From the NCBI RefSeq assembly GCF_023169885.1, contig NZ_AP025516.1, positions 3,885,501-3,949,500 of the forward strand: 64,000 nt of DNA, written 5' to 3'. Positions 1 to 64,000 of the stretch are shown here, piece after piece. Numbering within the stretch: position 1 is the first letter of the stretch; each line of letters starts with the position of its first letter. The notes beneath the pieces are model-generated. The model worked only from the letters and a program-made list of their open reading frames with translations. It was not told the DNA's origin and made no database searches. Origin of the DNA: Desulfofustis limnaeus. GTDB lineage: Bacteria > Desulfobacterota > Desulfobulbia > Desulfobulbales > Desulfocapsaceae. The translations under genes and the position numbers were made by a program.

Positions 1-2
1 CC

Positions 3-953
3 CGTGAAAAGGAAGCGATGCTCTGGGCGAACGAGGTCCTGCCGATACGGCAGCGGCATCAATTCGATATTTCCCTTGCGTGGTCTCTTGTCCGGTTTGT
101 CAAACGTTATCGCATCGACATCGTTCATTCTTTTGGAAGCATCGCTGATCTTTCGGCACTTGTTGCTTCCAGGGTGACCGGAGTCAAGTTCGTCAACGGT
201 TCGATCAGGTCGGCAAGAAGAAAGCTTACGAGACGCGACTGGCTCAGTAAGCTGACCATGCCCTTTGCCGACGCGATCGTGGCCAATTCCAAAGCCGGCC
301 TACGGGCTTTCGGGATGGACCGGAAGGCAAAGGCACAGGTGATATACAATGGGATAGATTTTCCGCCGGTTGCCGGTGTGAAAAAGACAGATTTTCCTGG
401 TCCGTATATCTGTATGGTTGGAAATTTCTCGTCAAAAAAGGACCATAAGTCGCTCATTGAAGCATTTCCCTTCGTGCTTGAAAAGCAACAGGACTACCGA
501 CTCGTGCTTGTTGGCAGAGGGGAGCGGGAAGATTGCTGCCGGCAGTTGATCGATCAACTAGGCATCGAGGATCGCGTCTTTATCGTCAACGATTGCGATG
601 AACCGGCACCATGGGTAAAGGGGGCATCTATCTGCGTTCTCTTGAGCCCTGATGGGGAAGGGTTGTCCAACGTTATCATGGAATACTGTGCTCTCGGAAA
701 GCCGGTTCTCGCCAGCGATCTTGGAGGGAATGCCGAAATAATCGAAGATGGGGTCTCGGGAATTCTGTTGCGATCGCATGACCCGCTTACGGTCAGTTCA
801 GCTCTTTTGGCTCTTTTGAGCGACGAAGGGAAAATGAAGCGAATTGCAGGAAAGGCTAGAGACGTGATCAAAGAGCGCTTTCTCCTGCAAAGAATGATTG
901 ATGACTACTGTGAACTGTACACTCATTTGATAAAAAAAACAGGTTTGTCCTGA
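3..953 (+). CDS. glycosyltransferase family 4, 5'-truncated by window edge
   Basis: Transfers a sugar from a nucleotide-sugar donor, probably in surface polysaccharide assembly at the inner membrane. The C-terminal half has the GT-B donor-site signature EYCALGKPVLASDLGG followed by NAEIIEDGVSG, as in GT4 enzymes, and the first visible part has the acceptor-side segment VHSFGSIADLSALVASR. The frame is open to the window edge, upstream of the first ATG at 18, so the true start probably lies outside. galE follows 8 bp after the stop, which fits a shared polysaccharide operon. The acceptor and sugar cannot be told from the sequence. Confidence 0.85.
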   Translation, partial: REKEAMLWANEVLPIRQRHQFDISLAWSLVRFVKRYRIDIVHSFGSIADLSALVASRVTGVKFVNGSIRSARRKLTRRDWLSKLTMPFADAIVANSKAGLRAFGMDRKAKAQVIYNGIDFPPVAGVKKTDFPGPYICMVGNFSSKKDHKSLIEAFPFVLEKQQDYRLVLVGRGEREDCCRQLIDQLGIEDRVFIVNDCDEPAPWVKGASICVLLSPDGEGLSNVIMEYCALGKPVLASDLGGNAEIIEDGVSGILLRSHDPLTVSSALLALLSDEGKMKRIAGKARDVIKERFLLQRMIDDYCELYTHLIKKTGLS

Positions 954-961
954 CTGGGGAA

Positions 962-1954
962 ATGATGAAACCCACCATTCTCGTTACCGGGGGGGCAGGT
1001 TATATCGGGAGTCATACCTGCAAGGCATTGCGGGAGGCTGACTGTTTGCCGGTTGCCTACGACAACTTGATATACGGTCACAAAGAGGCTGTTCAATGGG
1101 GCCCTCTGGAGTGGGGAGACATTCTCGACGAGGCCCGGCTTGAGCAGATATTCCAGGCCTACCAACCGGAGGCCGTTATCCATTTTGCCGCTTTTGCATA
1201 CGTTGGTGAATCGGTGACCGATCCGGGAAAATATTATCGGAATAATGTGGCAGGGACGATCAATTTGCTGGAATCGATGCGCAGGCATGGGTGCCGTGGG
1301 ATCATTTTTTCGAGCACGTGTGCGGTGTTTGGAGAACCAAAAATGATGCCGATTGATGAAACAGCGGTGCAAAATCCGATCAACCCATATGGGAGAAGCA
1401 AGCTGATGGTGGAGCGGATCCTCAGGGATTATGATGAAGCATATGGTGTCAGGCACATCGTTCTTCGCTATTTTAACGCTGCCGGTGCCGAGCCAGGAGG
1501 AGGTATCGGAGAGAAGCATGTGCCGGAAACCCACCTTATCCCTCTCGTTATTGATGCTGCTCTTGGCAAAAGGGATAAGGTTGAAATATTCGGAACAGAT
1601 TACGCCACAGCGGATGGAACCGCTATCCGCGATTATATACATGTGACAGATCTTGCCGACGCTCATGTAAAAGCATTGAAGAAATTAAGGCGTGATGACA
1701 CCAGCGATCATTTCAATCTTGGAACGGGCATCGGGACATCCGTCAGGCAGATTATCCAGAGAGTTGAAGCTATAAGCAGGAATACAGTACCTGTACGCGA
1801 AAGACAAAAACGGCCGGGAGATCCACCGGAGCTGGTTGCCGACCCCTGCAAGGCTCTGCAGTACCTCGATTGGCGGCCCCGCTTTTCAGATCTGGAGACG
1901 ATTGTTGAAACGGCTTTTCGTTGGCATGAGAGTGGCGAGTTTCGGGTTACCTGA
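962..1954 (+). CDS. galE: UDP-glucose 4-epimerase
   Basis: Interconverts UDP-glucose and UDP-galactose in the cytoplasm, supplying sugar nucleotides to the adjacent glycosyltransferase pathway. The N-terminal Rossmann motif GGAGYIGSHT and the YGRSK active-site segment (YxxxK) are those of the extended SDR family, and 330 aa is the usual GalE length. Two ATGs are adjacent (962 and 965); the GGGGA element at 956-960 is better spaced for 965, so the first Met may not be used. It follows the glycosyltransferase on the same strand. A related UDP-sugar epimerase specificity cannot be excluded. Confidence 0.92.
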   Translation: MMKPTILVTGGAGYIGSHTCKALREADCLPVAYDNLIYGHKEAVQWGPLEWGDILDEARLEQIFQAYQPEAVIHFAAFAYVGESVTDPGKYYRNNVAGTINLLESMRRHGCRGIIFSSTCAVFGEPKMMPIDETAVQNPINPYGRSKLMVERILRDYDEAYGVRHIVLRYFNAAGAEPGGGIGEKHVPETHLIPLVIDAALGKRDKVEIFGTDYATADGTAIRDYIHVTDLADAHVKALKKLRRDDTSDHFNLGTGIGTSVRQIIQRVEAISRNTVPVRERQKRPGDPPELVADPCKALQYLDWRPRFSDLETIVETAFRWHESGEFRVT

Positions 1955-1981
1955 GAGTGATGAGCAGTTGCGATTCACACC

Positions 1982-3580
1982 TTATCCCCTCAGGAATGGT
2001 CTTTCGATGAGGGTGTAAGTGATCGAGGCGAAAAAGTACGTAGCCATAATGCCAACGAAAAAAAGTGGTAGACCGCTAATAGTGAGTCCCACTATCTCAC
2101 TGGAGAAAAATTTGACCATATCCATTACGGTCGGGTGGAGAAGGTAAAAACTGAATCCAACGATGCCGATGGCCCGCAAAGGGAATAGCGACATGATTTT
2201 GTTGAGTATCGTGTCGTCTTTGATAATGGTGAAAAACAGGAGTGAGGCGGCGAGATACCCGTATAACCCGTTATATTCCCATGTGTAATTGATATTGAGA
2301 TGAAAAACGGCATCCAGGATCGGGTCGGACGACAGCAGAAGGGTGGTCAACAACACGAGACCTGCACTGTTCAAAATAGTGTGATTTCTCTGTTCCAGAA
2401 ATCGAACAAACGGCGAGTGATAGAAGTAGGACAACGCCACCCCGGTACAAAAAATCCCCGCCTGTAGAGCCAACCTTCTTCCATTTCCATAAACATACAG
2501 ATGTTCAGCTGTCAGATACTGATTCAGCAGAACTGCGAGTGCCAGTATGAAAAAAAATATCAGCCGCTTGTTGCCTCGAAAAACATGGATATTGACCAGT
2601 AGTATGAACGGCAAAATCATATAGAAAAATATTTCCTGCGGTATGCTCCAGAAAATGCCATCACCTTGTATAAATATCGCTTGCCGGAAAAAATCACCGA
2701 ATCGTCCCCGCATCAAATAGAAAATCACCAGCATGGTGTAGTACATGGGGATTATGCGCTTGATTCTTCTAACAAAATAATGTTGCAGGTAACCGGGGTT
2801 CAGGATCCGCGCAGGCTCTCTGACAAAGGGGATTGAGAGCAGAAATCCGCTTAAGCAGAAAAAGAGCCAGACACCGATTGCGCCAATGCCTTGGAAGTAC
2901 TTGAATCCGGTATGGTCGGCAAGAACGAGTATGGCTGCAAACCCGCGCAATCCGTCAAGAGCATCGATGTTTCTGTTTGTCGATGGTTTCTTGTTGGCAA
3001 TATCTATGATGGCTGGAAAATTCTTAACCTGTAGGTTTTTCAGGAGGATAACGCAGAAAAAAGAGAGGAAAAATGGCAGGATATAGCTGAATACCGGGTT
3101 TGTAAAAACGAGGTCGCGTTTTAGCAGCAATTGTGGGTCAGGACCATTCGACTGGACGAGGACAGATTCATCCTGCAGGATAAGCGTGGTATTTTTCCCC
3201 GGTATGAACTCGGCAGCAATATGCTCGGCATCATAAACAACAGGCGTGCCGAAATGACTCAAGAACCTGATCGAATAGATTTTAATGCTTCCTTCCCCAT
3301 GCATCGGATCAAATCGTATCTTTCTGCCGATTCTGTTGTTCACGAAAAGTTCGACGGTGCTTTTAACGCCTTGAGGCAGCACGAGCGACCTTACGGAATG
3401 GTCTTGATCAAATCGCCCAGCCGATACCCCTAACGAATAGTAGACGGAGAGCCTGTCGTCCTGGAAGGGTTCAACCACCAGGTTGATTTTTGCGACTGAA
3501 GATAAGGCGATGCTGTCTATCAGAACATGAAAAATCAGAGACAATCCCAGCCAAGGAAAGAGCCAACCAAACAGTTTCAT
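1982..3580 (-). CDS. acyltransferase family 3 (OafA/YrhL-like) membrane protein
   Basis: Integral membrane O-acyltransferase, likely decorating a surface glycan with acyl groups. The acyltransferase-3 domain occupies roughly residues 200-532: it begins with the DGLRGFAAILVLADH signature carrying the conserved Arg and His, and continues through about ten hydrophobic segments to a TLIERPF-type end. The first 190 residues are an extra region with one N-terminal membrane segment, a soluble loop of about 140 residues and a second membrane segment near residue 170. That extension is unusual against the roughly 350-400 aa of simple family members. It converges on galE, in a surface-sugar context. 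Confidence 0.85.
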   Translation of the reverse strand: MKLFGWLFPWLGLSLIFHVLIDSIALSSVAKINLVVEPFQDDRLSVYYSLGVSAGRFDQDHSVRSLVLPQGVKSTVELFVNNRIGRKIRFDPMHGEGSIKIYSIRFLSHFGTPVVYDAEHIAAEFIPGKNTTLILQDESVLVQSNGPDPQLLLKRDLVFTNPVFSYILPFFLSFFCVILLKNLQVKNFPAIIDIANKKPSTNRNIDALDGLRGFAAILVLADHTGFKYFQGIGAIGVWLFFCLSGFLLSIPFVREPARILNPGYLQHYFVRRIKRIIPMYYTMLVIFYLMRGRFGDFFRQAIFIQGDGIFWSIPQEIFFYMILPFILLVNIHVFRGNKRLIFFFILALAVLLNQYLTAEHLYVYGNGRRLALQAGIFCTGVALSYFYHSPFVRFLEQRNHTILNSAGLVLLTTLLLSSDPILDAVFHLNINYTWEYNGLYGYLAASLLFFTIIKDDTILNKIMSLFPLRAIGIVGFSFYLLHPTVMDMVKFFSSEIVGLTISGLPLFFVGIMATYFFASITYTLIERPFLRG

Positions 3581-3715
3581 AACAGGAAGTCAGAATGATG
3601 AGTTTTATCTGTCTTCATAGTCTTGCAAGGTAATGCCAGGTTAGATTTTCCAGCTGTTATGTGGGACATTGAGGTCAAATTTTGCCAAGGTTTCGGTAAA
3701 ACAGCACATATCGAG

Positions 3716-4648
3716 CTAGCTTCGGTAGCTGTCATAGAGTTTGAAGATTTCCGTCTTAACTCGGTTTGTTAATTCAAGTGGACCAAGAACCTTGGCTTGG
3801 GCGCCATATTGCAAAACCTTCATCATGAGTTCCCTATCGTCGCTCACCGGTAGTCTCATAATGATGCCATCAGTGGAGGATATTACCTCTTGTTCCCGAT
3901 GCCAATGTTGGTTCTTAACCAGTTCAGCGGCCTCACCGGTGAAGAGGATTTCGGCCCGATATCGAATGGGCCCCTTGAAGATACCGAAGGTTTGGTCCAG
4001 ATTGTAGTCCGATTTGCTGGCTGAGCGTTCTGACCTAGACCCTACTGCCGCGTTATTGATTCGTGCCAGATGGAAGGTCCTGATCTCTTCGCGCATAGTG
4101 CACCAAGCGGCCAGATACCAGCGGCCTTGGTAATTGATCAATTTTAGAGGTTCCACGATCCGCTTGGTTTGCTCCTGTTTCAGCGTGGAGTAAGTCAGTT
4201 CCAATCGGCGCTGCCTGACGATGGCCTCAAGGGTGGTGTCGAAGACCTGTGGGTCCGGGTGTTCCACTTCGATCCACTCACAGTGGAGGATATCGTTGAG
4301 TCTCTGGTAATCACCGTCGAGCAGCGCCGAGAGGCGTTGTTCGAGCTGTTTGATTTCGGGGAGTTGCTTGAGTCCGGTTTCCTCGGCGAAGCGGTTGAGC
4401 ATGCCAAGCAGCAAGGCGATCCGGGAGTTGTTGAGAAACGGCAGACTGAACGACTCCTGTTCATAGTAAAAGCCGTTTTTTTGCTGGTCGTAGGCCAGCG
4501 GGGCGAGTAATCGGTCGCGCAGGTAGGCGATGTCGCGGCGGGCGGTGGCCTGGGAGATCTCGAACTCGCGCATCAGGGTGCGGGCATTGGGATAGCGGTT
4601 GCGGGTCAGCTCCTGATGGAAGAAGTGGATCCGCTCGAGCAGGCTCAT
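3716..4648 (-). CDS. WYL-domain transcriptional regulator with N-terminal HTH
   Basis: DNA-binding regulator. Residues about 1-60 form a winged-helix/DeoR-like HTH (FEISQATARRDIAYLRDRL), and the middle carries a WYL domain with the diagnostic NYQGRWYLAAW segment; a C-terminal extension follows. WYL domains bind ligands, often nucleic acid or nucleotides, and the family includes regulators of DNA damage and defence genes. It is the last gene of the leftward lptA-lptB-rpoN run, 21 bp after rpoN. That position is usually held by a hibernation factor or PTS genes in other proteobacteria. The target is unknown. Confidence 0.85.
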   Translation of the reverse strand: MSLLERIHFFHQELTRNRYPNARTLMREFEISQATARRDIAYLRDRLLAPLAYDQQKNGFYYEQESFSLPFLNNSRIALLLGMLNRFAEETGLKQLPEIKQLEQRLSALLDGDYQRLNDILHCEWIEVEHPDPQVFDTTLEAIVRQRRLELTYSTLKQEQTKRIVEPLKLINYQGRWYLAAWCTMREEIRTFHLARINNAAVGSRSERSASKSDYNLDQTFGIFKGPIRYRAEILFTGEAAELVKNQHWHREQEVISSTDGIIMRLPVSDDRELMMKVLQYGAQAKVLGPLELTNRVKTEIFKLYDSYRS

Positions 4649-4669
4649 CGTTCGGGGGCGGGGGCGGAC

Positions 4670-6136
<1,467 letters not shown>

Positions 6137-6141
6137 GAGGG

Positions 6142-6864
<723 letters not shown>

Positions 6865-6873
6865 GCGATTTCC

Positions 6874-7569
6874 TTATTGCTGCCTGATGGTCATCTTCAC
6901 CCGGCCCGACTCCTCGGTCTTCTTCTTATCCCCGCCGGCTGTGGCCTTGGTGCCGCCGACCACCTCGGAGCGACCTTCATCCATGTAATAGACGATCTTC
7001 TCGCCGCTTACCATGTTCTGGCCCTGCCACGCCTTGGCGTTGCCGGTCAGGACCACCTGGCGTGAGCCGGCCAGGTAGGTCATCTGCTGCGAGGTGCCCA
7101 GCCAATCCTCGCGGGTGATCTCCACATTGCCGACGCAGACCAGCTTCTCGATGCGCTGGGTGGTGTTGCCCTGCTTTGCCTCTTTGGGGTCGGCTTCCTT
7201 GTAATAGACGGTCATCTTGTCCGAGCGGATCCGCAGATCACCCTGCTTGGCGTCGACGTTGCCGGTGAACAGGACGCTGTTGCTCACCTCGGTGGAGGAC
7301 ATCTGGTCCGCCTCGACATAGATCGGGTTTTCCACGGCCAGTGAGACTCCGAAAGTGAAAAAGAGAGCGCCCAGGAGCGCGAGAAAGATGAAAATATTCT
7401 TCATAAGGGAACCTTGAAAAATTGCCATTTCGCCCAATCTCATCGTTGCGCAATCACATTTTATCCTCGGAATATCATGTATATGCCTGCGGTAAAATGC
7501 TCGTGCGCGCCTCGATCTTGAACGAAATTTCGAATTTTTCAAGCTCCCCATAAAACGAGCCGAATACAT
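6874..7569 (-). CDS. lptA: LPS transport periplasmic protein LptA, N-terminus carrying an in-frame MITE
   Basis: Periplasmic OstA/LptA-like bridge protein that carries LPS between the membranes. The mature part has the start NPIYVEADQMSS and beta-jellyroll repeats (VLFTGNVDAKQGDLRIRSDKM). A hydrophobic signal segment begins at the internal MKNIFIF (ATG complement of 7402-7404). A better start is the ATG at 7569 (MYSARF), 6 nt after a GGAGG. Between these two ATGs lies a 143-bp MITE plus its 4-bp duplication, 147 bp or 49 codons without a stop. Removing it gives MYSARFMKNIFIF and a 182-aa protein. The present frame is 231 aa with an Arg-rich insert ahead of the signal segment. The MITE itself supplies an AAGG 8 nt before the inner ATG, so translation may restart there and yield 176 aa. 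Which start is used is not known. Confidence 0.85.
   Translation of the reverse strand: MYSARFMGSLKNSKFRSRSRRARAFYRRHIHDIPRIKCDCATMRLGEMAIFQGSLMKNIFIFLALLGALFFTFGVSLAVENPIYVEADQMSSTEVSNSVLFTGNVDAKQGDLRIRSDKMTVYYKEADPKEAKQGNTTQRIEKLVCVGNVEITREDWLGTSQQMTYLAGSRQVVLTGNAKAWQGQNMVSGEKIVYYMDEGRSEVVGGTKATAGGDKKKTEESGRVKMTIRQQ
7407..7549. mobile_element. 143-bp MITE copy 1, inserted in lptA
   Basis: Ends are imperfect inverted repeats of at least 17 bp (GGGAACCTTGAAAAATT versus GGGGAGCTTGAAAAATT), flanked by a 4-bp duplication ATAA at 7403-7406 and 7550-7553. It differs from the copy at 15639-15781 at five positions over the same 143-bp length. It encodes no transposase. Its left end resembles one end of the IS5-family elements in this window (GGGCACCTTGAATAATGCC), so a related IS5-type transposase probably moved it. 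It keeps an open frame on both strands. Confidence 0.85.
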
Positions 7570-7828
7570 AGAATCCTCCAATTCCGGCCGCATAACGAGA
7601 CGAGCCGTAATGCAAATTGCGAGCCTGTTATAACCTACCACGGGTAGAAAGGAAAGCAAAGCGGTAAAACAGTGGTCGAAAGAGTGCTTTACTAAGCGCC
7701 GGCAAGTCATTAGAATACCGCGACGCACACCGGCAGGGGGCCTGCAATTTATGGCCTGCCACGTATGGGTCCGGCCCGCAACCGGCGGGATGTCGGTCTG
7801 CTCACTTTTATATCAATGGTGCAACCCG

Positions 7829-8718
7829 ATGAAAGCAAGTATCGAGCGGGCCAAGGTTCTTATCGAATCGCTGCCCTACATCCAGCAGTTCCGCCACAAG
7901 ACGGTGGTCATCAAATACGGCGGCCATGCCATGGTCGACGACAACCTGAAACGCCAATTCGCCCTGGACGTGATCCTGCTCAACCATGTGGGGGTCAACG
8001 TGGTCATCGTCCATGGCGGCGGCCCACAGATCAACCGGCTGCTCGATCGGCTGGAGATCAAGCCCAGCTACGTCCAGGGGATGCGGGTGACCGACGGCGA
8101 GACCATGAATGTGGTGGAGATGGTGCTGGTGGGCCGGGTCAACAAGGACATCGTCGGGCTGATCAACCACAGCGGCGGCAAGGCGGTCGGTCTGTCCGGC
8201 CGCGACGGCGATCTGGTCTGCGCGACGAAGATGCAGGTCAGCGCCGGCAAGGAGCAGCAGACGCTGGCCGATGCCCCGCCGGAATTGATCGACCTGGGCC
8301 GGGTCGGCAAGGTGACCCGGATCAATGCCGAGGTCCTGACCACCCTCAAGCGCGAGGATTTTATCCCGGTCATCGCCCCGGTCGGGGTCGGGGAGGACGG
8401 CCAGGCCCTGAACATCAACGCCGACCTGGTGGCCGGCGCGATCGCCGGCGCCCTGAAGGCGGAAAAGCTGATCCTGCTCACCGATGTGGAGGGGGTCAAG
8501 GACAAGCAGGGCAACCTGCTGCGCTCGCTGCGCCAGGAGGAACTCGACCCGCTGATCGCCGACGGCACCATCGCCGGCGGTATGATCCCCAAGGTCAACT
8601 GCTGCCGTGATGCCCTGCGGCAAGGCGTGCACAAGACCTATATCGTCGATGGCCGGCTGGAGCACGCCATCCTGTTGGAAATGTTCACCCACGAGGGTGT
8701 GGGAACGGAGATCGTCTG

Positions 8719-8719
<1 letters not shown>
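7829..8719 (+). CDS. argB: acetylglutamate kinase
   Basis: Phosphorylates N-acetylglutamate, the second step of arginine synthesis in the cytoplasm. The amino-acid-kinase motifs VIKYGGHAM near the N terminus and VHGGGPQI are present, and the end carries the [10 protein letters not shown] segment typical of ArgB. The frame is open upstream, but the family N terminus ([19 protein letters not shown]) sets the start at 7829, giving 296 aa. No strong Shine-Dalgarno is visible there. Its stop overlaps the argD start (TGATG), so the two are translationally coupled. Confidence 0.95.
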
Positions 8720-9921
<1,202 letters not shown>

Positions 9922-9927
9922 GAGATG

Positions 9928-9944
9928 CCCGTCAATCTGACGGG
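9928..9944 (+). other. perfect inverted repeat just after argD
   Basis: CCCGTCA-ATC-TGACGGG, a 7-bp stem with a 3-nt loop, lies 7 bp after the argD stop in the 186-bp gap before argF. No T-run follows, so a factor-independent terminator is unlikely. It may be an RNA-processing or operator site. The gap also holds a very GC-rich segment at about 10015-10070. Confidence 0.35.
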
Positions 9945-10107
9945 ACGTCCCGGTTCTGCTCGTGATTTGATTTGCAAACCACCTGTTTTTTGGTAATGAT
10001 ACAAGTTTTCTCCCGGACCGCCGGTGCGGCCGGGGGGCCTTTCAACCACCCCGGGCCGCAGGTGCTGGATCCAACCTGCCGGTGATCGGGGAAAACAGGT
10101 GGCTATC

Positions 10108-11019
10108 ATGACCAAACATCTCTTGTCGTTGGGGGACTTCAGCAAGGACGAACTGGTCGGTTTCGTCAACCGGGCCCTGGAAATGAAACGGCAGCGCCAG
10201 GCCGGCGAACAACACACCAGCCTGGCCGGCAAAATCATCGGCCTGGTCTTCGAAAAACCGTCGACCCGCACCCGGGTATCCTTCGAGGCTGCCATGTATG
10301 GGCTCGGCGGCCAGGTCATCTTCCTCTCCGCGCGGGACACGCAGTTGGCTCGTTCCGAGCCGCTCAAGGATATGGCGCGGGTCATGTCGCGCTACGTGAA
10401 CGGCATGGTGGTGCGCACCTTCGGCCAGGACGTGGTCGAGGAACTGGCCCGCTACGCCACGGTGCCGGTGATCAACGCCCTGACCGACCTGCACCACCCC
10501 TGCCAGGTCCTCAGCGACATCATGACGGTGATCGAGCAAAAAGGGGCGATCGAGAACCTCAAGGTGGCCTGGGTCGGCGACGGCAACAACATGGCCAACT
10601 CCTGGATCCAGGCAGCGGCCCGGATCGGTTTCGCGCTGACGCTGGCCTGCCCGGAAGGCTACGAACCGAACCGCGAGCTGATGACGGCGGCGCTCGGCGA
10701 GGCGAGCAAGCCGATCACCCTGCTGCGTGATCCGGCCGAAGCAGTCCGTGATGCCGCAGTGGTCAACGTCGATGTCTGGGCCTCCATGGGACAGGAAGAA
10801 CAGCAGCAGGAGCGGCTGCAGCGCTTCTCCGCCTACCAGCTCAACGCCGCGCTGCTGAGCGGCGCGGCCCCCGGGGCCATCGTCCTGCACTGCCTGCCGG
10901 CGCATCGTGGCGAGGAGATCACCGACGAGGTGCTGGAGGCGCATCAGGCGGTGATCTTCGACCAGGCGGAAAACAAGATGCACATGCACAAGGCGATTTT
11001 GGAGAAACTGCTCGGCTGA
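10108..11019 (+). CDS. argF: ornithine carbamoyltransferase
   Basis: Makes citrulline from ornithine and carbamoyl phosphate in the cytoplasm. The carbamoyl-phosphate site STRTRVSFE, the HPCQ motif (DLHHPCQVLSD) and the ornithine-site HCLPAHRGEE are all intact. The frame extends upstream to 10024, but the ATG at 10108 follows AGGTGG and gives the family N terminus (MTKHLLSLGDFSKDEL) and a normal 303 aa. argG starts 27 bp downstream. Confidence 0.95.
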   Translation: MTKHLLSLGDFSKDELVGFVNRALEMKRQRQAGEQHTSLAGKIIGLVFEKPSTRTRVSFEAAMYGLGGQVIFLSARDTQLARSEPLKDMARVMSRYVNGMVVRTFGQDVVEELARYATVPVINALTDLHHPCQVLSDIMTVIEQKGAIENLKVAWVGDGNNMANSWIQAAARIGFALTLACPEGYEPNRELMTAALGEASKPITLLRDPAEAVRDAAVVNVDVWASMGQEEQQQERLQRFSAYQLNAALLSGAAPGAIVLHCLPAHRGEEITDEVLEAHQAVIFDQAENKMHMHKAILEKLLG

Positions 11020-11046
11020 GCGGCCGAGCCCAGATAGAGGATGCAG

Positions 11047-12249
11047 ATGGACATCAAGAAAATTGTGCTCGCCTACTCCGGCGGGCTGGACACGTCGGTC
11101 ATTTTGAAGTGGCTGGAGCTTCAGTATCAGTGCCCGGTGATCGCCTATTGCGCCGATATCGGCCAGGAAGAGAACTGGCAGGCGGTCCGGGAAAAAGGGC
11201 TGGCCACCGGCGCCGAGCAGGTGATTATCTCCGATCTCCGGGAGGAGTTCGTGCGGGAGTACATCTTCCCCGCCTTCCGGGCCAATGCCATCTATGAGGG
11301 GTCGTACCTGCTGGGCACGTCGCTGGCCCGGCCGCTCATCGCCAAGGAGCAGGTGCGTATCGCCGCCGCCGAAGGGGCCGATGCGGTCAGCCACGGCGCC
11401 ACCGGTAAGGGCAACGACCAGGTCCGTTTCGAGCTGGCCTACATTGGGCTCGACCCGAAGCTGAAGATCATCGCCCCCTGGCGCATCTGGGACCTCAATT
11501 CGCGCACCAAGCTGGTGGAGTTCGCCAAGGAACACGGTATCCCGGTGCCGGTGACCAAGGAGAAGCCGTACAGCTCGGACGAGAACCTGCTCCACATCAG
11601 CTACGAGGGCGGCATCCTGGAAAACCCCTGGACGGAGCCGGACGATGCGATGTTCAAGATGACCGTTTCGCCCGAGGCGGCCCCGGACCGGCCGACCTAT
11701 CTGGAGATCGAGTTCGCCGGCGGCAATCCGGTGGCGCTGGACGGCCAGCAGCTGGAGCCGCTGGCCCTGTTCACCAGGCTGAACAAGCTGGGCGGCGCCA
11801 ACGGCATCGGCAGGCTGGACCTGGTGGAGAACCGTTTCGTCGGCATGAAGTCGCGCGGCGTCTACGAGACCCCGGGCGGCACCATCCTGCGGGCGGCGCA
11901 CCGCGACCTGGAGACCATCACCCTGGATCGCGAGGTGATGAAGATCAGGGATTCGCTCATTCCCCGCTATGCCGAACTGATCTACAACGGATTCTGGTTC
12001 TCGCCGGAGCGGGAACTGCTGCAGACCACCATGGACGCAACCCAGCGCACGGTGAACGGCACCGTGCGGCTGAAACTGTACAAGGGCACCTGCACGCCGG
12101 TCGGCCGCACGTCCGACCAGTCGCTTTATCAGGAGAGCTTCGCTACCTTTGAGGAGGATTCGGTCTACGATCAGGCCGACGCTACCGGCTTTATCCGGCT
12201 CAACGGCCTGCGTCTGCGCATCCAGGCCCTGCAGAAGAAACAGTCATGA
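11047..12249 (+). CDS. argG: argininosuccinate synthase
   Basis: ATP-dependent condensation of citrulline and aspartate. The N-terminal PP-loop [19 protein letters not shown] is diagnostic, followed by the citrulline/aspartate-binding segment [13 protein letters not shown]. ATGs lie at 11041 and 11047; the GAGG at 11037-11040 is properly spaced only for the second, giving 400 aa. The stop overlaps the argH start by 4 bp (ATGA). Confidence 0.96.
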
Positions 12250-13646
12250 GCACCGACAACGGGCATTCGGAAAAGATGTGGGGCGGCCGGTTCGCCGAGA
12301 CCACCGCCGCGTCGCTGGAGGCGTTCAGCGCCTCGATCCACTACGACTCCCGGCTCTATCACTACGATATCGCCGGAAGCAAGGCGCATGCCACGATGCT
12401 CGCCGAAAACGGGCTACTGACCAAGGACGAGGTGGCCGACATCATCGCCGGTCTCGCCGGTATCGAGGCCGATATCGAGGCCGGCACCTTTGTCTTTCGC
12501 CGGGAGCTCGAAGATATTCACATGAATATCGAGAAGGCGCTGGCCGAGCGGATCGGCCCGGCCGGAGCGAAACTGCACGCGGCCCGCAGCCGCAACGACC
12601 AGATCGCCCTGGACCTGCGGCTTTACCTGCGCGACCAGTGCGACCGGCTGACCGAACTGCTCACCGGTCTGCGCCGTGCCTTCGTCGCCCAGGCCCGGAC
12701 CTATCTGGGCGCGGTGATGCCCGGCTATACCCACCTGCAGCGGGCTCAGCCGGTGCTGCTGTCGCACCACCTGCTGGCCTACTACGAGATGTTCGGCCGC
12801 GACGTGGCCCGCCTGCACGACTGCCGCCGCCGCATCAATCTCTGCCCGCTCGGCAGCGCCGCGCTGGCCGGTACCGGCCTGCCCATCGACCGGGAGCGGG
12901 TGGCCGAGCTGCTCGGCTTTGCCGGGGTCACCGCCAACTCCATGGACACCGCCGGGGATCGCGATTTCGCCATCGAGTTCGTCTCCTGCTGCGCGATGAT
13001 CCAGCTGCACCTGTCCCGGCTTGCCGAGGAGCTGGTGCTGTGGGCCGGCAGCGAGTTCGATTTCGTCGACCTGCCGGATCGGTTTTGCACCGGCTCGTCG
13101 ATCATGCCGCAGAAGAAAAATCCGGATATCCCCGAGCTGGTCCGCGGCAAGAGCGGCCGCGTGATCGGCAGCCTGATGTCTTTGCTGATCCTGGTCAAGG
13201 GGTTGCCGCTTACCTATAACCGCGATCTCCAGGAGGACAAGGAGCCGGTCTTTGATGCGGTCGACACCGTTTCCGCGTCGCTGTCGATCATGGCCGAGCT
13301 GGTGGCCAACCTCCGTTTCAAGACGGAGCGGCTGCAGGCGGCCACCACCAGCGGCTTCATGACGGCTACGGATCTGGCCGATTACCTGGTGGTGAAAGAT
13401 GTACCATTCCGCGAAGCGCATGGTATAGTTGGCAGAATCGTCGCCTATTGCGTGGAAAAGAAGTGTGAATTGGAGACGTTGAGCCTGGAGGAAATGCGTC
13501 GTTTTTCTCCGGTCATCGATAAGGACGTCTTCGAGGTCTTGAGCGTGAACGGTTCGGTGGACAGCCGGATCTCAACGGGAGGCACCAGTCTGCAGCGGGT
13601 CACGGAGGCGCTCGGTGCCGCGGAACAAAACATGGGGATGCGATGA
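12246..13646 (+). CDS. argH: argininosuccinate lyase
   Basis: Cleaves argininosuccinate to arginine and fumarate. The fumarase/aspartase superfamily signature [12 protein letters not shown], with its catalytic Ser loop, is present, as are the N-terminal MWGGRF start and the HTHLQRAQP-like segment YTHLQRAQP. The 466-aa length is typical. It overlaps argG at its start and the lipoprotein gene at its end by 4 bp each, so the arginine operon is translationally coupled to the gene that follows. Confidence 0.96.
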
Positions 13647-14704
13647 TGAGAAGCGGATATTACGCACGATTTGCAGGCACGGTACTGGTACTGGCCATGG
13701 TGTTGGGGGCAGGGGGATGCGGTTTCAAGACCGATCCGGTCCCGCCGGCCAGCATCGTCCCGGAAGCAATTGACGATCTCCGCTATACGGTAGACGACAA
13801 GGGGGTCACCCTCAGCTGGACCTACCCGGTGGAGACCATCCAGGGGAGCAGCATCGTCGACATCTCGGCCTTTGACGTCTATCGGGCTACGGTAGCCCTG
13901 GAGGATGTCTGCGACACCTGCCCCATCCCGTTTGGCGAACCCATGGAAATACCCGGCGGCGAGACGGTCGAGGCGGGCAAGCCGAAGGTGGCCGTCTACC
14001 AGACGTCGCTGCTCCGGCCCGGCCATAAATATTTCTTCAAGGTCCGATCCCGCACCAGTTGGTGGGCGGCCAGCGCCGACTCCAACATCGTCTCCTTCGT
14101 CTGGACGCAGCCGCCGGTTGCTCCGGCCGGATTGAGTGCTACGCCGGGCGATTCACTCATCAGCTTGAGCTGGGAACCGGTCACCACCCTGGTGGACGGG
14201 CGTCCGGTGGAAGGCAGCATCACCTATCAGCTGCTGCGCAGCGAGGAGGGCAAGGAGTTCGAAGCCCTCGGTGAACCGTCGGCGGCGACGAGCTATCGTG
14301 ACAGCCTGGTGATCAACGGGCGGAAATATTTCTATAAGGTGCAGAGCCTGCTTTCCTATCAGGGTCACCTGGTGAACGGCGGCATGAGCGAGATCATCAG
14401 CGCCGAGCCGGTTGACCAGACGCCGCCGCCGGTGCCGGCAGGTGTGGTTGCCGTGGAGACCGACGCCGGGGTCAAGATCGTCTGGGAACCGGTAAGTGAC
14501 GAGCAGGTGGCCGGGTACCGGGTCTACCGCCGTGTCGCCGACCGGCAGCAGCCGGAGCTGATCGGCGAGGTGGCGGTGCCTTACTCGCTCTTCGTCGACA
14601 GTAAAGCGGATGGAGCGACCCGTTATTACTATTCGGTGTCCGCCGTCGACGGGGCAACGCCGGCCAATGAATCGGATCTGTCCCGCGAGGCGACCACCAG
14701 GTAG
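13643..14704 (+). CDS. lipoprotein with fibronectin type III-like repeats
   Basis: Predicted envelope lipoprotein. A signal segment of about 25 residues ends in a lipobox-like LGAGGC, followed by three Fn3-like repeats (LRYTVDDKGVTLSWTYP, LSATPGDSLISLSWEPV, VAVETDAGVKIVWEPV) spaced about 110 residues apart. Family knowledge assigns no enzymatic role; such proteins act in adhesion or scaffold functions. It overlaps argH by 4 bp and precedes dapF by 24 bp, so it sits inside an amino-acid operon, which is an odd place for a surface protein. Confidence 0.8.
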   Translation: MMRSGYYARFAGTVLVLAMVLGAGGCGFKTDPVPPASIVPEAIDDLRYTVDDKGVTLSWTYPVETIQGSSIVDISAFDVYRATVALEDVCDTCPIPFGEPMEIPGGETVEAGKPKVAVYQTSLLRPGHKYFFKVRSRTSWWAASADSNIVSFVWTQPPVAPAGLSATPGDSLISLSWEPVTTLVDGRPVEGSITYQLLRSEEGKEFEALGEPSAATSYRDSLVINGRKYFYKVQSLLSYQGHLVNGGMSEIISAEPVDQTPPPVPAGVVAVETDAGVKIVWEPVSDEQVAGYRVYRRVADRQQPELIGEVAVPYSLFVDSKADGATRYYYSVSAVDGATPANESDLSREATTR

Positions 14705-14728
14705 CGCGGTGGTGACGGGCGGAGCCAC

Positions 14729-15568
14729 ATGAACCTTGATTTCCCGATAGCCATCACCAAGATGAGCGGCGCCGGCAACGATTTCATCGTCATCGATCAC
14801 CGGCGCCCCCTGGTTCCGGAGCCGCTGCAGCCGCAATTCGCCCAGCTGGTCTGCCGCCGCCGCTTTTCGGTCGGGGCGGACGGCCTGATCCTCATCGAGG
14901 ATGATGAGGAGCTGGATTTTCGCTGGCGCTTCTATAACAGCGACGGCTCGGTTGCCGAGATGTGCGGCAACGGGGCCCGCTGTGCCGCCCGCTTTGCCTT
15001 CCGCCAGGGCATCGCCGGCCGCAGCCAGCGTTTTCGGACGGTGGCCGGGGTCATCGAGGCGGAGGTCATCGGCGAACAGGAGCATGTCAGTGTCCGGATG
15101 ACCGAGCCCTTTGGTTATCGCGACGGGATCTTCATCAATCTCGACGGCACCTCGTATGAGGTGTTTTTCATCAACACCGGCGTACCGCACGCCGTTGTCT
15201 TCGTCGCTTCGGATCAGATACCGGTCCGCGAATGGGGACGCCGGCTGCGGTTTCACGAGCAATTCGCGCCGGCCGGCACCAACGTTGATTTCGTCCGGGT
15301 CGACGGGGATGGAGCTCTGCTTGTTCGCACCTACGAGCGAGGCGTCGAGGATGAGACCATGGCCTGCGGTACCGGAGTGGTGGCGGCCGCCCTGGTCGCG
15401 GTGCGGCAGGGGTTGTGCGAATCCCCGGTGGATGTCACCACCGGCGGCGGCGAGCAGCTTTTGGTGCAATTTACCGGCGAAGGCGGAGAGCAGGGCACAG
15501 ACGTCTATTTGCAGGGCGCGGCCCGAATCGTTTACGAAGGAGCGTTGTCTCCGGAGGCGCTGTTGTAG
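14729..15568 (+). CDS. dapF: diaminopimelate epimerase
   Basis: Cofactor-independent racemase converting LL- to meso-diaminopimelate for lysine and peptidoglycan. The two catalytic cysteines are in SVAEMCGNGARC and TMACGTGVVAAAL. The N-terminal KMSGAGNDFIVID is typical, and 279 aa is normal. A MITE (15639-15781) now separates it from dapA. Confidence 0.96.
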   Translation: MNLDFPIAITKMSGAGNDFIVIDHRRPLVPEPLQPQFAQLVCRRRFSVGADGLILIEDDEELDFRWRFYNSDGSVAEMCGNGARCAARFAFRQGIAGRSQRFRTVAGVIEAEVIGEQEHVSVRMTEPFGYRDGIFINLDGTSYEVFFINTGVPHAVVFVASDQIPVREWGRRLRFHEQFAPAGTNVDFVRVDGDGALLVRTYERGVEDETMACGTGVVAAALVAVRQGLCESPVDVTTGGGEQLLVQFTGEGGEQGTDVYLQGAARIVYEGALSPEALL

Positions 15569-15638
15569 GAAGCTTCGCTGCCTGTTGATAGGAGCGGGGC
15601 GGTTAAACGGCGTCGAGAGAGAGAAGCCACAATCAAAA

Positions 15639-15781
15639 GGGAACCTTGAAAAATTGCCATTTCGTCCAATCTCATCGTTGCGCAATCGAATTTTATCCTC
15701 GGAATATCATGTATATGCCTGCGGTAAAATTCTCTTGCGCGCCTCGATCTTGAACGAAATTTCGAATTTTTCAAGCTCCCC
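15639..15781. mobile_element. 143-bp MITE copy 2, between dapF and dapA
   Basis: Same length and termini as the copy in lptA, with five substitutions, flanked by the 4-bp duplication AAAA at 15635-15638 and 15782-15785. It ends 24 bp before the dapA start and leaves that gene's AAGGAGG intact. Both strands keep an open frame across it, as in copy 1. It lies downstream of dapF, so it could alter dapF-dapA cotranscription. Confidence 0.85.
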
Positions 15782-15805
15782 AAAAGAGCCACACAAGGAG
15801 GGGCC

Positions 15806-16687
15806 ATGGAACGTTTTCATGGCGCGCTGACCGCGCTGGTAACGCCATTTATCGACGGCAAACTTGATGAGCAGGGCCTGGTTGATCTGATTGAGTACCA
15901 GATCGCTGGCGGCATTCACGGTATCGTTCCCTGCGGGACCACCGGAGAATCGGCCACGCTTGATTTCGACGAGCACAAACGGGTCATCGACATCACCGTC
16001 AAGACGGTTGCCGGCCGGGTGCCGGTGATTGCCGGGACCGGTGCCAACAGCACGTCAGAGGCGATCGAGTTGACCGAGAGCGCCAAAAAGAGCGGCGCCG
16101 ATGCGGTGCTGTCCGTCGTGCCCTATTACAACAAGCCCAACCAGGAGGGTATTTACCGTCATTTCAAGGCCATCGCCGAGGCGGTCGATATCCCGATGTT
16201 CCTCTATAACGTCCCGGGCCGTACCGTTATCCACGTGTTGCCGGAGACGGTGGCGCGTCTGGCGCAGATCCCCACTATCATCGGCATCAAGGAGGCCTGC
16301 GGCGATCTTGGCCAGATCAGCGACGTGATCCGTCTGTGTCCTGCTGAGTTCATCGTGGTATCCGGTGATGACTTTTCGGCCATGCCGACGATTTTTATCG
16401 GCGGCAAAGGGGTTATCTCCGTGGTCTCCAACGTCGACCCTGGCGGCATGGCCCGCGTCATGGAAGCGGCGTTGGCCGGAGACAGCGTTGGCGCCAGGGA
16501 CGGTCACTATCGCCTCTTTCCGTTGATGCGGCTGATGTTCAAAACGCCGAGCCCGGGTCCGGCCAAGAAAGCACTGCAGTTGATCGGGCGCATGAAGGAC
16601 AGTGAACCGCGTCTGCCGATGACCGGCCCGGACGAGGCGACCACCGAACTGCTGCGGCTCGAACTGCAGCGTCTCGGCATGATCTGA
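15806..16687 (+). CDS. dapA: 4-hydroxy-tetrahydrodipicolinate synthase
   Basis: Condenses pyruvate with aspartate semialdehyde, the first committed step to diaminopimelate. Motifs: GTTGESATL, the catalytic Tyr segment YYNKPNQEGIYRHF, YNVPGRT, and the Schiff-base Lys in IIGIKEACGD. The ATG at 15806 follows AAGGAGG by about 6 nt, and 293 aa is standard. dapB follows 32 bp downstream. Confidence 0.97.
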   Translation: MERFHGALTALVTPFIDGKLDEQGLVDLIEYQIAGGIHGIVPCGTTGESATLDFDEHKRVIDITVKTVAGRVPVIAGTGANSTSEAIELTESAKKSGADAVLSVVPYYNKPNQEGIYRHFKAIAEAVDIPMFLYNVPGRTVIHVLPETVARLAQIPTIIGIKEACGDLGQISDVIRLCPAEFIVVSGDDFSAMPTIFIGGKGVISVVSNVDPGGMARVMEAALAGDSVGARDGHYRLFPLMRLMFKTPSPGPAKKALQLIGRMKDSEPRLPMTGPDEATTELLRLELQRLGMI

Positions 16688-16719
16688 GCCTCATAGCCGG
16701 CGACAAGGAGAGCGGAACA

Positions 16720-17529
16720 ATGATGAACGTGATAGTCGCCGGTGCGGCTGGACGAATGGGCCGCCGTATCGGCGTCATGGTTGATCGCCACCCCGATCTG
16801 CTCTATACCGGTGGCTTCGAGGCGCCGGGGAGTCCGGCCATCGGCAGCGACGCCGGGGAATTGGCCGGCATTGGCCGCAATGGCGTACAGATCGGTGCGG
16901 GGCTGGAATCGGTCATCGATCAGGGCGATGTGATCATCGATTTCACCCACCATGCGGCCACCATGACCTTTGCCCGGCTGGCCGCCCGACACGGCAAGGC
17001 GATGGTCATCGGCACCACCGGATTGACCGGTGACGAGCTGGCCGAGCTGGCCGAGCTGGCCACCGCCTTTCCCTGTGTCCAGGCGCCGAACATGTCGGTG
17101 TGCGTCAACGTCTTGTTCAAGCTGGTCAAGAAGACGGCGGCCATCCTCGGCGACGCCTATGACATCGAGATCATCGAGGCCCACCACAACCAGAAGAAGG
17201 ATGCCCCGAGCGGCACGGCACTTAAACTCGGTGAGTTGGCCGCCGAAGGGGTGGGGCGGAGATTGACGGAGGTGGGTGTCTACGAGCGGTCCGGCATGGT
17301 CGGTGTGCGCAAGCCGCATGAGATCGGCATCCAGTCCATCCGGGCCGCCGATATTGTCGGCGAACACACGGTCTTTTTCGCCGGACCGGGTGAGCGGCTG
17401 GAGTTGACCCATCGCGCTCATACCCGTGATCATTTCGCCCGCGGTGCCACGGTTGCCGCCGCCTGGTTGGAAAATCGACCGAACGGGCTGTACACGATGT
17501 TCGATGTGCTCGGCCTGCAGGACCTGTGA
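16720..17529 (+). CDS. dapB: 4-hydroxy-tetrahydrodipicolinate reductase
   Basis: NAD(P)H-dependent reductase that follows DapA. The Rossmann motif GAAGRMGRRI is at the N terminus, and the diagnostic active-site segment EIIEAHHNQKKDAPSGTA is present. The 269-aa length matches the family. folK begins 15 bp after the stop. Confidence 0.97.
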   Translation: MMNVIVAGAAGRMGRRIGVMVDRHPDLLYTGGFEAPGSPAIGSDAGELAGIGRNGVQIGAGLESVIDQGDVIIDFTHHAATMTFARLAARHGKAMVIGTTGLTGDELAELAELATAFPCVQAPNMSVCVNVLFKLVKKTAAILGDAYDIEIIEAHHNQKKDAPSGTALKLGELAAEGVGRRLTEVGVYERSGMVGVRKPHEIGIQSIRAADIVGEHTVFFAGPGERLELTHRAHTRDHFARGATVAAAWLENRPNGLYTMFDVLGLQDL

Positions 17530-17544
17530 TCGACTCCACCCACG

Positions 17545-18099
17545 ATGGAAACGGATAGCAACAGAGCCGGGTGCGATCACGTCTTTGTCGGTTTCGGCTC
17601 CAACCTTGGAGACAGCCGGCAGATGCTGCTCAAGGCCTGGCGGCTGCTCGGCGAGCGGCCGGAAATAAGGCTTGGAGAATTGTCCAAGCCCTATCGCACG
17701 TCCCCGGTCGGGATGAGCAGCAGCCATTGGTTTGTCAATGCGGTCGGCCGCTTGTCGGTGACCTGTTCGCCGCACCGCTTGCTCGACATCATGCAGGAGA
17801 TCGAGGCCGGTTTTGGCAGAGAGCGCGACCGGAAGCGGACCGGTTACCAGGATCGGGTCATCGATCTCGATCTCATCTACTATGGAGATCTGGTCTGTGA
17901 CGGATCCCGGTTGACGTTGCCGCACCCGCAACGAACCGAGCGACTCTTCGTGCTGGCACCGTTGGCGGCCATCGCCCCACATTTTGTCGATCCCGAGATA
18001 GCGGGCAAGCCGACGGTAGCTGCATTGCATCGCGCCTTGCTGCAGAGAATCGCAGATAAACAGGTGGCGGAACAGGAACTCCTGGAAGAGATCTGGTAA
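17545..18099 (+). CDS. folK: 2-amino-4-hydroxy-6-hydroxymethyldihydropteridine pyrophosphokinase
   Basis: Transfers pyrophosphate from ATP to 6-hydroxymethyl-dihydropterin in folate synthesis. The N-terminal FVGFGSNLGDSRQMLL and the HPPK signature RTGYQDRVIDLDLIYYGD (metal-binding Asp pair) are clear. The 184-aa length is slightly longer than the roughly 160-aa minimum. It closes the dap run; a separate promoter follows. Confidence 0.94.
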   Translation: METDSNRAGCDHVFVGFGSNLGDSRQMLLKAWRLLGERPEIRLGELSKPYRTSPVGMSSSHWFVNAVGRLSVTCSPHRLLDIMQEIEAGFGRERDRKRTGYQDRVIDLDLIYYGDLVCDGSRLTLPHPQRTERLFVLAPLAAIAPHFVDPEIAGKPTVAALHRALLQRIADKQVAEQELLEEIW

Positions 18100-18150
18100 T
18101 ACTCGGTTGTGGCTGCAGACAGGAGAAAGTGAAGAGCGGTGCGGAAGATT

Positions 18151-18178
18151 TAGACATTTTTCGTTGGTTGACTATAAT
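18151..18178 (+). promoter_or_regulatory. sigma-70-type promoter for the YHS-aldolase-transglycosylase-pgsA run
   Basis: TAGACA at 18151-18156 and a perfect TATAAT at 18173-18178 are separated by 16 bp, placing a start near 18185, about 48 nt before the TTG start at 18233. This gap after folK is the first break in the tightly packed rightward run. Confidence 0.6.
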
Positions 18179-18232
18179 GAAAGTGTTGCGGACATATGCT
18201 GCGACACAGGCGTGTGAAGGACAGGAGGTGGC

Positions 18233-18517
18233 TTGGGACCGCTGCGAATTCTCATCCTGGCAGCCCTGCTCTATATCGGTTATCGGCTGATCATGAGGAG
18301 CCTCGGCAAGGGTGCTGCCGGAAAGGATGGAAAGGATACATCAACAAGGAAAGAAAAGACTGAGCAGCTCACCGATGTCCTGGTGGAAGACCCGGTCTGC
18401 CATCGGCTGGTGCCGAAAGGGCAGGCGGTGACCGTCGAGCATGACGGTAAGCCCCATTATTTCTGCAGCAAAGAATGCTCGGCAGCATTTTTGTCTGAAA
18501 AAGGAGAGCAGTCATGA
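18233..18517 (+). CDS. small membrane-anchored YHS/TRASH-type metal-binding protein
   Basis: A 94-aa protein with one N-terminal membrane segment ([15 protein letters not shown]), a charged linker, and a C-terminal YHS-like domain ([17 protein letters not shown], then [12 protein letters not shown]) with Cys residues suited to metal binding. Start is TTG, set by the GGAGG about 6 nt upstream. The stop overlaps the aldolase start by 4 bp. Function unknown; a heavy-metal or redox sensing role is possible for the domain family. Confidence 0.75.
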
Positions 18518-19158
18518 AATTCTTTATCGATACCGCGAACATTGATGAAATCAGGAAAGGGGTGGAAATGGGCATGGTGGACGGTGTTACCACCAACCCA
18601 TCCCTGGTGGCTAAAGAGGGAAAACCGTTCCACCAGATCCTCAAGGAGATTTGTGCCATCGTCGATGGTCCGGTCAGTGCCGAGGTGGTAAGTCTCGACG
18701 CTGAAGGGATGCTGCGAGAGGCCAGGGAACTGGCGGCCATGAGCGAGAAGATCGTCGTCAAGATCCCGATGATCATGGAGGGCATGAAGGCCGTTAAGCA
18801 ATTGTCGTCTGAGGGAATCAAAACCAACGTCACGCTGGTCTTCTCCGCCTCACAGGCATTGCTGGCGGCCAAGGCGGGGGCGACCTACGTGAGTCCCTTT
18901 GTCGGGCGTCTCGATGATGTCAGTCAGTCGGGAATGGACCTGATCAACGATATCATGACCATCTACCGGAACTATGGCTATCAAAGCGAAGTGATCGTCG
19001 CCAGCGTCCGCCATCCCATGCATGTGGTGGAGGCGGCACTGGTCGGTGCCGATATCGCCACCATCCCGTTTAAAGTGATTGCCCAGTTGGCCAAGCATCC
19101 GTTGACCGACATCGGCATGGAGAAATTTCTCTCAGATTGGGAGAAACGGGCCCAATGA
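18514..19158 (+). CDS. transaldolase-type aldolase (fructose-6-phosphate aldolase / small transaldolase)
   Basis: Class I aldolase of the short transaldolase family: [30 protein letters not shown] and the Schiff-base Lys in KIVVKIPMI. The 214-aa length fits TalC/FSA proteins rather than the long TalB type, and transaldolase versus fructose-6-phosphate aldolase cannot be separated here. It overlaps both neighbours by 4 bp, which implies translational coupling. Confidence 0.9.
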
Positions 19159-19865
19159 GCAGCGATGCTCCCGGAAATCGGCGAGCCATCGCTCTTTGGG
19201 CGGTGGCGTTGCTGGTTCTGGCGGTCGTTTGTATCCCCGAGGCCCGGGCCGACGGCGGGATTTTCGTCTGTCCGGATGGCAGAGGCGGAAAACATTTCAC
19301 CAACACTCCCGAATCCACTTCCTGTAAGCCGTTTCGCGGCGGCAGAACGGTTTCCTTTTCCTCGGTCAATCCCTGGTCTGGTGGCAAGGCGTTGCGGAGG
19401 AGCGGGGGCCGGTCCTCGCTGGCCTATGATCGGGAAATCACCTCTTGTGCCGATCGGTATCGGATGGACCCGAACCTGATCAAGGCGGTCATTCGGGCCG
19501 AATCCTCCTTCAACAGGCATGCGGTTTCCCGCAAGGGAGCCCAGGGGTTGATGCAGCTCATGCCGGAGACGGCGAGGGAGCTGAAGGTATCGGACCCCTT
19601 TGATGCGCGGGAGAATATCGAAGGAGGGACCCGTTACCTGCGATCACTGCTGGATATGTTCGACGGTGATCTGGCTTTGGCCCTGGCTGCCTACAATGCC
19701 GGCCCCACCCTGGTGAAGAAGATCCGCCGGGTGCCCTCCATCCCGGAGACGAGACGCTATGTGAAGCGCGTGCTGGCGTATTACGAAGGCTACAACGGCG
19801 GCCGCATCGCCGATGCCTATGATCGTTCGCAAATCAAGGTACGGGGGTTGGTAACGGTTCAATAA
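19155..19865 (+). CDS. periplasmic lytic transglycosylase (SLT family)
   Basis: Cleaves peptidoglycan to form 1,6-anhydromuramyl ends. A signal peptide ([14 protein letters not shown], cut near ARA-DGG) is followed by a Cys-containing 60-residue spacer and an SLT domain with the catalytic Glu in [14 protein letters not shown], the motif [10 protein letters not shown] and AYNAGP. The ATG at 19155 overlaps the aldolase stop (ATGA); an upstream in-frame ATG at 19137 lies inside the aldolase gene and is less likely. Confidence 0.9.
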
Positions 19866-19870
19866 TCGCT

Positions 19871-20440
19871 ATGAAATTCCTGCTGACGCTGCCCAATATC
19901 CTGACCGGCTTCCGGTTTGCGTTGATTCCGGTGCTGATGGCACTATTCATGATCCAGCAAAGCGTTGCCGTGGAGATGGCGGCGTTCTGGGTCTTTGTCC
20001 TGGCGGCGGTAACCGATTTCGTCGACGGTTATTTGGCTCGTAAATACAAGGCCGAAACGGTGCTGGGCAAGCTGATGGACCCGCTTGCCGACAAGGCGTT
20101 GGTGACCACCGCCCTGATCATGTTGATCCCGCTGGGCAAGATCCCGGCCTTTGCCAGTCTGATCATCATCTGCCGGGAGATCATCGTTACCGGCTTTCGC
20201 GGCCTGGCCGCCACCAGCGGCAAGGTTGTCGCGGCCGGCATGCTGGGCAAGATTAAAAGCAATCTGCAGTATTTCGGCCTCGGTTTCCTGATTTTTCCCG
20301 TCGGTGTCCTGCCGGTCCCCTACCAGCATGAAATCGGCCGCTTTCTGATCTACTGCTCCCTGGTCATGGCGGTCTGGTCCGCCGTCGATTATTTCTACAA
20401 GCTGCGCACCCTCTTCCTTGAAGCCGGGGTCACCCATTAA
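19871..20440 (+). CDS. pgsA: CDP-diacylglycerol-glycerol-3-phosphate 3-phosphatidyltransferase
   Basis: Inner-membrane enzyme that makes phosphatidylglycerol phosphate. The CDP-alcohol phosphotransferase motif reads DFVDGYLARKYKAETVLGK, continuing LMDPLADK, with all Asp positions of DGx2ARx8Gx3Dx3D. Four to five hydrophobic helices are visible, and 189 aa is standard. It starts 5 bp after the transglycosylase and ends the conserved backbone before the IS110 element. Confidence 0.94.
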   Translation: MKFLLTLPNILTGFRFALIPVLMALFMIQQSVAVEMAAFWVFVLAAVTDFVDGYLARKYKAETVLGKLMDPLADKALVTTALIMLIPLGKIPAFASLIIICREIIVTGFRGLAATSGKVVAAGMLGKIKSNLQYFGLGFLIFPVGVLPVPYQHEIGRFLIYCSLVMAVWSAVDYFYKLRTLFLEAGVTH

Positions 20441-20624
20441 AAGGCCCCTTGTCAAGGAATAGACTTCTCCGATCTAGGAAAAGGTGATTTTCCTTGCGAG
20501 AGTATTACTTCAATCTACCGTGTGCGTTGTTTGTCCGTTCTTTTCTGCACCCGTGATTTCGGCGATACCGTGTCAGTGGTGAGATCCACTGCACCAGTCA
20601 CCCATCAGGTTCAAGGCTGCAGCA

Positions 20625-20687
20625 GAGAGGCGACAAGCGGAACAAAGAGATCCATACACAATCTCGTCGTGGAGCTTGTCGCCTCTC
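20625..20687. ncRNA. long hairpin in the IS110 non-coding end (candidate bridge-RNA region)
   Basis: A perfect 14-bp inverted repeat (GAGAGGCGACAAGC at 20625-20638, complement at 20674-20687) encloses a 35-nt loop. It lies about 215 bp past the transposase stop, in the roughly 460-bp gap to pgsA that has no other gene. IS110/IS1111 elements encode a structured guide (bridge) RNA in a non-coding end. Its identity here is an inference; the exact element ends are not resolved. Confidence 0.4.
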
Positions 20688-20902
20688 GGGCCACGACCCC
20701 TGTCCGACGTTTCGGACCCAGAAAATCCTCGGTACCATGCCGGTTCCACTGATGACGTGCTAACAAATACCATGGTTATTAACCAACCCTTTTTTGGTTC
20801 GGGCATGGGCAGGAAAAACACCGACAAACACCGGACGGGACGGTTGCCAATCAAGTCTGCTGGTTGTGCCAACCCCTTAGGCGGTTCACCGTCCCGGCCG
20901 AT

Positions 20903-21943
20903 TCAACAAAACAGTTTTTCTGGTTGATAGTCCACCTTGTCTCGCATGATAAAATAAGCCGCACGGGCCAGCTTGTGGGCCACGGCCTTATGGGCCACCA
21001 TACGGTTAGTCCGGGCCGCCTTGCGATTGAAAAACGCTTTTGCCCGCTCATCGTAGCGCCTGGTCAATTCAGCCGCCTCAGAAAAGGCCCAGGCCAGATA
21101 CTTGTTGCCGTTCTTATCATTTCCCTTGCCTTTCTTTTTGCCGTTACTGGTCCAGACACTGGGGACCTTCCGGCAGTAAGAAGCAAAGGCGCCAACGGTG
21201 GGGAAGCGGTGAATGGTCCCGGTTTCCAGCATGATGGTCAGCGCCAGAATCATGCCGACACCGGGAATACTCAATAATTTCTCGTATTCGTCCTTCAGTT
21301 TGAGCTTATGATGCACTGCCTGTTCAAGACGACGAATGGCCGTGGTGAGAAAATCGATGCTTTGCTTGCTCACCGTACCGCTCAATGCCAATTCTTCTTG
21401 GCCGGCAAATAGTTCCGTCAGATGATCGTGCCTGACCGCCTTGATTTTGTTGCCGTTGACTTTGCAGCCGCAATTTCGGTAGATGATATCCTGCAAGCTG
21501 TTGATCAAAGACGTTCGCAGGCGAACCAGATGGCCGCGTTTGCGTAAAAGATCCCGAACTGGCCGTTCGTGTTTGGGATAGATATAGCCTTGCGGCAGGA
21601 TCCCTAAGCGGAGTAGATGCGCCAGCCAAAAGGCGTCATGTTTGTCGTTGCTGTGCTTCAACCCTTTGTACTTCTGGATGCCGGCCGGGTTTGCCAGATG
21701 GAGGTGATACCCCTCGTCCATCAGGGTGTCGACCAGCCAATACCAGTTGAAAGTTGATTCGACAACGATTCCCTGCAGGTCATCTTTGAAAGGTGCCAGC
21801 TCAGAGAGCACCACATCGGTGGTATTGGGCAGTTTCCGTTCATAGATCCGCTGGTCCTGGCCATCGATAATCGCCAGATAATTGTTGTCGGCATGGAGAT
21901 CGAACGCGCCAATTAATGCACTGCTGGTGTATACTTGCTGCAT
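20903..21943 (-). CDS. IS110-family transposase (DEDD recombinase)
   Basis: A 346-aa protein with the RuvC-like DEDD N-terminal domain (GAFDLHADNNYLAIID with the first Asp, VVESTFNWYWLVD with the Glu, and SNDKHDAFWLAHLL with the final Asps). The C-terminal Tnp_20-type domain contains LLSIPGVGMILALTIMLETG and SYCRKVPSVWTSNGKKKG with the candidate nucleophilic Ser. These elements do not make classical terminal inverted repeats or duplications. It lies between pgsA and tRNA-Leu. The frame is intact, so the element may be active. Confidence 0.92.
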   Translation of the reverse strand: MQQVYTSSALIGAFDLHADNNYLAIIDGQDQRIYERKLPNTTDVVLSELAPFKDDLQGIVVESTFNWYWLVDTLMDEGYHLHLANPAGIQKYKGLKHSNDKHDAFWLAHLLRLGILPQGYIYPKHERPVRDLLRKRGHLVRLRTSLINSLQDIIYRNCGCKVNGNKIKAVRHDHLTELFAGQEELALSGTVSKQSIDFLTTAIRRLEQAVHHKLKLKDEYEKLLSIPGVGMILALTIMLETGTIHRFPTVGAFASYCRKVPSVWTSNGKKKGKGNDKNGNKYLAWAFSEAAELTRRYDERAKAFFNRKAARTNRMVAHKAVAHKLARAAYFIMRDKVDYQPEKLFC

Positions 21944-21944
21944 G

Positions 21945-22020
21945 GGACACCTCCTTTTTTTGGTTTGCCTGCCAATAGCATATCATCGGAGCGCGGCTCC
22001 TTGATATGCAGGAGGTGTCC
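21945..22020 (-). promoter_or_regulatory. hairpin in the transposase 5' leader that occludes its ribosome site
   Basis: GGACACCTCC at 21945-21954 is the exact complement of GGAGGTGTCC at 22011-22020. On the transposase mRNA the copy nearest the ATG carries the GGAGG Shine-Dalgarno, so pairing would hide it. Inside lies a second hairpin, GCATATC/GATATGC with GGAGC-GCG-GCTCC at its tip (21978-22009). This looks like translational control of transposition, or part of the element's structured end. Confidence 0.5.
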
Positions 22021-22022
22021 TT

Positions 22023-22160
22023 TTAGATGATTATCAGGTCTTGATATTTGACCTTTTGCTTTTCTTTCATCATACGAATCACACGTTCATCGAGACAGCT
22101 TGGCAGGAAGGTATGCATCGGCCGCTCGTAGCCGGATTCGCAAAAAACGAGTATAACGGA
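22023..22160 (-). pseudogene. possible 3' fragment of a gene cut by the IS110 element
   Basis: A short frame ends with TAA at 22023-22025, directly beside the IS110 leader, and reads about 43 residues (LVFCESGYERPMHTFLPSC, then an RMMKEKQKVKYQDL-like end). It has no start of its own and a stop precedes it. The composition looks protein-like, but I do not recognise it. It could be chance. Confidence 0.25.
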
Positions 22161-22269
22161 TGACCTTCAGTTTGTCCCATGGCGATGGGCCGGCCACCCC
22201 TTCCTGGACAACATCTCGCAGTGTTCGTGGGCGCTGTTGGGACGTGGGCCGCTTTAGGCTACTTTCCTC

Positions 22270-22299
22270 TTGACTGGGTATTGAATTCTAAGCTATAAA
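22270..22299 (+). promoter_or_regulatory. promoter of tRNA-Leu
   Basis: TTGACT at 22270-22275 and TATAAA at 22294-22299 are 18 bp apart, with a start about 5 nt before the tRNA at 22311. Confidence 0.6.
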
Positions 22300-22310
22300 C
22301 ATCAACTCAT

Positions 22311-22397
22311 GCCGGAGTGGTGAAACTGGTAGACGCACTGGACTCAAAATCCAGCGGGAGCAATCCCATGTCGGTTCGATTCCGACCTCCGGCACCA
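22311..22397 (+). tRNA. tRNA-Leu(CAA), CCA encoded
   Basis: A complete class II cloverleaf: acceptor GCCGGAG pairing with CTCCGGC, an anticodon stem CTGGA/TCCAG with loop CTCAAAA (anticodon CAA), a long variable arm, the T-loop GGTTCGATTCC, and encoded ACCA. Its 3' end is the attachment site of the following island. Confidence 0.97.
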
Positions 22398-22398
22398 G
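22380..22398 (+). other. attL: island attachment site in the tRNA-Leu 3' end
   Basis: TTCCGACCTCCGGCACCAG is repeated exactly at 39865-39883. It covers the T-arm 3' strand and acceptor end, the usual core for tyrosine integrases. The integrase gene begins 164 bp downstream. Confidence 0.92.
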
Positions 22399-22561
22399 TC
22401 GACTCCCTGTAATGTCTTCGAAAGTCAATACAGGTCTGCAATAGCACAACATTTCAAGCAGCAATTTTCAGCAGTCGGTTCGTCGGTTTGCACAAAACGA
22501 CGAACCGATCTTGCACATTATCCTCGTTTCCGGCGTTTGAACTTTTACGAGAGGCCGAGAA

Positions 22562-24022
22562 ATGAGAATTCCAAACGTTCCTACCTATCTTGTCAAAGGA
22601 TTAAATTCGCGCTACTATTTCAGAATTATTGTACCGGCTGATGTCAGAAACGCTCTCGGCGGTCAGCGCGAGTACCGAAGAGCACTTAAAACAACTGATT
22701 TTCGGAAAGCGCTTCCCATGGCTTGGAGGGCGGCGGCTGAGTGCCATCGCTTATTTGAAAGGTGTAGAATGGGCTATGATCCGCTGAAAGAATCGCTTTT
22801 CAATACGCAATTACTGATTAAGCGCAAAACATTATCAGATGGTACTGTTCTTGAGGAATTTTCTTTTGATGATCCTGATGTCGAAAAAGATCTTAAGCGG
22901 CTTGATGCATATGAGAAGCAGCAAGCGACGAAGAATTTACAATTTCCCAAGCATTCGGTTCGGGAACCTGTCGATCGACGCCAAAACGGTTATTCCTCAG
23001 TCACATTGTCGGAGCTAGTCGAGAAATATACCGCAGAACGAATTTCCAGGAAAGCTTGGACGGAGAACACCAAAACTGAAAACGTTTCAGCATTTGCAAA
23101 GTTAGTCAGCATTGTCGGCGACCGCTCGATTGATGCTATAACAAGAGAAGATGCTACCCGGCTGCTTACGCTATTACAGAAAATGCCATCAAAGCGCGGA
23201 GGGACACTCTCAGCAAACGTTATTAACAAAAAGATTGGAATGCTATCTTCTCTTTATATTTATGCAATTGACAATCATTTAACAGAATATAACCCTTTTA
23301 AAAGCTTGCAAATAACCGTTGACGACCGTCCTGAGGACGCTCAAGACGCATATACTCTTGATGAGTTAAGGGCCCTTTTTAATCCTGGGTATTTCAAAAT
23401 TGATCGAGCAAGACCATCACGATTTTGGATTCCGATCCTAATGGCTCTAACTGGGTGCAGGCCTGGGGAATTAGCCCAATTAGAGGTGGATGATATTTTC
23501 GATATTGATGGCATATCATGCCTGCATATCAATGACTTGATGCAGCGGAAATCAAGGAATGCCATTAGGACAATCCCAATATCTGTCGAGTTGACACGTC
23601 TCGGCTTTTTGCGTTTTGTTGATCAACGTCGTCAAGAGTTGGAATCCGATAAAAAACTGAAGGACAAGCGGTTGTTTAGAGAGCTTAGCCCTAATCGTCC
23701 AAAAAAAGCTGGGGCGGTGTCAAGCTGGTGGAACGAAACACACCACAAACACTGTCAAGTAGTGAGAACTTCATTGATTACTCGGGGGAGGGTAACGAAA
23801 AAGAGACACGTGAGCTTGTATTCTCTTCGGCATTTTGTACAAACTAAGTTCAGAGCCGAAGGAATAGCGGAAACTATTTCCGCTGAAATTGTCGGTCACG
23901 ACAAAGGGGAAACAACGGGGTATAAAACATACGCCAAAGGAGGTCAGCTTAAACCTCTCGTTGAAGCGATCAAGGTGCTGGACTATGAGGATGCTCTTGC
24001 AAATGTTCCTGTGTGGCCGTAA
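22562..24022 (+). CDS. tyrosine integrase of the tRNA-Leu island (DUF6538-type N-terminus)
   Basis: Catalyses recombination between the tRNA 3' end and the circular element. The 486-aa protein has an N-terminal DUF6538-like domain (VPTYLVKGLNSRYYFRIIVP), a core-binding SAM-like domain around residues 155-270, and a catalytic domain with Arg in TGCRPGELAQLEVDD, the HxxR-like box LYSLRHFVQTKFR, GHDKG, and the nucleophile Tyr in GYKTYAKGG. It sits directly next to attL and reads inward. Codon use and GC content are lower than in the backbone. Confidence 0.93.
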   Translation: MRIPNVPTYLVKGLNSRYYFRIIVPADVRNALGGQREYRRALKTTDFRKALPMAWRAAAECHRLFERCRMGYDPLKESLFNTQLLIKRKTLSDGTVLEEFSFDDPDVEKDLKRLDAYEKQQATKNLQFPKHSVREPVDRRQNGYSSVTLSELVEKYTAERISRKAWTENTKTENVSAFAKLVSIVGDRSIDAITREDATRLLTLLQKMPSKRGGTLSANVINKKIGMLSSLYIYAIDNHLTEYNPFKSLQITVDDRPEDAQDAYTLDELRALFNPGYFKIDRARPSRFWIPILMALTGCRPGELAQLEVDDIFDIDGISCLHINDLMQRKSRNAIRTIPISVELTRLGFLRFVDQRRQELESDKKLKDKRLFRELSPNRPKKAGAVSSWWNETHHKHCQVVRTSLITRGRVTKKRHVSLYSLRHFVQTKFRAEGIAETISAEIVGHDKGETTGYKTYAKGGQLKPLVEAIKVLDYEDALANVPVWP

Positions 24023-24169
24023 TTTTTACTAAAAGTGTAATTATTGTAAAACAGGTCTGGAGGTAGGCGTTAAACAGGCTTCAGTCGGTTCAAATTCTCT
24101 CCAAGAAATTGCAATCATACCGGGCGCACGCGACGCGGAAACCCGGCATTATTATCATAGCAATATAAT

Positions 24170-25501
24170 GGGCACCTTGAATAATGCCATTTTCAATAAA
24201 CGCGTTGTTGCGCCGTAAAAATCTGCACTCATGAACACCGTTTTTCGTCAAACTATGACGGCCATGAGACGATTTTCTGCTCTTTTGATTTCACGCATCG
24301 CTCTTTCAGGAGCCGGTGAGCGCCGTCTATGTTCTGAAGGCGCACGTCTGCTGTTAAGCGGTGGCCAGCAGTGCAAAACGGCTCACATTGTAAGCCAAAT
24401 TGCGCAAGCCGATCTTGGCCCTGATTCTGACCAAGCCAATACCCCGCATCAGTGTGCTGCCGGTACGCATGGCCATCACGCCGAAAACGTGTTCGACTCG
24501 GCTGCGGATCTTCGATCTGGTCCGATTCGCCTGGCGCTCTTCGTCGGTCAGCTTTCGGTGCCGGTTGCCCTTCACCTGCAGGTGTTCTTGAAACCCTTGT
24601 TGTGCCAACTCCTGCAACGATTCTTCGGAACGGTAGGCAGAATCGGCCCAGACGTCATTACTGGTATTCTCCGGGTCAAGCAGCTCGGTAAACACTTGAC
24701 TGTCATGGACACTGGCGTCGGTGACCTCATAGCTGCGAATGAACTTGTGACCGACATCGATACTGACATGGTTCTTGTAGCCAAAGAACGCTTTGCCGTT
24801 CTTCTTGGTCCAGCGGGCATTGGTATCTTTTTGCCGGCGCTTCGGTTCGTCCCATGAGGCGATGGGCTTGCCGGCTTTGATATCTTCGTTTTCTTCCCGG
24901 CTGTTGCGCTGGCTGGGAACGCGGATAATGGAGGCATCGACAATCTGGCCCTTTTGAGCGCGAAAGCCATGCTCACGGAGGAACTGATCGAACTGGGTAA
25001 ACAACAGTTCAACCACGCCGGCTTTGGCCAGTTCATCCCGGAAGCGGAAGATGGTGGTGGCATCGGGCACCTTGGAACCTTCACGAATACCAAGGAACCG
25101 GGAAAACGAATAGCGATCGAGGATCTGATACTCCATGGCTTCGTCGGAGAGATTGTACAAAGACTGGAGAATCAGGATCTTGAACAGCAGGATTGGGTCG
25201 TAGCCCTTGGCACCGGCTGGAGATTTACGCGGTTTCTCGAGTGCACGGTTGATGAGGACACGGAACTGTTCCCAATCAACCACCTTATTGAGTTCGATCA
25301 GGGGATCACCGGCTTTATCGATCCGGGAGAGTCGCTTGTGATAATCGAAGAGTCCGAATTGTTTCATGGCGCTATCTCTGAAAAGGGGAATGAAATGGTG
25401 ATATCATAACCAACGTGTTGATATTAATATATTTTCAGAGATTTTTCGCTGATTTTTTGAATAATTTGCCAGATTTTTAGCCCCTATTTTTCAAGGAACC
25501 C
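24170..25501 (-). mobile_element. IS5-family insertion sequence, copy 1
   Basis: Ends GGGCACCTTGAATAATGCC and GGGTTCCTTGAAAAATAGG (read inward), flanked by the 4-bp duplication TAAT at 24166-24169 and 25502-25505. It is diverged by a few residues from copies 2 and 3, and lies in opposite orientation inside the island behind the integrase. Confidence 0.92.
24354..25367 (-). CDS. IS5-family transposase, copy 1
   Basis: A 337-aa DDE transposase of the IS5 group: N-terminal helical domain (LFKILILQSLYNLSDEAMEYQI), first Asp in GQIVDASIIRVP, second Asp in DVWADSAYRSEE, and Glu in RSRVEHVFGVM. The start MKQFGLFDYHKR differs from the MTQFG of the other copies. The frame is intact. Shadow frames on the opposite strand are not genes. 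Confidence 0.95.
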   Translation of the reverse strand: MKQFGLFDYHKRLSRIDKAGDPLIELNKVVDWEQFRVLINRALEKPRKSPAGAKGYDPILLFKILILQSLYNLSDEAMEYQILDRYSFSRFLGIREGSKVPDATTIFRFRDELAKAGVVELLFTQFDQFLREHGFRAQKGQIVDASIIRVPSQRNSREENEDIKAGKPIASWDEPKRRQKDTNARWTKKNGKAFFGYKNHVSIDVGHKFIRSYEVTDASVHDSQVFTELLDPENTSNDVWADSAYRSEESLQELAQQGFQEHLQVKGNRHRKLTDEERQANRTRSKIRSRVEHVFGVMAMRTGSTLMRGIGLVRIRAKIGLRNLAYNVSRFALLATA

Positions 25502-25862
25502 TAATGAATTCCTAAAAATGTAGAAATCTGGACTCGATCTGACAAACAAGGGTGATAAGGTTCAGTTTATCATGACAGCCACCATCAGCCAGCCATCCCA
25601 AGATTAACAGGAAGGTCAACTGATAGTCAGGACAAGACGGTTTATCTTGCCAGGCTTTCCGTTAACTTTTAAACTGAGTGCTATCAGGAAACCGGTTATC
25701 ATGAGAATAAGACATGATATCCGGCCAGGTAGCGGCAACGTGCCGGGAATGGCAATGGCCCCCCCCCGACCATCCGCCTGAATGATATCTGGAAAACTAG
25801 ATGATAACTTGATGTCCCCGCTACGCGCTCCTGATCCTGGCCGTTATGCACTACGGTGATCC
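25502..25862. other. non-coding gap between IS5 copy 1 and the PIN gene
   Basis: No convincing frame on either strand. It contains a run of nine or more C at about 25760 and otherwise nothing I can name. It may hold the promoter of the PIN gene. Confidence 0.4.
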
Positions 25863-26861
25863 ATGCACGTATTCATTGACACCAACATCCTTCTCAATTT
25901 CTATCACTATACGAGTGACGAACTCGATGCCCTGAACAGCGTCTTTGCCTCGCAGGACCAAGGGGCAGCTAACGTATATCTCACAGATCAAGTTCGCGAT
26001 GAATTTAGGCGCAACCGGGAGTCGAAGATCAAGGATGCCCTGCGCCGGTTCAGGGACGTGAAGGTCGCAGCTCCGTTGCCCTCGTTCATGCGCGGCTACG
26101 AGGAATACGCTGAGATTCGCGAGCTCAGCAACACACTGCGACATAGGCTCAGTTCCATTCTTGAGAAAGCGAACGAGGACATCAAAAACAAGGCACTACA
26201 AGCGGATAGCCTTATCAACGACATCTTCGACCGATCAGAAGTCATCGAAACTACGGGAACGCTATTTCAGCGAGCCAAAATGCGCATGGAAATCGGAAAT
26301 CCTCCTGGAAAGCAAGGTTCTTTGGGGGACGCGATTAATTGGGTAACTTTATTGGACGCCGTGCCCGAAAACGAGCCAATCCATATCATTAGCGAAGATG
26401 GTGATTTCTATTCCGTACTGGATGATAAGGTTATTAACCCATTCTTAGAAGAAGAGTGGCGCTCTAGTAAGAACTCCGGCATACGCGTCTATCGCACCTT
26501 GTCCGAGTTCATGACGGAACATTTCGACGGTGTCGCGCTGTCCTTCGACCAAGAGAAGCGCGCCCTTATAGATGATCTAGCTGAAAGCGGCAGCTTCGCT
26601 CGGACGCATAGCCTGATCGCAAGGCTCAATCAATATGGCTACTTCTCGCTTGAAGAAGCTCGGTTAATCCTCGATGCTGCGGCGTCTAACGGTCAAGTAG
26701 GCATGATTGTAACGGATTATGATGTTTCCGATTTTCTTGCAAAGGCGGTGCTTCCGCATAGGGATAACTTGCATGATGCCGAATACCAGGGAATCTTGGA
26801 CGACGTCGCAGCAGAGCAAGCTGAACGCGAAGATGCGTTACGGCCACATGAGCGGAAGTAG
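25863..26861 (+). CDS. PIN-domain (DUF4935-like) ribonuclease candidate
   Basis: The N terminus MHVFIDTNILLNFYHY carries the first catalytic Asp of PIN nucleases; VYLTDQVRDEFRRN follows with the second acidic position, and SEDGDFYSVL supplies a late Asp cluster around residue 180. A C-terminal region of about 130 residues is of unknown fold. At 332 aa it is far longer than a VapC toxin and has no visible antitoxin gene, so a DUF4935-type RNA-processing or defence nuclease is more likely. It is cargo inside the tRNA-Leu island. Confidence 0.75.
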   Translation: MHVFIDTNILLNFYHYTSDELDALNSVFASQDQGAANVYLTDQVRDEFRRNRESKIKDALRRFRDVKVAAPLPSFMRGYEEYAEIRELSNTLRHRLSSILEKANEDIKNKALQADSLINDIFDRSEVIETTGTLFQRAKMRMEIGNPPGKQGSLGDAINWVTLLDAVPENEPIHIISEDGDFYSVLDDKVINPFLEEEWRSSKNSGIRVYRTLSEFMTEHFDGVALSFDQEKRALIDDLAESGSFARTHSLIARLNQYGYFSLEEARLILDAAASNGQVGMIVTDYDVSDFLAKAVLPHRDNLHDAEYQGILDDVAAEQAEREDALRPHERK

Positions 26862-26990
26862 GCTTTCCTGCAAATCCAATGTTAGAAGCAGGATTTGAAA
26901 CATCGCTGTGATAGGTTCTCACGCTGGACGCATATTGTAATTACTTTGGCATAGTAGAGGTTAATCAAAAATACATTTCTATCATCTAAT

Positions 26991-27566
26991 ATGGGTGAAT
27001 TTATGGGCTTTTTTGATGATTTTGATCCAAATTTTGATTACGTTAAAGGCGTTCCTATTGAAAACCAAGTCGATTCTGCTCAGATAATGCAGAATTCAGT
27101 AGTTGGTCTTTCGGCAACAGCTATCATTTCTGCGGTGGTTTATCTAGTTTTACGCCCAAAAGGAAAAGCGAAGACACCAATAGATCTTGGAGGGAAATGG
27201 GCCGCAGCAGGTGGAGCCATTGGAACTCTTTGGATGTTTCCTAGTATCGGTTTGAGAATTACAAACCCTCTATCCATACATATTGAAGACATATTATTAT
27301 GGATATTTGTGTCCATCTTTGTCGGCTTTTTGTTCTTCTGTGTTGGGTGGTTAATAGGTAAAAAAAGGTTTGCAGTGATCAAAACGGCGGTTGATTCACG
27401 AGCTTCAGATGGCAGAATTAGAACGAAAATTAATCCATCTTCTGAGGCAGAAATTGGGTCGATTGAACAGAAACTTATTAATATTAAATCATTACTAGAA
27501 AAGGGACTAATCTCCGACGAAGATTATAAGATGAAGAAGGATGAGATTCTTCGGAAATTATCTTAG
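26991..27566 (+). CDS. membrane protein with C-terminal SHOCT domain
   Basis: A 191-aa protein with hydrophobic helices at about residues 36-54 (VVGLSATAIISAVVYLVL), 67-85 and 96-120, then a C-terminal SHOCT motif (KLINIKSLLEKGLISDEDY) of the kind that oligomerises or tethers. The gene is AT-rich against the backbone, indicating separate acquisition. The function is not known. Confidence 0.7.
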   Translation: MGEFMGFFDDFDPNFDYVKGVPIENQVDSAQIMQNSVVGLSATAIISAVVYLVLRPKGKAKTPIDLGGKWAAAGGAIGTLWMFPSIGLRITNPLSIHIEDILLWIFVSIFVGFLFFCVGWLIGKKRFAVIKTAVDSRASDGRIRTKINPSSEAEIGSIEQKLINIKSLLEKGLISDEDYKMKKDEILRKLS

Positions 27567-28079
27567 CATCTATTTGCCGGAATTCTATATAACCCCCACG
27601 ACGGGGCGTCACAACGAAGCATGAAAATTTGCAGTTTCATATAAAAACAAAAGTAGTAATTCAGCTATATCATTCCAGATTACGCATGAATCCTCAGCCA
27701 TCTTCAGAATCCGAGCCGGGAACGGCTGAGTTATCACGGTTATGAAACGAAACCGCTACAGCAACTAACGTAGATCAAAGCGTCGGTTGAACCGATAACA
27801 AAATTCTGCAAGATACCGTTCATGAGGATTGCAGTCCAATAGTGAAATAAACTTTGTATAACCAACGGGTGAACTTGACCGGGCAAAGCAACGCGCCCTG
27901 CAAGTTACCCGCACGTTAAAATCGCCCTATCGAAAATCTAATTTGTTTGAAATCCCTGAAATAAAGACTTTTCCTGTCTCTTGAAGTAGCTGTCCTGTCG
28001 GCTTTCAGGTTGTATTGCGACTAGACTAATCAGTCGTTTGTGTCAGAGATCGAATTCAGATTTCCACACCAAAAAGCAA
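27567..28079. other. 513-bp gap without a supported gene
   Basis: Both strands lack a frame of credible length or ribosome site. No repeats or clear terminator were seen. The nearest genes are the SHOCT protein (rightward) and a leftward pair at 28080-28767. Confidence 0.4.
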
Positions 28080-28328
28080 TTATTGCTTGTTCAGCCATTG
28101 AAAACCACGACTTTCAAAGATCTTCACATTGTGTACAGTTTTTCCAACATTTGAAACCCAATCGAACCCCGGTTTCGCGCCGCGCTCTTGGGCACCGAAT
28201 TGCCTGTTCGGCATATTGTCGATATATACCCCTTTGTCCGTTTCGATTATTTGCATATTGCTTTGCCAGAGGCTGTTCAGCACCTTGCCTTCGACGACTT
28301 TAACTGAAATGATATCGTAGCTGCCCAT
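28080..28328 (-). CDS. small hypothetical protein
   Basis: An 82-aa soluble protein (starts MGSYDIISVKVVEGKVLNS) preceded at about 7 nt by an AGGAGG-type ribosome site. No family recognised. It lies 16 bp after the gene at 28345-28767 on the same strand, so the two are probably cotranscribed. The end FQWLNKQ and internal GFDWVSNVGK look like a small beta-rich fold. Confidence 0.6.
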   Translation of the reverse strand: MGSYDIISVKVVEGKVLNSLWQSNMQIIETDKGVYIDNMPNRQFGAQERGAKPGFDWVSNVGKTVHNVKIFESRGFQWLNKQ

Positions 28329-28344
28329 GCCATCCTCCTATTAA

Positions 28345-28767
28345 TCAAAGTGGTATCAAGTCAGACTCGTCGGTTGAGATCTCAGCTTTGTAAATACCTT
28401 TCTTCTTCCAATCCCTCAAGTAACCAGAACGCAAGTTTCCACTCACACTGGAAGATTCTGTGAATTTTTCGGCATTCCATTCGTGCATTTCGACGGTTCC
28501 GTTCGTTTTATAGAGATGAAGGTAAGCCCTCCTCTTTTCCAGCAGAGCCCGCTTGAACTCTTGCTCGTCGTTGTCCGGATAGTATCGAATTTCTAAAGTC
28601 CGCGGTCGCTCTTGTGTCATCTCCGGAGTTAAGCCGCTTGTCTCGACTACTTCGCCCTCGTAATAGTCTAGGATTCGCTGGATTACATCGGCAGGGGTGT
28701 CAAATCCTTCAGCATGGACACTCAAGCGGTCATACAGCTCTATGGGAATTCTGATTACTTTACTCAT
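28345..28767 (-). CDS. hypothetical protein with ribbon-helix-helix-like N-terminus
   Basis: A 140-aa protein. The first 35 residues (VIRIPIELYDRLSVHAEGFD, then TPADVIQRILDYYE) match the pattern of RHH/SeqA-type DNA-binding N termini. The remainder (about residues 60-130) includes aromatic-rich YLHLYKTNGTVEMHEWNA and a basic GYLRDWKKKGIYKAEIS segment resembling some replication- or restriction-associated proteins. It pairs with the downstream 82-aa gene. Not a recognised family; a regulator or toxin-antitoxin-like module is possible. Confidence 0.6.
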   Translation of the reverse strand: MSKVIRIPIELYDRLSVHAEGFDTPADVIQRILDYYEGEVVETSGLTPEMTQERPRTLEIRYYPDNDEQEFKRALLEKRRAYLHLYKTNGTVEMHEWNAEKFTESSSVSGNLRSGYLRDWKKKGIYKAEISTDESDLIPL

Positions 28768-28851
28768 GATTTGCCCTCAGTGGTTGAATTTAGAAGAGTT
28801 GGTTTGCCTGTACAATGAAACTATGGAACCATGTAACCAAAAAGTCAAGAG

Positions 28852-29829
28852 CTAAATTCCCCTTCTGCCGATAATATCTCTATCGCGCGGCGCGGAGGAT
28901 TCAACCACCCCCGCCGGAACGATCAATTCCCCCGCAGCAATCTCGTCCGTCTTCGTTGAATCACCAACAGCACCGTTCACTAAAACCATGCCTTTGCAGC
29001 TGCGAGCAGTTCCCCGAGAGCCGATAGCCGCAACGATCCGACCGAACACAGGTCCCACCGTGCCGCGCACCACCACATTCCGCGACGCCGTGAACCAGCG
29101 GAGACCGGCAGCGGCGACGAGATCAGGCCGAAAGTTCCCCGGCCGCAGCAGATAATCACACGCGAGAAAGGACGGATCATCGCACCCTTTGAACATTATT
29201 CGGTAATTGTACGAACGATACGTCGTCACCGCCGTCCCTCCGACAAAACGCAACCGCGCCGCTATTTCCTTGAATTGCGGCATATCATATCCTTTCGCAG
29301 CTCCCGGCCTCCTGAACAGTCGATACAGCGGGACATCGTGAAACAGCACAACGTGCAGGTGGTATCTCCCACGCCGGTCGAACGAAACGAATTTGATCCA
29401 CGAGACACGCACGCCATACCGTTTCAACTTACGGAAATGTTGGGCGAGGGTGTGAAAGAGTTTATCAGTCTCAGCGGGTGACGGCGTGTTTATCACAAGA
29501 TGTGAGGAAAACGGCAACCGCGATCGGAGCGACGCAACCAACCGGCGCAATTCTTCCCGCAACCGGCCCACCAACAGCGCGGGGATCTCCGGCATCGCAT
29601 AGGCGGGTCGAGATCTTTCCCTTCCATCATCGCAATCCTTTGCATCCGAGAGCAATAACGGGGGCGTCGAGGAGGACGACGCAGGGGGGCGTGTTTGTTC
29701 CACAACCCCCACCACATCGGAAGAGAGGCGACCAGGATTTCCGGTCGGTTCGATTTCGGCGGCGATGGAGTCGGTACGGTGAGCGCCAGCAAACCATGGT
29801 ACACGATACTCGAGGCCGCGATTATTCAC
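28852..29829 (-). CDS. candidate HUH-type replication endonuclease
   Basis: Contains SWIKFVSFDRRGRYHLHVVL, in which the hydrophobic-His-x-His-hydrophobic core matches motif II of rolling-circle (HUH) Rep proteins. About 75 residues later, FLACDYLLRPGNF could be the catalytic-Tyr motif. The first 80 residues are low-complexity and may not be translated: the listed start is a GTG, while the ATG at 29595 (MPEIPALLVGRLREEL) precedes the conserved part. It is divergent from the piPolB gene, with the repeat array between them. The assignment rests on short motifs; a non-catalytic relative is possible. Confidence 0.5.
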   Translation of the reverse strand: MNNRGLEYRVPWFAGAHRTDSIAAEIEPTGNPGRLSSDVVGVVEQTRPPASSSSTPPLLLSDAKDCDDGRERSRPAYAMPEIPALLVGRLREELRRLVASLRSRLPFSSHLVINTPSPAETDKLFHTLAQHFRKLKRYGVRVSWIKFVSFDRRGRYHLHVVLFHDVPLYRLFRRPGAAKGYDMPQFKEIAARLRFVGGTAVTTYRSYNYRIMFKGCDDPSFLACDYLLRPGNFRPDLVAAAGLRWFTASRNVVVRGTVGPVFGRIVAAIGSRGTARSCKGMVLVNGAVGDSTKTDEIAAGELIVPAGVVESSAPRDRDIIGRRGI

Positions 29830-30117
29830 GGGTATCCAGAAGCCGCCGCACGGTCAGTGCCGCAACATCCTGAATCTATGCATTTTAGTGGTGATCGTCA
29901 TAACCATCTTGAGTATAGTGTACGGGGATCGCATGGTTCACTGGCTGGGCGTGAATACGGAGAAGTTCGACCAGCGGGGCATCATTCCGGGGGTGATTCA
30001 ATGAACAAAGCCTTGCCGTGTTCACTGAAATTTATCCGTATCATATCGGAATATCATTATAAAAAACAGTCCGATCGTTGTCTTAATTTTTACGCGTACG
30101 GTGACGCGGGCCGAGCA

Positions 30118-30248
30118 CGCCCCCGGGCGAGATAATCCCCCCGAGCGATGCTAGCCCCCCCCGGAGCGAATTAAACTCCCCCGGACGGAGTTAAATCCCC
30201 CGGACGGAATCAAGCCCCCCCGGCGAGAGTAAGGCCCCCCGGAATAAG
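30118..30248. repeat. seven C-rich iteron-like tandem repeats upstream of piPolB
   Basis: C-runs of 5-8 nt begin at 30120, 30137, 30155, 30178, 30197, 30215 and 30235, each followed by a purine-rich GGA/GAGCGA-type segment and often TTAA; spacing is 17-23 bp. The best-matching units share CCCCCGGACGGA. The opposite strand therefore has seven G-tracts with quadruplex potential. There is no CRISPR-like pattern of unique spacers. The place, between a Rep-like gene and a DNA polymerase gene, suggests an origin or a regulator array. Confidence 0.75.
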
Positions 30249-30301
30249 TGAACGGTGGCCGTGGCGCACGGATCGACGCGTAAAATTAACTCTAAACAAA
30301 T

Positions 30302-30326
30302 TGATATCACAGTTCACGTGATATCA
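30302..30326. promoter_or_regulatory. 9-bp perfect inverted repeat 51 bp before piPolB
   Basis: TGATATCAC-AGTTCAC-GTGATATCA, with a 7-nt spacer in which GTTCAC continues the dyad imperfectly. It lies between the C-rich repeats and the piPolB start at 30377 and is a likely operator or origin-associated protein site. Confidence 0.6.
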
Positions 30327-30376
30327 GAATGTTAGACTCCCTGTTTCAATGAACACGCTGGAATTCCATTCACTCC

Positions 30377-33115
30377 ATGAATGAGCTGACCCAGGCTGTC
30401 TTTGAATGGTATCGAGAGGGCGCGAATCGGCGGCACGAGTCGCTGTCTCCCAGGGAACGGACGTTTGATACTCCGGCCCTCCTCTGGTCTCGGTTCGGCG
30501 AGTTTGTCGGCCGTACGCTTGAACGTCTCACCGCTGGCGGCATGCTCGATACTGATTCATGCGTGCCGGGACTGATTTTTGCCATCGACCAGCGATACTC
30601 TCTGAACAATCGAGGCCGGAAGGTCGAGCGGTATCATGTGCGGTTGAAAAATGTCTTGTTTGAGCGGGAGGGCATCGACCTGACCGGGGCGAACAGGAAA
30701 TATCACGATGGTCGGGATTTCGGCGTAATCGGATACGACATCGAATATCAACCCAACGAGAAAGAGCCGCGCAAGCAACGACTTCTCTCTCATCAATTCT
30801 GTTTCGACGGTGGTCCGGGAAGGCGGCTCGGTTTAGTGCTCGACACGAATATCCGTTTTACCGATAGCACGCTCAAGATGTTCATCGCCAACGTTGCAGA
30901 ACAGTATGGTGCGTTCCCGGTCAAACGGTGGATCATATTCGCGCATTTTTCAGTGGCGGAAGGGTCTTGGGTGGACTCCAGCAAGGTCCGGTTGATCGAG
31001 CGAGTCGGGAAAACGTGGGATAAGTCGATCAAGCTTTTTGTCCGCAAGTCCGAGGTGATCAAGCCGGACGGCAAAAAGAGCAAACGGCAGGAAACGGTCA
31101 AGATGGAATTCGCCGACACCGTACACTACGGTGCGGGAAGCCTTGCCGGTATTGCCGGTAGTGTGGGACTGCAAAAGCTCGCTCCTATTCCGTTGGAGTT
31201 CAAGGACGCGAAATGGTTCAAGCGCGAGTGCGATGCCGTCTACAAGCAGTTCGAGGTCTTTCGTGACCTGAAACCGTTGGAATTCTATCGCTACGGATTG
31301 CGTGACGCGATTATCACCGCCGGTATTCCTATTATTCTGCATTCCGTGTTTGGGGTGGAGAACGCTTTTCAGAAACGGTCTGCCCGATATGCCGAGGAAT
31401 ACATTGCGGGGTGGTTGAGCCAGACGTTTGCCGGCGGGAGAGGGGAGTGGCAAACCATACTCGGACAGCATAGGCTGGTGTTCCCGACAAAGGATAAAAA
31501 GAAGGACCGGGTCATCTGGGAGCCTGACCGGTTACAGCAGATGATCCTCCAACAGTGGTACAAGGGAGGCCGTAACGAGGCGCGGAAGGTCGGATATTTC
31601 GAGGGCGAGATTCACTATCACGACATGAAAAGTGCCTATCCGACAGCGATAGCGGCCCTCCGCAGCGATTACAATTTCAGTCTGGTCAAGGTCCGTACCC
31701 GTAACGACGGAGCGGCGGAACGGGTCAAGCAGTTGATGAGCCGGGGGCCCTTTCAGCCGCACGGGATCGTGGCGTATATCCGGTTCAAGGAAACATGCCG
31801 GACACCGATGGCCCCGATCAGTGTGCACAACGGGATCATATACCCGATGGAGACTGAGGGGCAGGTGATCTGCTGGCCGGAATACTGGACCGCGAAAAAG
31901 CTGGGTATCATTGAAGAGGAGTACATTCTTGCGTTTTATGAGTTTGAGGAATTGAAGACCCGGGGATTCCCGAACCACATTCTCAGCATGCTGCAGAAAC
32001 GTGATGAAGCTCCGGCGTTCTATAAATCGATTTTGAACTACCAGACCGGGAAATTCGTGCAAGGCCGAGACCGGAGGAAAAAAATTCCGTATTCGAAAAT
32101 CTGTTGTCCGGCGCTCGGTGCCTACATCACCTCTGCGACCCGGGCGGCGGCTGCGGAAATCGCCAACCTGAATCCGTACCATGCGATAACCACCGACGGC
32201 ATCGTCAGTCCCAATGCGAATTTGACTTTCGGCGAGATCAACAGGCGGCTGGCGGAACGATTGCAAGAGATTAACTGGCAGTGGATGAAAGACGAGTTTA
32301 CGGGAGACAAAGCGGTTATCTGGAAGACACGGGGGTATATTCTGTCCAATTCACAGGTTGACCCGGAAGGACCGGCAAAGAAGCGGTTCAAGCAGGCGCG
32401 GATGGGTCTGCAAGGCGAGGAACCGGTCGATATTCTGCAGCAAGTTAAGGACGGAATTGGGGTGCGTCGTTCGGCGAAGACATTCAAAGATCTCGATTTC
32501 GGTGAGATCTTTCATTTCATTGAACGAGAGACGAGGGTCAACCCGAACTACGATTTCAAATATGCCATCGTCAAAGATTCGGTTAAAGAAGCGAAGGTCG
32601 AAATAGATGGGGTTGTGATCGAGAACATGCCGTGTTTCGAGACGCGGCCGTTGCGTAATATCAACGAATACTACGACCTGCGGGCCATCAGCGAGCGGAT
32701 GATGTACCACACGTTACGTGAGGAGGATAAAAAGGGGTTGTCGTCGAAGGATCTCGAATCGTTGGTGTTGACCGGGTTGCTCAACGACCGGCGATGTCGC
32801 CATATGGTCTGGGAGTTTCGCAAGCGGTTGGCGCGGTGGGTTGATCATCAGGAAGTTACCGCCCACCATAACAGCATTGCGAAATGGCGCACGCTGCCTA
32901 CGTTCAAAATACCGGGCATTTTCGGTAAGGTTGAGGCATTTAGGCCGATCTTGGAGAAAGAGGCGCAGATCATCAAGGACGAGGAGAGGCGCAGACAGGT
33001 ATTGGAATGTGTCATGCATGAAATGGCGGCAGACGTTGAGACGGAGAAGCGTGATGCCGTCGACGTTGAAGACAAGGACGTTGATACTGACGAGGGAGAT
33101 GAATCGGAAGAGTGA
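30377..33115 (+). CDS. primer-independent family B DNA polymerase (piPolB)
   Basis: Replicative DNA polymerase of the element, 912 aa. The 3'-5' exonuclease domain has ExoI GYDIEYQ (D121, E123) and ExoIII YGLRD (Y306, D310); the ExoII segment IFAHFSVAEG is atypical. Polymerase motifs: PolA YHDMKSAYP (D416), PolB KSILNYQTG (550-558, pattern Kx3Nx3G), PolC AITTDG (D607), then KTRG at 650-653. KTRG in place of the usual KxY marks piPolBs, which can start DNA synthesis without a primer. A C-terminal region of about 250 residues ends in an acidic tail. No clear ribosome site precedes the start. Protein-primed PolB is the alternative, but no terminal-protein gene was identified. Confidence 0.82.
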   Translation: MNELTQAVFEWYREGANRRHESLSPRERTFDTPALLWSRFGEFVGRTLERLTAGGMLDTDSCVPGLIFAIDQRYSLNNRGRKVERYHVRLKNVLFEREGIDLTGANRKYHDGRDFGVIGYDIEYQPNEKEPRKQRLLSHQFCFDGGPGRRLGLVLDTNIRFTDSTLKMFIANVAEQYGAFPVKRWIIFAHFSVAEGSWVDSSKVRLIERVGKTWDKSIKLFVRKSEVIKPDGKKSKRQETVKMEFADTVHYGAGSLAGIAGSVGLQKLAPIPLEFKDAKWFKRECDAVYKQFEVFRDLKPLEFYRYGLRDAIITAGIPIILHSVFGVENAFQKRSARYAEEYIAGWLSQTFAGGRGEWQTILGQHRLVFPTKDKKKDRVIWEPDRLQQMILQQWYKGGRNEARKVGYFEGEIHYHDMKSAYPTAIAALRSDYNFSLVKVRTRNDGAAERVKQLMSRGPFQPHGIVAYIRFKETCRTPMAPISVHNGIIYPMETEGQVICWPEYWTAKKLGIIEEEYILAFYEFEELKTRGFPNHILSMLQKRDEAPAFYKSILNYQTGKFVQGRDRRKKIPYSKICCPALGAYITSATRAAAAEIANLNPYHAITTDGIVSPNANLTFGEINRRLAERLQEINWQWMKDEFTGDKAVIWKTRGYILSNSQVDPEGPAKKRFKQARMGLQGEEPVDILQQVKDGIGVRRSAKTFKDLDFGEIFHFIERETRVNPNYDFKYAIVKDSVKEAKVEIDGVVIENMPCFETRPLRNINEYYDLRAISERMMYHTLREEDKKGLSSKDLESLVLTGLLNDRRCRHMVWEFRKRLARWVDHQEVTAHHNSIAKWRTLPTFKIPGIFGKVEAFRPILEKEAQIIKDEERRRQVLECVMHEMAADVETEKRDAVDVEDKDVDTDEGDESEE

Positions 33116-33244
33116 CGGGAGGAGGACGGTGGGAGTCGGGTGTCCCGCGTTTCTCTGCAATCGTTATCGTCGGCGAGCTGACCGTCGGAATGGTGCGATC
33201 AGTGGGTTAAATATCGTAGTGGAAGTGTGGAATGAGCGGTGTTG

Positions 33245-33340
33245 ATGACAGTGTTTAAGATTTGCTCCATGTTGATTTTAGTTGCTCTAATTTTGTACGT
33301 GTTTAGTCGCATGAGGAATCCTACTAATGGTTTGATATAA
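33245..33340 (+). CDS. possible 31-aa membrane peptide
   Basis: A short frame between piPolB and the next gene encodes a single hydrophobic helix (ICSMLILVALILYVFSRMR) with basic flanks. The ribosome site is weak (AGCGGTG). It may be real, since small membrane peptides are common in mobile elements, or chance in AT-rich DNA. Confidence 0.3.
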   Translation: MTVFKICSMLILVALILYVFSRMRNPTNGLI

Positions 33341-33410
33341 ACTTGTTCAAGAAGATAAAATCATGCGGGATAAATGATTCGAGTGATCTATTCTGATTTA
33401 GGAAGATACA

Positions 33411-34031
33411 ATGGCAAAAAGGAAGACTATAAAAAAATCAATTCACAGTAAAATCGTTGCTAGACAAAAATGTCTTCAATATATATTGGAGGATAACTGG
33501 ACTGAATTAGACAGATATTTAGATAAAAATTCGTGGATATTCAAAATGAGTTTCGGTAGAATGTATGGCTCGGAGAATGATCGTGGTATAATGGAACTGT
33601 TAATGTTGCATGGCGGTGATCAACAATTGATATCCAAATATTCAGAAAAGGAACATCATGATCCTTCCCTCGGCATATATTATTATGCTGGTGAAAAGAT
33701 GGATCAGCAACTTCTTAGTTTAATGAAAAGGTATTTTAACAATCAATTGTATTCTTATATTTCTAATTTTAACGTCGGTCTAAAAGAGAATTTACTATTA
33801 GGATACATAACGGCCGAAAAAGCAAGAATAATAGAGGACAAATTCAATTTGTATAAAATGCTGATTGATATCCTTAGTAAGGAAAATAAATCTGATGAAT
33901 TTTACAATCTTGCTAGGAATGTACTTTTGTTGTCATCCTTAAAAACAGGACTTGTTAACTCGTATAAGGACATACAAACCATAATAAATAATCCTGTTCA
34001 AAAACGAAAAAATAATTCTTCTATTATTTAA
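33411..34031 (+). CDS. hypothetical protein, AT-rich
   Basis: A 206-aa basic, mostly alpha-helical soluble protein (start MAKRKTIKKSIHSKIVARQK) with no recognised family. The segment RGIMELLMLHGGDQQLISKY recalls an ankyrin-type helical hairpin, but no repeat series follows. Its codon use is far more AT-rich than the adjacent piPolB gene, so it was probably acquired separately. Confidence 0.6.
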   Translation: MAKRKTIKKSIHSKIVARQKCLQYILEDNWTELDRYLDKNSWIFKMSFGRMYGSENDRGIMELLMLHGGDQQLISKYSEKEHHDPSLGIYYYAGEKMDQQLLSLMKRYFNNQLYSYISNFNVGLKENLLLGYITAEKARIIEDKFNLYKMLIDILSKENKSDEFYNLARNVLLLSSLKTGLVNSYKDIQTIINNPVQKRKNNSSII

Positions 34032-34081
34032 TAGCATTAGTTCTATCGGGATATTTACCAATTGGTAAAGTCGTAAAGATA

Positions 34082-34106
34082 GGCGGGAGGAGTGAAAACT
34101 CCCGCC
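34082..34106. terminator. GC-rich hairpin between convergent genes
   Basis: GGCGGGAG at 34082-34089 pairs with CTCCCGCC at 34099-34106 around a 9-nt loop. It lies between the rightward AT-rich gene (stop 34031) and the leftward 50-aa gene (stop 34124), with only short T-tracts, so it may end transcription from both sides. Confidence 0.45.
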
Positions 34107-34123
34107 GCCACCCGACGGAACTA

Positions 34124-34276
34124 TCAGTGCTTGACCCCCCGCCGAAACGGCAGCATCAGCAGGTTGATGATCATATCAGCAATATACGCAGATCGATGTT
34201 GCTGACATTGTTTCATGATGCGCTCAATTTCGAGCAGAGAAAGTTGTTGTCCAGTTCGAGAGTCCTCTTGTCGCAT
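34124..34276 (-). CDS. 50-aa small protein of the leftward island operon
   Basis: A clear AGGAGGA lies 7 nt before the ATG (complement of 34274-34276), and the frame runs 50 codons to a TGA. The product starts MRQEDSRTGQQLSLLEIER, has a helical body and ends with a hydrophobic, basic tail (YIADMIINLLMLPFRRG). It is below usual gene-calling size. It lies 100 bp after the coiled-coil membrane gene on the same strand and is followed by a hairpin, so it looks like the last gene of a three-gene operon. Confidence 0.6.
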   Translation of the reverse strand: MRQEDSRTGQQLSLLEIERIMKQCQQHRSAYIADMIINLLMLPFRRGVKH

Positions 34277-34376
34277 TTTGTTTCCTCCTCGCAAAAGTTA
34301 ATGAATACAGCACGATATATAGAATGATCGTACCTTGCGGGGACGGGTTTGCAACAACAAAAACACGGAAAAACAG

Positions 34377-35108
34377 TTATATAGAACGTCTTTTCTTTGT
34401 CCGTTTAGGCTCATATTCCCGTACGCGTTGCGCGCTTTCCAACTCCTCCTTGAGCTGCAGCACCTCGATATGACCGGGCGAGAGTTTGTTGTCGCTCGCG
34501 CTGGTGTCAGCCAGCGGCGGTTTCGGCTTGGGTAGTGCGCCTGTCATGTCGGGGAAGGTTTTGCCGATGTCGTCGAGGATGGCTCGCAGCTCTCCATGCA
34601 ATCGCATGTTTCGTTTTTGGATCTCTTCGACCGCGACCGGATTTTCAGGCAACTTCTTCTGGAGTGCTTGCGAGCGGCGATTCAACAGTTTTTGGACGGC
34701 GTCGATATAATAGATCAGATAGATCTGATTTTGCTGGAGCAGGTCGACTTCTCGACAGCAGGATACAGTCAGCTCCCGCAACCTGTTCCGTTTCGATGCA
34801 ATGTTTTGGTCGAGCCGGTCGGCCTCGATTTTTTGGGTCCTCAGTTTGTGCTCCACCTCAGCCTTGATTCGTTGCCGGACGTCGTCCGTCAGCTCTGTTT
34901 CGATTCTCACCTTCTCTACCCTTTCGAGGTAGGCGACGTACCCAAGCGCGGCGATTAACACGAGCGCGACGAGCAGTGTCAAAAAAGGGCGGTAATATAT
35001 CGCCTTAGCGATGTTAAAAAGCATCGTTTCGACATTACCCGTGAAAATACCCCCAACGATAACGCCGCCCGCCGCCGCTAACCCAAGCCTCCAGAAGGCG
35101 TTTTTCAT
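34377..35108 (-). CDS. membrane protein with long coiled coil
   Basis: A 243-aa protein with two hydrophobic segments at the N terminus (about residues 8-24 and 42-60, LTLLVALVLIAALGYVAYL), then about 120 residues of heptad-rich charged helix (RIETELTDDVRQRIKAEVEH onward) and a Pro-rich, basic tail (PKRTKKRRS). The topology resembles membrane-anchored scaffold or conjugation-type accessory proteins. The start overlaps the preceding gene's stop by 4 bp. No family recognised. Confidence 0.65.
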   Translation of the reverse strand: MKNAFWRLGLAAAGGVIVGGIFTGNVETMLFNIAKAIYYRPFLTLLVALVLIAALGYVAYLERVEKVRIETELTDDVRQRIKAEVEHKLRTQKIEADRLDQNIASKRNRLRELTVSCCREVDLLQQNQIYLIYYIDAVQKLLNRRSQALQKKLPENPVAVEEIQKRNMRLHGELRAILDDIGKTFPDMTGALPKPKPPLADTSASDNKLSPGHIEVLQLKEELESAQRVREYEPKRTKKRRSI

Positions 35109-35494
35109 GATAGGCCCTCCATAACACGCTTAAGGTATCCGGTTGAAATGTGAAACCTGCGATAATGCTTGAGATATTCGGCGATTTCGACATACGACGC
35201 ACCGTTCTCGCGCAGCTTCCGCGACTCCGGCCAGTGGCGAAGCAGGAAGAGTCGCCCCTTTTTCCCGAGACGCGGTGCCTTTACGGTTACGCGTATGCGG
35301 CGAAGGCGTTCGGCGATTTTGTCGGCGTCAGGTAGCGATTGCTCGGATTCCTGGGCGATGCGAACAGCAGCCAAAAATCTTGCGTAATCGGAGCCGGTCT
35401 CCTCGATGACCTTGCGCCTCGTGCCGGTCGTGGTGTTCGCGAAAAAGCGCAGCAGCGCCTGCTCTACCAGTTGTTTTTGTGGGGTGGTTGTCAT
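35105..35494 (-). CDS. small DNA-binding-like protein of the leftward island operon
   Basis: A 129-aa basic protein. The C-terminal 45 residues (ENGASYVEIAEYLKHYRRFH, then ISTGYLKRVMEG) read as a helix-turn-helix that recognises DNA, and the N-terminal half is helical. The ATG at 35494 is preceded by AAAGGA; a longer frame upstream lacks a ribosome site. It is the first gene of the operon with the coiled-coil membrane protein and the 50-aa protein, overlapping the former by 4 bp. Confidence 0.65.
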   Translation of the reverse strand: MTTTPQKQLVEQALLRFFANTTTGTRRKVIEETGSDYARFLAAVRIAQESEQSLPDADKIAERLRRIRVTVKAPRLGKKGRLFLLRHWPESRKLRENGASYVEIAEYLKHYRRFHISTGYLKRVMEGLS

Positions 35495-35842
35495 GTCGTT
35501 GTCCTTTCGTGGTTGTGGTTCGTTGAACAAAACGCCAGTTTTTGTGAGCATGGCGGCAGCTCGGTGCGCGGAATTGTGTCCGGCTCACCTTGGGAAGTTC
35601 GCTGATTGAATCGGCCCAGTTTCCCGTACACTGGATGGAGAATTAAACGCTTCTCCATCGGCGTTGATGATATTGATATATCGAGGCGCAAATGTGAGGA
35701 GACTCCGCGAAGACGAAGCGCGCCAATGGCGCGTTTACTTGCGTTGACCTCAAGTAAACGCTGGCCATTGGGGAGAAATCGAACGGCGCTAAAACCGGAA
35801 CACGAAACCAGATTAGTAGGGGCTGTAGACATTGGAGGTACT

Positions 35843-36739
35843 ATGCGAGGAAATCCACGAAGTCAATCAGGGCAAATCTTTCGGCGGCTCAATCGAATCG
35901 GTGAGAGCCGCCACGAAGCGAAAACGGCGGCGAAGGCTGCAGGTGTTATTGGTAGTCATCGCATGGCGCAATCGGTTGGTATATTCTCGTATGCGACCAT
36001 GACAAGGTATCGAGCAGTAGCCACAGAATTCATTGCGTGGTGCCGTGATGCACACGGTATCAGCGACGCTGCGAAGATCAGCGCGGAACATGTCCAAGAG
36101 TGGCTGCAGATAAAAATCGCCGCCGGCGTGCGATACAAGACTTATCTCACGTACGCCGCCGCGCTTGGAAAAGCGTCAGCAGGTCTGCGAGCGATCTACG
36201 GCGAGGGGTATGATTGGGCGTCAGCGATAAATCAAACGCGAGAGCAGGCGAGGATATTCCTAGATCGTCGCGTCAAAAGTCGAGGTTATACGAAACCGGC
36301 AGCGGTTGTCGAACGGTTGGAGGGGGTGTATCAGATTGCAGCGTCGCTGCAGCTATACGGAGGGGCGAGGGTGCGCGAGGTCTCGCGGTTGACGGAGCGA
36401 CATTTACTCGGTGGCGGCAAGATACTGTTGACGAATACCAAAGGGGGGCGACGTAGAATGATGATGGTACCGCCGGAGGTTTACGATCGTGTTGCTGAAG
36501 TGATCGAACAGCAGGGAGAGTTTCGGTTTGATTATCGGAGGTATTTGGAGTCGTTGAAAACCTCGTGTGCGGAGGTCGGCGAAAAATATCAGGGGACGCA
36601 TGGACTGAGGTGGAATTTCGCTCAGATTAATGTTAGGAGTGCACAAGAATTGGAGATGGGTTATTTTAACGCGTTGGAGTTGACCAGTAATCGCATGGGG
36701 CATAGTAGGGAGTTGGTGACTGAGCATTATCTTCGTTAA
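35843..36739 (+). CDS. second tyrosine recombinase of the island
   Basis: A 298-aa tyrosine recombinase of a divergent type. Catalytic residues: Arg in YGGARVREVSRL, HxxR in THGLRWNFAQ, then MGHSRELVTEHYLR with the final His and the Tyr nucleophile. The start at 35843 follows GGAGGT by 4 nt; the longer frame upstream is not supported. It is distinct from the integrase next to attL. It may assist excision or resolve multimers; E. coli pipolins also carry more than one recombinase (family knowledge). Confidence 0.82.
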   Translation: MRGNPRSQSGQIFRRLNRIGESRHEAKTAAKAAGVIGSHRMAQSVGIFSYATMTRYRAVATEFIAWCRDAHGISDAAKISAEHVQEWLQIKIAAGVRYKTYLTYAAALGKASAGLRAIYGEGYDWASAINQTREQARIFLDRRVKSRGYTKPAAVVERLEGVYQIAASLQLYGGARVREVSRLTERHLLGGGKILLTNTKGGRRRMMMVPPEVYDRVAEVIEQQGEFRFDYRRYLESLKTSCAEVGEKYQGTHGLRWNFAQINVRSAQELEMGYFNALELTSNRMGHSRELVTEHYLR

Positions 36740-36755
36740 CCTATAGGGAGGAAAC

Positions 36756-37331
36756 ATGAAGAGACTAACCTTGCTCCTTTTCTTGTTGGTCTTAATACCT
36801 TTTTTCGGGTGTGCGAAAATCGAAAGGTTGCCACAGAGAGAGCATATCGCGTCTGAGGATATTCCGCGACTGTCTGCAGAAAATGGCCGATTGATAGTTT
36901 TCTTAGGAGAAATGACAATTGATGATCTGATCGACTATACCTCACCATATGCGGGTATAGATGGGAAGTTATTTTTGGAGAATGAATATGTTGATTATAT
37001 GAGTAATGATGAAGCAGCTGTTGTTGATGTAAATCCTGGTTTATATACCTTGCATTGGAGAATATACACCGGGAATGAGGAACTTGATTCTGAGCATACG
37101 TCGGTACCTTTTGAAATATCAATTAGTGCTGGCGATATTAAATACATTAAATGCAATACTGTAGTTAAGGTTGGGGGTGGACCAATCGGGGCTTTGGGTG
37201 GAGTGATTGGAGGAGCTATAGCTGGAGCCACTTCTAATACCTTTGATTATATGGAAATAGAAAGTGATTTGGATTCAGAAGAGGTGAAATCGTTAAAAAT
37301 CGCCTCTTATGTCAATAAAACAGAATACTAA
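36756..37331 (+). CDS. lipoprotein, DUF2846-like
   Basis: A signal peptide with lipobox-like FFGC near residue 19 is followed by a beta-rich domain (RLIVFLGEMTIDD, KLFLENEYVDYM, PGLYTLHW) and a Gly-rich hydrophobic segment (GGGPIGALGGVIGGAIAGA). This pattern is that of DUF2846-type envelope lipoproteins. It starts 17 bp after the recombinase, preceded by GGAGGA. The function is unknown. Confidence 0.65.
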   Translation: MKRLTLLLFLLVLIPFFGCAKIERLPQREHIASEDIPRLSAENGRLIVFLGEMTIDDLIDYTSPYAGIDGKLFLENEYVDYMSNDEAAVVDVNPGLYTLHWRIYTGNEELDSEHTSVPFEISISAGDIKYIKCNTVVKVGGGPIGALGGVIGGAIAGATSNTFDYMEIESDLDSEEVKSLKIASYVNKTEY

Positions 37332-37425
37332 AAATATTGTGTATTAAGTGTTCTTATCTGATTGCTCTGAGATAACTTGTCTAGTGACTAAGGAAGAGTG
37401 AAAATTAGCAAGGTCAATTAATAAA

Positions 37426-38463
37426 ATGAGCACGAGTCTAATAGCTATGGACGGTAAATACAAACTCTTTCTAAACAATGAAGATGTTTATTTGACAATA
37501 GAAGAAATTCAAGCTTTTATTGATTCTAATAGAATATATGCCGAAACAAGAGTGTATGATGAAGATATTAAGGCTTGGACGACCTTGGGAGAGCATAATA
37601 TTTTGAAGAAATATTTTGCTAATGGTAATCAAATGGAAATGAAATCTTCAAAAGGAAGTGAAAGCGATATTAGGATGGTGAAATGCCCAGAGTGCGGAAA
37701 AGAAAATGCGTTCTACAAAGTTTATTGTATGCATTGTAAAAAGTACTTGGAGCAACAGTCAAATACTTCTTCTGTTAATGAGAAAATTGAAAAGAATATT
37801 GGGGCCTTGGTTACGTGCCCAAAGTGCCAGAAACAGTTTTCCAACAGAGCCGACATGTGTCCAAAATGTGGATATATTCCGGTTCTCCAATGTATTGTTT
37901 GTAGTAAACAAATATCTAAAGATTCAAAAATTTGTCCTGAATGCGGTGATCCTGATCCCTTTGCAAGTTCTGCAATATCTGACACTAAGATAACTAGTGG
38001 TGCCTCGCACAAGTCTCCTGTTTCCTTGTCTAAATCGAATAGTAATATAACGAATTTTAGATCTGTTGACTGCCAGCAGATTGGCAACTCCTTAATGCGG
38101 ACATTATTTTCAACCGAAGGCCGTATAGCACGCCGAGATTTTTGGAAATATTGTGTTGTCTTTTTGTGGTTTCCATTAATTTTTCTGTATTTACTAGCTC
38201 AAATTTTTCCTGATTCTATTTTGCTTGTTTTCTATTTTTTATTTGCTATTTTCGCTTTTTGGCCATCTATTGCTTTGCAAGTTAAGCGATGGCACGACCG
38301 TGGAAAATCTGCACTATGGTTAATGTTAAATTTCATCCCTGTTATAGGCACTATTTGGATAATTATTGAGCTAGGATTTTTGAGAGGATTTGCTGGAAGC
38401 AACAAATACGGTAATGATCCTCTAGCTGATAGACTGTATATAGAAAAAATGACTACGAAATAG
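37426..38463 (+). CDS. zinc-ribbon and DUF805 membrane protein
   Basis: A composite 345-aa protein. Residues about 10-65 resemble a GYF_2-type domain (YKLFLNNEDVYLTIEEIQAF). About 84-190 hold three Cys4 zinc ribbons (CPECGKENAFYKVYCMHC, CPKCQKQF...CPKCG, CIVCSKQI...CPECG). About 228-340 is a DUF805 membrane domain (FSTEGRIARRDFWKY, ALQVKRWHDRGKSALW, GSNKYGNDPL). The domain mix suggests membrane-linked sensing or scaffolding; no function is known. AT-rich, like its neighbours. Confidence 0.75.
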   Translation: MSTSLIAMDGKYKLFLNNEDVYLTIEEIQAFIDSNRIYAETRVYDEDIKAWTTLGEHNILKKYFANGNQMEMKSSKGSESDIRMVKCPECGKENAFYKVYCMHCKKYLEQQSNTSSVNEKIEKNIGALVTCPKCQKQFSNRADMCPKCGYIPVLQCIVCSKQISKDSKICPECGDPDPFASSAISDTKITSGASHKSPVSLSKSNSNITNFRSVDCQQIGNSLMRTLFSTEGRIARRDFWKYCVVFLWFPLIFLYLLAQIFPDSILLVFYFLFAIFAFWPSIALQVKRWHDRGKSALWLMLNFIPVIGTIWIIIELGFLRGFAGSNKYGNDPLADRLYIEKMTTK

Positions 38464-38644
38464 TCAAAGAAAAATAGCGCCTACGTGCCTTGCAAAACAA
38501 TGCTGCAAAAAAAATATTGATGAACGCGGAGGTTTCTTAATATTGGTAGTTCTATTGCCATTTATGATTCTATCCTTCATGGTGGCTTTTTGGCTGATTT
38601 TTTCTTAGCTTTATCGTGTTGGGCTAAATTTCCCAAAAAAAAGG

Positions 38645-39322
38645 ATGTTTACAGGACTTGACGATAAACAGAAACGCTTGATTGAGGCTTGGTTTGCCGG
38701 AGCTACCACGTCAAACGGCGATGAGTATGGGCGATTCATGTCGGCTTGGATCGCATTCAATGCATTTTGTTATGCGCGCTTCGCAGATAAGGCAAGTAGG
38801 CGACGCCCAGACCTCTCCGAAGATAAAGGACTTTCCGGAATCTCTGGACAGGTGCCAGCGAAGGGTACTCTTGAATTGCGTTCTGACGGGCGAGTGCGTC
38901 TTAGAATCGAAAAGCCGGGTCGGATACAGATCGACATTCGCGAACGTTACACAGAAGACATCGTCTTTGCGGAATTCTCTCGGGAATATAGCCAGTTTTT
39001 CACTACGTGGCTCCTAGAGTCGCCTTTCTGTTCAGCTCGAGATGAGTTTCTAGCCTCACTGAAGCGATCAAACGGATATTACGTCATCAACATGTTGCGC
39101 GTTGCACAATATGACGAACAGGCTCCAATCGGAGATCTGTCAAAAAGGAATGTAGTCGTTGCTATCACCGAACCAAATGACCTTGGCCAACTCGTAGATG
39201 CGCTTTATCAGGTCCGCTGCAACGTCTTTCACGGAGAAAAAGTACCTGGCGATCTTAATGACGACCGTATTGTAAAGGCTGCGCGTCCACTGCTCGTCGA
39301 ACTTCTTCGCCACTTGATTTGA
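38645..39322 (+). CDS. HEPN-like protein at the distal end of the island
   Basis: A 225-aa helical protein whose C-terminal segment ALYQVRCNVFHGEKVP has the Rx4H motif of HEPN ribonucleases (R and H near residues 197 and 202); the N-terminal KRLIEAWFAGAT...AWIAFNAF is a typical HEPN first helix. HEPN proteins cut RNA in toxin-antitoxin and antiphage systems. No partner nucleotidyltransferase gene is adjacent. It is about 540 bp before attR, a usual cargo position for defence genes. Confidence 0.6.
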   Translation: MFTGLDDKQKRLIEAWFAGATTSNGDEYGRFMSAWIAFNAFCYARFADKASRRRPDLSEDKGLSGISGQVPAKGTLELRSDGRVRLRIEKPGRIQIDIRERYTEDIVFAEFSREYSQFFTTWLLESPFCSARDEFLASLKRSNGYYVINMLRVAQYDEQAPIGDLSKRNVVVAITEPNDLGQLVDALYQVRCNVFHGEKVPGDLNDDRIVKAARPLLVELLRHLI

Positions 39323-39864
39323 GATTCCAGCCCGACGAGTCAATAAACTTGATATGAAATCGATAATGACAACTGAGTGATGAGATGATTTTGACAGTCA
39401 GCGCAGGCGTCGCTCACGTCGAATTCGAACCGTCCTCTTAACGCTCCAAGGTGAGGAGTATCGTTGTTCGATAAGAAGGTCACCTGAAATTCTTGTTAGT
39501 CTGTTAGCACTTATATACTTGTAAAAAATTACCTTCTATCACAATCTACACTGAGATTTATTTGAATCAGAATTGATGTTTTAATTACATATAAGACATC
39601 CGAGAATACTAGAAAAATAACTATACAAAAATATAAATGAGGGATAGTCCTCCCTATGTGATTCCCGGACAGGGACTCACATTTACACTAATTGATCGTG
39701 CATATAACATCGTTTTGGCCGTTTTCCTTTACGTTTTCAGGGATATCGACTAGACTGGACCCATACACAAAGAGTTGCATTAACGTTGCACAAACGTCGG
39801 TGGATAAAAAATTTAAGCTGTTAATGTTGTGTTGTTTTTAGTGGTGCCCCGGACATCGTTCCCT
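39323..39864. other. AT-rich gap before attR
   Basis: No supported gene in about 540 bp on either strand. The last 25 bp lead into the attachment core. Accessory binding sites for the integrase may lie here but cannot be recognised by eye. Confidence 0.4.
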
Positions 39865-39883
39865 TTCCGACCTCCGGCACCAG
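39865..39883 (+). other. attR: distal attachment repeat of the island
   Basis: Exact 19-bp copy of the tRNA-Leu 3' end (TTCCGACCTCCGGCACCAG). The preceding sequence does not form the rest of a tRNA. It marks the right boundary of a 17.5-kb insertion. Confidence 0.92.
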
Positions 39884-39892
39884 CGATTTCAG

Positions 39893-39930
39893 CCCGGAGA
39901 ACCAATTTGTTTTGGTTCTCCGGGTTTTTC
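39893..39930 (+). terminator. strong intrinsic terminator, probably the original tRNA-Leu terminator
   Basis: CCCGGAGAACCAA at 39893-39905 pairs perfectly with 39912-39924, followed by five T. It is only 9 bp beyond attR, so before the island entered it would have stood immediately after the tRNA-Leu gene. Confidence 0.85.
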
Positions 39931-39991
39931 TATTAGGGGAAAATGAATTTTCCTAATGCTTACCAACCGTTTTGTGCGTCTGGCGTATATT

Positions 39992-40991
39992 TTATGCGCC
40001 TGGCGCAAACGTGAGCACCTGTTTGCCGTCAAGGATATGCTTCTGCTCGGCGGCCCATGATTTGCCGTAAGGAGGATTGGAGAGCATGAAATCGAAACGC
40101 ATGCCGGCAAAATCGTCCGAGGCCAAGGTTGAGCCGCACTTGATGTGCTCCGGGTTGTTCCCCTTGATCATCATGTCCGATTTGCAGATGGCGTATGTCT
40201 CGTCGTTGATCTCTTTGCCATAGAGGTAGACAGCGGCATTGGCGCGGATCTGCCTGTCGGGGTTGGTGATGAAATCCTGAGCCTCGGTGGGCATTCCTCC
40301 CGATCCACAGGCGGGGGCGTAGATGTTGATAACCGGTGGCAAATGGTCTTTGACCGGCTCGAAGAGGATGTGGGCCATGAGATCGATGACCTCGCGGGGG
40401 GTGAAGTGTTCCCCGGCTTCTTCATTGTTTTCTTCGTTGAATTTTCGAATCAGTTCCTCGAACACATAGCCCATACCCAGGTTGGTCAGCGGTGGCAGCT
40501 TACGGCCTTCCGGGTCGCGGCCTTCCTGCGGTGTCAGGTTGATGGAGGGGGAGGTGAATTTCTCCAGTACCTCCAGCAGTACGTCCTTATCCGCCATGTG
40601 ACGAATTTGAGCGCGGAGTTTGAATTTATCGACGATCTCCTTGACGTTGTCGCTGAAGCCGTCGAGATAGGCTCTGAAATTGGCTTCCAGGATCTGGCGA
40701 TTGTTGGCGGCGGTATCGACCAGTCTTTTCAACGTCCAGGGAGATGTGTTGTAAAAAACGTAGCCGGCGGCCTCCTTTAGTCCTTCCGGCTCCAACTCGA
40801 TGAATTATGTTGAAAGTCGACTTCTTCCATCACCGCATCCTAGCTCGGTTCAAGCAGGCAGTCGAGGCGGCGCAGGACGAACATCGACAGAATGACATCG
40901 CGATACTTGCCACGCACATAGTATCGCGCAGGCAATCGCCGGCAATCGACCGTATGAATGAGACGATTTTGTTGTGAGCAGTAAAATCCAT
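39992..40991 (-). pseudogene. hsdM: decayed type I restriction methyltransferase subunit HsdM
   Basis: Reads as HsdM in pieces. The N terminus MDFTAHNKIVSFIRSIAGD shifts frame near 40925 into YVRGKYRDVILSMFVLRR, LDCLLEPS ends at a stop, and a further shift near 40800 leads into the long segment (GYVFYNTSPWTLKRL). That part includes the SAM site IYAPACGSGG and catalytic NPPYGKS. The protein stops early at TFAPGA (39992), where several hundred bp of 3' end are missing, close to the terminator and attR. No hsdS or hsdR is in the window. The gene is not functional. Confidence 0.85.
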
Positions 40992-41055
40992 AGTGTTTCC
41001 TATATGAAAATCCAATACATTTCCAAATCATCACCGCAGCAAGACGATCAGGTTT

Positions 41056-42519
41056 TCATGAGCCGTTCAGGCTGTCCAGCTCCGTCTTACCGAGCCAGTA
41101 ACAGGCCAGAGGCGCCGGGACCTTGGCAATTCGTGCCGGTACGGTACCGTATTTGGTTGCAACGTCAAAGGGTAGATAAAGAATGGAAAAATCCTGAATA
41201 TCCTTGGTGATGATGTAGCCGCGCGAAGCCTTGCGCGTCTTGCAGAATTCCGCCAGACCCTTCACATCACCGATTCCGGTGTCCTGGGCACGATATTTGA
41301 CTTCGAAGGGGATCACCAGGTCCTGCACCTCGGCAACGATATCGACCTTTCTATCTCGCTTGCCGCGCCAGTAGGAGAAACCGACGCTTGAGGCATAATA
41401 ACGGGCGAACACGTGCTTGAAGAAAGCCGTTTCAACCGCTATGCCGAGGGCTGTCGGGTCCTCCAGCAGTGTCGTGCCCTTGAGCAGCACTGAAGGGGCG
41501 ATGGCCGGGTCGGCCAGATAGACCTTGTAGCGGGCGCGCAGGATCTCTTTGCCATAGCCGAACGGCGGCAGTTTGTAGATCAGGTGAGTCGATTCCAGCA
41601 GGTTGATGAAGTTGTTGACCGTCGGCTTCTTCAGTTCCAGATCCCGACAGAGCGCCTGCATATCCAACAGGCCGCCGCCGTGTAGGCAGAGGTAGAGAAA
41701 CACCTGTTCCAACTCCAGCACGTGTCGGACGCCGAAGAGCGCCGTCATGTCGCGCTTCAAGACCTTGTCTACGATATCCTCACGCAGGAGTTTCTGGGCG
41801 GCGGTGATGCTTTCAATCAGGGTGCTCTGGGGGAAACCGCCACGCAGCAAATATTCGTGGAAATGGGCGACCATCGGTGAGACATCCGCCGCCACCCTGG
41901 CAAACTGCACCGGTGCCCAGTCAAAGAGCTCGGCCAGGGAACGAAGATCAGGCAGCGATGGCACCGGTATCTTTTTGAGATGCAGATACTCATAAAAAGA
42001 GAGGGTGGAAAGGCGCAGGGTGTGCCAACGGCCGACGCCTGATTCTTGTCCCTCGGTGACCAGCGGTGTGGCCGAGCCGGTCACGGCGATTCGCCGTTTT
42101 TTCTCGAAATCAACCTGTAGCTTGAGCCACGTTTGCCAGTCACGGATGGTCTGGATTTCATCGAGAAAGAGATATTCAATCCCGTCGGTCTCCGGCTCAA
42201 ACTCGCGCCACAGTCTGAGCAAGCCATCCAGACCCAGCAACTTGAGCAACGGGTGGTCGAACGCGGCATAGAGGATCTTGTTGGCGGGAACGCCATCTTC
42301 GATCAGTGCCTGAATGACCTGCAGGAAAAGCGTGGTCTTACCTACCTGCCGGGCACCCGAGAGCAGAAGCGCACGCGGGGCCGGCGGTGATTGCATCCAG
42401 CTGAGGATATCGTGAAAAGCGCGCCGCCGCCAGGTGGACAGATCGGCGGTTGACGCGCCGCGCCACCACGGGTTGTACTGGCGGAGCACGGTGATGAGAT
42501 CAGACGAGGATGCGATCAT
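41056..42519 (-). CDS. AAA+ ATPase with DUF4143 domain
   Basis: A 487-aa ATPase of the AAA_14/DUF4143 family. Walker A SGARQVGKTTLF is near residue 55, Walker B YLFLDEIQTI near 118, and the sensor segment AVTGSATPL near 148; the DUF4143 C-terminal half includes FEVKYRAQDTG, an endonuclease-fold-like (D/E-x-K) segment. The role of these widespread, often auto-regulated proteins is uncertain. Two palindromes at 42526-42578 abut its start. Confidence 0.85.
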   Translation of the reverse strand: MIASSSDLITVLRQYNPWWRGASTADLSTWRRRAFHDILSWMQSPPAPRALLLSGARQVGKTTLFLQVIQALIEDGVPANKILYAAFDHPLLKLLGLDGLLRLWREFEPETDGIEYLFLDEIQTIRDWQTWLKLQVDFEKKRRIAVTGSATPLVTEGQESGVGRWHTLRLSTLSFYEYLHLKKIPVPSLPDLRSLAELFDWAPVQFARVAADVSPMVAHFHEYLLRGGFPQSTLIESITAAQKLLREDIVDKVLKRDMTALFGVRHVLELEQVFLYLCLHGGGLLDMQALCRDLELKKPTVNNFINLLESTHLIYKLPPFGYGKEILRARYKVYLADPAIAPSVLLKGTTLLEDPTALGIAVETAFFKHVFARYYASSVGFSYWRGKRDRKVDIVAEVQDLVIPFEVKYRAQDTGIGDVKGLAEFCKTRKASRGYIITKDIQDFSILYLPFDVATKYGTVPARIAKVPAPLACYWLGKTELDSLNGS

Positions 42520-42525
42520 AGAAAT

Positions 42526-42578
42526 CCTTAAAAGAGTATTTTAAGGTAACTATACATTACTTAAACTTGCACTTTAAG
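42526..42578 (-). promoter_or_regulatory. two CTTAAA-N7-TTTAAG operators before the DUF4143 gene
   Basis: First copy 42527-42545 (extended to CCTTAAAA-GAGTA-TTTTAAGG), second copy 42560-42578; starts are 33 bp apart, near three helical turns. Both lie just upstream of the ATG at 42519. On the coding strand a weak TTAAAG/TATAGT promoter with a 17-bp spacer overlaps them, so a dimeric repressor, perhaps the product itself, would block transcription. Confidence 0.55.
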
Positions 42579-42655
42579 GAAAAAGTGATTCATTGGCTCC
42601 TCTTTGTCATTCCATCCTGTGCTTGATAGTGAGGTGGCGCTGCCTAAACACTGTA

Positions 42656-43042
42656 TCATTCCGTTTCACCCTGGGCGAGTCGATCGAACAGGTAAACTCT
42701 TTCGGGGTGTCTGTTGCCCGTTCCGGTCCTGATTCTGGCAGTGCGGATGCTGTCGTCCGGCCGTTCGTACTGGCAGACGATTTCCCAGCGGGGATCAAAG
42801 TCGTTTATAACCCGGGTAACATGGGGATCGGGGCAGTTTTTACTATAGGTAACATACTTGATATCGACGCGATCGGTGGCAATATCATCGCTCAAACCGT
42901 GCCTGCTGATAAAAATGGCTCCACGACCGGTCGCTCTGAATTGCTGGAAGGCAAACAAGGCAAGCTGTTCCCAGCAGTTTTACAAAATAGTCTCGAAGGC
43001 TTCGTCGGAGAGGGGATGGATCTTCTTTTCGCTATGCTGCAT
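42656..43042 (-). pseudogene. conserved-looking small gene with an in-frame TAA
   Basis: From the ATG at 43042, preceded by GAAAGGGG, the frame reads 20 codons (MQHSEKKIHPLSDEAFETIL), meets TAA at 42980-42982 and continues open for 107 more codons (NCWEQLALFAFQQF, then VDIKYVTYSKNCPDPHV) to a normal stop. One CAA or AAA to TAA change explains it. It is the third gene after the MerR-like and VIT/vWA genes, 15 bp from the latter. A restart at the TTG near 42958 could give a 100-aa product. No family recognised. Confidence 0.55.
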
Positions 43043-43057
43043 GGTTGCCCCTTTCGG

Positions 43058-45307
43058 TTAGGTGAGGTCCGCTGTCATCGGTCCCCAGTCGGTCTCGCTG
43101 ACGGTATTGAACGCACCCCTCATCAGCTGCACCAGGGTTTGGTCTGGTCGGCGGGTTTTCTGGGCATGCGTAACAGCTCGTTTTATCGAGCGGTTCATGA
43201 TGCTGCCGGCCGGGGAGTTCATTATCGCCAGCAGAAAGGCAAGAACGACGAGATCTTCTTCGACAGCAGGATCGTGACTATCAGCGATCTGCCGTATGGT
43301 GTCGATGACGCTGTCGGGCAGAGAGCATTCCTGCAGATCCGCAAACGTCGTGATGGCAAGCTCGGTATCAGGCCAGGTGAGGTTATGGCCATTGCAGCCG
43401 CGCAGAAACTGCTCTGGTGTCGCCTGTTGCCGCAAACGATCCTTTTCATCCGGGCTGAGCTCCTCAAGTGCCTCGAAGATGTCCATGTCGTAGGACATCT
43501 GAGACGCAGAGATAACATCGAAGATGCTCGGGCTTTCCAACGCGAAGCAAGAGCCGGTCCCGCCCCAACCCGCGGCCAGCATGTGGGGCACCTTGCGCAG
43601 CTGCGGCAATGATGTGCTTCGTTCCTGTTCTGTCCTGGTGACGATGGCCAGATAGTTGGTATACGGGCTGATCAGTTGATAGCGAACGGCCAGCGCTTCG
43701 GATTCTTGTTCGTTTATTGTTTCTGGAATTGCGCGCCAGATAGCCATTCGTGCCAGCGAATCGGTGCTTAGTATCATACGCTCACGTTGTTGCGGAGATG
43801 GCGGGCACAGCTCGACCGTCTGGGTGAACGCACGGCCATCCGCCGTCTTGATATCACAGACAACGGTGCCTGACGGAGGTTCGCTGAATCTGGCGAACGC
43901 ATGAATCGTGTCGCCGGCGAAAGCGGGGCCGAGCGTGCTGGGGATGGTTTGGTGAGGCTGTTGTGGCCAGCGTACGGAAACCTGGGCACGAGACAAAAAG
44001 ATCCGTTGGAAATGGCGAACGATTTTTTCGATCATCTCTTCGTTGGGGACAACCAACTCACAGGCACCGCCGGTCATTTTCGCCAGCCGGCGCAAAAAGC
44101 CTTCCGACACTGCACTGCCGACACCGACCGCAAACACGCGGTGGTTCGATGCTACCATCAATTCGAATATCTCTTCCTCCTCCCAAATTTCTACATCGGT
44201 GATCAGCAGGATATCCTGGGGGATGGCTGGTCCGGTCAGTTTGACCGTTGTCTGTAGCGCGTCGTACATTTCAGTGCCGCCCAAGTTCGCCTCAAGGTTG
44301 CGGAGCCGGCGACGGACGGTGGTGATGGCGTCTTTGCCGGCCGGAACCTGGTGATCGAAATAAGTGCGGCTGGTGCTGCCGAAGACGACGATATTGAAAA
44401 AATCCTGCGGCCGCAGCTGTTTCAGGATGTCGTTGAGCACCTGCCTGGCCTGCGCTATGGAATCACCGGCCATCGACCCGGAGCAGTCGACCACGATCTT
44501 GATGCTGCGGGGATCGGCGGGAATCGCCGTATCCAAACGAGGGATAAAGGACGCAAGCGCAACGAAGCCGCTGTCCTGGTCGGCAGCGACAGAGGCGGTA
44601 TCCGGGGGCGCTGAAGGCAGCTGGATGTTGAGAATGAAATCCCGATCCATGGCGGCCTCGCCCCGCGCCAGTGTCACGACCGTGTTGCCGCCGTCTTTGG
44701 CCACGGCAATATGATGGCTGGGGCTCGCCAGGGTGGCCGAGCTGATTTCACCCGACAAGGTAATCCGAAGTTGGAAACGGTGTTCTGTGAGCAGATCCTT
44801 TTCCGGCACCTGATGCGGCTGCAGGCCAGCTTGGTCCGGGCTTCCGTAGCGCGGGGCCAGCGTGGTCGGCAGGTGATAACGCAGGCAGCCATCCTGCCAT
44901 GAGTACAATTCCGCTGAACGTATGCTGATCTGTACTTCTTCGTTCTCCAGGATATTGCCGATATTCATCGTATAGAGGCCGGGCTGCACCTGTTCAAGCA
45001 TGATGGCGGCGTCTCCATCACTGATCGCTTCCTCGTACCGTTCCTCAGCAGAGCGTTTCTCAACGACGATACCCTGCAGCTGCCTCTCGCCAATGGTAAT
45101 TGACAGATCGAGCAACACTGCCCGACTGGTGAGCGGGAAGGTATAGACAGCTTCAATGGGATGTTTCTCCCGGTTGCGGTAGGTCTGGGTGATGACCGAC
45201 TCGCAGAGGAGGTTCGTGAAGGATACGTTAACGGTGACCTTCTTCAGTGGTACGACGGCGCCGTCTGACGTGTGCAGTCCTGGTGCGTGTTGATCCGGTA
45301 CGTACAT
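43058..45307 (-). CDS. VIT and von Willebrand factor A domain protein
   Basis: A 749-aa protein with an N-terminal VIT domain (LHTSDGAVVPLKKVTVNVSF, EAVYTFPLTSRAVLLDL) and a vWA domain near residue 270 whose MIDAS motif is DCSGSMAGDS with later Thr and Asp (ILLITDVEIWEE). It has no signal peptide, so a cytoplasmic complex is likely. The ATG at 45307 follows a G-run, and the longer frame upstream is not supported. It lies between a MerR-like regulator and a small broken gene on the same strand. Confidence 0.85.
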   Translation of the reverse strand: MYVPDQHAPGLHTSDGAVVPLKKVTVNVSFTNLLCESVITQTYRNREKHPIEAVYTFPLTSRAVLLDLSITIGERQLQGIVVEKRSAEERYEEAISDGDAAIMLEQVQPGLYTMNIGNILENEEVQISIRSAELYSWQDGCLRYHLPTTLAPRYGSPDQAGLQPHQVPEKDLLTEHRFQLRITLSGEISSATLASPSHHIAVAKDGGNTVVTLARGEAAMDRDFILNIQLPSAPPDTASVAADQDSGFVALASFIPRLDTAIPADPRSIKIVVDCSGSMAGDSIAQARQVLNDILKQLRPQDFFNIVVFGSTSRTYFDHQVPAGKDAITTVRRRLRNLEANLGGTEMYDALQTTVKLTGPAIPQDILLITDVEIWEEEEIFELMVASNHRVFAVGVGSAVSEGFLRRLAKMTGGACELVVPNEEMIEKIVRHFQRIFLSRAQVSVRWPQQPHQTIPSTLGPAFAGDTIHAFARFSEPPSGTVVCDIKTADGRAFTQTVELCPPSPQQRERMILSTDSLARMAIWRAIPETINEQESEALAVRYQLISPYTNYLAIVTRTEQERSTSLPQLRKVPHMLAAGWGGTGSCFALESPSIFDVISASQMSYDMDIFEALEELSPDEKDRLRQQATPEQFLRGCNGHNLTWPDTELAITTFADLQECSLPDSVIDTIRQIADSHDPAVEEDLVVLAFLLAIMNSPAGSIMNRSIKRAVTHAQKTRRPDQTLVQLMRGAFNTVSETDWGPMTADLT

Positions 45308-45424
45308 GATTCCCCCCCCCTCTTTTTGTTCTGAAGATCGCCTCTCTTCCTCCGATCGTTGGTGCATTGGGATGCCATTATCTCCTGGTAACGGCTGGAA
45401 CAAGCAACGAATGGACAACGGCGG

Positions 45425-45850
45425 TTATCTGGTCAGTGTCTCGTACTCCTGTAAAATGGCCTTGCACAATGCCCGGATCTGTTCGGGAGAAAGCCCGGAA
45501 CGCTGCGGCTCAATATGTAGTTCCACCCCGTCGGCAATAAAGAGGTGGCTCCATACTTCGACGGCCCCCGGTCTCCTCGTTCGTGGCGGCGGCACCGGCT
45601 TGGTCGGCTCGGTGAGCCGCTGTTCATCCTCGATTACCTCTTGAATCCGTTCGAGAGACAGCCCGGCCTCTTTCCATTTGCGGATAGTCAGCAATTGTTC
45701 GAGGTGCCGGTGGGTGTAGAAAGCGCCCTTGCCGGTCCCTTCAGGCCGCTGCAATAGCCCTTTCTGGATGTAAAAGCGGATCTTGCGCTTGTTCATCTCG
45801 ACCAAGGCGCAAAGTTCATCGAGGGTGAAGGTGCGATTATCATTTTTCAT
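45425..45850 (-). CDS. MerR-like HTH regulator
   Basis: A 141-aa regulator with a MerR-type winged helix (FTLDELCALVEMNKRKIRFY, then IQKGLLQRPEG) and the typical HLEQLLTIRKWKEAGLSLE second part. The C-terminal effector region has no Cys metal site. It is the first gene of the run that includes the vWA protein. A perfect palindrome overlaps its promoter right at the start codon, suggesting autoregulation. Confidence 0.82.
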   Translation of the reverse strand: MKNDNRTFTLDELCALVEMNKRKIRFYIQKGLLQRPEGTGKGAFYTHRHLEQLLTIRKWKEAGLSLERIQEVIEDEQRLTEPTKPVPPPRTRRPGAVEVWSHLFIADGVELHIEPQRSGLSPEQIRALCKAILQEYETLTR

Positions 45851-45886
45851 GACACTTGTATATAACACTACAAGTGTCACTGTCAA
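45851..45886 (-). promoter_or_regulatory. promoter and palindromic operator of the MerR-like gene
   Basis: GACACTTGTA at 45851-45860 and TACAAGTGTC at 45869-45878 form a perfect 10-bp inverted repeat with an 8-bp centre. On the coding strand TTGACA (45886-45881) and TATATA (45864-45859) are 16 bp apart, and the -10 ends 8 nt before the ATG, so the transcript would have almost no leader. Confidence 0.6.
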
Positions 45887-46192
45887 GAAAATATTGTTCA
45901 TCCCTTGGTGTTCGGGAGTGAGAGTTGCGAAAATTCAGAGTGAAAGGGGCTGACTACCTTGTCAGCTCAAGGACAATACGTGATCAAGACACGGTCTGAT
46001 AGCCCTGTACGATGGTACAGAGCAAGAAAAATAGCTTATGGGGACACCGCGCGCTCTACAGAAAGGAGAAGAAACTGCGTATTGACGAATAACAGTCTTG
46101 ATTCAGAACAGTAGCCATCTCAGGCTGTAGCCAAAAAATGTCTTGAGTGCATACCATCCGGCAATCTCATACTGCCTCAAGTTCTGCGCTGG

Positions 46193-46510
46193 TCATTCTT
46201 CCGGCTCCAAACGTTTTTTCTTGTCCATGTGGGCGTGCAGAACGCGGACGATTTCTATGCCTTGGGGGTGTTCCCGATAATAGATGACATAGTTGTGAAA
46301 CTTACTGATAGGTAAGAATCGCATTCCTTTCAGTTGAGGCCGCTTTGCCTGGTACAAGGTGCCCATGAGCGGCGCTGTGAGAAGGGCTTCAAAGGTTTTT
46401 TCGGCGGCCTGATAAACCCGGTCTGCTGCATCCTGGTCATCCCGTGCGATATAGAGCCAAATGTTGACGAGATCATTCTCAGCCGCCGGAGTTATAAGAA
46501 TAGATGCCAT
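46193..46510 (-). CDS. parE: ParE/RelE-family toxin
   Basis: A 105-aa type II toxin with the ParE fold pattern: LITPAAENDLVNIWLYIARD helix pair, GMRFLPISKFHNYVIYYR beta strands and the terminal EIVRVLHAHMD. ParE toxins block gyrase, RelE members cut mRNA, and the RVLHA end favours ParE. The start directly abuts the antitoxin's stop. Confidence 0.88.
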   Translation of the reverse strand: MASILITPAAENDLVNIWLYIARDDQDAADRVYQAAEKTFEALLTAPLMGTLYQAKRPQLKGMRFLPISKFHNYVIYYREHPQGIEIVRVLHAHMDKKKRLEPEE

Positions 46511-46747
46511 TTAAAGAGCTTTGCCTTGTTTGATTGAGGCTTGTGCCCTTTTCCTCAAGGTGGCCATATCTAGTGGTCGTGCTGTTCCGCTTTCCAGTCC
46601 TTCAACCAAAAGCCGCTCCGTTTCTTCGCGGTCATGTCTGATGAGGTCACGCAGATAGTCACTTGCGCTTTGATATTCTCCTGTGCTGACACGGGCTTCA
46701 ATAAAAGCTCTCATTTCATCAGGCATCGAAATGTTTAGAGTCGCCAT
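46511..46747 (-). CDS. parD: ParD-family antitoxin
   Basis: A 78-aa RHH/CopG antitoxin: MATLNISMPDEMRAFIEARV followed by GEYQSASDYLRDLIRHD. The ATG at 46747 follows AGGAGGT by 6 nt; a longer upstream frame is spurious. It lies upstream of parE with no gap, the usual order, and represses its own operon as a family trait. Confidence 0.88.
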   Translation of the reverse strand: MATLNISMPDEMRAFIEARVSTGEYQSASDYLRDLIRHDREETERLLVEGLESGTARPLDMATLRKRAQASIKQGKAL

Positions 46748-47097
46748 GCTGTTACCTCCTTTGGCAGCTGTCTTCAACGACACTATAGCACCTATGGCAA
46801 AGTTTGCCAATAAAGAGCGGTGACTTGTTCGTAGCAATCCCACCATAGGCGGCGGTGTTGGCGCTTAGTGTCCAGAGCAGCATATTGCATAGCGGGCCTG
46901 GAAACCGGCGCAAATAGAAAGGCCATTTTTCAAGGCAGCCTAAAGAGATGCCCACTGGCACGCCTAGGCGAGGAAGGGAGTGCGAAGGTTCAGTTTATTT
47001 CCTGAGCCGGTAGCATTCCCACTTGCCTGCCCGCATCATGGTGTATAATCCAGAAAGAGCCTTTCGCTCATTCAACCCCAACCACCGGAGGTGCACC

Positions 47098-47935
47098 ATG
47101 AACGTTTCTCAGGCAGTCGATTTCCATCTGCAGTACCACAAAGCCAACTCGAAAAAAAAATACGATCAAGACCTGTGAGTACGTGCTCCATCGATTTACT
47201 GCTCGGTTTGCGCAACGTGACCTCGCCAGTATTTCCCCGGAAGAGGTCCTGGAGTTTCTCCTCTCCTTGACGAAGAACAACAAACAGGCCACGAAACGGA
47301 ACCGGTACTCGGTTCTCGCATCCTTCTACAACTTCAGCATCAACACCGGCTTTCCTGCCCTGACTAATCCCTGCACCAGTTCTGTCATCAGAAAGATCTT
47401 CAAACGCCCGCACGCTATCCAATGGAATATCGTCGACAAGGAGACGGTCGATGAAATCATCTTCAGGACCACAAACCAGCGGAATCGGCTCATCCTGGAA
47501 TTGATGGTCAGAGGCGGTATGCGGGTCGGCGAAGTTCTGAATCTGACACCGGCAGATATCCAGGAGCGAAGCCTGGCCATCCAGAACCCCAAAAGCGGCA
47601 GGGCTGGTGAAACGGTTTATGTTCCGCGGAAAATTTTGGTAAGGTTAACCGCCTACACAAAAGCCAAGGATATCGACAGCAATGACCGGATCTTTCCCAT
47701 CTCCTATGTCGCCGCCTGGTCGATGGTGAAAAAGGCTGGTAGGATGGTCAATATCGAACTGCGCCCACACGATCTTCGACGGCATGCAGCCACCTATGCC
47801 TCAAGATCTGGCACGCCCATTGAGATTGTCAGCAAAGTCATTCTGCGGCATGCCGATCTCTCAACCACGCAACGGTATCTCGGAAAGGTGAACGACACGG
47901 AAGCCATTCGGTGGATCGAGACCCTTTATGGCTGA
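47098..47935 (+). pseudogene. XerC/D-like tyrosine recombinase with a frameshift in an A9 run
   Basis: The ATG at 47098, after a GGAGG, reads MNVSQAVDFHLQYHKANSKK and then stops. Removing one A from the nine-A run at about 47152-47160 continues in frame as NTIKTCEYVLHRFTARF into the rest. The catalytic part is intact: Arg in RGGMRVGEVLNLT, HxxR in PHDLRRHAATY, RHADLSTTQRYLG with the Tyr. So it is either a recent frameshift mutant or a gene rescued by slippage on A9. A terminator follows at 47947. Confidence 0.75.
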
Positions 47936-47946
47936 TCCTGATGAAG

Positions 47947-47973
47947 CGGGCGGGGCACATCCCCGCCCGTTTT
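47947..47973 (+). terminator. intrinsic terminator of the XerC-like gene
   Basis: CGGGCGGGG at 47947-47955 pairs with CCCCGCCCG at 47961-47969 around a 5-nt loop, followed by TTTT. It lies 11 bp after the recombinase stop. Confidence 0.8.
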
Positions 47974-48499
47974 AAGTAACAGTAGTAAGGTTCAATAGAT
48001 AGGTTGAGAGCAATCCAACACCTTCTACTTGGCAATCATAACGGGCTGCCTTTCTTCTATCTGAATAGATCGAGGCAGCTTTATCTCACGCGGAATATTT
48101 TTTTTTGTCCATTTCTCATCATTGACAAACATCACTTTGCCGCCACTCATCATTCTTTGCAGAAATATTTGATTGTTAGGCAAAGACTCAAGGGAACCAT
48201 TATCATGGTTCTACCCGGTTGTTGGGCCGTCAGATGGCGCGTGGTGGTGACGTTTTTAACCTTTGATACCGGGCAGTCACCCGAGAAAAAGGCGATCATC
48301 TTCTCGCCGGTGAGGTTCCTACAGCGTTTTATGATTGATGGAGGCTTGGCCAAAATCAGATCGGTCGAGAAAGCGATTGGTGGCGGCCTCTCTCTGGACT
48401 TAAAGAAAATTTCACTGAAGCTACGCATGATTTAGAGTGATAACGCTAAATTCCCTCTGTCCTCTGTTGGTTGCTTCGGCTTGTTACATACAGCGACTT
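47974..48499. other. 526-bp gap with only weak frames
   Basis: No convincing gene. On the minus strand a 92-codon frame (48150-48428) overlaps by ATGATGA a 43-codon frame whose product starts MMSGGKVMFVNDEKWTKKN. These may be decayed coding remnants, since neither has a good ribosome site. Confidence 0.3.
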
Positions 48500-48910
48500 C
48501 TAAAGGCTTTTGTCATCATCATAAACATTACAGATACAACACAAAAAAGTGCCGGGAGTGTTGCTGATGTTCCTCATGCCATGTGGTTCCATACTTTCGA
48601 GATAAACTGAAGTGCCGGGGCCGCAGATCTTTGCCTCGGTTACATCCCCGGATTCAGGATCATAGGCGTAGCATTCGAATTCACCGCTTTGGATATACAT
48701 CGTCTGATGGTAAAAATGATTGTGAATCGGAATCTGTCCGCCCGGCTGAATGGTGAATAACCGCAAGCCATACTCAGGGTAACCGTTTCCGTCATCGCCA
48801 TGTTTTGACAGCCAGCGGACGCTGGTTCCAACCACATCAAGCATCTCTCCCTTATACGGGAACTTCTCAATCTTGATATCTTCGACATCCTGCCAATGAG
48901 CTACTTTCAT
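48500..48910 (-). CDS. cupin-domain protein
   Basis: A 136-aa single cupin. Motif 1 IPIHNHFYHQTMYIQSGEFE carries the His metal ligands and the Glu; the second motif has SMEPHGMRN with the last His. Such proteins bind a metal and act as isomerases, dioxygenases or sensors. The function is not known here. It is flanked by a recombinase and its duplicated tail. Confidence 0.82.
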   Translation of the reverse strand: MKVAHWQDVEDIKIEKFPYKGEMLDVVGTSVRWLSKHGDDGNGYPEYGLRLFTIQPGGQIPIHNHFYHQTMYIQSGEFECYAYDPESGDVTEAKICGPGTSVYLESMEPHGMRNISNTPGTFLCCICNVYDDDKSL

Positions 48911-49058
48911 TTCATCCTCTTTTGCTTGGTCTTGAAATCGATCGGCAACCTCATCGCCGTATAAAGCTTTGAGCAGAAGAACTTTACCGGATTATGCTGG
49001 TTATGGGTAGGTGCTTTTAGCAGGGCCTCGAGGGAAATAACCGTATTGCTTGAAGCTC

Positions 49059-49153
49059 GCCTGCGGCATACCGATCTCTCAACCACTGAGCGGTATCTCG
49101 GGAAGGTAAACGACACGGAAGCCATTCGGTGGATCGAGACCCTTTATGGCTAA
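49059..49153 (+). pseudogene. duplicated 3' tail of the XerC-like recombinase
   Basis: The last 31 codons of the recombinase, from the LRHADLSTT region to the ETLYG end (TAA at 49151-49153), plus about 50 bp beyond are repeated with about 90% identity to 47842-47990. Nothing upstream of the tail matches. A second recombinase gene was probably deleted here, or the tail was copied. Confidence 0.75.
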
Positions 49154-49349
49154 TCATGGTGAAACGGGTTGGGACACATCCTCACCCATTTGGAGCAACA
49201 GTAGTAGCCATTACTTAGACAGATTCTCTGAAAAAAATATCTTAGGGGTGGCAATTTTAACAAGACAACATAGGTAGCGATCGCCGGCCCACCTGCATAA
49301 CAATACCGGCTATGAAAGCAAATTGCAGAACTTGACGCAAACAGCTTCA

Positions 49350-50683
49350 GGGTTCCTTGAAAAATAGGGGCTAAAAATCTGGCAAATTATTCAAAAAAAT
49401 CAGCGAAAAATCTCTGAAAATATATTAATATCAACACGTTGGTTATGATATCACCATTTCATTCCCCCTTTTCAGAGATAGCGCCATGACACAATTCGGC
49501 CTCTTCGATTATCACAAGCGACTCTCCCGGATCGATAAAGCCGGTGATCCCCTGATCGAACTCAATAAGGTGGTTGATTGGGAACAGTTCCGTGTCCTCA
49601 TCAACCGTGCACTTGAGAAACCGCGTAAATCTCCAGCCGGTGCCAAGGGCTACGACCCAATCCTGCTGTTCAAGATCCTGATTCTCCAGTCTTTGTACAA
49701 TCTCTCCGACGAGGCCATGGAGTATCAGATCCTTGATCGCTATTCGTTTTCCCGGTTCCTTGGTATTCGTGAAGGTTCCAAGGTGCCCGATGCCACCACC
49801 ATCTTCCGCTTCCGGGATGAACTGGCCAAAGCCGGCGTGGTGGAGCTGCTGTTTACCCAGTTCGATCAGTTCCTCCGTGAGCATGGCTTTCGTGCGCAAA
49901 AGGGCCAGATTGTCGATGCCTCCATTATCCGCGTTCCCACTCAGCGCAACAGCCGGGAAGAAAACGAAGATATCAAAGCCGGCACACCCATCACCTCATG
50001 GGACGAACCGAAACGCCGGCAAAAAGATACCGATGCCCGCTGGACCAAGAAGAACGGCAAAGCGTTCTTTGGCTACAAGAACCATGTCAGTATCGACGTC
50101 GGTCACAAGTTCATTCGCAGCTATGAGGTCACCGACGCCAGTGTCCATGACAGTCAAGTGTTTACCGAGCTGCTTGACCCGGAAAATACCAGTAATGACG
50201 TCTGGGCCGATTCTGCGTACCGTTCCGAAGAATCGTTGCAGGAGTTGGCACAACAAGGGTTTCAAGAACACCTGCAGCTCAAGGGCAACCGGCACCGAAA
50301 GCTGACCGACGAAGAGCGCCAGGCGAATCGGACCAGATCGAAGATCCGTAGCCGTGTCGAACATGTCTTCGGGGTGATGGCCATGCGTACCGGCAGTACA
50401 CTGATGCGCGGGATTGGCATGGTCAGAATCAGGGCCAAGATCGGCTTGCGCAATTTGGCTTACAATGTGAGCCGTTTTGCACTGCTGGCCACCGCTTAAC
50501 AGCAGACGTGCGCCTTCAGAACGTAGAAGGCGCTCACCGGCTCCTGAAAGAGCGATACGTGAGATCAAGAGAGCAGAAAATCGTCTCATGGCCGTCATAG
50601 TTTGACGAAAAACGGTGTTCATGAGTGCAGATTTTTACGGCGCAACAACGCGTTTATTGAAAATGGCATTATTCAAGGTGCCC
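49350..50683 (+). mobile_element. IS5-family insertion sequence, copy 2
   Basis: Termini GGGTTCCTTGAAAAATAGG and (complement) GGGCACCTTGAATAATGCC, length 1334 bp, 4-bp duplication TTCA at 49346-49349 and 50684-50687. The right duplication contains the stop codon of the adjacent methyltransferase gene, which is thus untouched. The transposase is identical to that of copy 3. Confidence 0.93.
49486..50499 (+). CDS. IS5-family transposase, copy 2
   Basis: A 337-aa IS5-group DDE transposase, intact, same product as copy 3. DDE residues lie in GQIVDASIIRVP, DVWADSAYRSEE and RSRVEHVFGVM. Starts MTQFGLFDYHKR, 136 bp inside the left end. It differs from copy 1 at a few residues, for example near TQRNSREENEDIKAGTPIT. 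Confidence 0.95.
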   Translation: MTQFGLFDYHKRLSRIDKAGDPLIELNKVVDWEQFRVLINRALEKPRKSPAGAKGYDPILLFKILILQSLYNLSDEAMEYQILDRYSFSRFLGIREGSKVPDATTIFRFRDELAKAGVVELLFTQFDQFLREHGFRAQKGQIVDASIIRVPTQRNSREENEDIKAGTPITSWDEPKRRQKDTDARWTKKNGKAFFGYKNHVSIDVGHKFIRSYEVTDASVHDSQVFTELLDPENTSNDVWADSAYRSEESLQELAQQGFQEHLQLKGNRHRKLTDEERQANRTRSKIRSRVEHVFGVMAMRTGSTLMRGIGMVRIRAKIGLRNLAYNVSRFALLATA

Positions 50684-50684
50684 T

Positions 50685-51497
50685 TCAGTTTGTCGGCCAC
50701 CACAGCAGGGCCATCAGAGAAGGACTTTCATAGATGCCGTTTTTGCTGCGGGCTAAGACATGGTCACGGATGATTGCCAGGTCTGTCTCTTCTGGCCTAC
50801 GGTATTTTTCGAGGACCATGGTCCACATTGACAGGGCTGAGGCAATACTGCGTCGTGTTAGCCAGGGGATGTGTGTTAGCTGCGGTCGTCGGTTGCTGAA
50901 ATATAATTGATTGAAAAGGAAGGGCACTCGATCGATGCCGGCGGTCAGTGGGAGGTTGAGTTGACGGTGGATAATTTCAGTATCGGGGTCTGCGAGACCA
51001 GAGGTATCGGCGAGGCAACAAAAACCTCGACTGATCATTTCCATCGATTTGACGAGTTCGATAAAGTCGGGAAAATGCCAGGCGGCATGGCACAGCAGTA
51101 TCAGATCAAAGGATTTCGGGGCGCAGACCGTATTGTGATCGAATGATTCGCGTCGAATCTCGATGTTGGTAAGCCCCGATGACGAAATGTTGGCGGCGAG
51201 AAAATCTGCCATCACCGGAGCTGGTTCGAATGCGATCACCTTCGCTGAGCGGCGCGCCAGCGGAATGGTTACGGCGCCAACACCGGCAGCGATTTCAAGG
51301 ACATGGTCTGTGGCAGACAGGCAACCACTCGCGGATAACATCGTGGTGATTGCTTCACCATACGAATATTCGCTGGTCAGGATGAAATCATTGTAGTCAG
51401 GTGCTCGGCGATCCCAGTAGGCCGTGTCACTCACTTGGTGCATTTCTTCTATCGCATCCCGCCACGCGGTTGTCCATGCGGATAATTCTGTCAGCAT
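50685..51497 (-). CDS. class I SAM-dependent methyltransferase
   Basis: A 270-aa methyltransferase: motif I VLEIAAGVGAVTIPLA near residue 68, the acidic loop VIAFEPAP, then FDLILLCHAAWHFP as motif IV. A long C-terminal part with conserved-looking aromatic residues suggests a small-molecule substrate. It is divergent from a second methyltransferase and an ABC importer, with a 335-bp shared regulatory gap. The ATG at 51497 follows AAGGGG. Substrate unknown; it could modify a metal chelator carried by the importer. Confidence 0.82.
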   Translation of the reverse strand: MLTELSAWTTAWRDAIEEMHQVSDTAYWDRRAPDYNDFILTSEYSYGEAITTMLSASGCLSATDHVLEIAAGVGAVTIPLARRSAKVIAFEPAPVMADFLAANISSSGLTNIEIRRESFDHNTVCAPKSFDLILLCHAAWHFPDFIELVKSMEMISRGFCCLADTSGLADPDTEIIHRQLNLPLTAGIDRVPFLFNQLYFSNRRPQLTHIPWLTRRSIASALSMWTMVLEKYRRPEETDLAIIRDHVLARSKNGIYESPSLMALLWWPTN

Positions 51498-51832
51498 GTG
51501 CTACCCCTTCATTGTTCTTTGGCTTTCCTGTTTCATCCCTGCTTTCTGGTCCATTCATACCATAATGGCTGGCACTTTGCTTGAGAAAGTGTTACGTTTT
51601 GAAAAAATGTATTCTTCGAGCGGCTGCAATTCTCTCCTGGAGAAGAGCTAACAAGCTGATAAAAGGAAATCTTGAAATTTGTGACGGCTAGAAAAAAGAT
51701 GCAACGGCGTCGAAACAGTTGTGGATGGCGCCTTTCACCATGGCTGCTGAAGGATCCTGCCGCGTTGGCGGGTGCGCTTCTGGGTTTTGACTGTGTATTC
51801 GAGACAACCTCACAATTATTGAGGGCACTGGG
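51498..51832. promoter_or_regulatory. 335-bp divergent intergenic region
   Basis: Must contain promoters for both methyltransferases. On the plus strand TTGACT occurs about 45 bp before the 51833 ATG, without a clear -10 at 17 bp. I could not recognise a metal-regulator box (NikR, Fur or Zur type) by eye. Confidence 0.35.
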
Positions 51833-52591
51833 ATGAGCATCAATGCCGCATATGATGCGCAAGACGTTAAGTCGATCATGCGAGAGGAACGCTGGAACCA
51901 GCGACACGCCCGCGCCTATGACCGATATCGCTGGCTTTCAAGCCGGCAGCGCTGGCGGGACCTGCTCTCCCGGGAGTTGGCCGATGTGGCCGTCGGGGCT
52001 GAACTGTTCGAGGTTGGTTCGGGTACCGGTTTCATTACGGAGATTTTGGTAAGCTGCGGATATCGGGTGCAAGGCATCGACCTGTCCCCCGCCATGCTGG
52101 CACGGGCGAGCCGCAACCTTGCAGCAGCAGGGTGTATGAATCGGGTTCGATTGTCTGTTGGTGATGCTGAAGCACTGGACGCTCCCAGTGGGCAGGTTGA
52201 AGCGGTTGTCAGCCGCTGGTTACTCTGGACGTTGCCCCAACCCCGCCGGGCCTTGGCAGAAATGGTGAGGATTCTTGCGCCGGGCGGTGTGCTCGTTTGC
52301 ATTGATGGACAGTTTCAGGAGATGGGAGCCTTTGCTCGATGGAGGTCTGCTCTGGTTGATATGGTCCTGACCGGTCGGTTGCCCGATTGGCGCAGCCCCG
52401 CTTATTCTCAGATAAAGGGGGCGCTTCCCTGTCTTGATGGTCCGGCAATTGCTAATTCCTTGCAACAATTGGGTTTGGTGGATCTGTCTTTCCGGTGGCT
52501 TCCCGCAAAGGATACTGATGGAAAGGTGAAAAACTGGCTAATGGGATCGGCCTGGAATTCTTATCTGGTCTCAGGAAGGAAACCGAAATGA
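51833..52591 (+). CDS. class I SAM-dependent methyltransferase, first gene of the importer run
   Basis: A 252-aa methyltransferase related in fold, not closely in sequence, to the divergent one. Motif I is LFEVGSGTGFITEIL near residue 60, followed by VQGIDLSPAMLARAS and VVSRWLLWTLPQPRRAL, typical of the UbiE/type-11 group. The ATG at 51833 follows GAGG by 8 nt. The importer permease starts 93 bp downstream, so the two are likely cotranscribed. The substrate is unknown. Confidence 0.82.
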   Translation: MSINAAYDAQDVKSIMREERWNQRHARAYDRYRWLSSRQRWRDLLSRELADVAVGAELFEVGSGTGFITEILVSCGYRVQGIDLSPAMLARASRNLAAAGCMNRVRLSVGDAEALDAPSGQVEAVVSRWLLWTLPQPRRALAEMVRILAPGGVLVCIDGQFQEMGAFARWRSALVDMVLTGRLPDWRSPAYSQIKGALPCLDGPAIANSLQQLGLVDLSFRWLPAKDTDGKVKNWLMGSAWNSYLVSGRKPK

Positions 52592-52684
52592 TTGTTGCTT
52601 TGACCGAGGATGTACACTCCTCTTCCCGTTTCGTGCAAAGGGTTTGCTTCATCGCCGTTGCTTTTATTGGCTGATGGAAAACGT

Positions 52685-53626
52685 ATGAAAACGTATATCG
52701 TCCATCGGTTCCTGCAACTTATTCCCATTGTCCTGGGCATAACCTTCTTTTCCTTTGCCTTGATGCAATCGGTAGCTGGCGATGCCGTGGATGCTCTTTA
52801 TGACAATATATCAGGAGGCGTATCCGAAGAGATCAAGGCCGAGAGAAGAGCGGAACTCGGGTTGGACAAGCCGTTTCTCGTACAGTATGCGAACTGGTTC
52901 AAAGGGTTGGTCCAGGGTGATATGGGGATCTCCTATCTGTCCGGCAAAGCGGTTTTTCCCACCTTCATGTCAAAATTACCGGCCACGCTTCTTTTGATGC
53001 TCTCGTCCATTCTGCTGACCGTTACTGTTTCGATACCGCTCGGCGTCCTTGCTGCAGTGAAACAGAACCGGAAAATCGATTATGTCGTCCGGGGCCTGAC
53101 TTTTGCAGGAAATTCCCTCCCGGGGTTCTTTACCTCGCTTCTCCTCATCTATTTTTTTTCTTTGAAACTCAGGTTGCTGCCGGTCATGGGTGGAACCATA
53201 GGGATCAAGAGCATTATCCTGCCGACCTTGACCCTTGCCATTGCCATGTCGTCGAAATATATCCGGCAGGTTCGGGCGACGGTCCTGGAAGAGTTGCAGA
53301 AGGATTACGTAACGGGGGCGCGGGCAAGGGGGATCAGAGAGCCGGTGATTATGTTTGCCAGTGTCCTGAAGACCGCAATGCTGACGATCATCACGCTCCT
53401 GGCTTTGTCGATTGGTTCATTGTTGGGAGGGACGGCGATCATTGAGACGATCTTCATGTGGGACGGTGTGGGAAAGCTGGCCGTGGATTCCATTCTCATG
53501 CGCGATTACCCGATGATACAAGCATATGTGATCTGGATGGCCTTGATTTATGTTGCTGTGAACCTCATTACCGATCTCCTCTATCATTTCCTAGATCCTC
53601 GCATTCGCAAGGCGCACCATGGGTGA
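52685..53626 (+). CDS. ABC importer permease, DppB/NikB type
   Basis: A 313-aa inner-membrane permease of the peptide/nickel family. The N terminus VHRFLQLIPIVLGITFFSFA, and the conserved EAA-type cytoplasmic loop QVRATVLEELQKDYVTGARA followed by ARGIREP, are diagnostic, with six membrane helices. The ATG at 52685 matches the family start; upstream in-frame codons are in a non-conserved leader. The DppC-type partner follows 40 bp downstream. Confidence 0.92.
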   Translation: MKTYIVHRFLQLIPIVLGITFFSFALMQSVAGDAVDALYDNISGGVSEEIKAERRAELGLDKPFLVQYANWFKGLVQGDMGISYLSGKAVFPTFMSKLPATLLLMLSSILLTVTVSIPLGVLAAVKQNRKIDYVVRGLTFAGNSLPGFFTSLLLIYFFSLKLRLLPVMGGTIGIKSIILPTLTLAIAMSSKYIRQVRATVLEELQKDYVTGARARGIREPVIMFASVLKTAMLTIITLLALSIGSLLGGTAIIETIFMWDGVGKLAVDSILMRDYPMIQAYVIWMALIYVAVNLITDLLYHFLDPRIRKAHHG

Positions 53627-53666
53627 GCGTTAATCAATGCTGCAGGAATGACGCAAGATATCACCG

Positions 53667-54494
53667 ATGGAAGCCGGATTCAGGATCTCTAAAAGCAATC
53701 GATTTCGCATGCTTTTGTCCTTGGCAGGATTGCTGCTTCTAGCGTCCGCGTTTTCTCCGGTATTGGCTCCGTACGATCCGTATGCACAGGACTTGTCCCA
53801 GGCATTACAGGCGCCGAGCAGTATGCATTGGCTCGGTACGGATCGCTATGGGAGGGACATGCTGTCACGGGTGATGGTGGGAGGACGGACGACTCTTTTC
53901 ACAGCGCTGTTTTTGGTGGCCCTCATATCTGTTTTTGGCACGCTGGTGGGCGTCGTCAGCGGCTACAAAGGCGGCCGAATAGATACGCTTCTGATGAGAG
54001 CTTCAGACATTTTTCTGGCCTTTCCCGGGATGGTTTTTGCTATAGCGGTCGCTGGTGTGTTGGGGGGCGGGCTGATAAACGCGGTGATGGCCCTGGCGTT
54101 CATCTCCTGGCCCAAGTATGCGCGACTGGCACGGGGGCAAGTCCTTTCCATAAAAAGCCTTCCTTATTTTTCGGCTGCCCGGCTGAGCGGCTCGGGCACG
54201 ATGAAGATCATATTCAGGCATATTCTACCGAATATCACGGGAATCATATTGGTGACGGCAACCCTGGATATAGGAACGATGATCATGGAACTGGCTGCCC
54301 TTTCTTTTCTGGGGTTAGGGGCTACCCCGCCGACTCCGGAATGGGGTTCGATGATGAGTAATGGACGGAGCATGCTGCAAACGTCACCATGGGTGATCCT
54401 GGCTCCCGGTTGTGCCATTTTCATCTCGGTGGTGATTTTCAATTTGCTGGGGGATACCGTACGGGATGTACTGGATCCGAAGAACAATCAATAA
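53667..54494 (+). CDS. ABC importer permease, DppC/NikC type
   Basis: A 275-aa second permease subunit with the DppC-family APSSMHWLGTDRYGRDMLSR segment, the coupling loop SLPYFSAARLSGSGTMKIIF and the AALSFLGLGATPPTPEWG end. It pairs with the DppB-type subunit. The solute-binding protein gene follows 13 bp after the stop. Confidence 0.92.
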   Translation: MEAGFRISKSNRFRMLLSLAGLLLLASAFSPVLAPYDPYAQDLSQALQAPSSMHWLGTDRYGRDMLSRVMVGGRTTLFTALFLVALISVFGTLVGVVSGYKGGRIDTLLMRASDIFLAFPGMVFAIAVAGVLGGGLINAVMALAFISWPKYARLARGQVLSIKSLPYFSAARLSGSGTMKIIFRHILPNITGIILVTATLDIGTMIMELAALSFLGLGATPPTPEWGSMMSNGRSMLQTSPWVILAPGCAIFISVVIFNLLGDTVRDVLDPKNNQ

Positions 54495-55297
54495 GAGAGA
54501 GTGACAAATGAAAAAAGCAAGAGGAATCGGATCGCTGCTTGCGGTCACCATGCTCGCTGTGAGCATGGTGACCGCTGGGCCGGCAAATGTATCGGCTGCT
54601 TCGTCCGGCACCGGTGAAGCACAAGGGAAGGTGTTCAATTACGGAACCATGGCATATGGCGTTGCCATGGGCAATGTGGGGGTGAATCCCCACGAAGGCT
54701 ACAGCGGCTGGTCTGCGATCCGCTACGGCGTCGGCGAGACGCTGTTCAAATTCAATGCAGCCATGGAACTGGAGCCCTGGCTGGCAAAAGGGTATGAACA
54801 GGTTGACCCGTATACGATTCGGATCGATCTCCGTGATAATGTCTTTTTCTCCAACGGCGAGAAGATGACCGGGGAATCGGTTAAGGCATGCCTGGAGCAT
54901 TTGCTCGCCGTGCATAACCGTGCTCCCAAGGACTTGCAGATCAAGTCGATAACGGCGGACGGGCAAAGCATCACGATCATTTCAGAGACGAAGGTTCCGG
55001 CGCTTCTGAACTACCTGAGCGATCCGTATGGCGCGATTATCGATATGAAGGCAGGTATTAGCGAAGACAAGAATGTCGTGGGGACAGGCCCGTATGTGGC
55101 AACACAGATCTCCGATACGGAAATCAGCCTCGTTGCTAATGGCCGGTACTGGAACGGTACCCCCAAGGTAGGCACAATCAATATCAAGTCCATCACCGAC
55201 GGAGACACCTTAACGATGGCTCTCCAGTCCGGAGAGATCGATGCAGCGCAAGGCTTGCCGTATGCGAGCCTGCAATTGTTCAGAAATGATGACAGAT

Positions 55298-56622
55298 CAG
55301 TAGTGTCCGGTTAAGAGTTGAAAGGCACGATGTAACATGTTGTATTAATATATCATTAGCGACAAAATGACCATAATCGACTTGAAATCTTATCCCGTTC
55401 TAGGGAAGTTCTTCGGCAAAACCCTGGAGGGGGGTACACATGTTTGCCGGACAATTGATTTTCAAGCAGGTTATGGAGTTCATGCCGTTGCCAACCTTTC
55501 GCCGGTGTGTAGCCAAATACCAAGGCGAACGCCGAATAAGGAAGTTTTCCTGCCTCGATCAATTTCTGTGCATGGCTTTTGCCCAAATCACTTACCGGGA
55601 GAGTCTTCGCGATATCGAGGCGTGTCTCCGTTCTCAGCAAAAGAAGCTCTATCATATGGGCATCCGTGGCAGAGTTTCCAAATCCACGCTCGCCGACGCC
55701 AACGAAATTCGCGACTGGCGGATTTATGCCGAGTTAGCTCAACATCTTATCGCAATCGCTCGCGAACTCTACAAAGAAGATTCGTTCATCGACGATCTCG
55801 ACGAGACAATCTATGCTCTGGACTCGACCACTATCGACCTGTGCCTCTCTGTTTTTCCCTGGGCAGCATTCCGGAAAACAAAAGCTGCGATCAGACTCCA
55901 TACCCTCCTGGACCTCAAAGGAAACATCCCAACGTTTATCCATATCTCCGACGGCACATTGCACGATGTCAACGCGCTCGATATCTTAACCCTGGAAGTT
56001 GGCGCCTATTATGTCATGGATCGGGGCTACTTGGACTTCGAAAGATTAAACAAATTCAATCAAGTACCTGCCCACTTCGTAACTCGTGCCAAATCGAACA
56101 CCCAATACAAACGACGTTACTCACACCCAATCGACAAAAGCACCGGCCTGATCTGCGACCAAACGATTGTGCTTACCGGATTCTATGCCAGAAAGGACTA
56201 CCCGGGAGCACTTCGTCGGGTAAAATTTCGCGACGAGAAGACAGGAAAAACGTTGGTCTTTCTCACCAACAATTTCACTTTACCGGCATTGACGATAGCA
56301 CACCTCTATCGCAGCCGCTGGCAAGTAGAGTTGTTTTTCAAATGGATCAAACAACACCTCAGAATAAAGAACTTTTTCGGTACATCGGAGAACGCGGTAA
56401 AAACACAAATCTGGATTGCGGTCTCCGTATACGTGTTGGTAGCCATCATGAAAAGGCGGTTCAACCTGCAAGAAAGTCTCTACACAATTTTACAGATTTT
56501 GAGCGTCAATGTTTTTGAGAAAACCCCTTTTTATCAGTTGGTTACTGAAAGAGATTACAATGCCGAGACCAGCTCTCCCGGTAAGCAACTGAATTTATTC
56601 GACTAACAACCGGACACTACTG
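55298..56622 (+). mobile_element. IS4-family insertion sequence in the solute-binding protein gene
   Basis: 1325 bp with terminal inverted repeats CAGTAGTGTCCGGTT at both ends and the 9-bp duplication ATGACAGAT at 55289-55297 and 56623-56631. The transposase is intact, which with the exact duplication suggests recent insertion. Confidence 0.93.
55440..56606 (+). CDS. IS4-family transposase
   Basis: A 388-aa DDE transposase. The IS4 signature is present in RSRWQVELFFKWIK preceded by Y (Y-x2-R-x3-E-x6-K), with Asp residues in YALDSTTIDLCL and YYVMDRGYLDFERL. The frame is complete. The larger overlapping frame in another register is a shadow. Confidence 0.95.
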   Translation: MFAGQLIFKQVMEFMPLPTFRRCVAKYQGERRIRKFSCLDQFLCMAFAQITYRESLRDIEACLRSQQKKLYHMGIRGRVSKSTLADANEIRDWRIYAELAQHLIAIARELYKEDSFIDDLDETIYALDSTTIDLCLSVFPWAAFRKTKAAIRLHTLLDLKGNIPTFIHISDGTLHDVNALDILTLEVGAYYVMDRGYLDFERLNKFNQVPAHFVTRAKSNTQYKRRYSHPIDKSTGLICDQTIVLTGFYARKDYPGALRRVKFRDEKTGKTLVFLTNNFTLPALTIAHLYRSRWQVELFFKWIKQHLRIKNFFGTSENAVKTQIWIAVSVYVLVAIMKRRFNLQESLYTILQILSVNVFEKTPFYQLVTERDYNAETSSPGKQLNLFD

Positions 56623-57405
56623 ATGACAGATACAAGATCAGTTCAGCAAGTACCTCCCGGGTGTATCAAGCTTGCATGAACTATAAATCCAAAGTCATCC
56701 AGGATGATGCCGTTCGCAAAGCCATCGCCATGGGTATAGACAAGGAGGGATTCACCTCGGTATTGCTGCAAGGCAACGGGTCTCCCGCTGTTGGACCGTT
56801 TCCCGCCAACTTCAAGTTTGGTGGGGATGCGGTGAAGGGTGAGCCGTACGACATCGAAGGGGCGAAACAAGTTCTTGAAAATGCTGGCTGGGTGGACAGC
56901 GATGGCGACGGTATCCGGGAAAAGGACGGGCACAAGCTGGCCATCGATTGGCTTACCTATACCTCGCGTCAGGAACTTCCGTTGCTTGCGGAATCGGTGC
57001 AGGCGACACTCAAGCTGGCCGGAATGGATGTGAAGGTCAATGCGACTGACAATTCCAAAGATTTCCTGAAAGCGGGGAAATGGGATGTGTATGCCAGTGC
57101 CTTCGTGGCGGCACCTACCGGGGATCCGCAGTATTATTTTACCACTCATGTGGTGGCGAGTTCGGACTATAATCGAGGTGGCTATCATAATGAGATGGTG
57201 GAGAAATGGGTCGAAGAACTGCGCAACGAATTTGATCCGGCCAAAAGGGGTGAGCTTGCCGTGAAGATATCGCAGCAGATCCTGGATGATCACGCCTATG
57301 CCTATGCGTCTCATCTGAAGATGTCTTTTGTGATGAAGAAGGGAGTGACCGGCTTTGTCGCGCATCCCTCTGACTACTACGAAATCACCGCCAACCTGGA
57401 CAAGA

Positions 57406-58203
57406 ATGAGTAGCAGTCCTCCGTTCCCACTGCTGGAGATCAGAAATGTCAAGATCTGCTACAGTGGAATACCCGTTATCTCTGATCTGAACCTCAGTGT
57501 CCGCACTGGTGAGATTCTGAGCATCGTCGGGGAGTCGGGAAGCGGAAAGAGCACGCTGATCAATGCGGTTATGGGCCTTCTGGGAAGCGAGGGGCATGTC
57601 ACTAAAGGGGAGATTTTTTTCAAAGAAACAAACCTTTTGAGCATGACTCCAGAGGCCCGGCGGAGGACGAGGGGCCCGGAGATGGGCATGGTTTTCCAGA
57701 ACCATGCCTCGTCTCTGTGCCCGATCCGAACGATTGGCGCCCAATATTACGAGGCTGTCAAGGCGCATCGTAAAATCAGTAGAGACGAAGTCGAAGGTCT
57801 GGCCGCGGCATTGTTTGAGCGGATGAATCTCAAGAATGTCTCCCGGATCCTGGCAAGTTATCCTTTCGAATTGTCCGGCGGAATGAGCCAGCGAGTCGGG
57901 ATCGCCATGGCCATGCTATTGGAACCGGCTCTTTTGCTTACCGATGAGCCGACGTCAGCATTGGATGTGATTGTCAAGGCTATGGTTTCTAACGAACTGA
58001 AAAAACTCCGGAAAGAGAAAGGGACTTCAATTGTCATGGTAACCCATGATATCGGCCTAGCAGCCATTCTTTCTGATAACATCGCTGTTCTTAACCAGGG
58101 CCGGCTGGTGGAATACGGGGCAACATCATCTGTTATCATTGATCCGCAAGACGACTACACCAGAGAATTGATCCGGGCGGTGCCCAGAATAGTCAAGAGA
58201 TGA
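57406..58203 (+). CDS. ABC importer ATP-binding protein, DppD/NikD type
   Basis: A 265-aa ATPase with Walker A VGESGSGKSTLINAV, signature LSGGMSQRVGIAMA, Walker B LLLTDEPTSALDV and the H-loop VMVTHDIGL. The ATG at 57406 overlaps the solute-binding protein stop by 8 bp, which couples them. The companion ATPase begins 5 bp after its stop. Confidence 0.93.
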   Translation: MSSSPPFPLLEIRNVKICYSGIPVISDLNLSVRTGEILSIVGESGSGKSTLINAVMGLLGSEGHVTKGEIFFKETNLLSMTPEARRRTRGPEMGMVFQNHASSLCPIRTIGAQYYEAVKAHRKISRDEVEGLAAALFERMNLKNVSRILASYPFELSGGMSQRVGIAMAMLLEPALLLTDEPTSALDVIVKAMVSNELKKLRKEKGTSIVMVTHDIGLAAILSDNIAVLNQGRLVEYGATSSVIIDPQDDYTRELIRAVPRIVKR

Positions 58204-58207
58204 AAGC

Positions 58208-58951
58208 ATGGAAGCGTTGCTGACAGCGAGAGGGATTTCCAAGCACTACCATGTCGGCCGCGAACGGGTGCAAGCTGTTCATGATGTGTCATTGCGGATC
58301 GGTCGGGGGGAGTGTGTTGGTCTCGTTGGTGAAAGCGGCTGCGGAAAGAGCACTATCGCCGGGATTATTACATCTCTGATACCGGCCGATACTGGCAGAG
58401 TCCTGCTTGAAGGACGAGATATCAGCGCTGGTTGTGGCAAAAAGCAAAACGCATGCACAGCCATCCAAATGGTTTTTCAATCACCAGCCGATTCTTTCAA
58501 TCCGCGTCTGACGCTTGGCGACAGTATCAGAGAGGGATTGATCAACAAAGGGATTGGAAAAAAAGAATCGCGAAAACGGACGATTGAATGTCTCGGCTTA
58601 TGCGGACTGGCAAAGGCCTTCGTCGATCGTTACCCCCACCAGGTCAGTGGGGGAGAGTGTCAGCGAGCATCGATAGCGCGGGCTATTGCGGTACAACCGA
58701 AGCTTCTTATTTGCGATGAGGCGACGAGTGCTCTTGATGTGACGACACAGGCACAAGTAATAGATCTCATAGCGAAATTGAGAAGAGAATTACGCATGTC
58801 TTGTTTACTAATTAGCCATGATATAGCCTTGATCTGGGAAATATGCGATCGCGTGATGATTATGCGCGAAGGAGAAATAATCGAGGACGGCATACCGTCT
58901 GAAATAATCTCACACCCAAGACAAGAGGGTTCCTTGAAAAATAGGGGCTAA
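58208..58951 (+). CDS. ABC importer ATP-binding protein, DppF/NikE type, 3' end replaced by IS sequence
   Basis: Second ATPase: Walker A VGESGCGKSTIAGII, signature VSGGECQRASIARAI, Walker B LLICDEATSALDV, H-loop LISHDIALI. IS5 copy 3 entered after codon 239, so the frame now ends with IS-derived SLKNRG at 58951, giving 247 aa. The ancestral end lies at 60265-60328: joining through one AAGA gives QEYTKSLIEAAFLSSDWQ and a 260-aa protein. The catalytic core is complete and only the tail is lost, so function may survive. Confidence 0.88.
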   Translation: MEALLTARGISKHYHVGRERVQAVHDVSLRIGRGECVGLVGESGCGKSTIAGIITSLIPADTGRVLLEGRDISAGCGKKQNACTAIQMVFQSPADSFNPRLTLGDSIREGLINKGIGKKESRKRTIECLGLCGLAKAFVDRYPHQVSGGECQRASIARAIAVQPKLLICDEATSALDVTTQAQVIDLIAKLRRELRMSCLLISHDIALIWEICDRVMIMREGEIIEDGIPSEIISHPRQEGSLKNRG

Positions 58952-60260
58952 AAATCTGGCAAATTATTCAAAAAAATCAGCGAAAAATCTCTGAAAATAT
59001 ATTAATATCAACACGTTGGTTATGATATCACCATTTCATTCCCCCTTTTCAGAGATAGCGCCATGACACAATTCGGCCTCTTCGATTATCACAAGCGACT
59101 CTCCCGGATCGATAAAGCCGGTGATCCCCTGATCGAACTCAATAAGGTGGTTGATTGGGAACAGTTCCGTGTCCTCATCAACCGTGCACTTGAGAAACCG
59201 CGTAAATCTCCAGCCGGTGCCAAGGGCTACGACCCAATCCTGCTGTTCAAGATCCTGATTCTCCAGTCTTTGTACAATCTCTCCGACGAGGCCATGGAGT
59301 ATCAGATCCTTGATCGCTATTCGTTTTCCCGGTTCCTTGGTATTCGTGAAGGTTCCAAGGTGCCCGATGCCACCACCATCTTCCGCTTCCGGGATGAACT
59401 GGCCAAAGCCGGCGTGGTGGAGCTGCTGTTTACCCAGTTCGATCAGTTCCTCCGTGAGCATGGCTTTCGTGCGCAAAAGGGCCAGATTGTCGATGCCTCC
59501 ATTATCCGCGTTCCCACTCAGCGCAACAGCCGGGAAGAAAACGAAGATATCAAAGCCGGCACACCCATCACCTCATGGGACGAACCGAAACGCCGGCAAA
59601 AAGATACCGATGCCCGCTGGACCAAGAAGAACGGCAAAGCGTTCTTTGGCTACAAGAACCATGTCAGTATCGACGTCGGTCACAAGTTCATTCGCAGCTA
59701 TGAGGTCACCGACGCCAGTGTCCATGACAGTCAAGTGTTTACCGAGCTGCTTGACCCGGAAAATACCAGTAATGACGTCTGGGCCGATTCTGCGTACCGT
59801 TCCGAAGAATCGTTGCAGGAGTTGGCACAACAAGGGTTTCAAGAACACCTGCAGCTCAAGGGCAACCGGCACCGAAAGCTGACCGACGAAGAGCGCCAGG
59901 CGAATCGGACCAGATCGAAGATCCGTAGCCGTGTCGAACATGTCTTCGGGGTGATGGCCATGCGTACCGGCAGTACACTGATGCGCGGGATTGGCATGGT
60001 CAGAATCAGGGCCAAGATCGGCTTGCGCAATTTGGCTTACAATGTGAGCCGTTTTGCACTGCTGGCCACCGCTTAACAGCAGACGTGCGCCTTCAGAACG
60101 TAGAAGGCGCTCACCGGCTCCTGAAAGAGCGATACGTGAGATCAAGAGAGCAGAAAATCGTCTCATGGCCGTCATAGTTTGACGAAAAACGGTGTTCATG
60201 AGTGCAGATTTTTACGGCGCAACAACGCGTTTATTGAAAATGGCATTATTCAAGGTGCCC
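58927..60260 (+). mobile_element. IS5-family insertion sequence, copy 3
   Basis: 1334 bp, same termini and orientation as copy 2; 4-bp duplication AAGA at 58923-58926 and 60261-60264. The different duplications of copies 2 and 3 show two independent insertions. Confidence 0.93.
59063..60076 (+). CDS. IS5-family transposase, copy 3
   Basis: 337-aa IS5-group DDE transposase, same protein as copy 2 and intact. The near identity of the two copies over 1.3 kb means recent spread or gene conversion. Confidence 0.95.
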   Translation: MTQFGLFDYHKRLSRIDKAGDPLIELNKVVDWEQFRVLINRALEKPRKSPAGAKGYDPILLFKILILQSLYNLSDEAMEYQILDRYSFSRFLGIREGSKVPDATTIFRFRDELAKAGVVELLFTQFDQFLREHGFRAQKGQIVDASIIRVPTQRNSREENEDIKAGTPITSWDEPKRRQKDTDARWTKKNGKAFFGYKNHVSIDVGHKFIRSYEVTDASVHDSQVFTELLDPENTSNDVWADSAYRSEESLQELAQQGFQEHLQLKGNRHRKLTDEERQANRTRSKIRSRVEHVFGVMAMRTGSTLMRGIGMVRIRAKIGLRNLAYNVSRFALLATA

Positions 60261-60264
60261 AAGA

Positions 60265-60328
60265 ATATACAAAAAGCCTTATCGAGGCTGCTTTTCTGTC
60301 AAGTGATTGGCAGAAGATCTGCATTTGA
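60265..60328 (+). pseudogene. severed 3' end of the DppF-type ATPase gene
   Basis: The last 21 codons of the ancestral ATPase (YTKSLIEAAFLSSDWQKICI then TGA) lie just beyond IS5 copy 3, in frame when the element and one AAGA are removed. EYTKSLIEAA is the usual C-terminal signature of OppF/DppF proteins. Confidence 0.85.
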
Positions 60329-60416
60329 ATTACTTCCCATCATTGTCTCCTCTACTCCCTGCTCACTTAAGAAAATCAATCAAAGAACTTCTCTAAGAGC
60401 TTCGGAGAGGTTTTCA

Positions 60417-60444
60417 TTGACACTGATTAAACCCTTTGTTATCT
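60417..60444 (+). promoter_or_regulatory. candidate promoter of the FmdE-like gene
   Basis: TTGACA at 60417-60422 and TTATCT at 60439-60444 are 16 bp apart. It predicts a start near 60451, so the FmdE-like gene has its own promoter and may be independent of the interrupted importer operon. Confidence 0.5.
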
Positions 60445-60474
60445 GTGTTACGAAATAAAAAAAAGTAATATTAT

Positions 60475-61497
60475 TTGGTGGAAACGCTCAATCGCTTGAT
60501 ACCCGGCTCGCAAGAGCAAAACCTGAGAATGGATAAAGCAGAAGCACTCCGCTCCATTTACCATGATCACCTGATCTATATTCAACAGAAGGTTCGGGTC
60601 GATTACGACAATTGGCGGCAGCAGCCGGTACGTTTCTACTTTTCCGGCAGATCGTTCGAAATCACGACTGTCGTCTGTCACTTCAGAATACATCCGGATC
60701 GGCCGGCAAGCGGTTATCTCATCCAAACGACCGATCGCACTGTCTTCTGTTTGTATTCCCAATTGGAAACCGTCGAACGGCGGCAGATCGTAGCGCGCGG
60801 TTTCTGGGTGCTCAGTTTTCGTATTCAGAATGACGACGAATTGATGTCATGGTATGTGGAGGATCGAAAAATGCTCGGCAATCTTTCTCTGAAACGAATC
60901 ACTTCATTTCATGGACATGTGTGCCCGGAACTGGCTGTCGGGGCGAAGTTTTGCGAGTTCGTTCAGAATCTCTTCAATAACGGCATTATCCCTGTTTCAG
61001 GATATTCGGTGCTTGCCGAAAACAACACCTCCGCATTGGATGCTATTCAGGTCCTGCTCGGTGCAACATTGGGCAATCAGCGCTTATCGGTAACGGATAA
61101 CGGCAAGCATGTGTATACGCTGTTCAGTCATTCAGAAAAAAAGGGATGGAAGGCACGGCTGCGGTCATTGCCTTTTGATGATCGCAGGTTGTTCGAATCG
61201 TTGCAGGAGACAATAAGCAGAGAACGAGCCTCCCTGGATGACATCGTTTCATTTCAGCATTTGTTGGACGAGCGTGTCGAACGTCTTCTGGCAATGAGCG
61301 TCGAAGAACTGTTTCATATCGAAGAAGCCTCCTATGAAACGGTGCCGCATGAATCTGCCGTTGCCTATCATCTCTGTTCAGTTTGCAGCGATTTCGTCCT
61401 GGTCAGCCACAGTATCAAGAAGGACGATGCCATCATGTGTATGCCCTGCTTTCAGAAGATGGCTCTCAGCAGGTTGGGGGCTACCGGTGTCCATTGA
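60475..61497 (+). CDS. FmdE-like protein with C-terminal zinc ribbon
   Basis: Residues about 130-270 are an FmdE domain (RITSFHGHVCPELAVGAKF), whose HGHxCP segment is the metal-binding signature, together with LSVTDNGKHVYTLF. The C terminus has a Cys4 ribbon (CSVCSDFVLVSH...CMPCF). About 130 N-terminal residues are extra and unrecognised. FmdE proteins associate with molybdenum/tungsten enzymes, but their role outside methanogens is unsettled. Start uncertain: GTG at 60475 or ATG at 60529, neither with a good ribosome site. It ends 20 bp before a convergent His-rich gene. Confidence 0.75.
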   Translation: MVETLNRLIPGSQEQNLRMDKAEALRSIYHDHLIYIQQKVRVDYDNWRQQPVRFYFSGRSFEITTVVCHFRIHPDRPASGYLIQTTDRTVFCLYSQLETVERRQIVARGFWVLSFRIQNDDELMSWYVEDRKMLGNLSLKRITSFHGHVCPELAVGAKFCEFVQNLFNNGIIPVSGYSVLAENNTSALDAIQVLLGATLGNQRLSVTDNGKHVYTLFSHSEKKGWKARLRSLPFDDRRLFESLQETISRERASLDDIVSFQHLLDERVERLLAMSVEELFHIEEASYETVPHESAVAYHLCSVCSDFVLVSHSIKKDDAIMCMPCFQKMALSRLGATGVH

Positions 61498-61517
61498 CAC
61501 CAATGACTGCTACCTGG

Positions 61518-61781
61518 TCAATGATCGTGGCTGTGCTCTTCTTGGTCATGATTGACATGGTCGTGTTCGTGGATCTTGGCCGTGGGCTCGTGAGCATGCT
61601 CATGCCCGGCACCTTCGTTGCTATGCTGATGTTCATGGGTGTGCTCAAATGAATGAGCATGGGTGTGTTGGTGGTGATGGGGATGGCTGTGTGTTTGTTT
61701 CCCATGTTGATGAACATGCTCGTGTTCATGCTCGTGTTCATGCGTGTGGGTGTGCTCGTGTGCGTGTTTCCCGTGTCCCAT
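61518..61781 (-). CDS. histidine-rich metal-binding protein
   Basis: An 87-aa protein with 34 His (39%), many in EH, TH and HxH patterns, beginning MGHGKHAHEH. AAGGAGG lies 7 nt before the ATG at 61781, a strong start signal; a longer upstream frame is not needed. No signal peptide or membrane segment. Similar His-rich proteins store or buffer nickel or other divalent metals in the cytoplasm (established for Hpn-type proteins). Its position beside an importer run and an FmdE-like protein supports a metal role by inference. Confidence 0.8.
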   Translation of the reverse strand: MGHGKHAHEHTHTHEHEHEHEHVHQHGKQTHSHPHHHQHTHAHSFEHTHEHQHSNEGAGHEHAHEPTAKIHEHDHVNHDQEEHSHDH

Positions 61782-62103
61782 GTGAGGCCTCCTTCGTGGC
61801 ATGATAAGTATGTGGCCGAAATTAATCATGGGTGGCGCTCAAGTCAAATGCTACACTGTCGTCGAAACAGGTCTCTTCGAACCCATAGCGCCATGTTTAA
61901 GAACGGCATAGAAAAATAGTGACGATTTTTTGAACAGAATCTTGCCAGGATTAAGATGGATTCGGGCAAGATTAAACTGATATCCAGGGCTCTAAATTTA
62001 TGTTTTTCCTGACTCTTCAGTATAAAAGGAAGATGGAAAAACAATACTCTCCGATCTAAATCTGCATAGACGATAGCGGAATACCTGTTAAATGCAGAAA
62101 TAG

Positions 62104-62466
62104 TTATGCAAAAGAATGCTGATCTCTTGAAAATGGCTTCAGTCGATTAATCTGTTTTGCTTCAGGACTGTTCATGGCATTCCAAAGATCCCAATCCTGT
62201 TGCAAACCTAGCCAGAAATCCGCGGACATACCCAAAACACGAGACAGCCGCAATGCAGTATCTGGAGTTACCGAGCGCCTGCCTTTGATAATTTCGTTCA
62301 GACGAGGGTAGGAGACGTCAAGAAGACGAGCAAGTTCTGTTTGTGTAAGGTCAAGTGGCTTAACAAATTCCTCTAAAAGCATTTCCCCCGGATGTGTCGG
62401 GGGGCGATTACGAGGCAGTCGTCGTCCAACATCAGTGGTAATCTGTGATTTCGATCTCGTAGGCAT
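62104..62466 (-). CDS. higA: HigA-family antitoxin
   Basis: A 120-aa antitoxin with the HigA signature HPGEMLLEEFVKPLDLTQTE, then LARLLDVSYPRLNEIIKGRR, an HTH_3/XRE domain, and MSADFWLGLQQDWDLW. The ATG at 62466 follows GGAAGG and overlaps the end of higB by 35 bp. Longer upstream frames overlap higB and are not supported. It neutralises HigB and represses the pair as a family trait. Confidence 0.9.
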   Translation of the reverse strand: MPTRSKSQITTDVGRRLPRNRPPTHPGEMLLEEFVKPLDLTQTELARLLDVSYPRLNEIIKGRRSVTPDTALRLSRVLGMSADFWLGLQQDWDLWNAMNSPEAKQINRLKPFSRDQHSFA

Positions 62467-62725
62467 GGCCTTCCTCCCATTTAAAACAAATTCTGTATTG
62501 TTGGTTAATGCGGATACTGTATTGATTCTGCCGGTCGCCTTGCAAGCGCTCCAGTCGATTACCTGGAGGTACATTAAGTTCATTGATCTCTCGAACCCGG
62601 TTAATTTGATCCAACTTTCGACGAGCAACCGGCCAAATAGATTGAGGACAGCATTTTCGAGCTTCTCGAGATGCCACACCATCAAAAATATCTTCAGTAC
62701 CAGCAGACTTAAAGGTTATTATCAT
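62432..62725 (-). CDS. higB: HigB-family mRNA interferase toxin
   Basis: A 97-aa RelE/HigB toxin: N-terminal MIITFKSAGTEDIFDG, middle LDQINRVREINELNVPPGNR, and the catalytic C-terminal segment QYSIRINQQYRICFKW. HigB cleaves mRNA on the ribosome. It is upstream of higA, the inverted order typical of higBA. Its ATG is only 7 nt from the -10 box. Confidence 0.9.
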   Translation of the reverse strand: MIITFKSAGTEDIFDGVASREARKCCPQSIWPVARRKLDQINRVREINELNVPPGNRLERLQGDRQNQYSIRINQQYRICFKWEEGHAYEIEITDYH

Positions 62726-62732
62726 GGATCAT

Positions 62733-62761
62733 ATTATAACGTGGTCCATTATAATTGTCAA
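62733..62761 (-). promoter_or_regulatory. consensus sigma-70 promoter of higBA
   Basis: On the minus strand TTGACA (62761-62756), a 17-bp spacer and TATAAT (62738-62733) match the full consensus. The ATG at 62725 is about 7 nt further, so the mRNA would be leaderless or nearly so. An imperfect dyad, GGACCA...TGATCC, spans the -10 and is a likely HigA operator. Confidence 0.75.
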
Positions 62762-62894
62762 GCTGTTCGACTAATCGCTGTGCAGTTGCCAATCGAAAGA
62801 GAACGGCTTGTTACCCGACCATCCTCTCGCAGACCCCTTTGGAACGGATGTTCCGAACGAGGGCGGACCGATTTCCGTCCTCATCTCTATGTAA

Positions 62895-64000
62895 TTATTT
62901 CGCTTTTCTCCTTGTCGGCAACTTCTTCCTGCTGGCTACGTGACCATGAGAGCGCGGCAGCGCGCTGGGCGGCGTGATCGCCAACGCCGAGAACAGTACG
63001 GCCAGGCTCGGCCGTGGCTTCGGCACACTGAGCATGCCACCAGTCTGTTGACCGTCGATTTCATGCTCCATTGCGCATAAGCTGGTGAGCTTTTTCAGAC
63101 CCTCCTCAACTGTCAGGTCGAGGTCACGCCAAGCCGCTGCCAGTTTCCGGCGAACCAGATACGCCAGCATCACCACAAAGACATGCCCTCTGGTACGTGA
63201 CTCTTTCCGTACGTAGATGGGACGAACCTCCAGATGACCGGTCTTGCACGTGCGGAACGCCTGTTCCACCTGGATCAGGTCCTTGTAGCGGTCGTGTATC
63301 GTTTTCATCGGCGCGGCATCGGCCGGCAGGTCGGTCTTGATGGCGTAACAGCCATCCAGTTCCTCGACTTCAGCCAGATAGGCCTCGTTCACCTGCACGG
63401 TGATCGTACGGTTCGAGCAGGTGGCCTTGATAAAATCATCAACGCCGAGCTGTGCTTCTTTTTCCCACACCTTACGGAGGGCGATTGATTCGTCGGCCCG
63501 GGGATGGTCGGCCAGATAGCGATTCTGTTCCCGGGCGAGCGCCTGCACGGCCCTGATCCGCTGTTCACGGGAAGCGGCCAGCTCCGCGGCACGGATCGGA
63601 TTGCGACGCAGAATGTAGCGGACGCCATGCTGCTCAATCTCGCACAGATCCCGGTCGAACAATCCCAACTGCAGGACCCCGCTGTTCAGCAGAGCCCGGA
63701 TCTGCGGCTTGGTGATCGCCGTGATGTAGTGGAATCCGGCTGCCTGCAGCTCTTCGATCTGAGCGCTCTTGATCATGCCCCGGTCACCGACCATGGTCAC
63801 CCGCTGACAACCGAAGTGCCGGGCGGTGGTCTCGATCTGGGCGCCAAAGGTCTTCAGATCAGTGGTGTTGCCCTGAAAGACCCTGACTGATACCGGGGTG
63901 CCGTCATCACTGCAGAGCAGGCCGATGACAATCTGTTTCTTGCCCCGCTTCTTGTCCCGGTTGTACCCCCAGTCGCCGAGTTCATTGTGGTCGCCTTCCA
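62895..64000 (-). CDS. IS1634-type (IS4 group) transposase, cut by window end
   Basis: The frame is open to the window edge and reads EGDHNELGDWGYNRDKKRGK, then VFQGNTTDLKTFG, MVGDRGMIKSAQIEE and VEQAFRTCKTGHLEV, the IS1634-family pattern with Asp and Glu catalytic residues. At least 368 aa are inside the window, and the N terminus lies beyond it. The right end of the element is not resolved. Confidence 0.9.
   Translation of the reverse strand, partial: EGDHNELGDWGYNRDKKRGKKQIVIGLLCSDDGTPVSVRVFQGNTTDLKTFGAQIETTARHFGCQRVTMVGDRGMIKSAQIEELQAAGFHYITAITKPQIRALLNSGVLQLGLFDRDLCEIEQHGVRYILRRNPIRAAELAASREQRIRAVQALAREQNRYLADHPRADESIALRKVWEKEAQLGVDDFIKATCSNRTITVQVNEAYLAEVEELDGCYAIKTDLPADAAPMKTIHDRYKDLIQVEQAFRTCKTGHLEVRPIYVRKESRTRGHVFVVMLAYLVRRKLAAAWRDLDLTVEEGLKKLTSLCAMEHEIDGQQTGGMLSVPKPRPSLAVLFSALAITPPSALPRSHGHVASRKKLPTRRKAK

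Follow-up and report, generated by a model that had tools for sequence, protein, structure and literature searches.

The closest described systems are the pipolins of Escherichia coli and a set of plasmids that likewise encode a primer-independent family B DNA polymerase (piPolB). E. coli pipolins, such as that of strain H10407, unite piPolB with integration at tRNA-Leu, overlapping direct repeats, tyrosine recombinases and variable cargo (Flament-Simon et al. 2020, PMC7385651). Neither a relaxase nor an HUH-like gene is annotated in the H10407 stretch examined. Plasmids pSE-12228-03, p3GD01, pLME300 and Fusobacterium pSB006B each combine piPolB with a gene for a relaxase, a Mob protein or a Rep3 initiator. 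Relaxase or Mob genes occur in all five piPolB plasmid records examined, three of which are non-mobilizable by PLSDB typing. The biological role of piPolB has been described as unclear (PMC9710591). ExplorePipolin applies a cut-off of E<=1e-50 to hits of its piPolB HMM (PMC9710591).

The window analysed here, a 64-kb stretch of the Desulfofustis limnaeus genome, contains a 17.5-kb unit that is an integrated pipolin. It shares with the E. coli elements a piPolB, a tRNA-Leu site with direct repeats and tyrosine recombinases, and it differs from the piPolB plasmids, which are circular and carry genes annotated 'recombinase family protein', in being integrated. The features concerned are as follows.

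22311..22397, + strand: tRNA-Leu, anticodon CAA, the integration site (ARAGORN; Rfam RF00005)
22380..22398, + strand: attL, 19-bp direct repeat, tRNA-Leu 3' end
22562..24022, + strand: tyrosine integrase, DUF6538 and Phage_integrase (Pfam), beside attL
30377..33115, + strand: piPolB, 912 aa (Pfam DNA_pol_B_2 at 8e-7; trees; motifs)
35606..36739, + strand: second tyrosine recombinase, catalytic residues present; the true start may lie downstream of the listed TTG
39865..39883, + strand: attR, 19-bp direct repeat
39892..39930, + strand: host terminator hairpin of tRNA-Leu, now displaced from its gene, in flanking host DNA, marking the original site

The first-pass annotation had described an exact repeat of the tRNA-Leu 3' end bounding the island and had taken its copies for true junctions, and both statements hold. 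The attL and attR copies are identical over 19 bp and enclose 17.5 kb; no further copy of the 19-mer is found on either strand of the window, where 5e-7 chance copies are expected (Markov-1, 2 x 64 kb). The interrupted gene is the only tRNA that ARAGORN finds in the window. In a genome of the same genus (G419) the site is empty: the terminator hairpin, which the window has immediately to the right of attR, there comes directly after an uninterrupted tRNA-Leu. A hairpin stands downstream of tRNA-Leu(CAA) in 23 of 27 readable genes of the family, against 1-4 of 27 after shuffling, and is missing downstream of the window's own gene. The island entered the 3' end of tRNA-Leu(CAA) and separated the gene from its terminator, while the element's own att copy rebuilt the tRNA 3' end. 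GC content is 0.54-0.66 over 7-22 kb, left of the island, and 0.38-0.56 inside it. A 29-nt inverted repeat (72%) lies near both ends of the island, at 22440-22468 and 39808-39836.

Both recombinases noticed at first reading are where they were reported. The DUF6538 integrase starts 163 bp past attL and retains its catalytic residues but for one, a Tyr replacing the His of HxxR. The second recombinase, inside the island, retains R-K-HxxR-H-Y, with weak family matches (integron-integrase model E=1.5e-5, far under the cut-off; PHROG integrase 5e-8; Pfam 0.054). Two features mark an integrated pipolin, a tyrosine recombinase and att-like direct repeats that overlap a tRNA gene, and the island has both. 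Its other genes, apart from those next to the polymerase, are the following.

24354..25367, - strand: IS5-type DDE transposase, with 97.9% identical copies at 49486 and 59063
25863..26861, + strand: PIN_12-domain protein (Pfam), cargo, candidate RNase
26991..27566, + strand: protein with an SHOCT-like C-terminus (under the curated cut-off), probably membrane-bound (by eye)
33411..34031, + strand: AT-rich cargo gene (codon-position GC), no Pfam match
34377..35108, - strand: protein of no assigned family, 4-bp overlap with the next gene
35105..35551, - strand: protein with a sub-threshold Pfam match only
36756..37331, + strand: lipoprotein-like protein, weak DUF2846 (Pfam)
37426..38463, + strand: DUF805 protein with a double zinc ribbon (Pfam)
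38645..39322, + strand: cargo gene without a Pfam match

The C-terminus of the PIN_12 protein matches PADLOC PDC-S34 (E=2.7e-12). The Pfam matches of the island include no uracil-DNA glycosylase, a difference from E. coli pipolins. The transposase and the several cargo genes without a Pfam match could suggest a decaying, immobile remnant, but the integrase, the second recombinase and the polymerase are all open with their catalytic residues kept, and the att copies are identical along their whole length, which makes decay an unlikely description of the island.

The KTRG motif is a hallmark of piPolBs. It is present in seven of the ten aligned polymerases, that of the window included, in which the alignment also shows Exo I, Exo III and motifs A and B, while the Asp that most piPolBs carry in Exo II is replaced by Glu. 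Motif C, in contrast to the first-pass annotation, which had listed it as intact together with ExoI, ExoIII, PolA, PolB-like and KTRG motifs, reads TTD (TTDG) and lacks its first Asp; the other motifs on that list stand. The same Asp is missing in all ten aligned rows, and its absence is stated for piPolBs by Kazlauskas et al. (PMC7544198). The window polymerase thus carries both parts of the piPolB active-site signature, a motif C without the first Asp and KTRG.

Phylogeny places the enzyme accordingly. A tree of 19 polymerases comprised 10 piPolBs, including those of the window and of two related genomes, Desulfobulbaceae bacterium SB20 (G436) and G427, as well as seven protein-primed and two replicative PolBs. 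The window, SB20 and G427 enzymes group with the seven other piPolBs (100/99), to which they are sister (92/94), and the piPolB grouping recurs in an 18-row tree (100/100). The truncated Pseudosulfitobacter row, with 48% of tree columns filled, was retained, and L004 is represented in the trees by its second ORF alone. The proposed placement among piPolBs, rather than among protein-primed or replicative enzymes, is borne out: the polymerase is a piPolB of a divergent lineage, sister to the other piPolBs sampled, and from this kinship we infer that it is primer-independent. It is about 18-27% identical to the other aligned piPolBs, SB20's apart. Its BLASTP match to the E. coli H10407 piPolB has E=5e-10 with 24% identity over 272 aa.

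A protein-primed polymerase captured from a linear plasmid or phage would account for DNA_pol_B_2 being the only Pfam assignment, for the inverted repeat near the island ends and for a match to the PRD1 protein-primed PolB at E=1.5e-4, where the two weakest piPolBs score 1e-4 and 4e-4; the PRD1 enzyme also adjoins the piPolBs in the 18-row tree (85/66). This origin is nevertheless extremely improbable, as the polymerase groups with piPolBs and bears their active-site signature, and family scans of the island gave no capsid or terminal-protein match. Both trees count against it.

Relatives of the polymerase are few. A scan of species genomes returned one, SB20, its sole named relative; none turned up in plasmids (E<=1e-3) or phages (E<=0.01), nor did peptide-pattern scans of IMG/VR yield any, and the PDB has no match to its profile at E<=0.01. 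SB20 and the window genome are members of one family, which fits the deltaproteobacterial background suggested for this pipolin. The SB20 polymerase is 49% identical to that of the window and lies with a homologous HUH-like gene in an island of 45.6 kb (C131:153269-198866), bounded by 18-bp repeats matching the 3' end of the tmRNA, with a homologous DUF6538 integrase (E 3e-34) beside the tmRNA. It differs from the window island in size, in its tmRNA insertion and in an extra relaxase-like module. Two tRNA-Leu copies occur in the SB20 genome. The G427 island, from the same family, is closer in site: 29.5 kb (C5:3240-32806) flanked by tRNA-Leu 3' copies, as in the window, with a polymerase of the same clade inside and a homologous DUF6538 integrase (E 3e-36) at the left copy. 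Its polymerase, unlike that of the window, is split into two ORFs and has KSRG in place of KTRG, and no HUH-like gene is present, although the entire island is on the contig. A tandem-array reading was considered for this locus.

These distributions bear on whether the polymerase might serve host damage tolerance or repair, a role cited as putative for piPolB (PMC9710591), with the island mostly a passive passenger. The polymerase profile is patchy, matching 3 of 257 genomes of the class, and all three clade members sit in bounded islands with integrases, so that a host function appears quite improbable.

The first-pass annotation had also drawn a parallel with the tRNA-Leu site of E. coli pipolins. 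The parallel stands as far as both elements occupy a tRNA-Leu gene, but not as kinship, which is rejected: the window site is tRNA-Leu(CAA) and that of E. coli K-12, leuZ, is UAA; the closest relative uses tmRNA; and neither the window integrase nor the homologous DUF6538 integrases of SB20 and G427 have significant similarity to the integrases of the E. coli pipolin, of which H10407 has two. From these comparisons the shared use of tRNA-Leu is probably convergent. The E. coli pipolin subtype is defined by an E. coli-type integrase and a tRNA-Leu(UAA) site, and the window island falls outside it.

New in this island are the divergent piPolB lineage itself, an HUH-like nickase candidate divergently transcribed from it, and seven C-rich iterons in between.

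28345..28767, - strand: possible small regulator of the ribbon-helix-helix (Arc-like) type, encoded downstream of the HUH-like protein (weak matches only)
28852..29829, - strand: HUH-like nickase/Rep candidate, HLH motif (PF23343 E=0.0047, below cut-off)
30120..30243, + strand: seven ~20-bp C-rich iterons (CCCCCGGACGGAnTTAAA-like), putative origin, in the divergent HUH/PolB intergenic region

The HUH assignment is that of a candidate, and a weak one. The SB20 homologue (BLASTP E=3e-7) also matches PF23343 below cut-off (0.0073), and Y226 of the window protein aligns with a Tyr of that homologue. The HUH-like protein family occurs in 2 of 93 genomes of the taxonomic family and 2 of 257 of the class, both of which also carry this polymerase. 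A tblastn search of plasmids and phages gave no match at E<=1 and the PDB no meaningful match, and the AlphaFold model (pLDDT 33.6) is too poor for use. The possible regulator matches NF047386 at E=1.7e-5, below cut-off, and phrog_6506 at 0.091. Seven iteron cores stand against 0.65 expected, a count reached in 0 of 2000 resamples with a core pattern picked after inspection; a search of three SB20 stretches gave no C-rich array.

The HUH-like protein could instead be a mobilization relaxase, the island mobilizable, and piPolB the maker of the complementary strand in the recipient, in the manner of conjugation primases. The relaxase or Mob genes of all five plasmid records are in keeping with this, as is a relaxase-like protein shared by the SB20 and G427 islands (65% identical; MobA_MobL E=0.019, sub-threshold, for the G427 copy) with two partner genes (57% and 31% identical). 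That module is missing from the window island, however, in which Pfam scans recognise no relaxase; its HUH-like gene, unlike the plasmid genes, is not recognised as one, and its sub-threshold matches point to a Rep family. A relaxase is a tentative possibility, less favoured than an initiator but deserving some weight.

Overall, an integrated pipolin that relies on integrase excision, HUH nicking and de novo synthesis by piPolB is the best explanation of the locus and a likely one. The DUF6538 integrase, perhaps with the second recombinase, would excise the island as a circle. The HUH-like protein would nick this circle, the probable nick site being in or close to the iterons that separate its own gene from that of piPolB, and nicking would start rolling-circle replication or transfer and expose single strands. 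These could then be copied de novo by piPolB without the host primase, in a division of labour that leaves the start of one strand to the nickase and the synthesis of the second to piPolB. The more specific proposal of a two-enzyme replicon, in which rolling-circle synthesis would be initiated at the C-rich iterons by a new family of HUH nickases and the sister-lineage piPolB would both prime and finish the opposite strand, is somewhat doubtful.

The divergent piPolB lineage, the nickase candidate and the iteron array together form a compact, testable origin-nickase-polymerase set. A full-length polymerase this distant from the other piPolBs aligned, SB20's apart, widens the enzyme class, which may be of practical use, for example in DNA amplification. 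If the two-enzyme replicon is true, the element would replicate without the host primase, and the missing natural role of piPolB would be supplied.

An exact repeat of the tRNA-Leu 3' end bounds the 17.5-kb island, as the first-pass annotation had claimed. TTCCGACCTCCGGCACCAG, comprising the last 18 bases of tRNA-Leu and one flanking base, lies at 22380-22398 (attL) and recurs exactly at 39865-39883 (attR). No further copy is present on either strand of the window, where a first-order Markov model predicts 5e-7 chance copies. The integrase beside attL and the second recombinase described in that annotation are both present among the following features.

22311-22397, tRNA-Leu(CAA)
22562-24022, DUF6538/Phage_integrase tyrosine recombinase, between the repeat copies
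24354-25367, IS5-type transposase, inside the island
inside the island, PIN_12 protein
28852-29829, minus strand, HUH-like protein (weakly assigned nickase/Rep candidate)
30377-33115, family B polymerase (PolB), 912 aa
35606-36739, second tyrosine recombinase

The remaining cargo is mostly of unknown function. GC content is 0.38-0.56 inside the island versus 0.54-0.66 over 7-22 kb to the left, and the 4.23-Mb contig, 97.8% complete, holds a single PolB copy. Matches left of the tRNA include DAP epimerase, DHDPS, DapB, HPPK, transaldolase, a lytic transglycosylase and a pgsA-like CDP-alcohol phosphatidyltransferase, followed by an IS110 transposase. The pgsA-like gene (19871-20440; also on stretch L016) lies upstream of tRNA-Leu(CAA), as it does in 16 of 29 other family loci examined; in E. 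coli K-12, leuZ is likewise near pgsA. Three near-identical (97.9%) copies of the IS5-type transposase, at 24354-25367 within the pipolin and at 49486-50496 and 59063-60073, suggest recent IS activity, while a further tyrosine recombinase of 250 aa in the right flank (47183-47935) is possibly part of a second island.

A search of 93 family genomes for the tRNA-Leu segment gave matches in 77, and the best 30 of these loci were examined. In G419, the sole other genome of the genus in this set, the tRNA is joined directly to the DNA that the window has right of attR, and the sequence after it reads GCCCGGAGAGCC-N10-GGTTCTCCGGGCTTTTC; its window counterpart is a hairpin at 39892-39930. This hairpin is read as the tRNA's own terminator. 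Three loci without a readable 3' end or downstream DNA were left out, and a hairpin with a T-run occurs within 90 nt downstream in 23 of the 27 scored, the window copy being among the four that lack it; the same stretches, shuffled in ten rounds, gave 1 to 4 of 27. When arms of 10 or more are required, the counts are 19 of 27 versus 0 in every shuffled round, and the DNA right of the window attR carries such a hairpin. The element has therefore split the tRNA from its terminator. The 19-bp junction is real, and G419 supplies the empty site, an uninterrupted tRNA-Leu with its terminator. The G419 match spans only ~136 nt on the left side and resumes farther right at 40381-40423 (98%) and 40818-40936 (94%), in and just past an hsdM remnant. 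That remnant (39992-40795), together with an hsdM-like fragment recognised by eye at the corresponding position of G419 (L069 4259-4612), would represent an older R-M island adjoining the same tRNA.

Reference polymerases were chosen for the carriers named in the literature, E. coli H10407 (PMC7385651) and the plasmid-pipolin hosts S. epidermidis and L. fermentum (PMC9710591), represented here by pSE-12228-03 and pLME300; the primer-independent polymerases (piPolBs) of S. warneri, Fusobacterium, Pseudosulfitobacter and G063, a genome of the same phylum, were assigned here by similarity. The window PolB matches the H10407 piPolB at 24% over 272 aa (E=5e-10, single BLASTP comparison). Among 18 PolBs it matches that of Desulfobulbaceae bacterium SB20 (49%) and that of the same-family relative G427 (E=6e-34), followed by S. 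warneri (7e-12), E. coli (8e-9), S. epidermidis (2e-8), Pseudosulfitobacter (2e-6), L. fermentum (1e-4) and Fusobacterium (4e-4). The protein-primed PRD1 PolB is a counterpoint, its 1.5e-4 being on par with the weakest piPolBs; phi29 reaches 1.4. A 19-row tree (IQ-TREE, LG+C20+F+G4) places the window protein with the piPolBs, joining window, SB20 and G427 at 99/97 and this trio with seven piPolBs at 100/99, apart from the protein-primed rows, which themselves cohere at just 57/53. Since the seven group together at 92/94, the trio lies outside them. An 18-row tree agrees (100/97, 100/100 and 82/91 for the same groupings), with PRD1 adjoining the piPolBs at 85/66. Judged by sequence, the window polymerase is thus a piPolB of a sister lineage within this sample of seven others, a term valid for the sample because published piPolB diversity exceeds seven rows.

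The catalytic motifs had been described as intact. Exo I (DxE), Exo III (YxxxD), motif A (DMKSAYP), motif B (GKFVQG) and KTRG are indeed present, but motif C is TTDG, without its first Asp. This residue is missing in all 10 aligned rows, and Kazlauskas et al. (PMC7544198) state its absence for the piPolB class. KTRG occurs in 7 of the 10, the rest having KSRG, KTRV or RTRV. Exo II has Glu in window, SB20, G063 and G427 (by eye, in the first of two PolB ORFs, which also holds Exo I DSE) and Asp in the five other rows covering the site.

The 1208-aa piPolB of G063, from another family of the phylum (L032 8125-11751), lies near an Arm-DNA-bind integrase on an E. coli-like branch, grouping with E. 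coli's at 83/71 in the 19-row tree. On Fusobacterium plasmid pSB006B (L007 3468-4724) a piPolB-like gene is accompanied by genes for a Rep3 initiator and Mob_Pre. The apparently truncated Pseudosulfitobacter piPolB (427 aa; L009 9350-13362), on a 276-kb plasmid, has an IS66 element just upstream and adjoining mobC and relaxase genes. A PolB profile finds 3 of 257 class genomes and, in 395 sampled from the phylum, the window's own and G063. Neither Desulfobacterota nor Deltaproteobacteria is named in the pipolin papers among the literature matches listed, and no priority is claimed for the phylum.

On contig C5 of G427, copies of the tRNA-Leu 3' end at 3240-3303 and 32754-32806 (26 nt exact) enclose the PolB, and a DUF6538 integrase ORF occupies 3274-4842. 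The left copy (L063 3240-3303) is missing the 5' part of the tRNA, a hint of tandem islands at one tRNA. In SB20 the PolB and HUH-like genes lie between the tmRNA 3' end, which a DUF6538 integrase adjoins, and an 18-bp copy 45.6 kb off (C131:153269-198866). The mutual homology of the three predicted integrases (E 3e-34 to 1e-36) shows that these related elements use one integrase family. Against the two integrases of H10407, in contrast, the best value is 0.014 (G427's), the window's being 0.56. The H10407 island begins beside yecA, which in K-12 adjoins leuZ, a UAA tRNA; the tRNA itself is absent from the H10407 stretch examined, so the island's site is assigned to leuZ by gene order, together with the Leu-tRNA given in PMC7385651. 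The parallel with E. coli proposed earlier holds in that both elements use a Leu-tRNA, but with CAA against UAA and no close integrase kinship, this common use is likely convergent.

The HUH-like proteins of window and SB20 are related (E=3e-7), and both have H-hydrophobic-H followed by an aligned Tyr; their PF23343 (REP_ORF2-G2P) matches, 0.0047 and 0.0073, are weak and below cut-off. Codon-position GC shows weaker periodicity in the window's HUH-like ORF (0.61/0.51/0.61) than in PolB (0.56/0.38/0.67), and the case for its being coding therefore depends on the SB20 homologue; an AlphaFold model from two sequences (pLDDT 33.6) is unusable. Profile searches recover this HUH-like family from two genomes each in the set of 93 from the taxonomic family and in that of 257 from the class (at most eight candidates scored per genome in the latter), and both genomes carry this PolB. 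G427, its island complete on one contig, has no HUH-like hit. As the SB20 gene was first spotted by its nearness to PolB, the independent part of this co-occurrence is the absence elsewhere. The region separating the divergently oriented HUH-like and PolB genes contains iterons, with seven cores of a ~20-bp C-rich repeat at intervals of 17-21 bp. The expected number is 0.65, and none of 2000 Markov resamples attains seven, for a core pattern picked after inspection; three SB20 stretches searched hold no such array.

Relaxase or Mob genes occur on the five piPolB plasmid records examined, three of them non-mobilizable per PLSDB, and a relaxase-like module occurs in both SB20 and G427; these fit either replication or conjugative mobilization. 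The plasmid relaxases are not new, having been noted by the ExplorePipolin authors (PMC9710591). Insertion at the tRNA and the kinship of PolB with piPolBs are the established points from which a mechanism can be proposed. The element would be excised as a circle, the HUH-like protein would nick near the iterons, and the piPolB would make the opposite strand de novo. This two-strand model is favoured because a nickase that itself provides a primer would make a neighbouring primer-independent polymerase look redundant, unless each serves a different strand.
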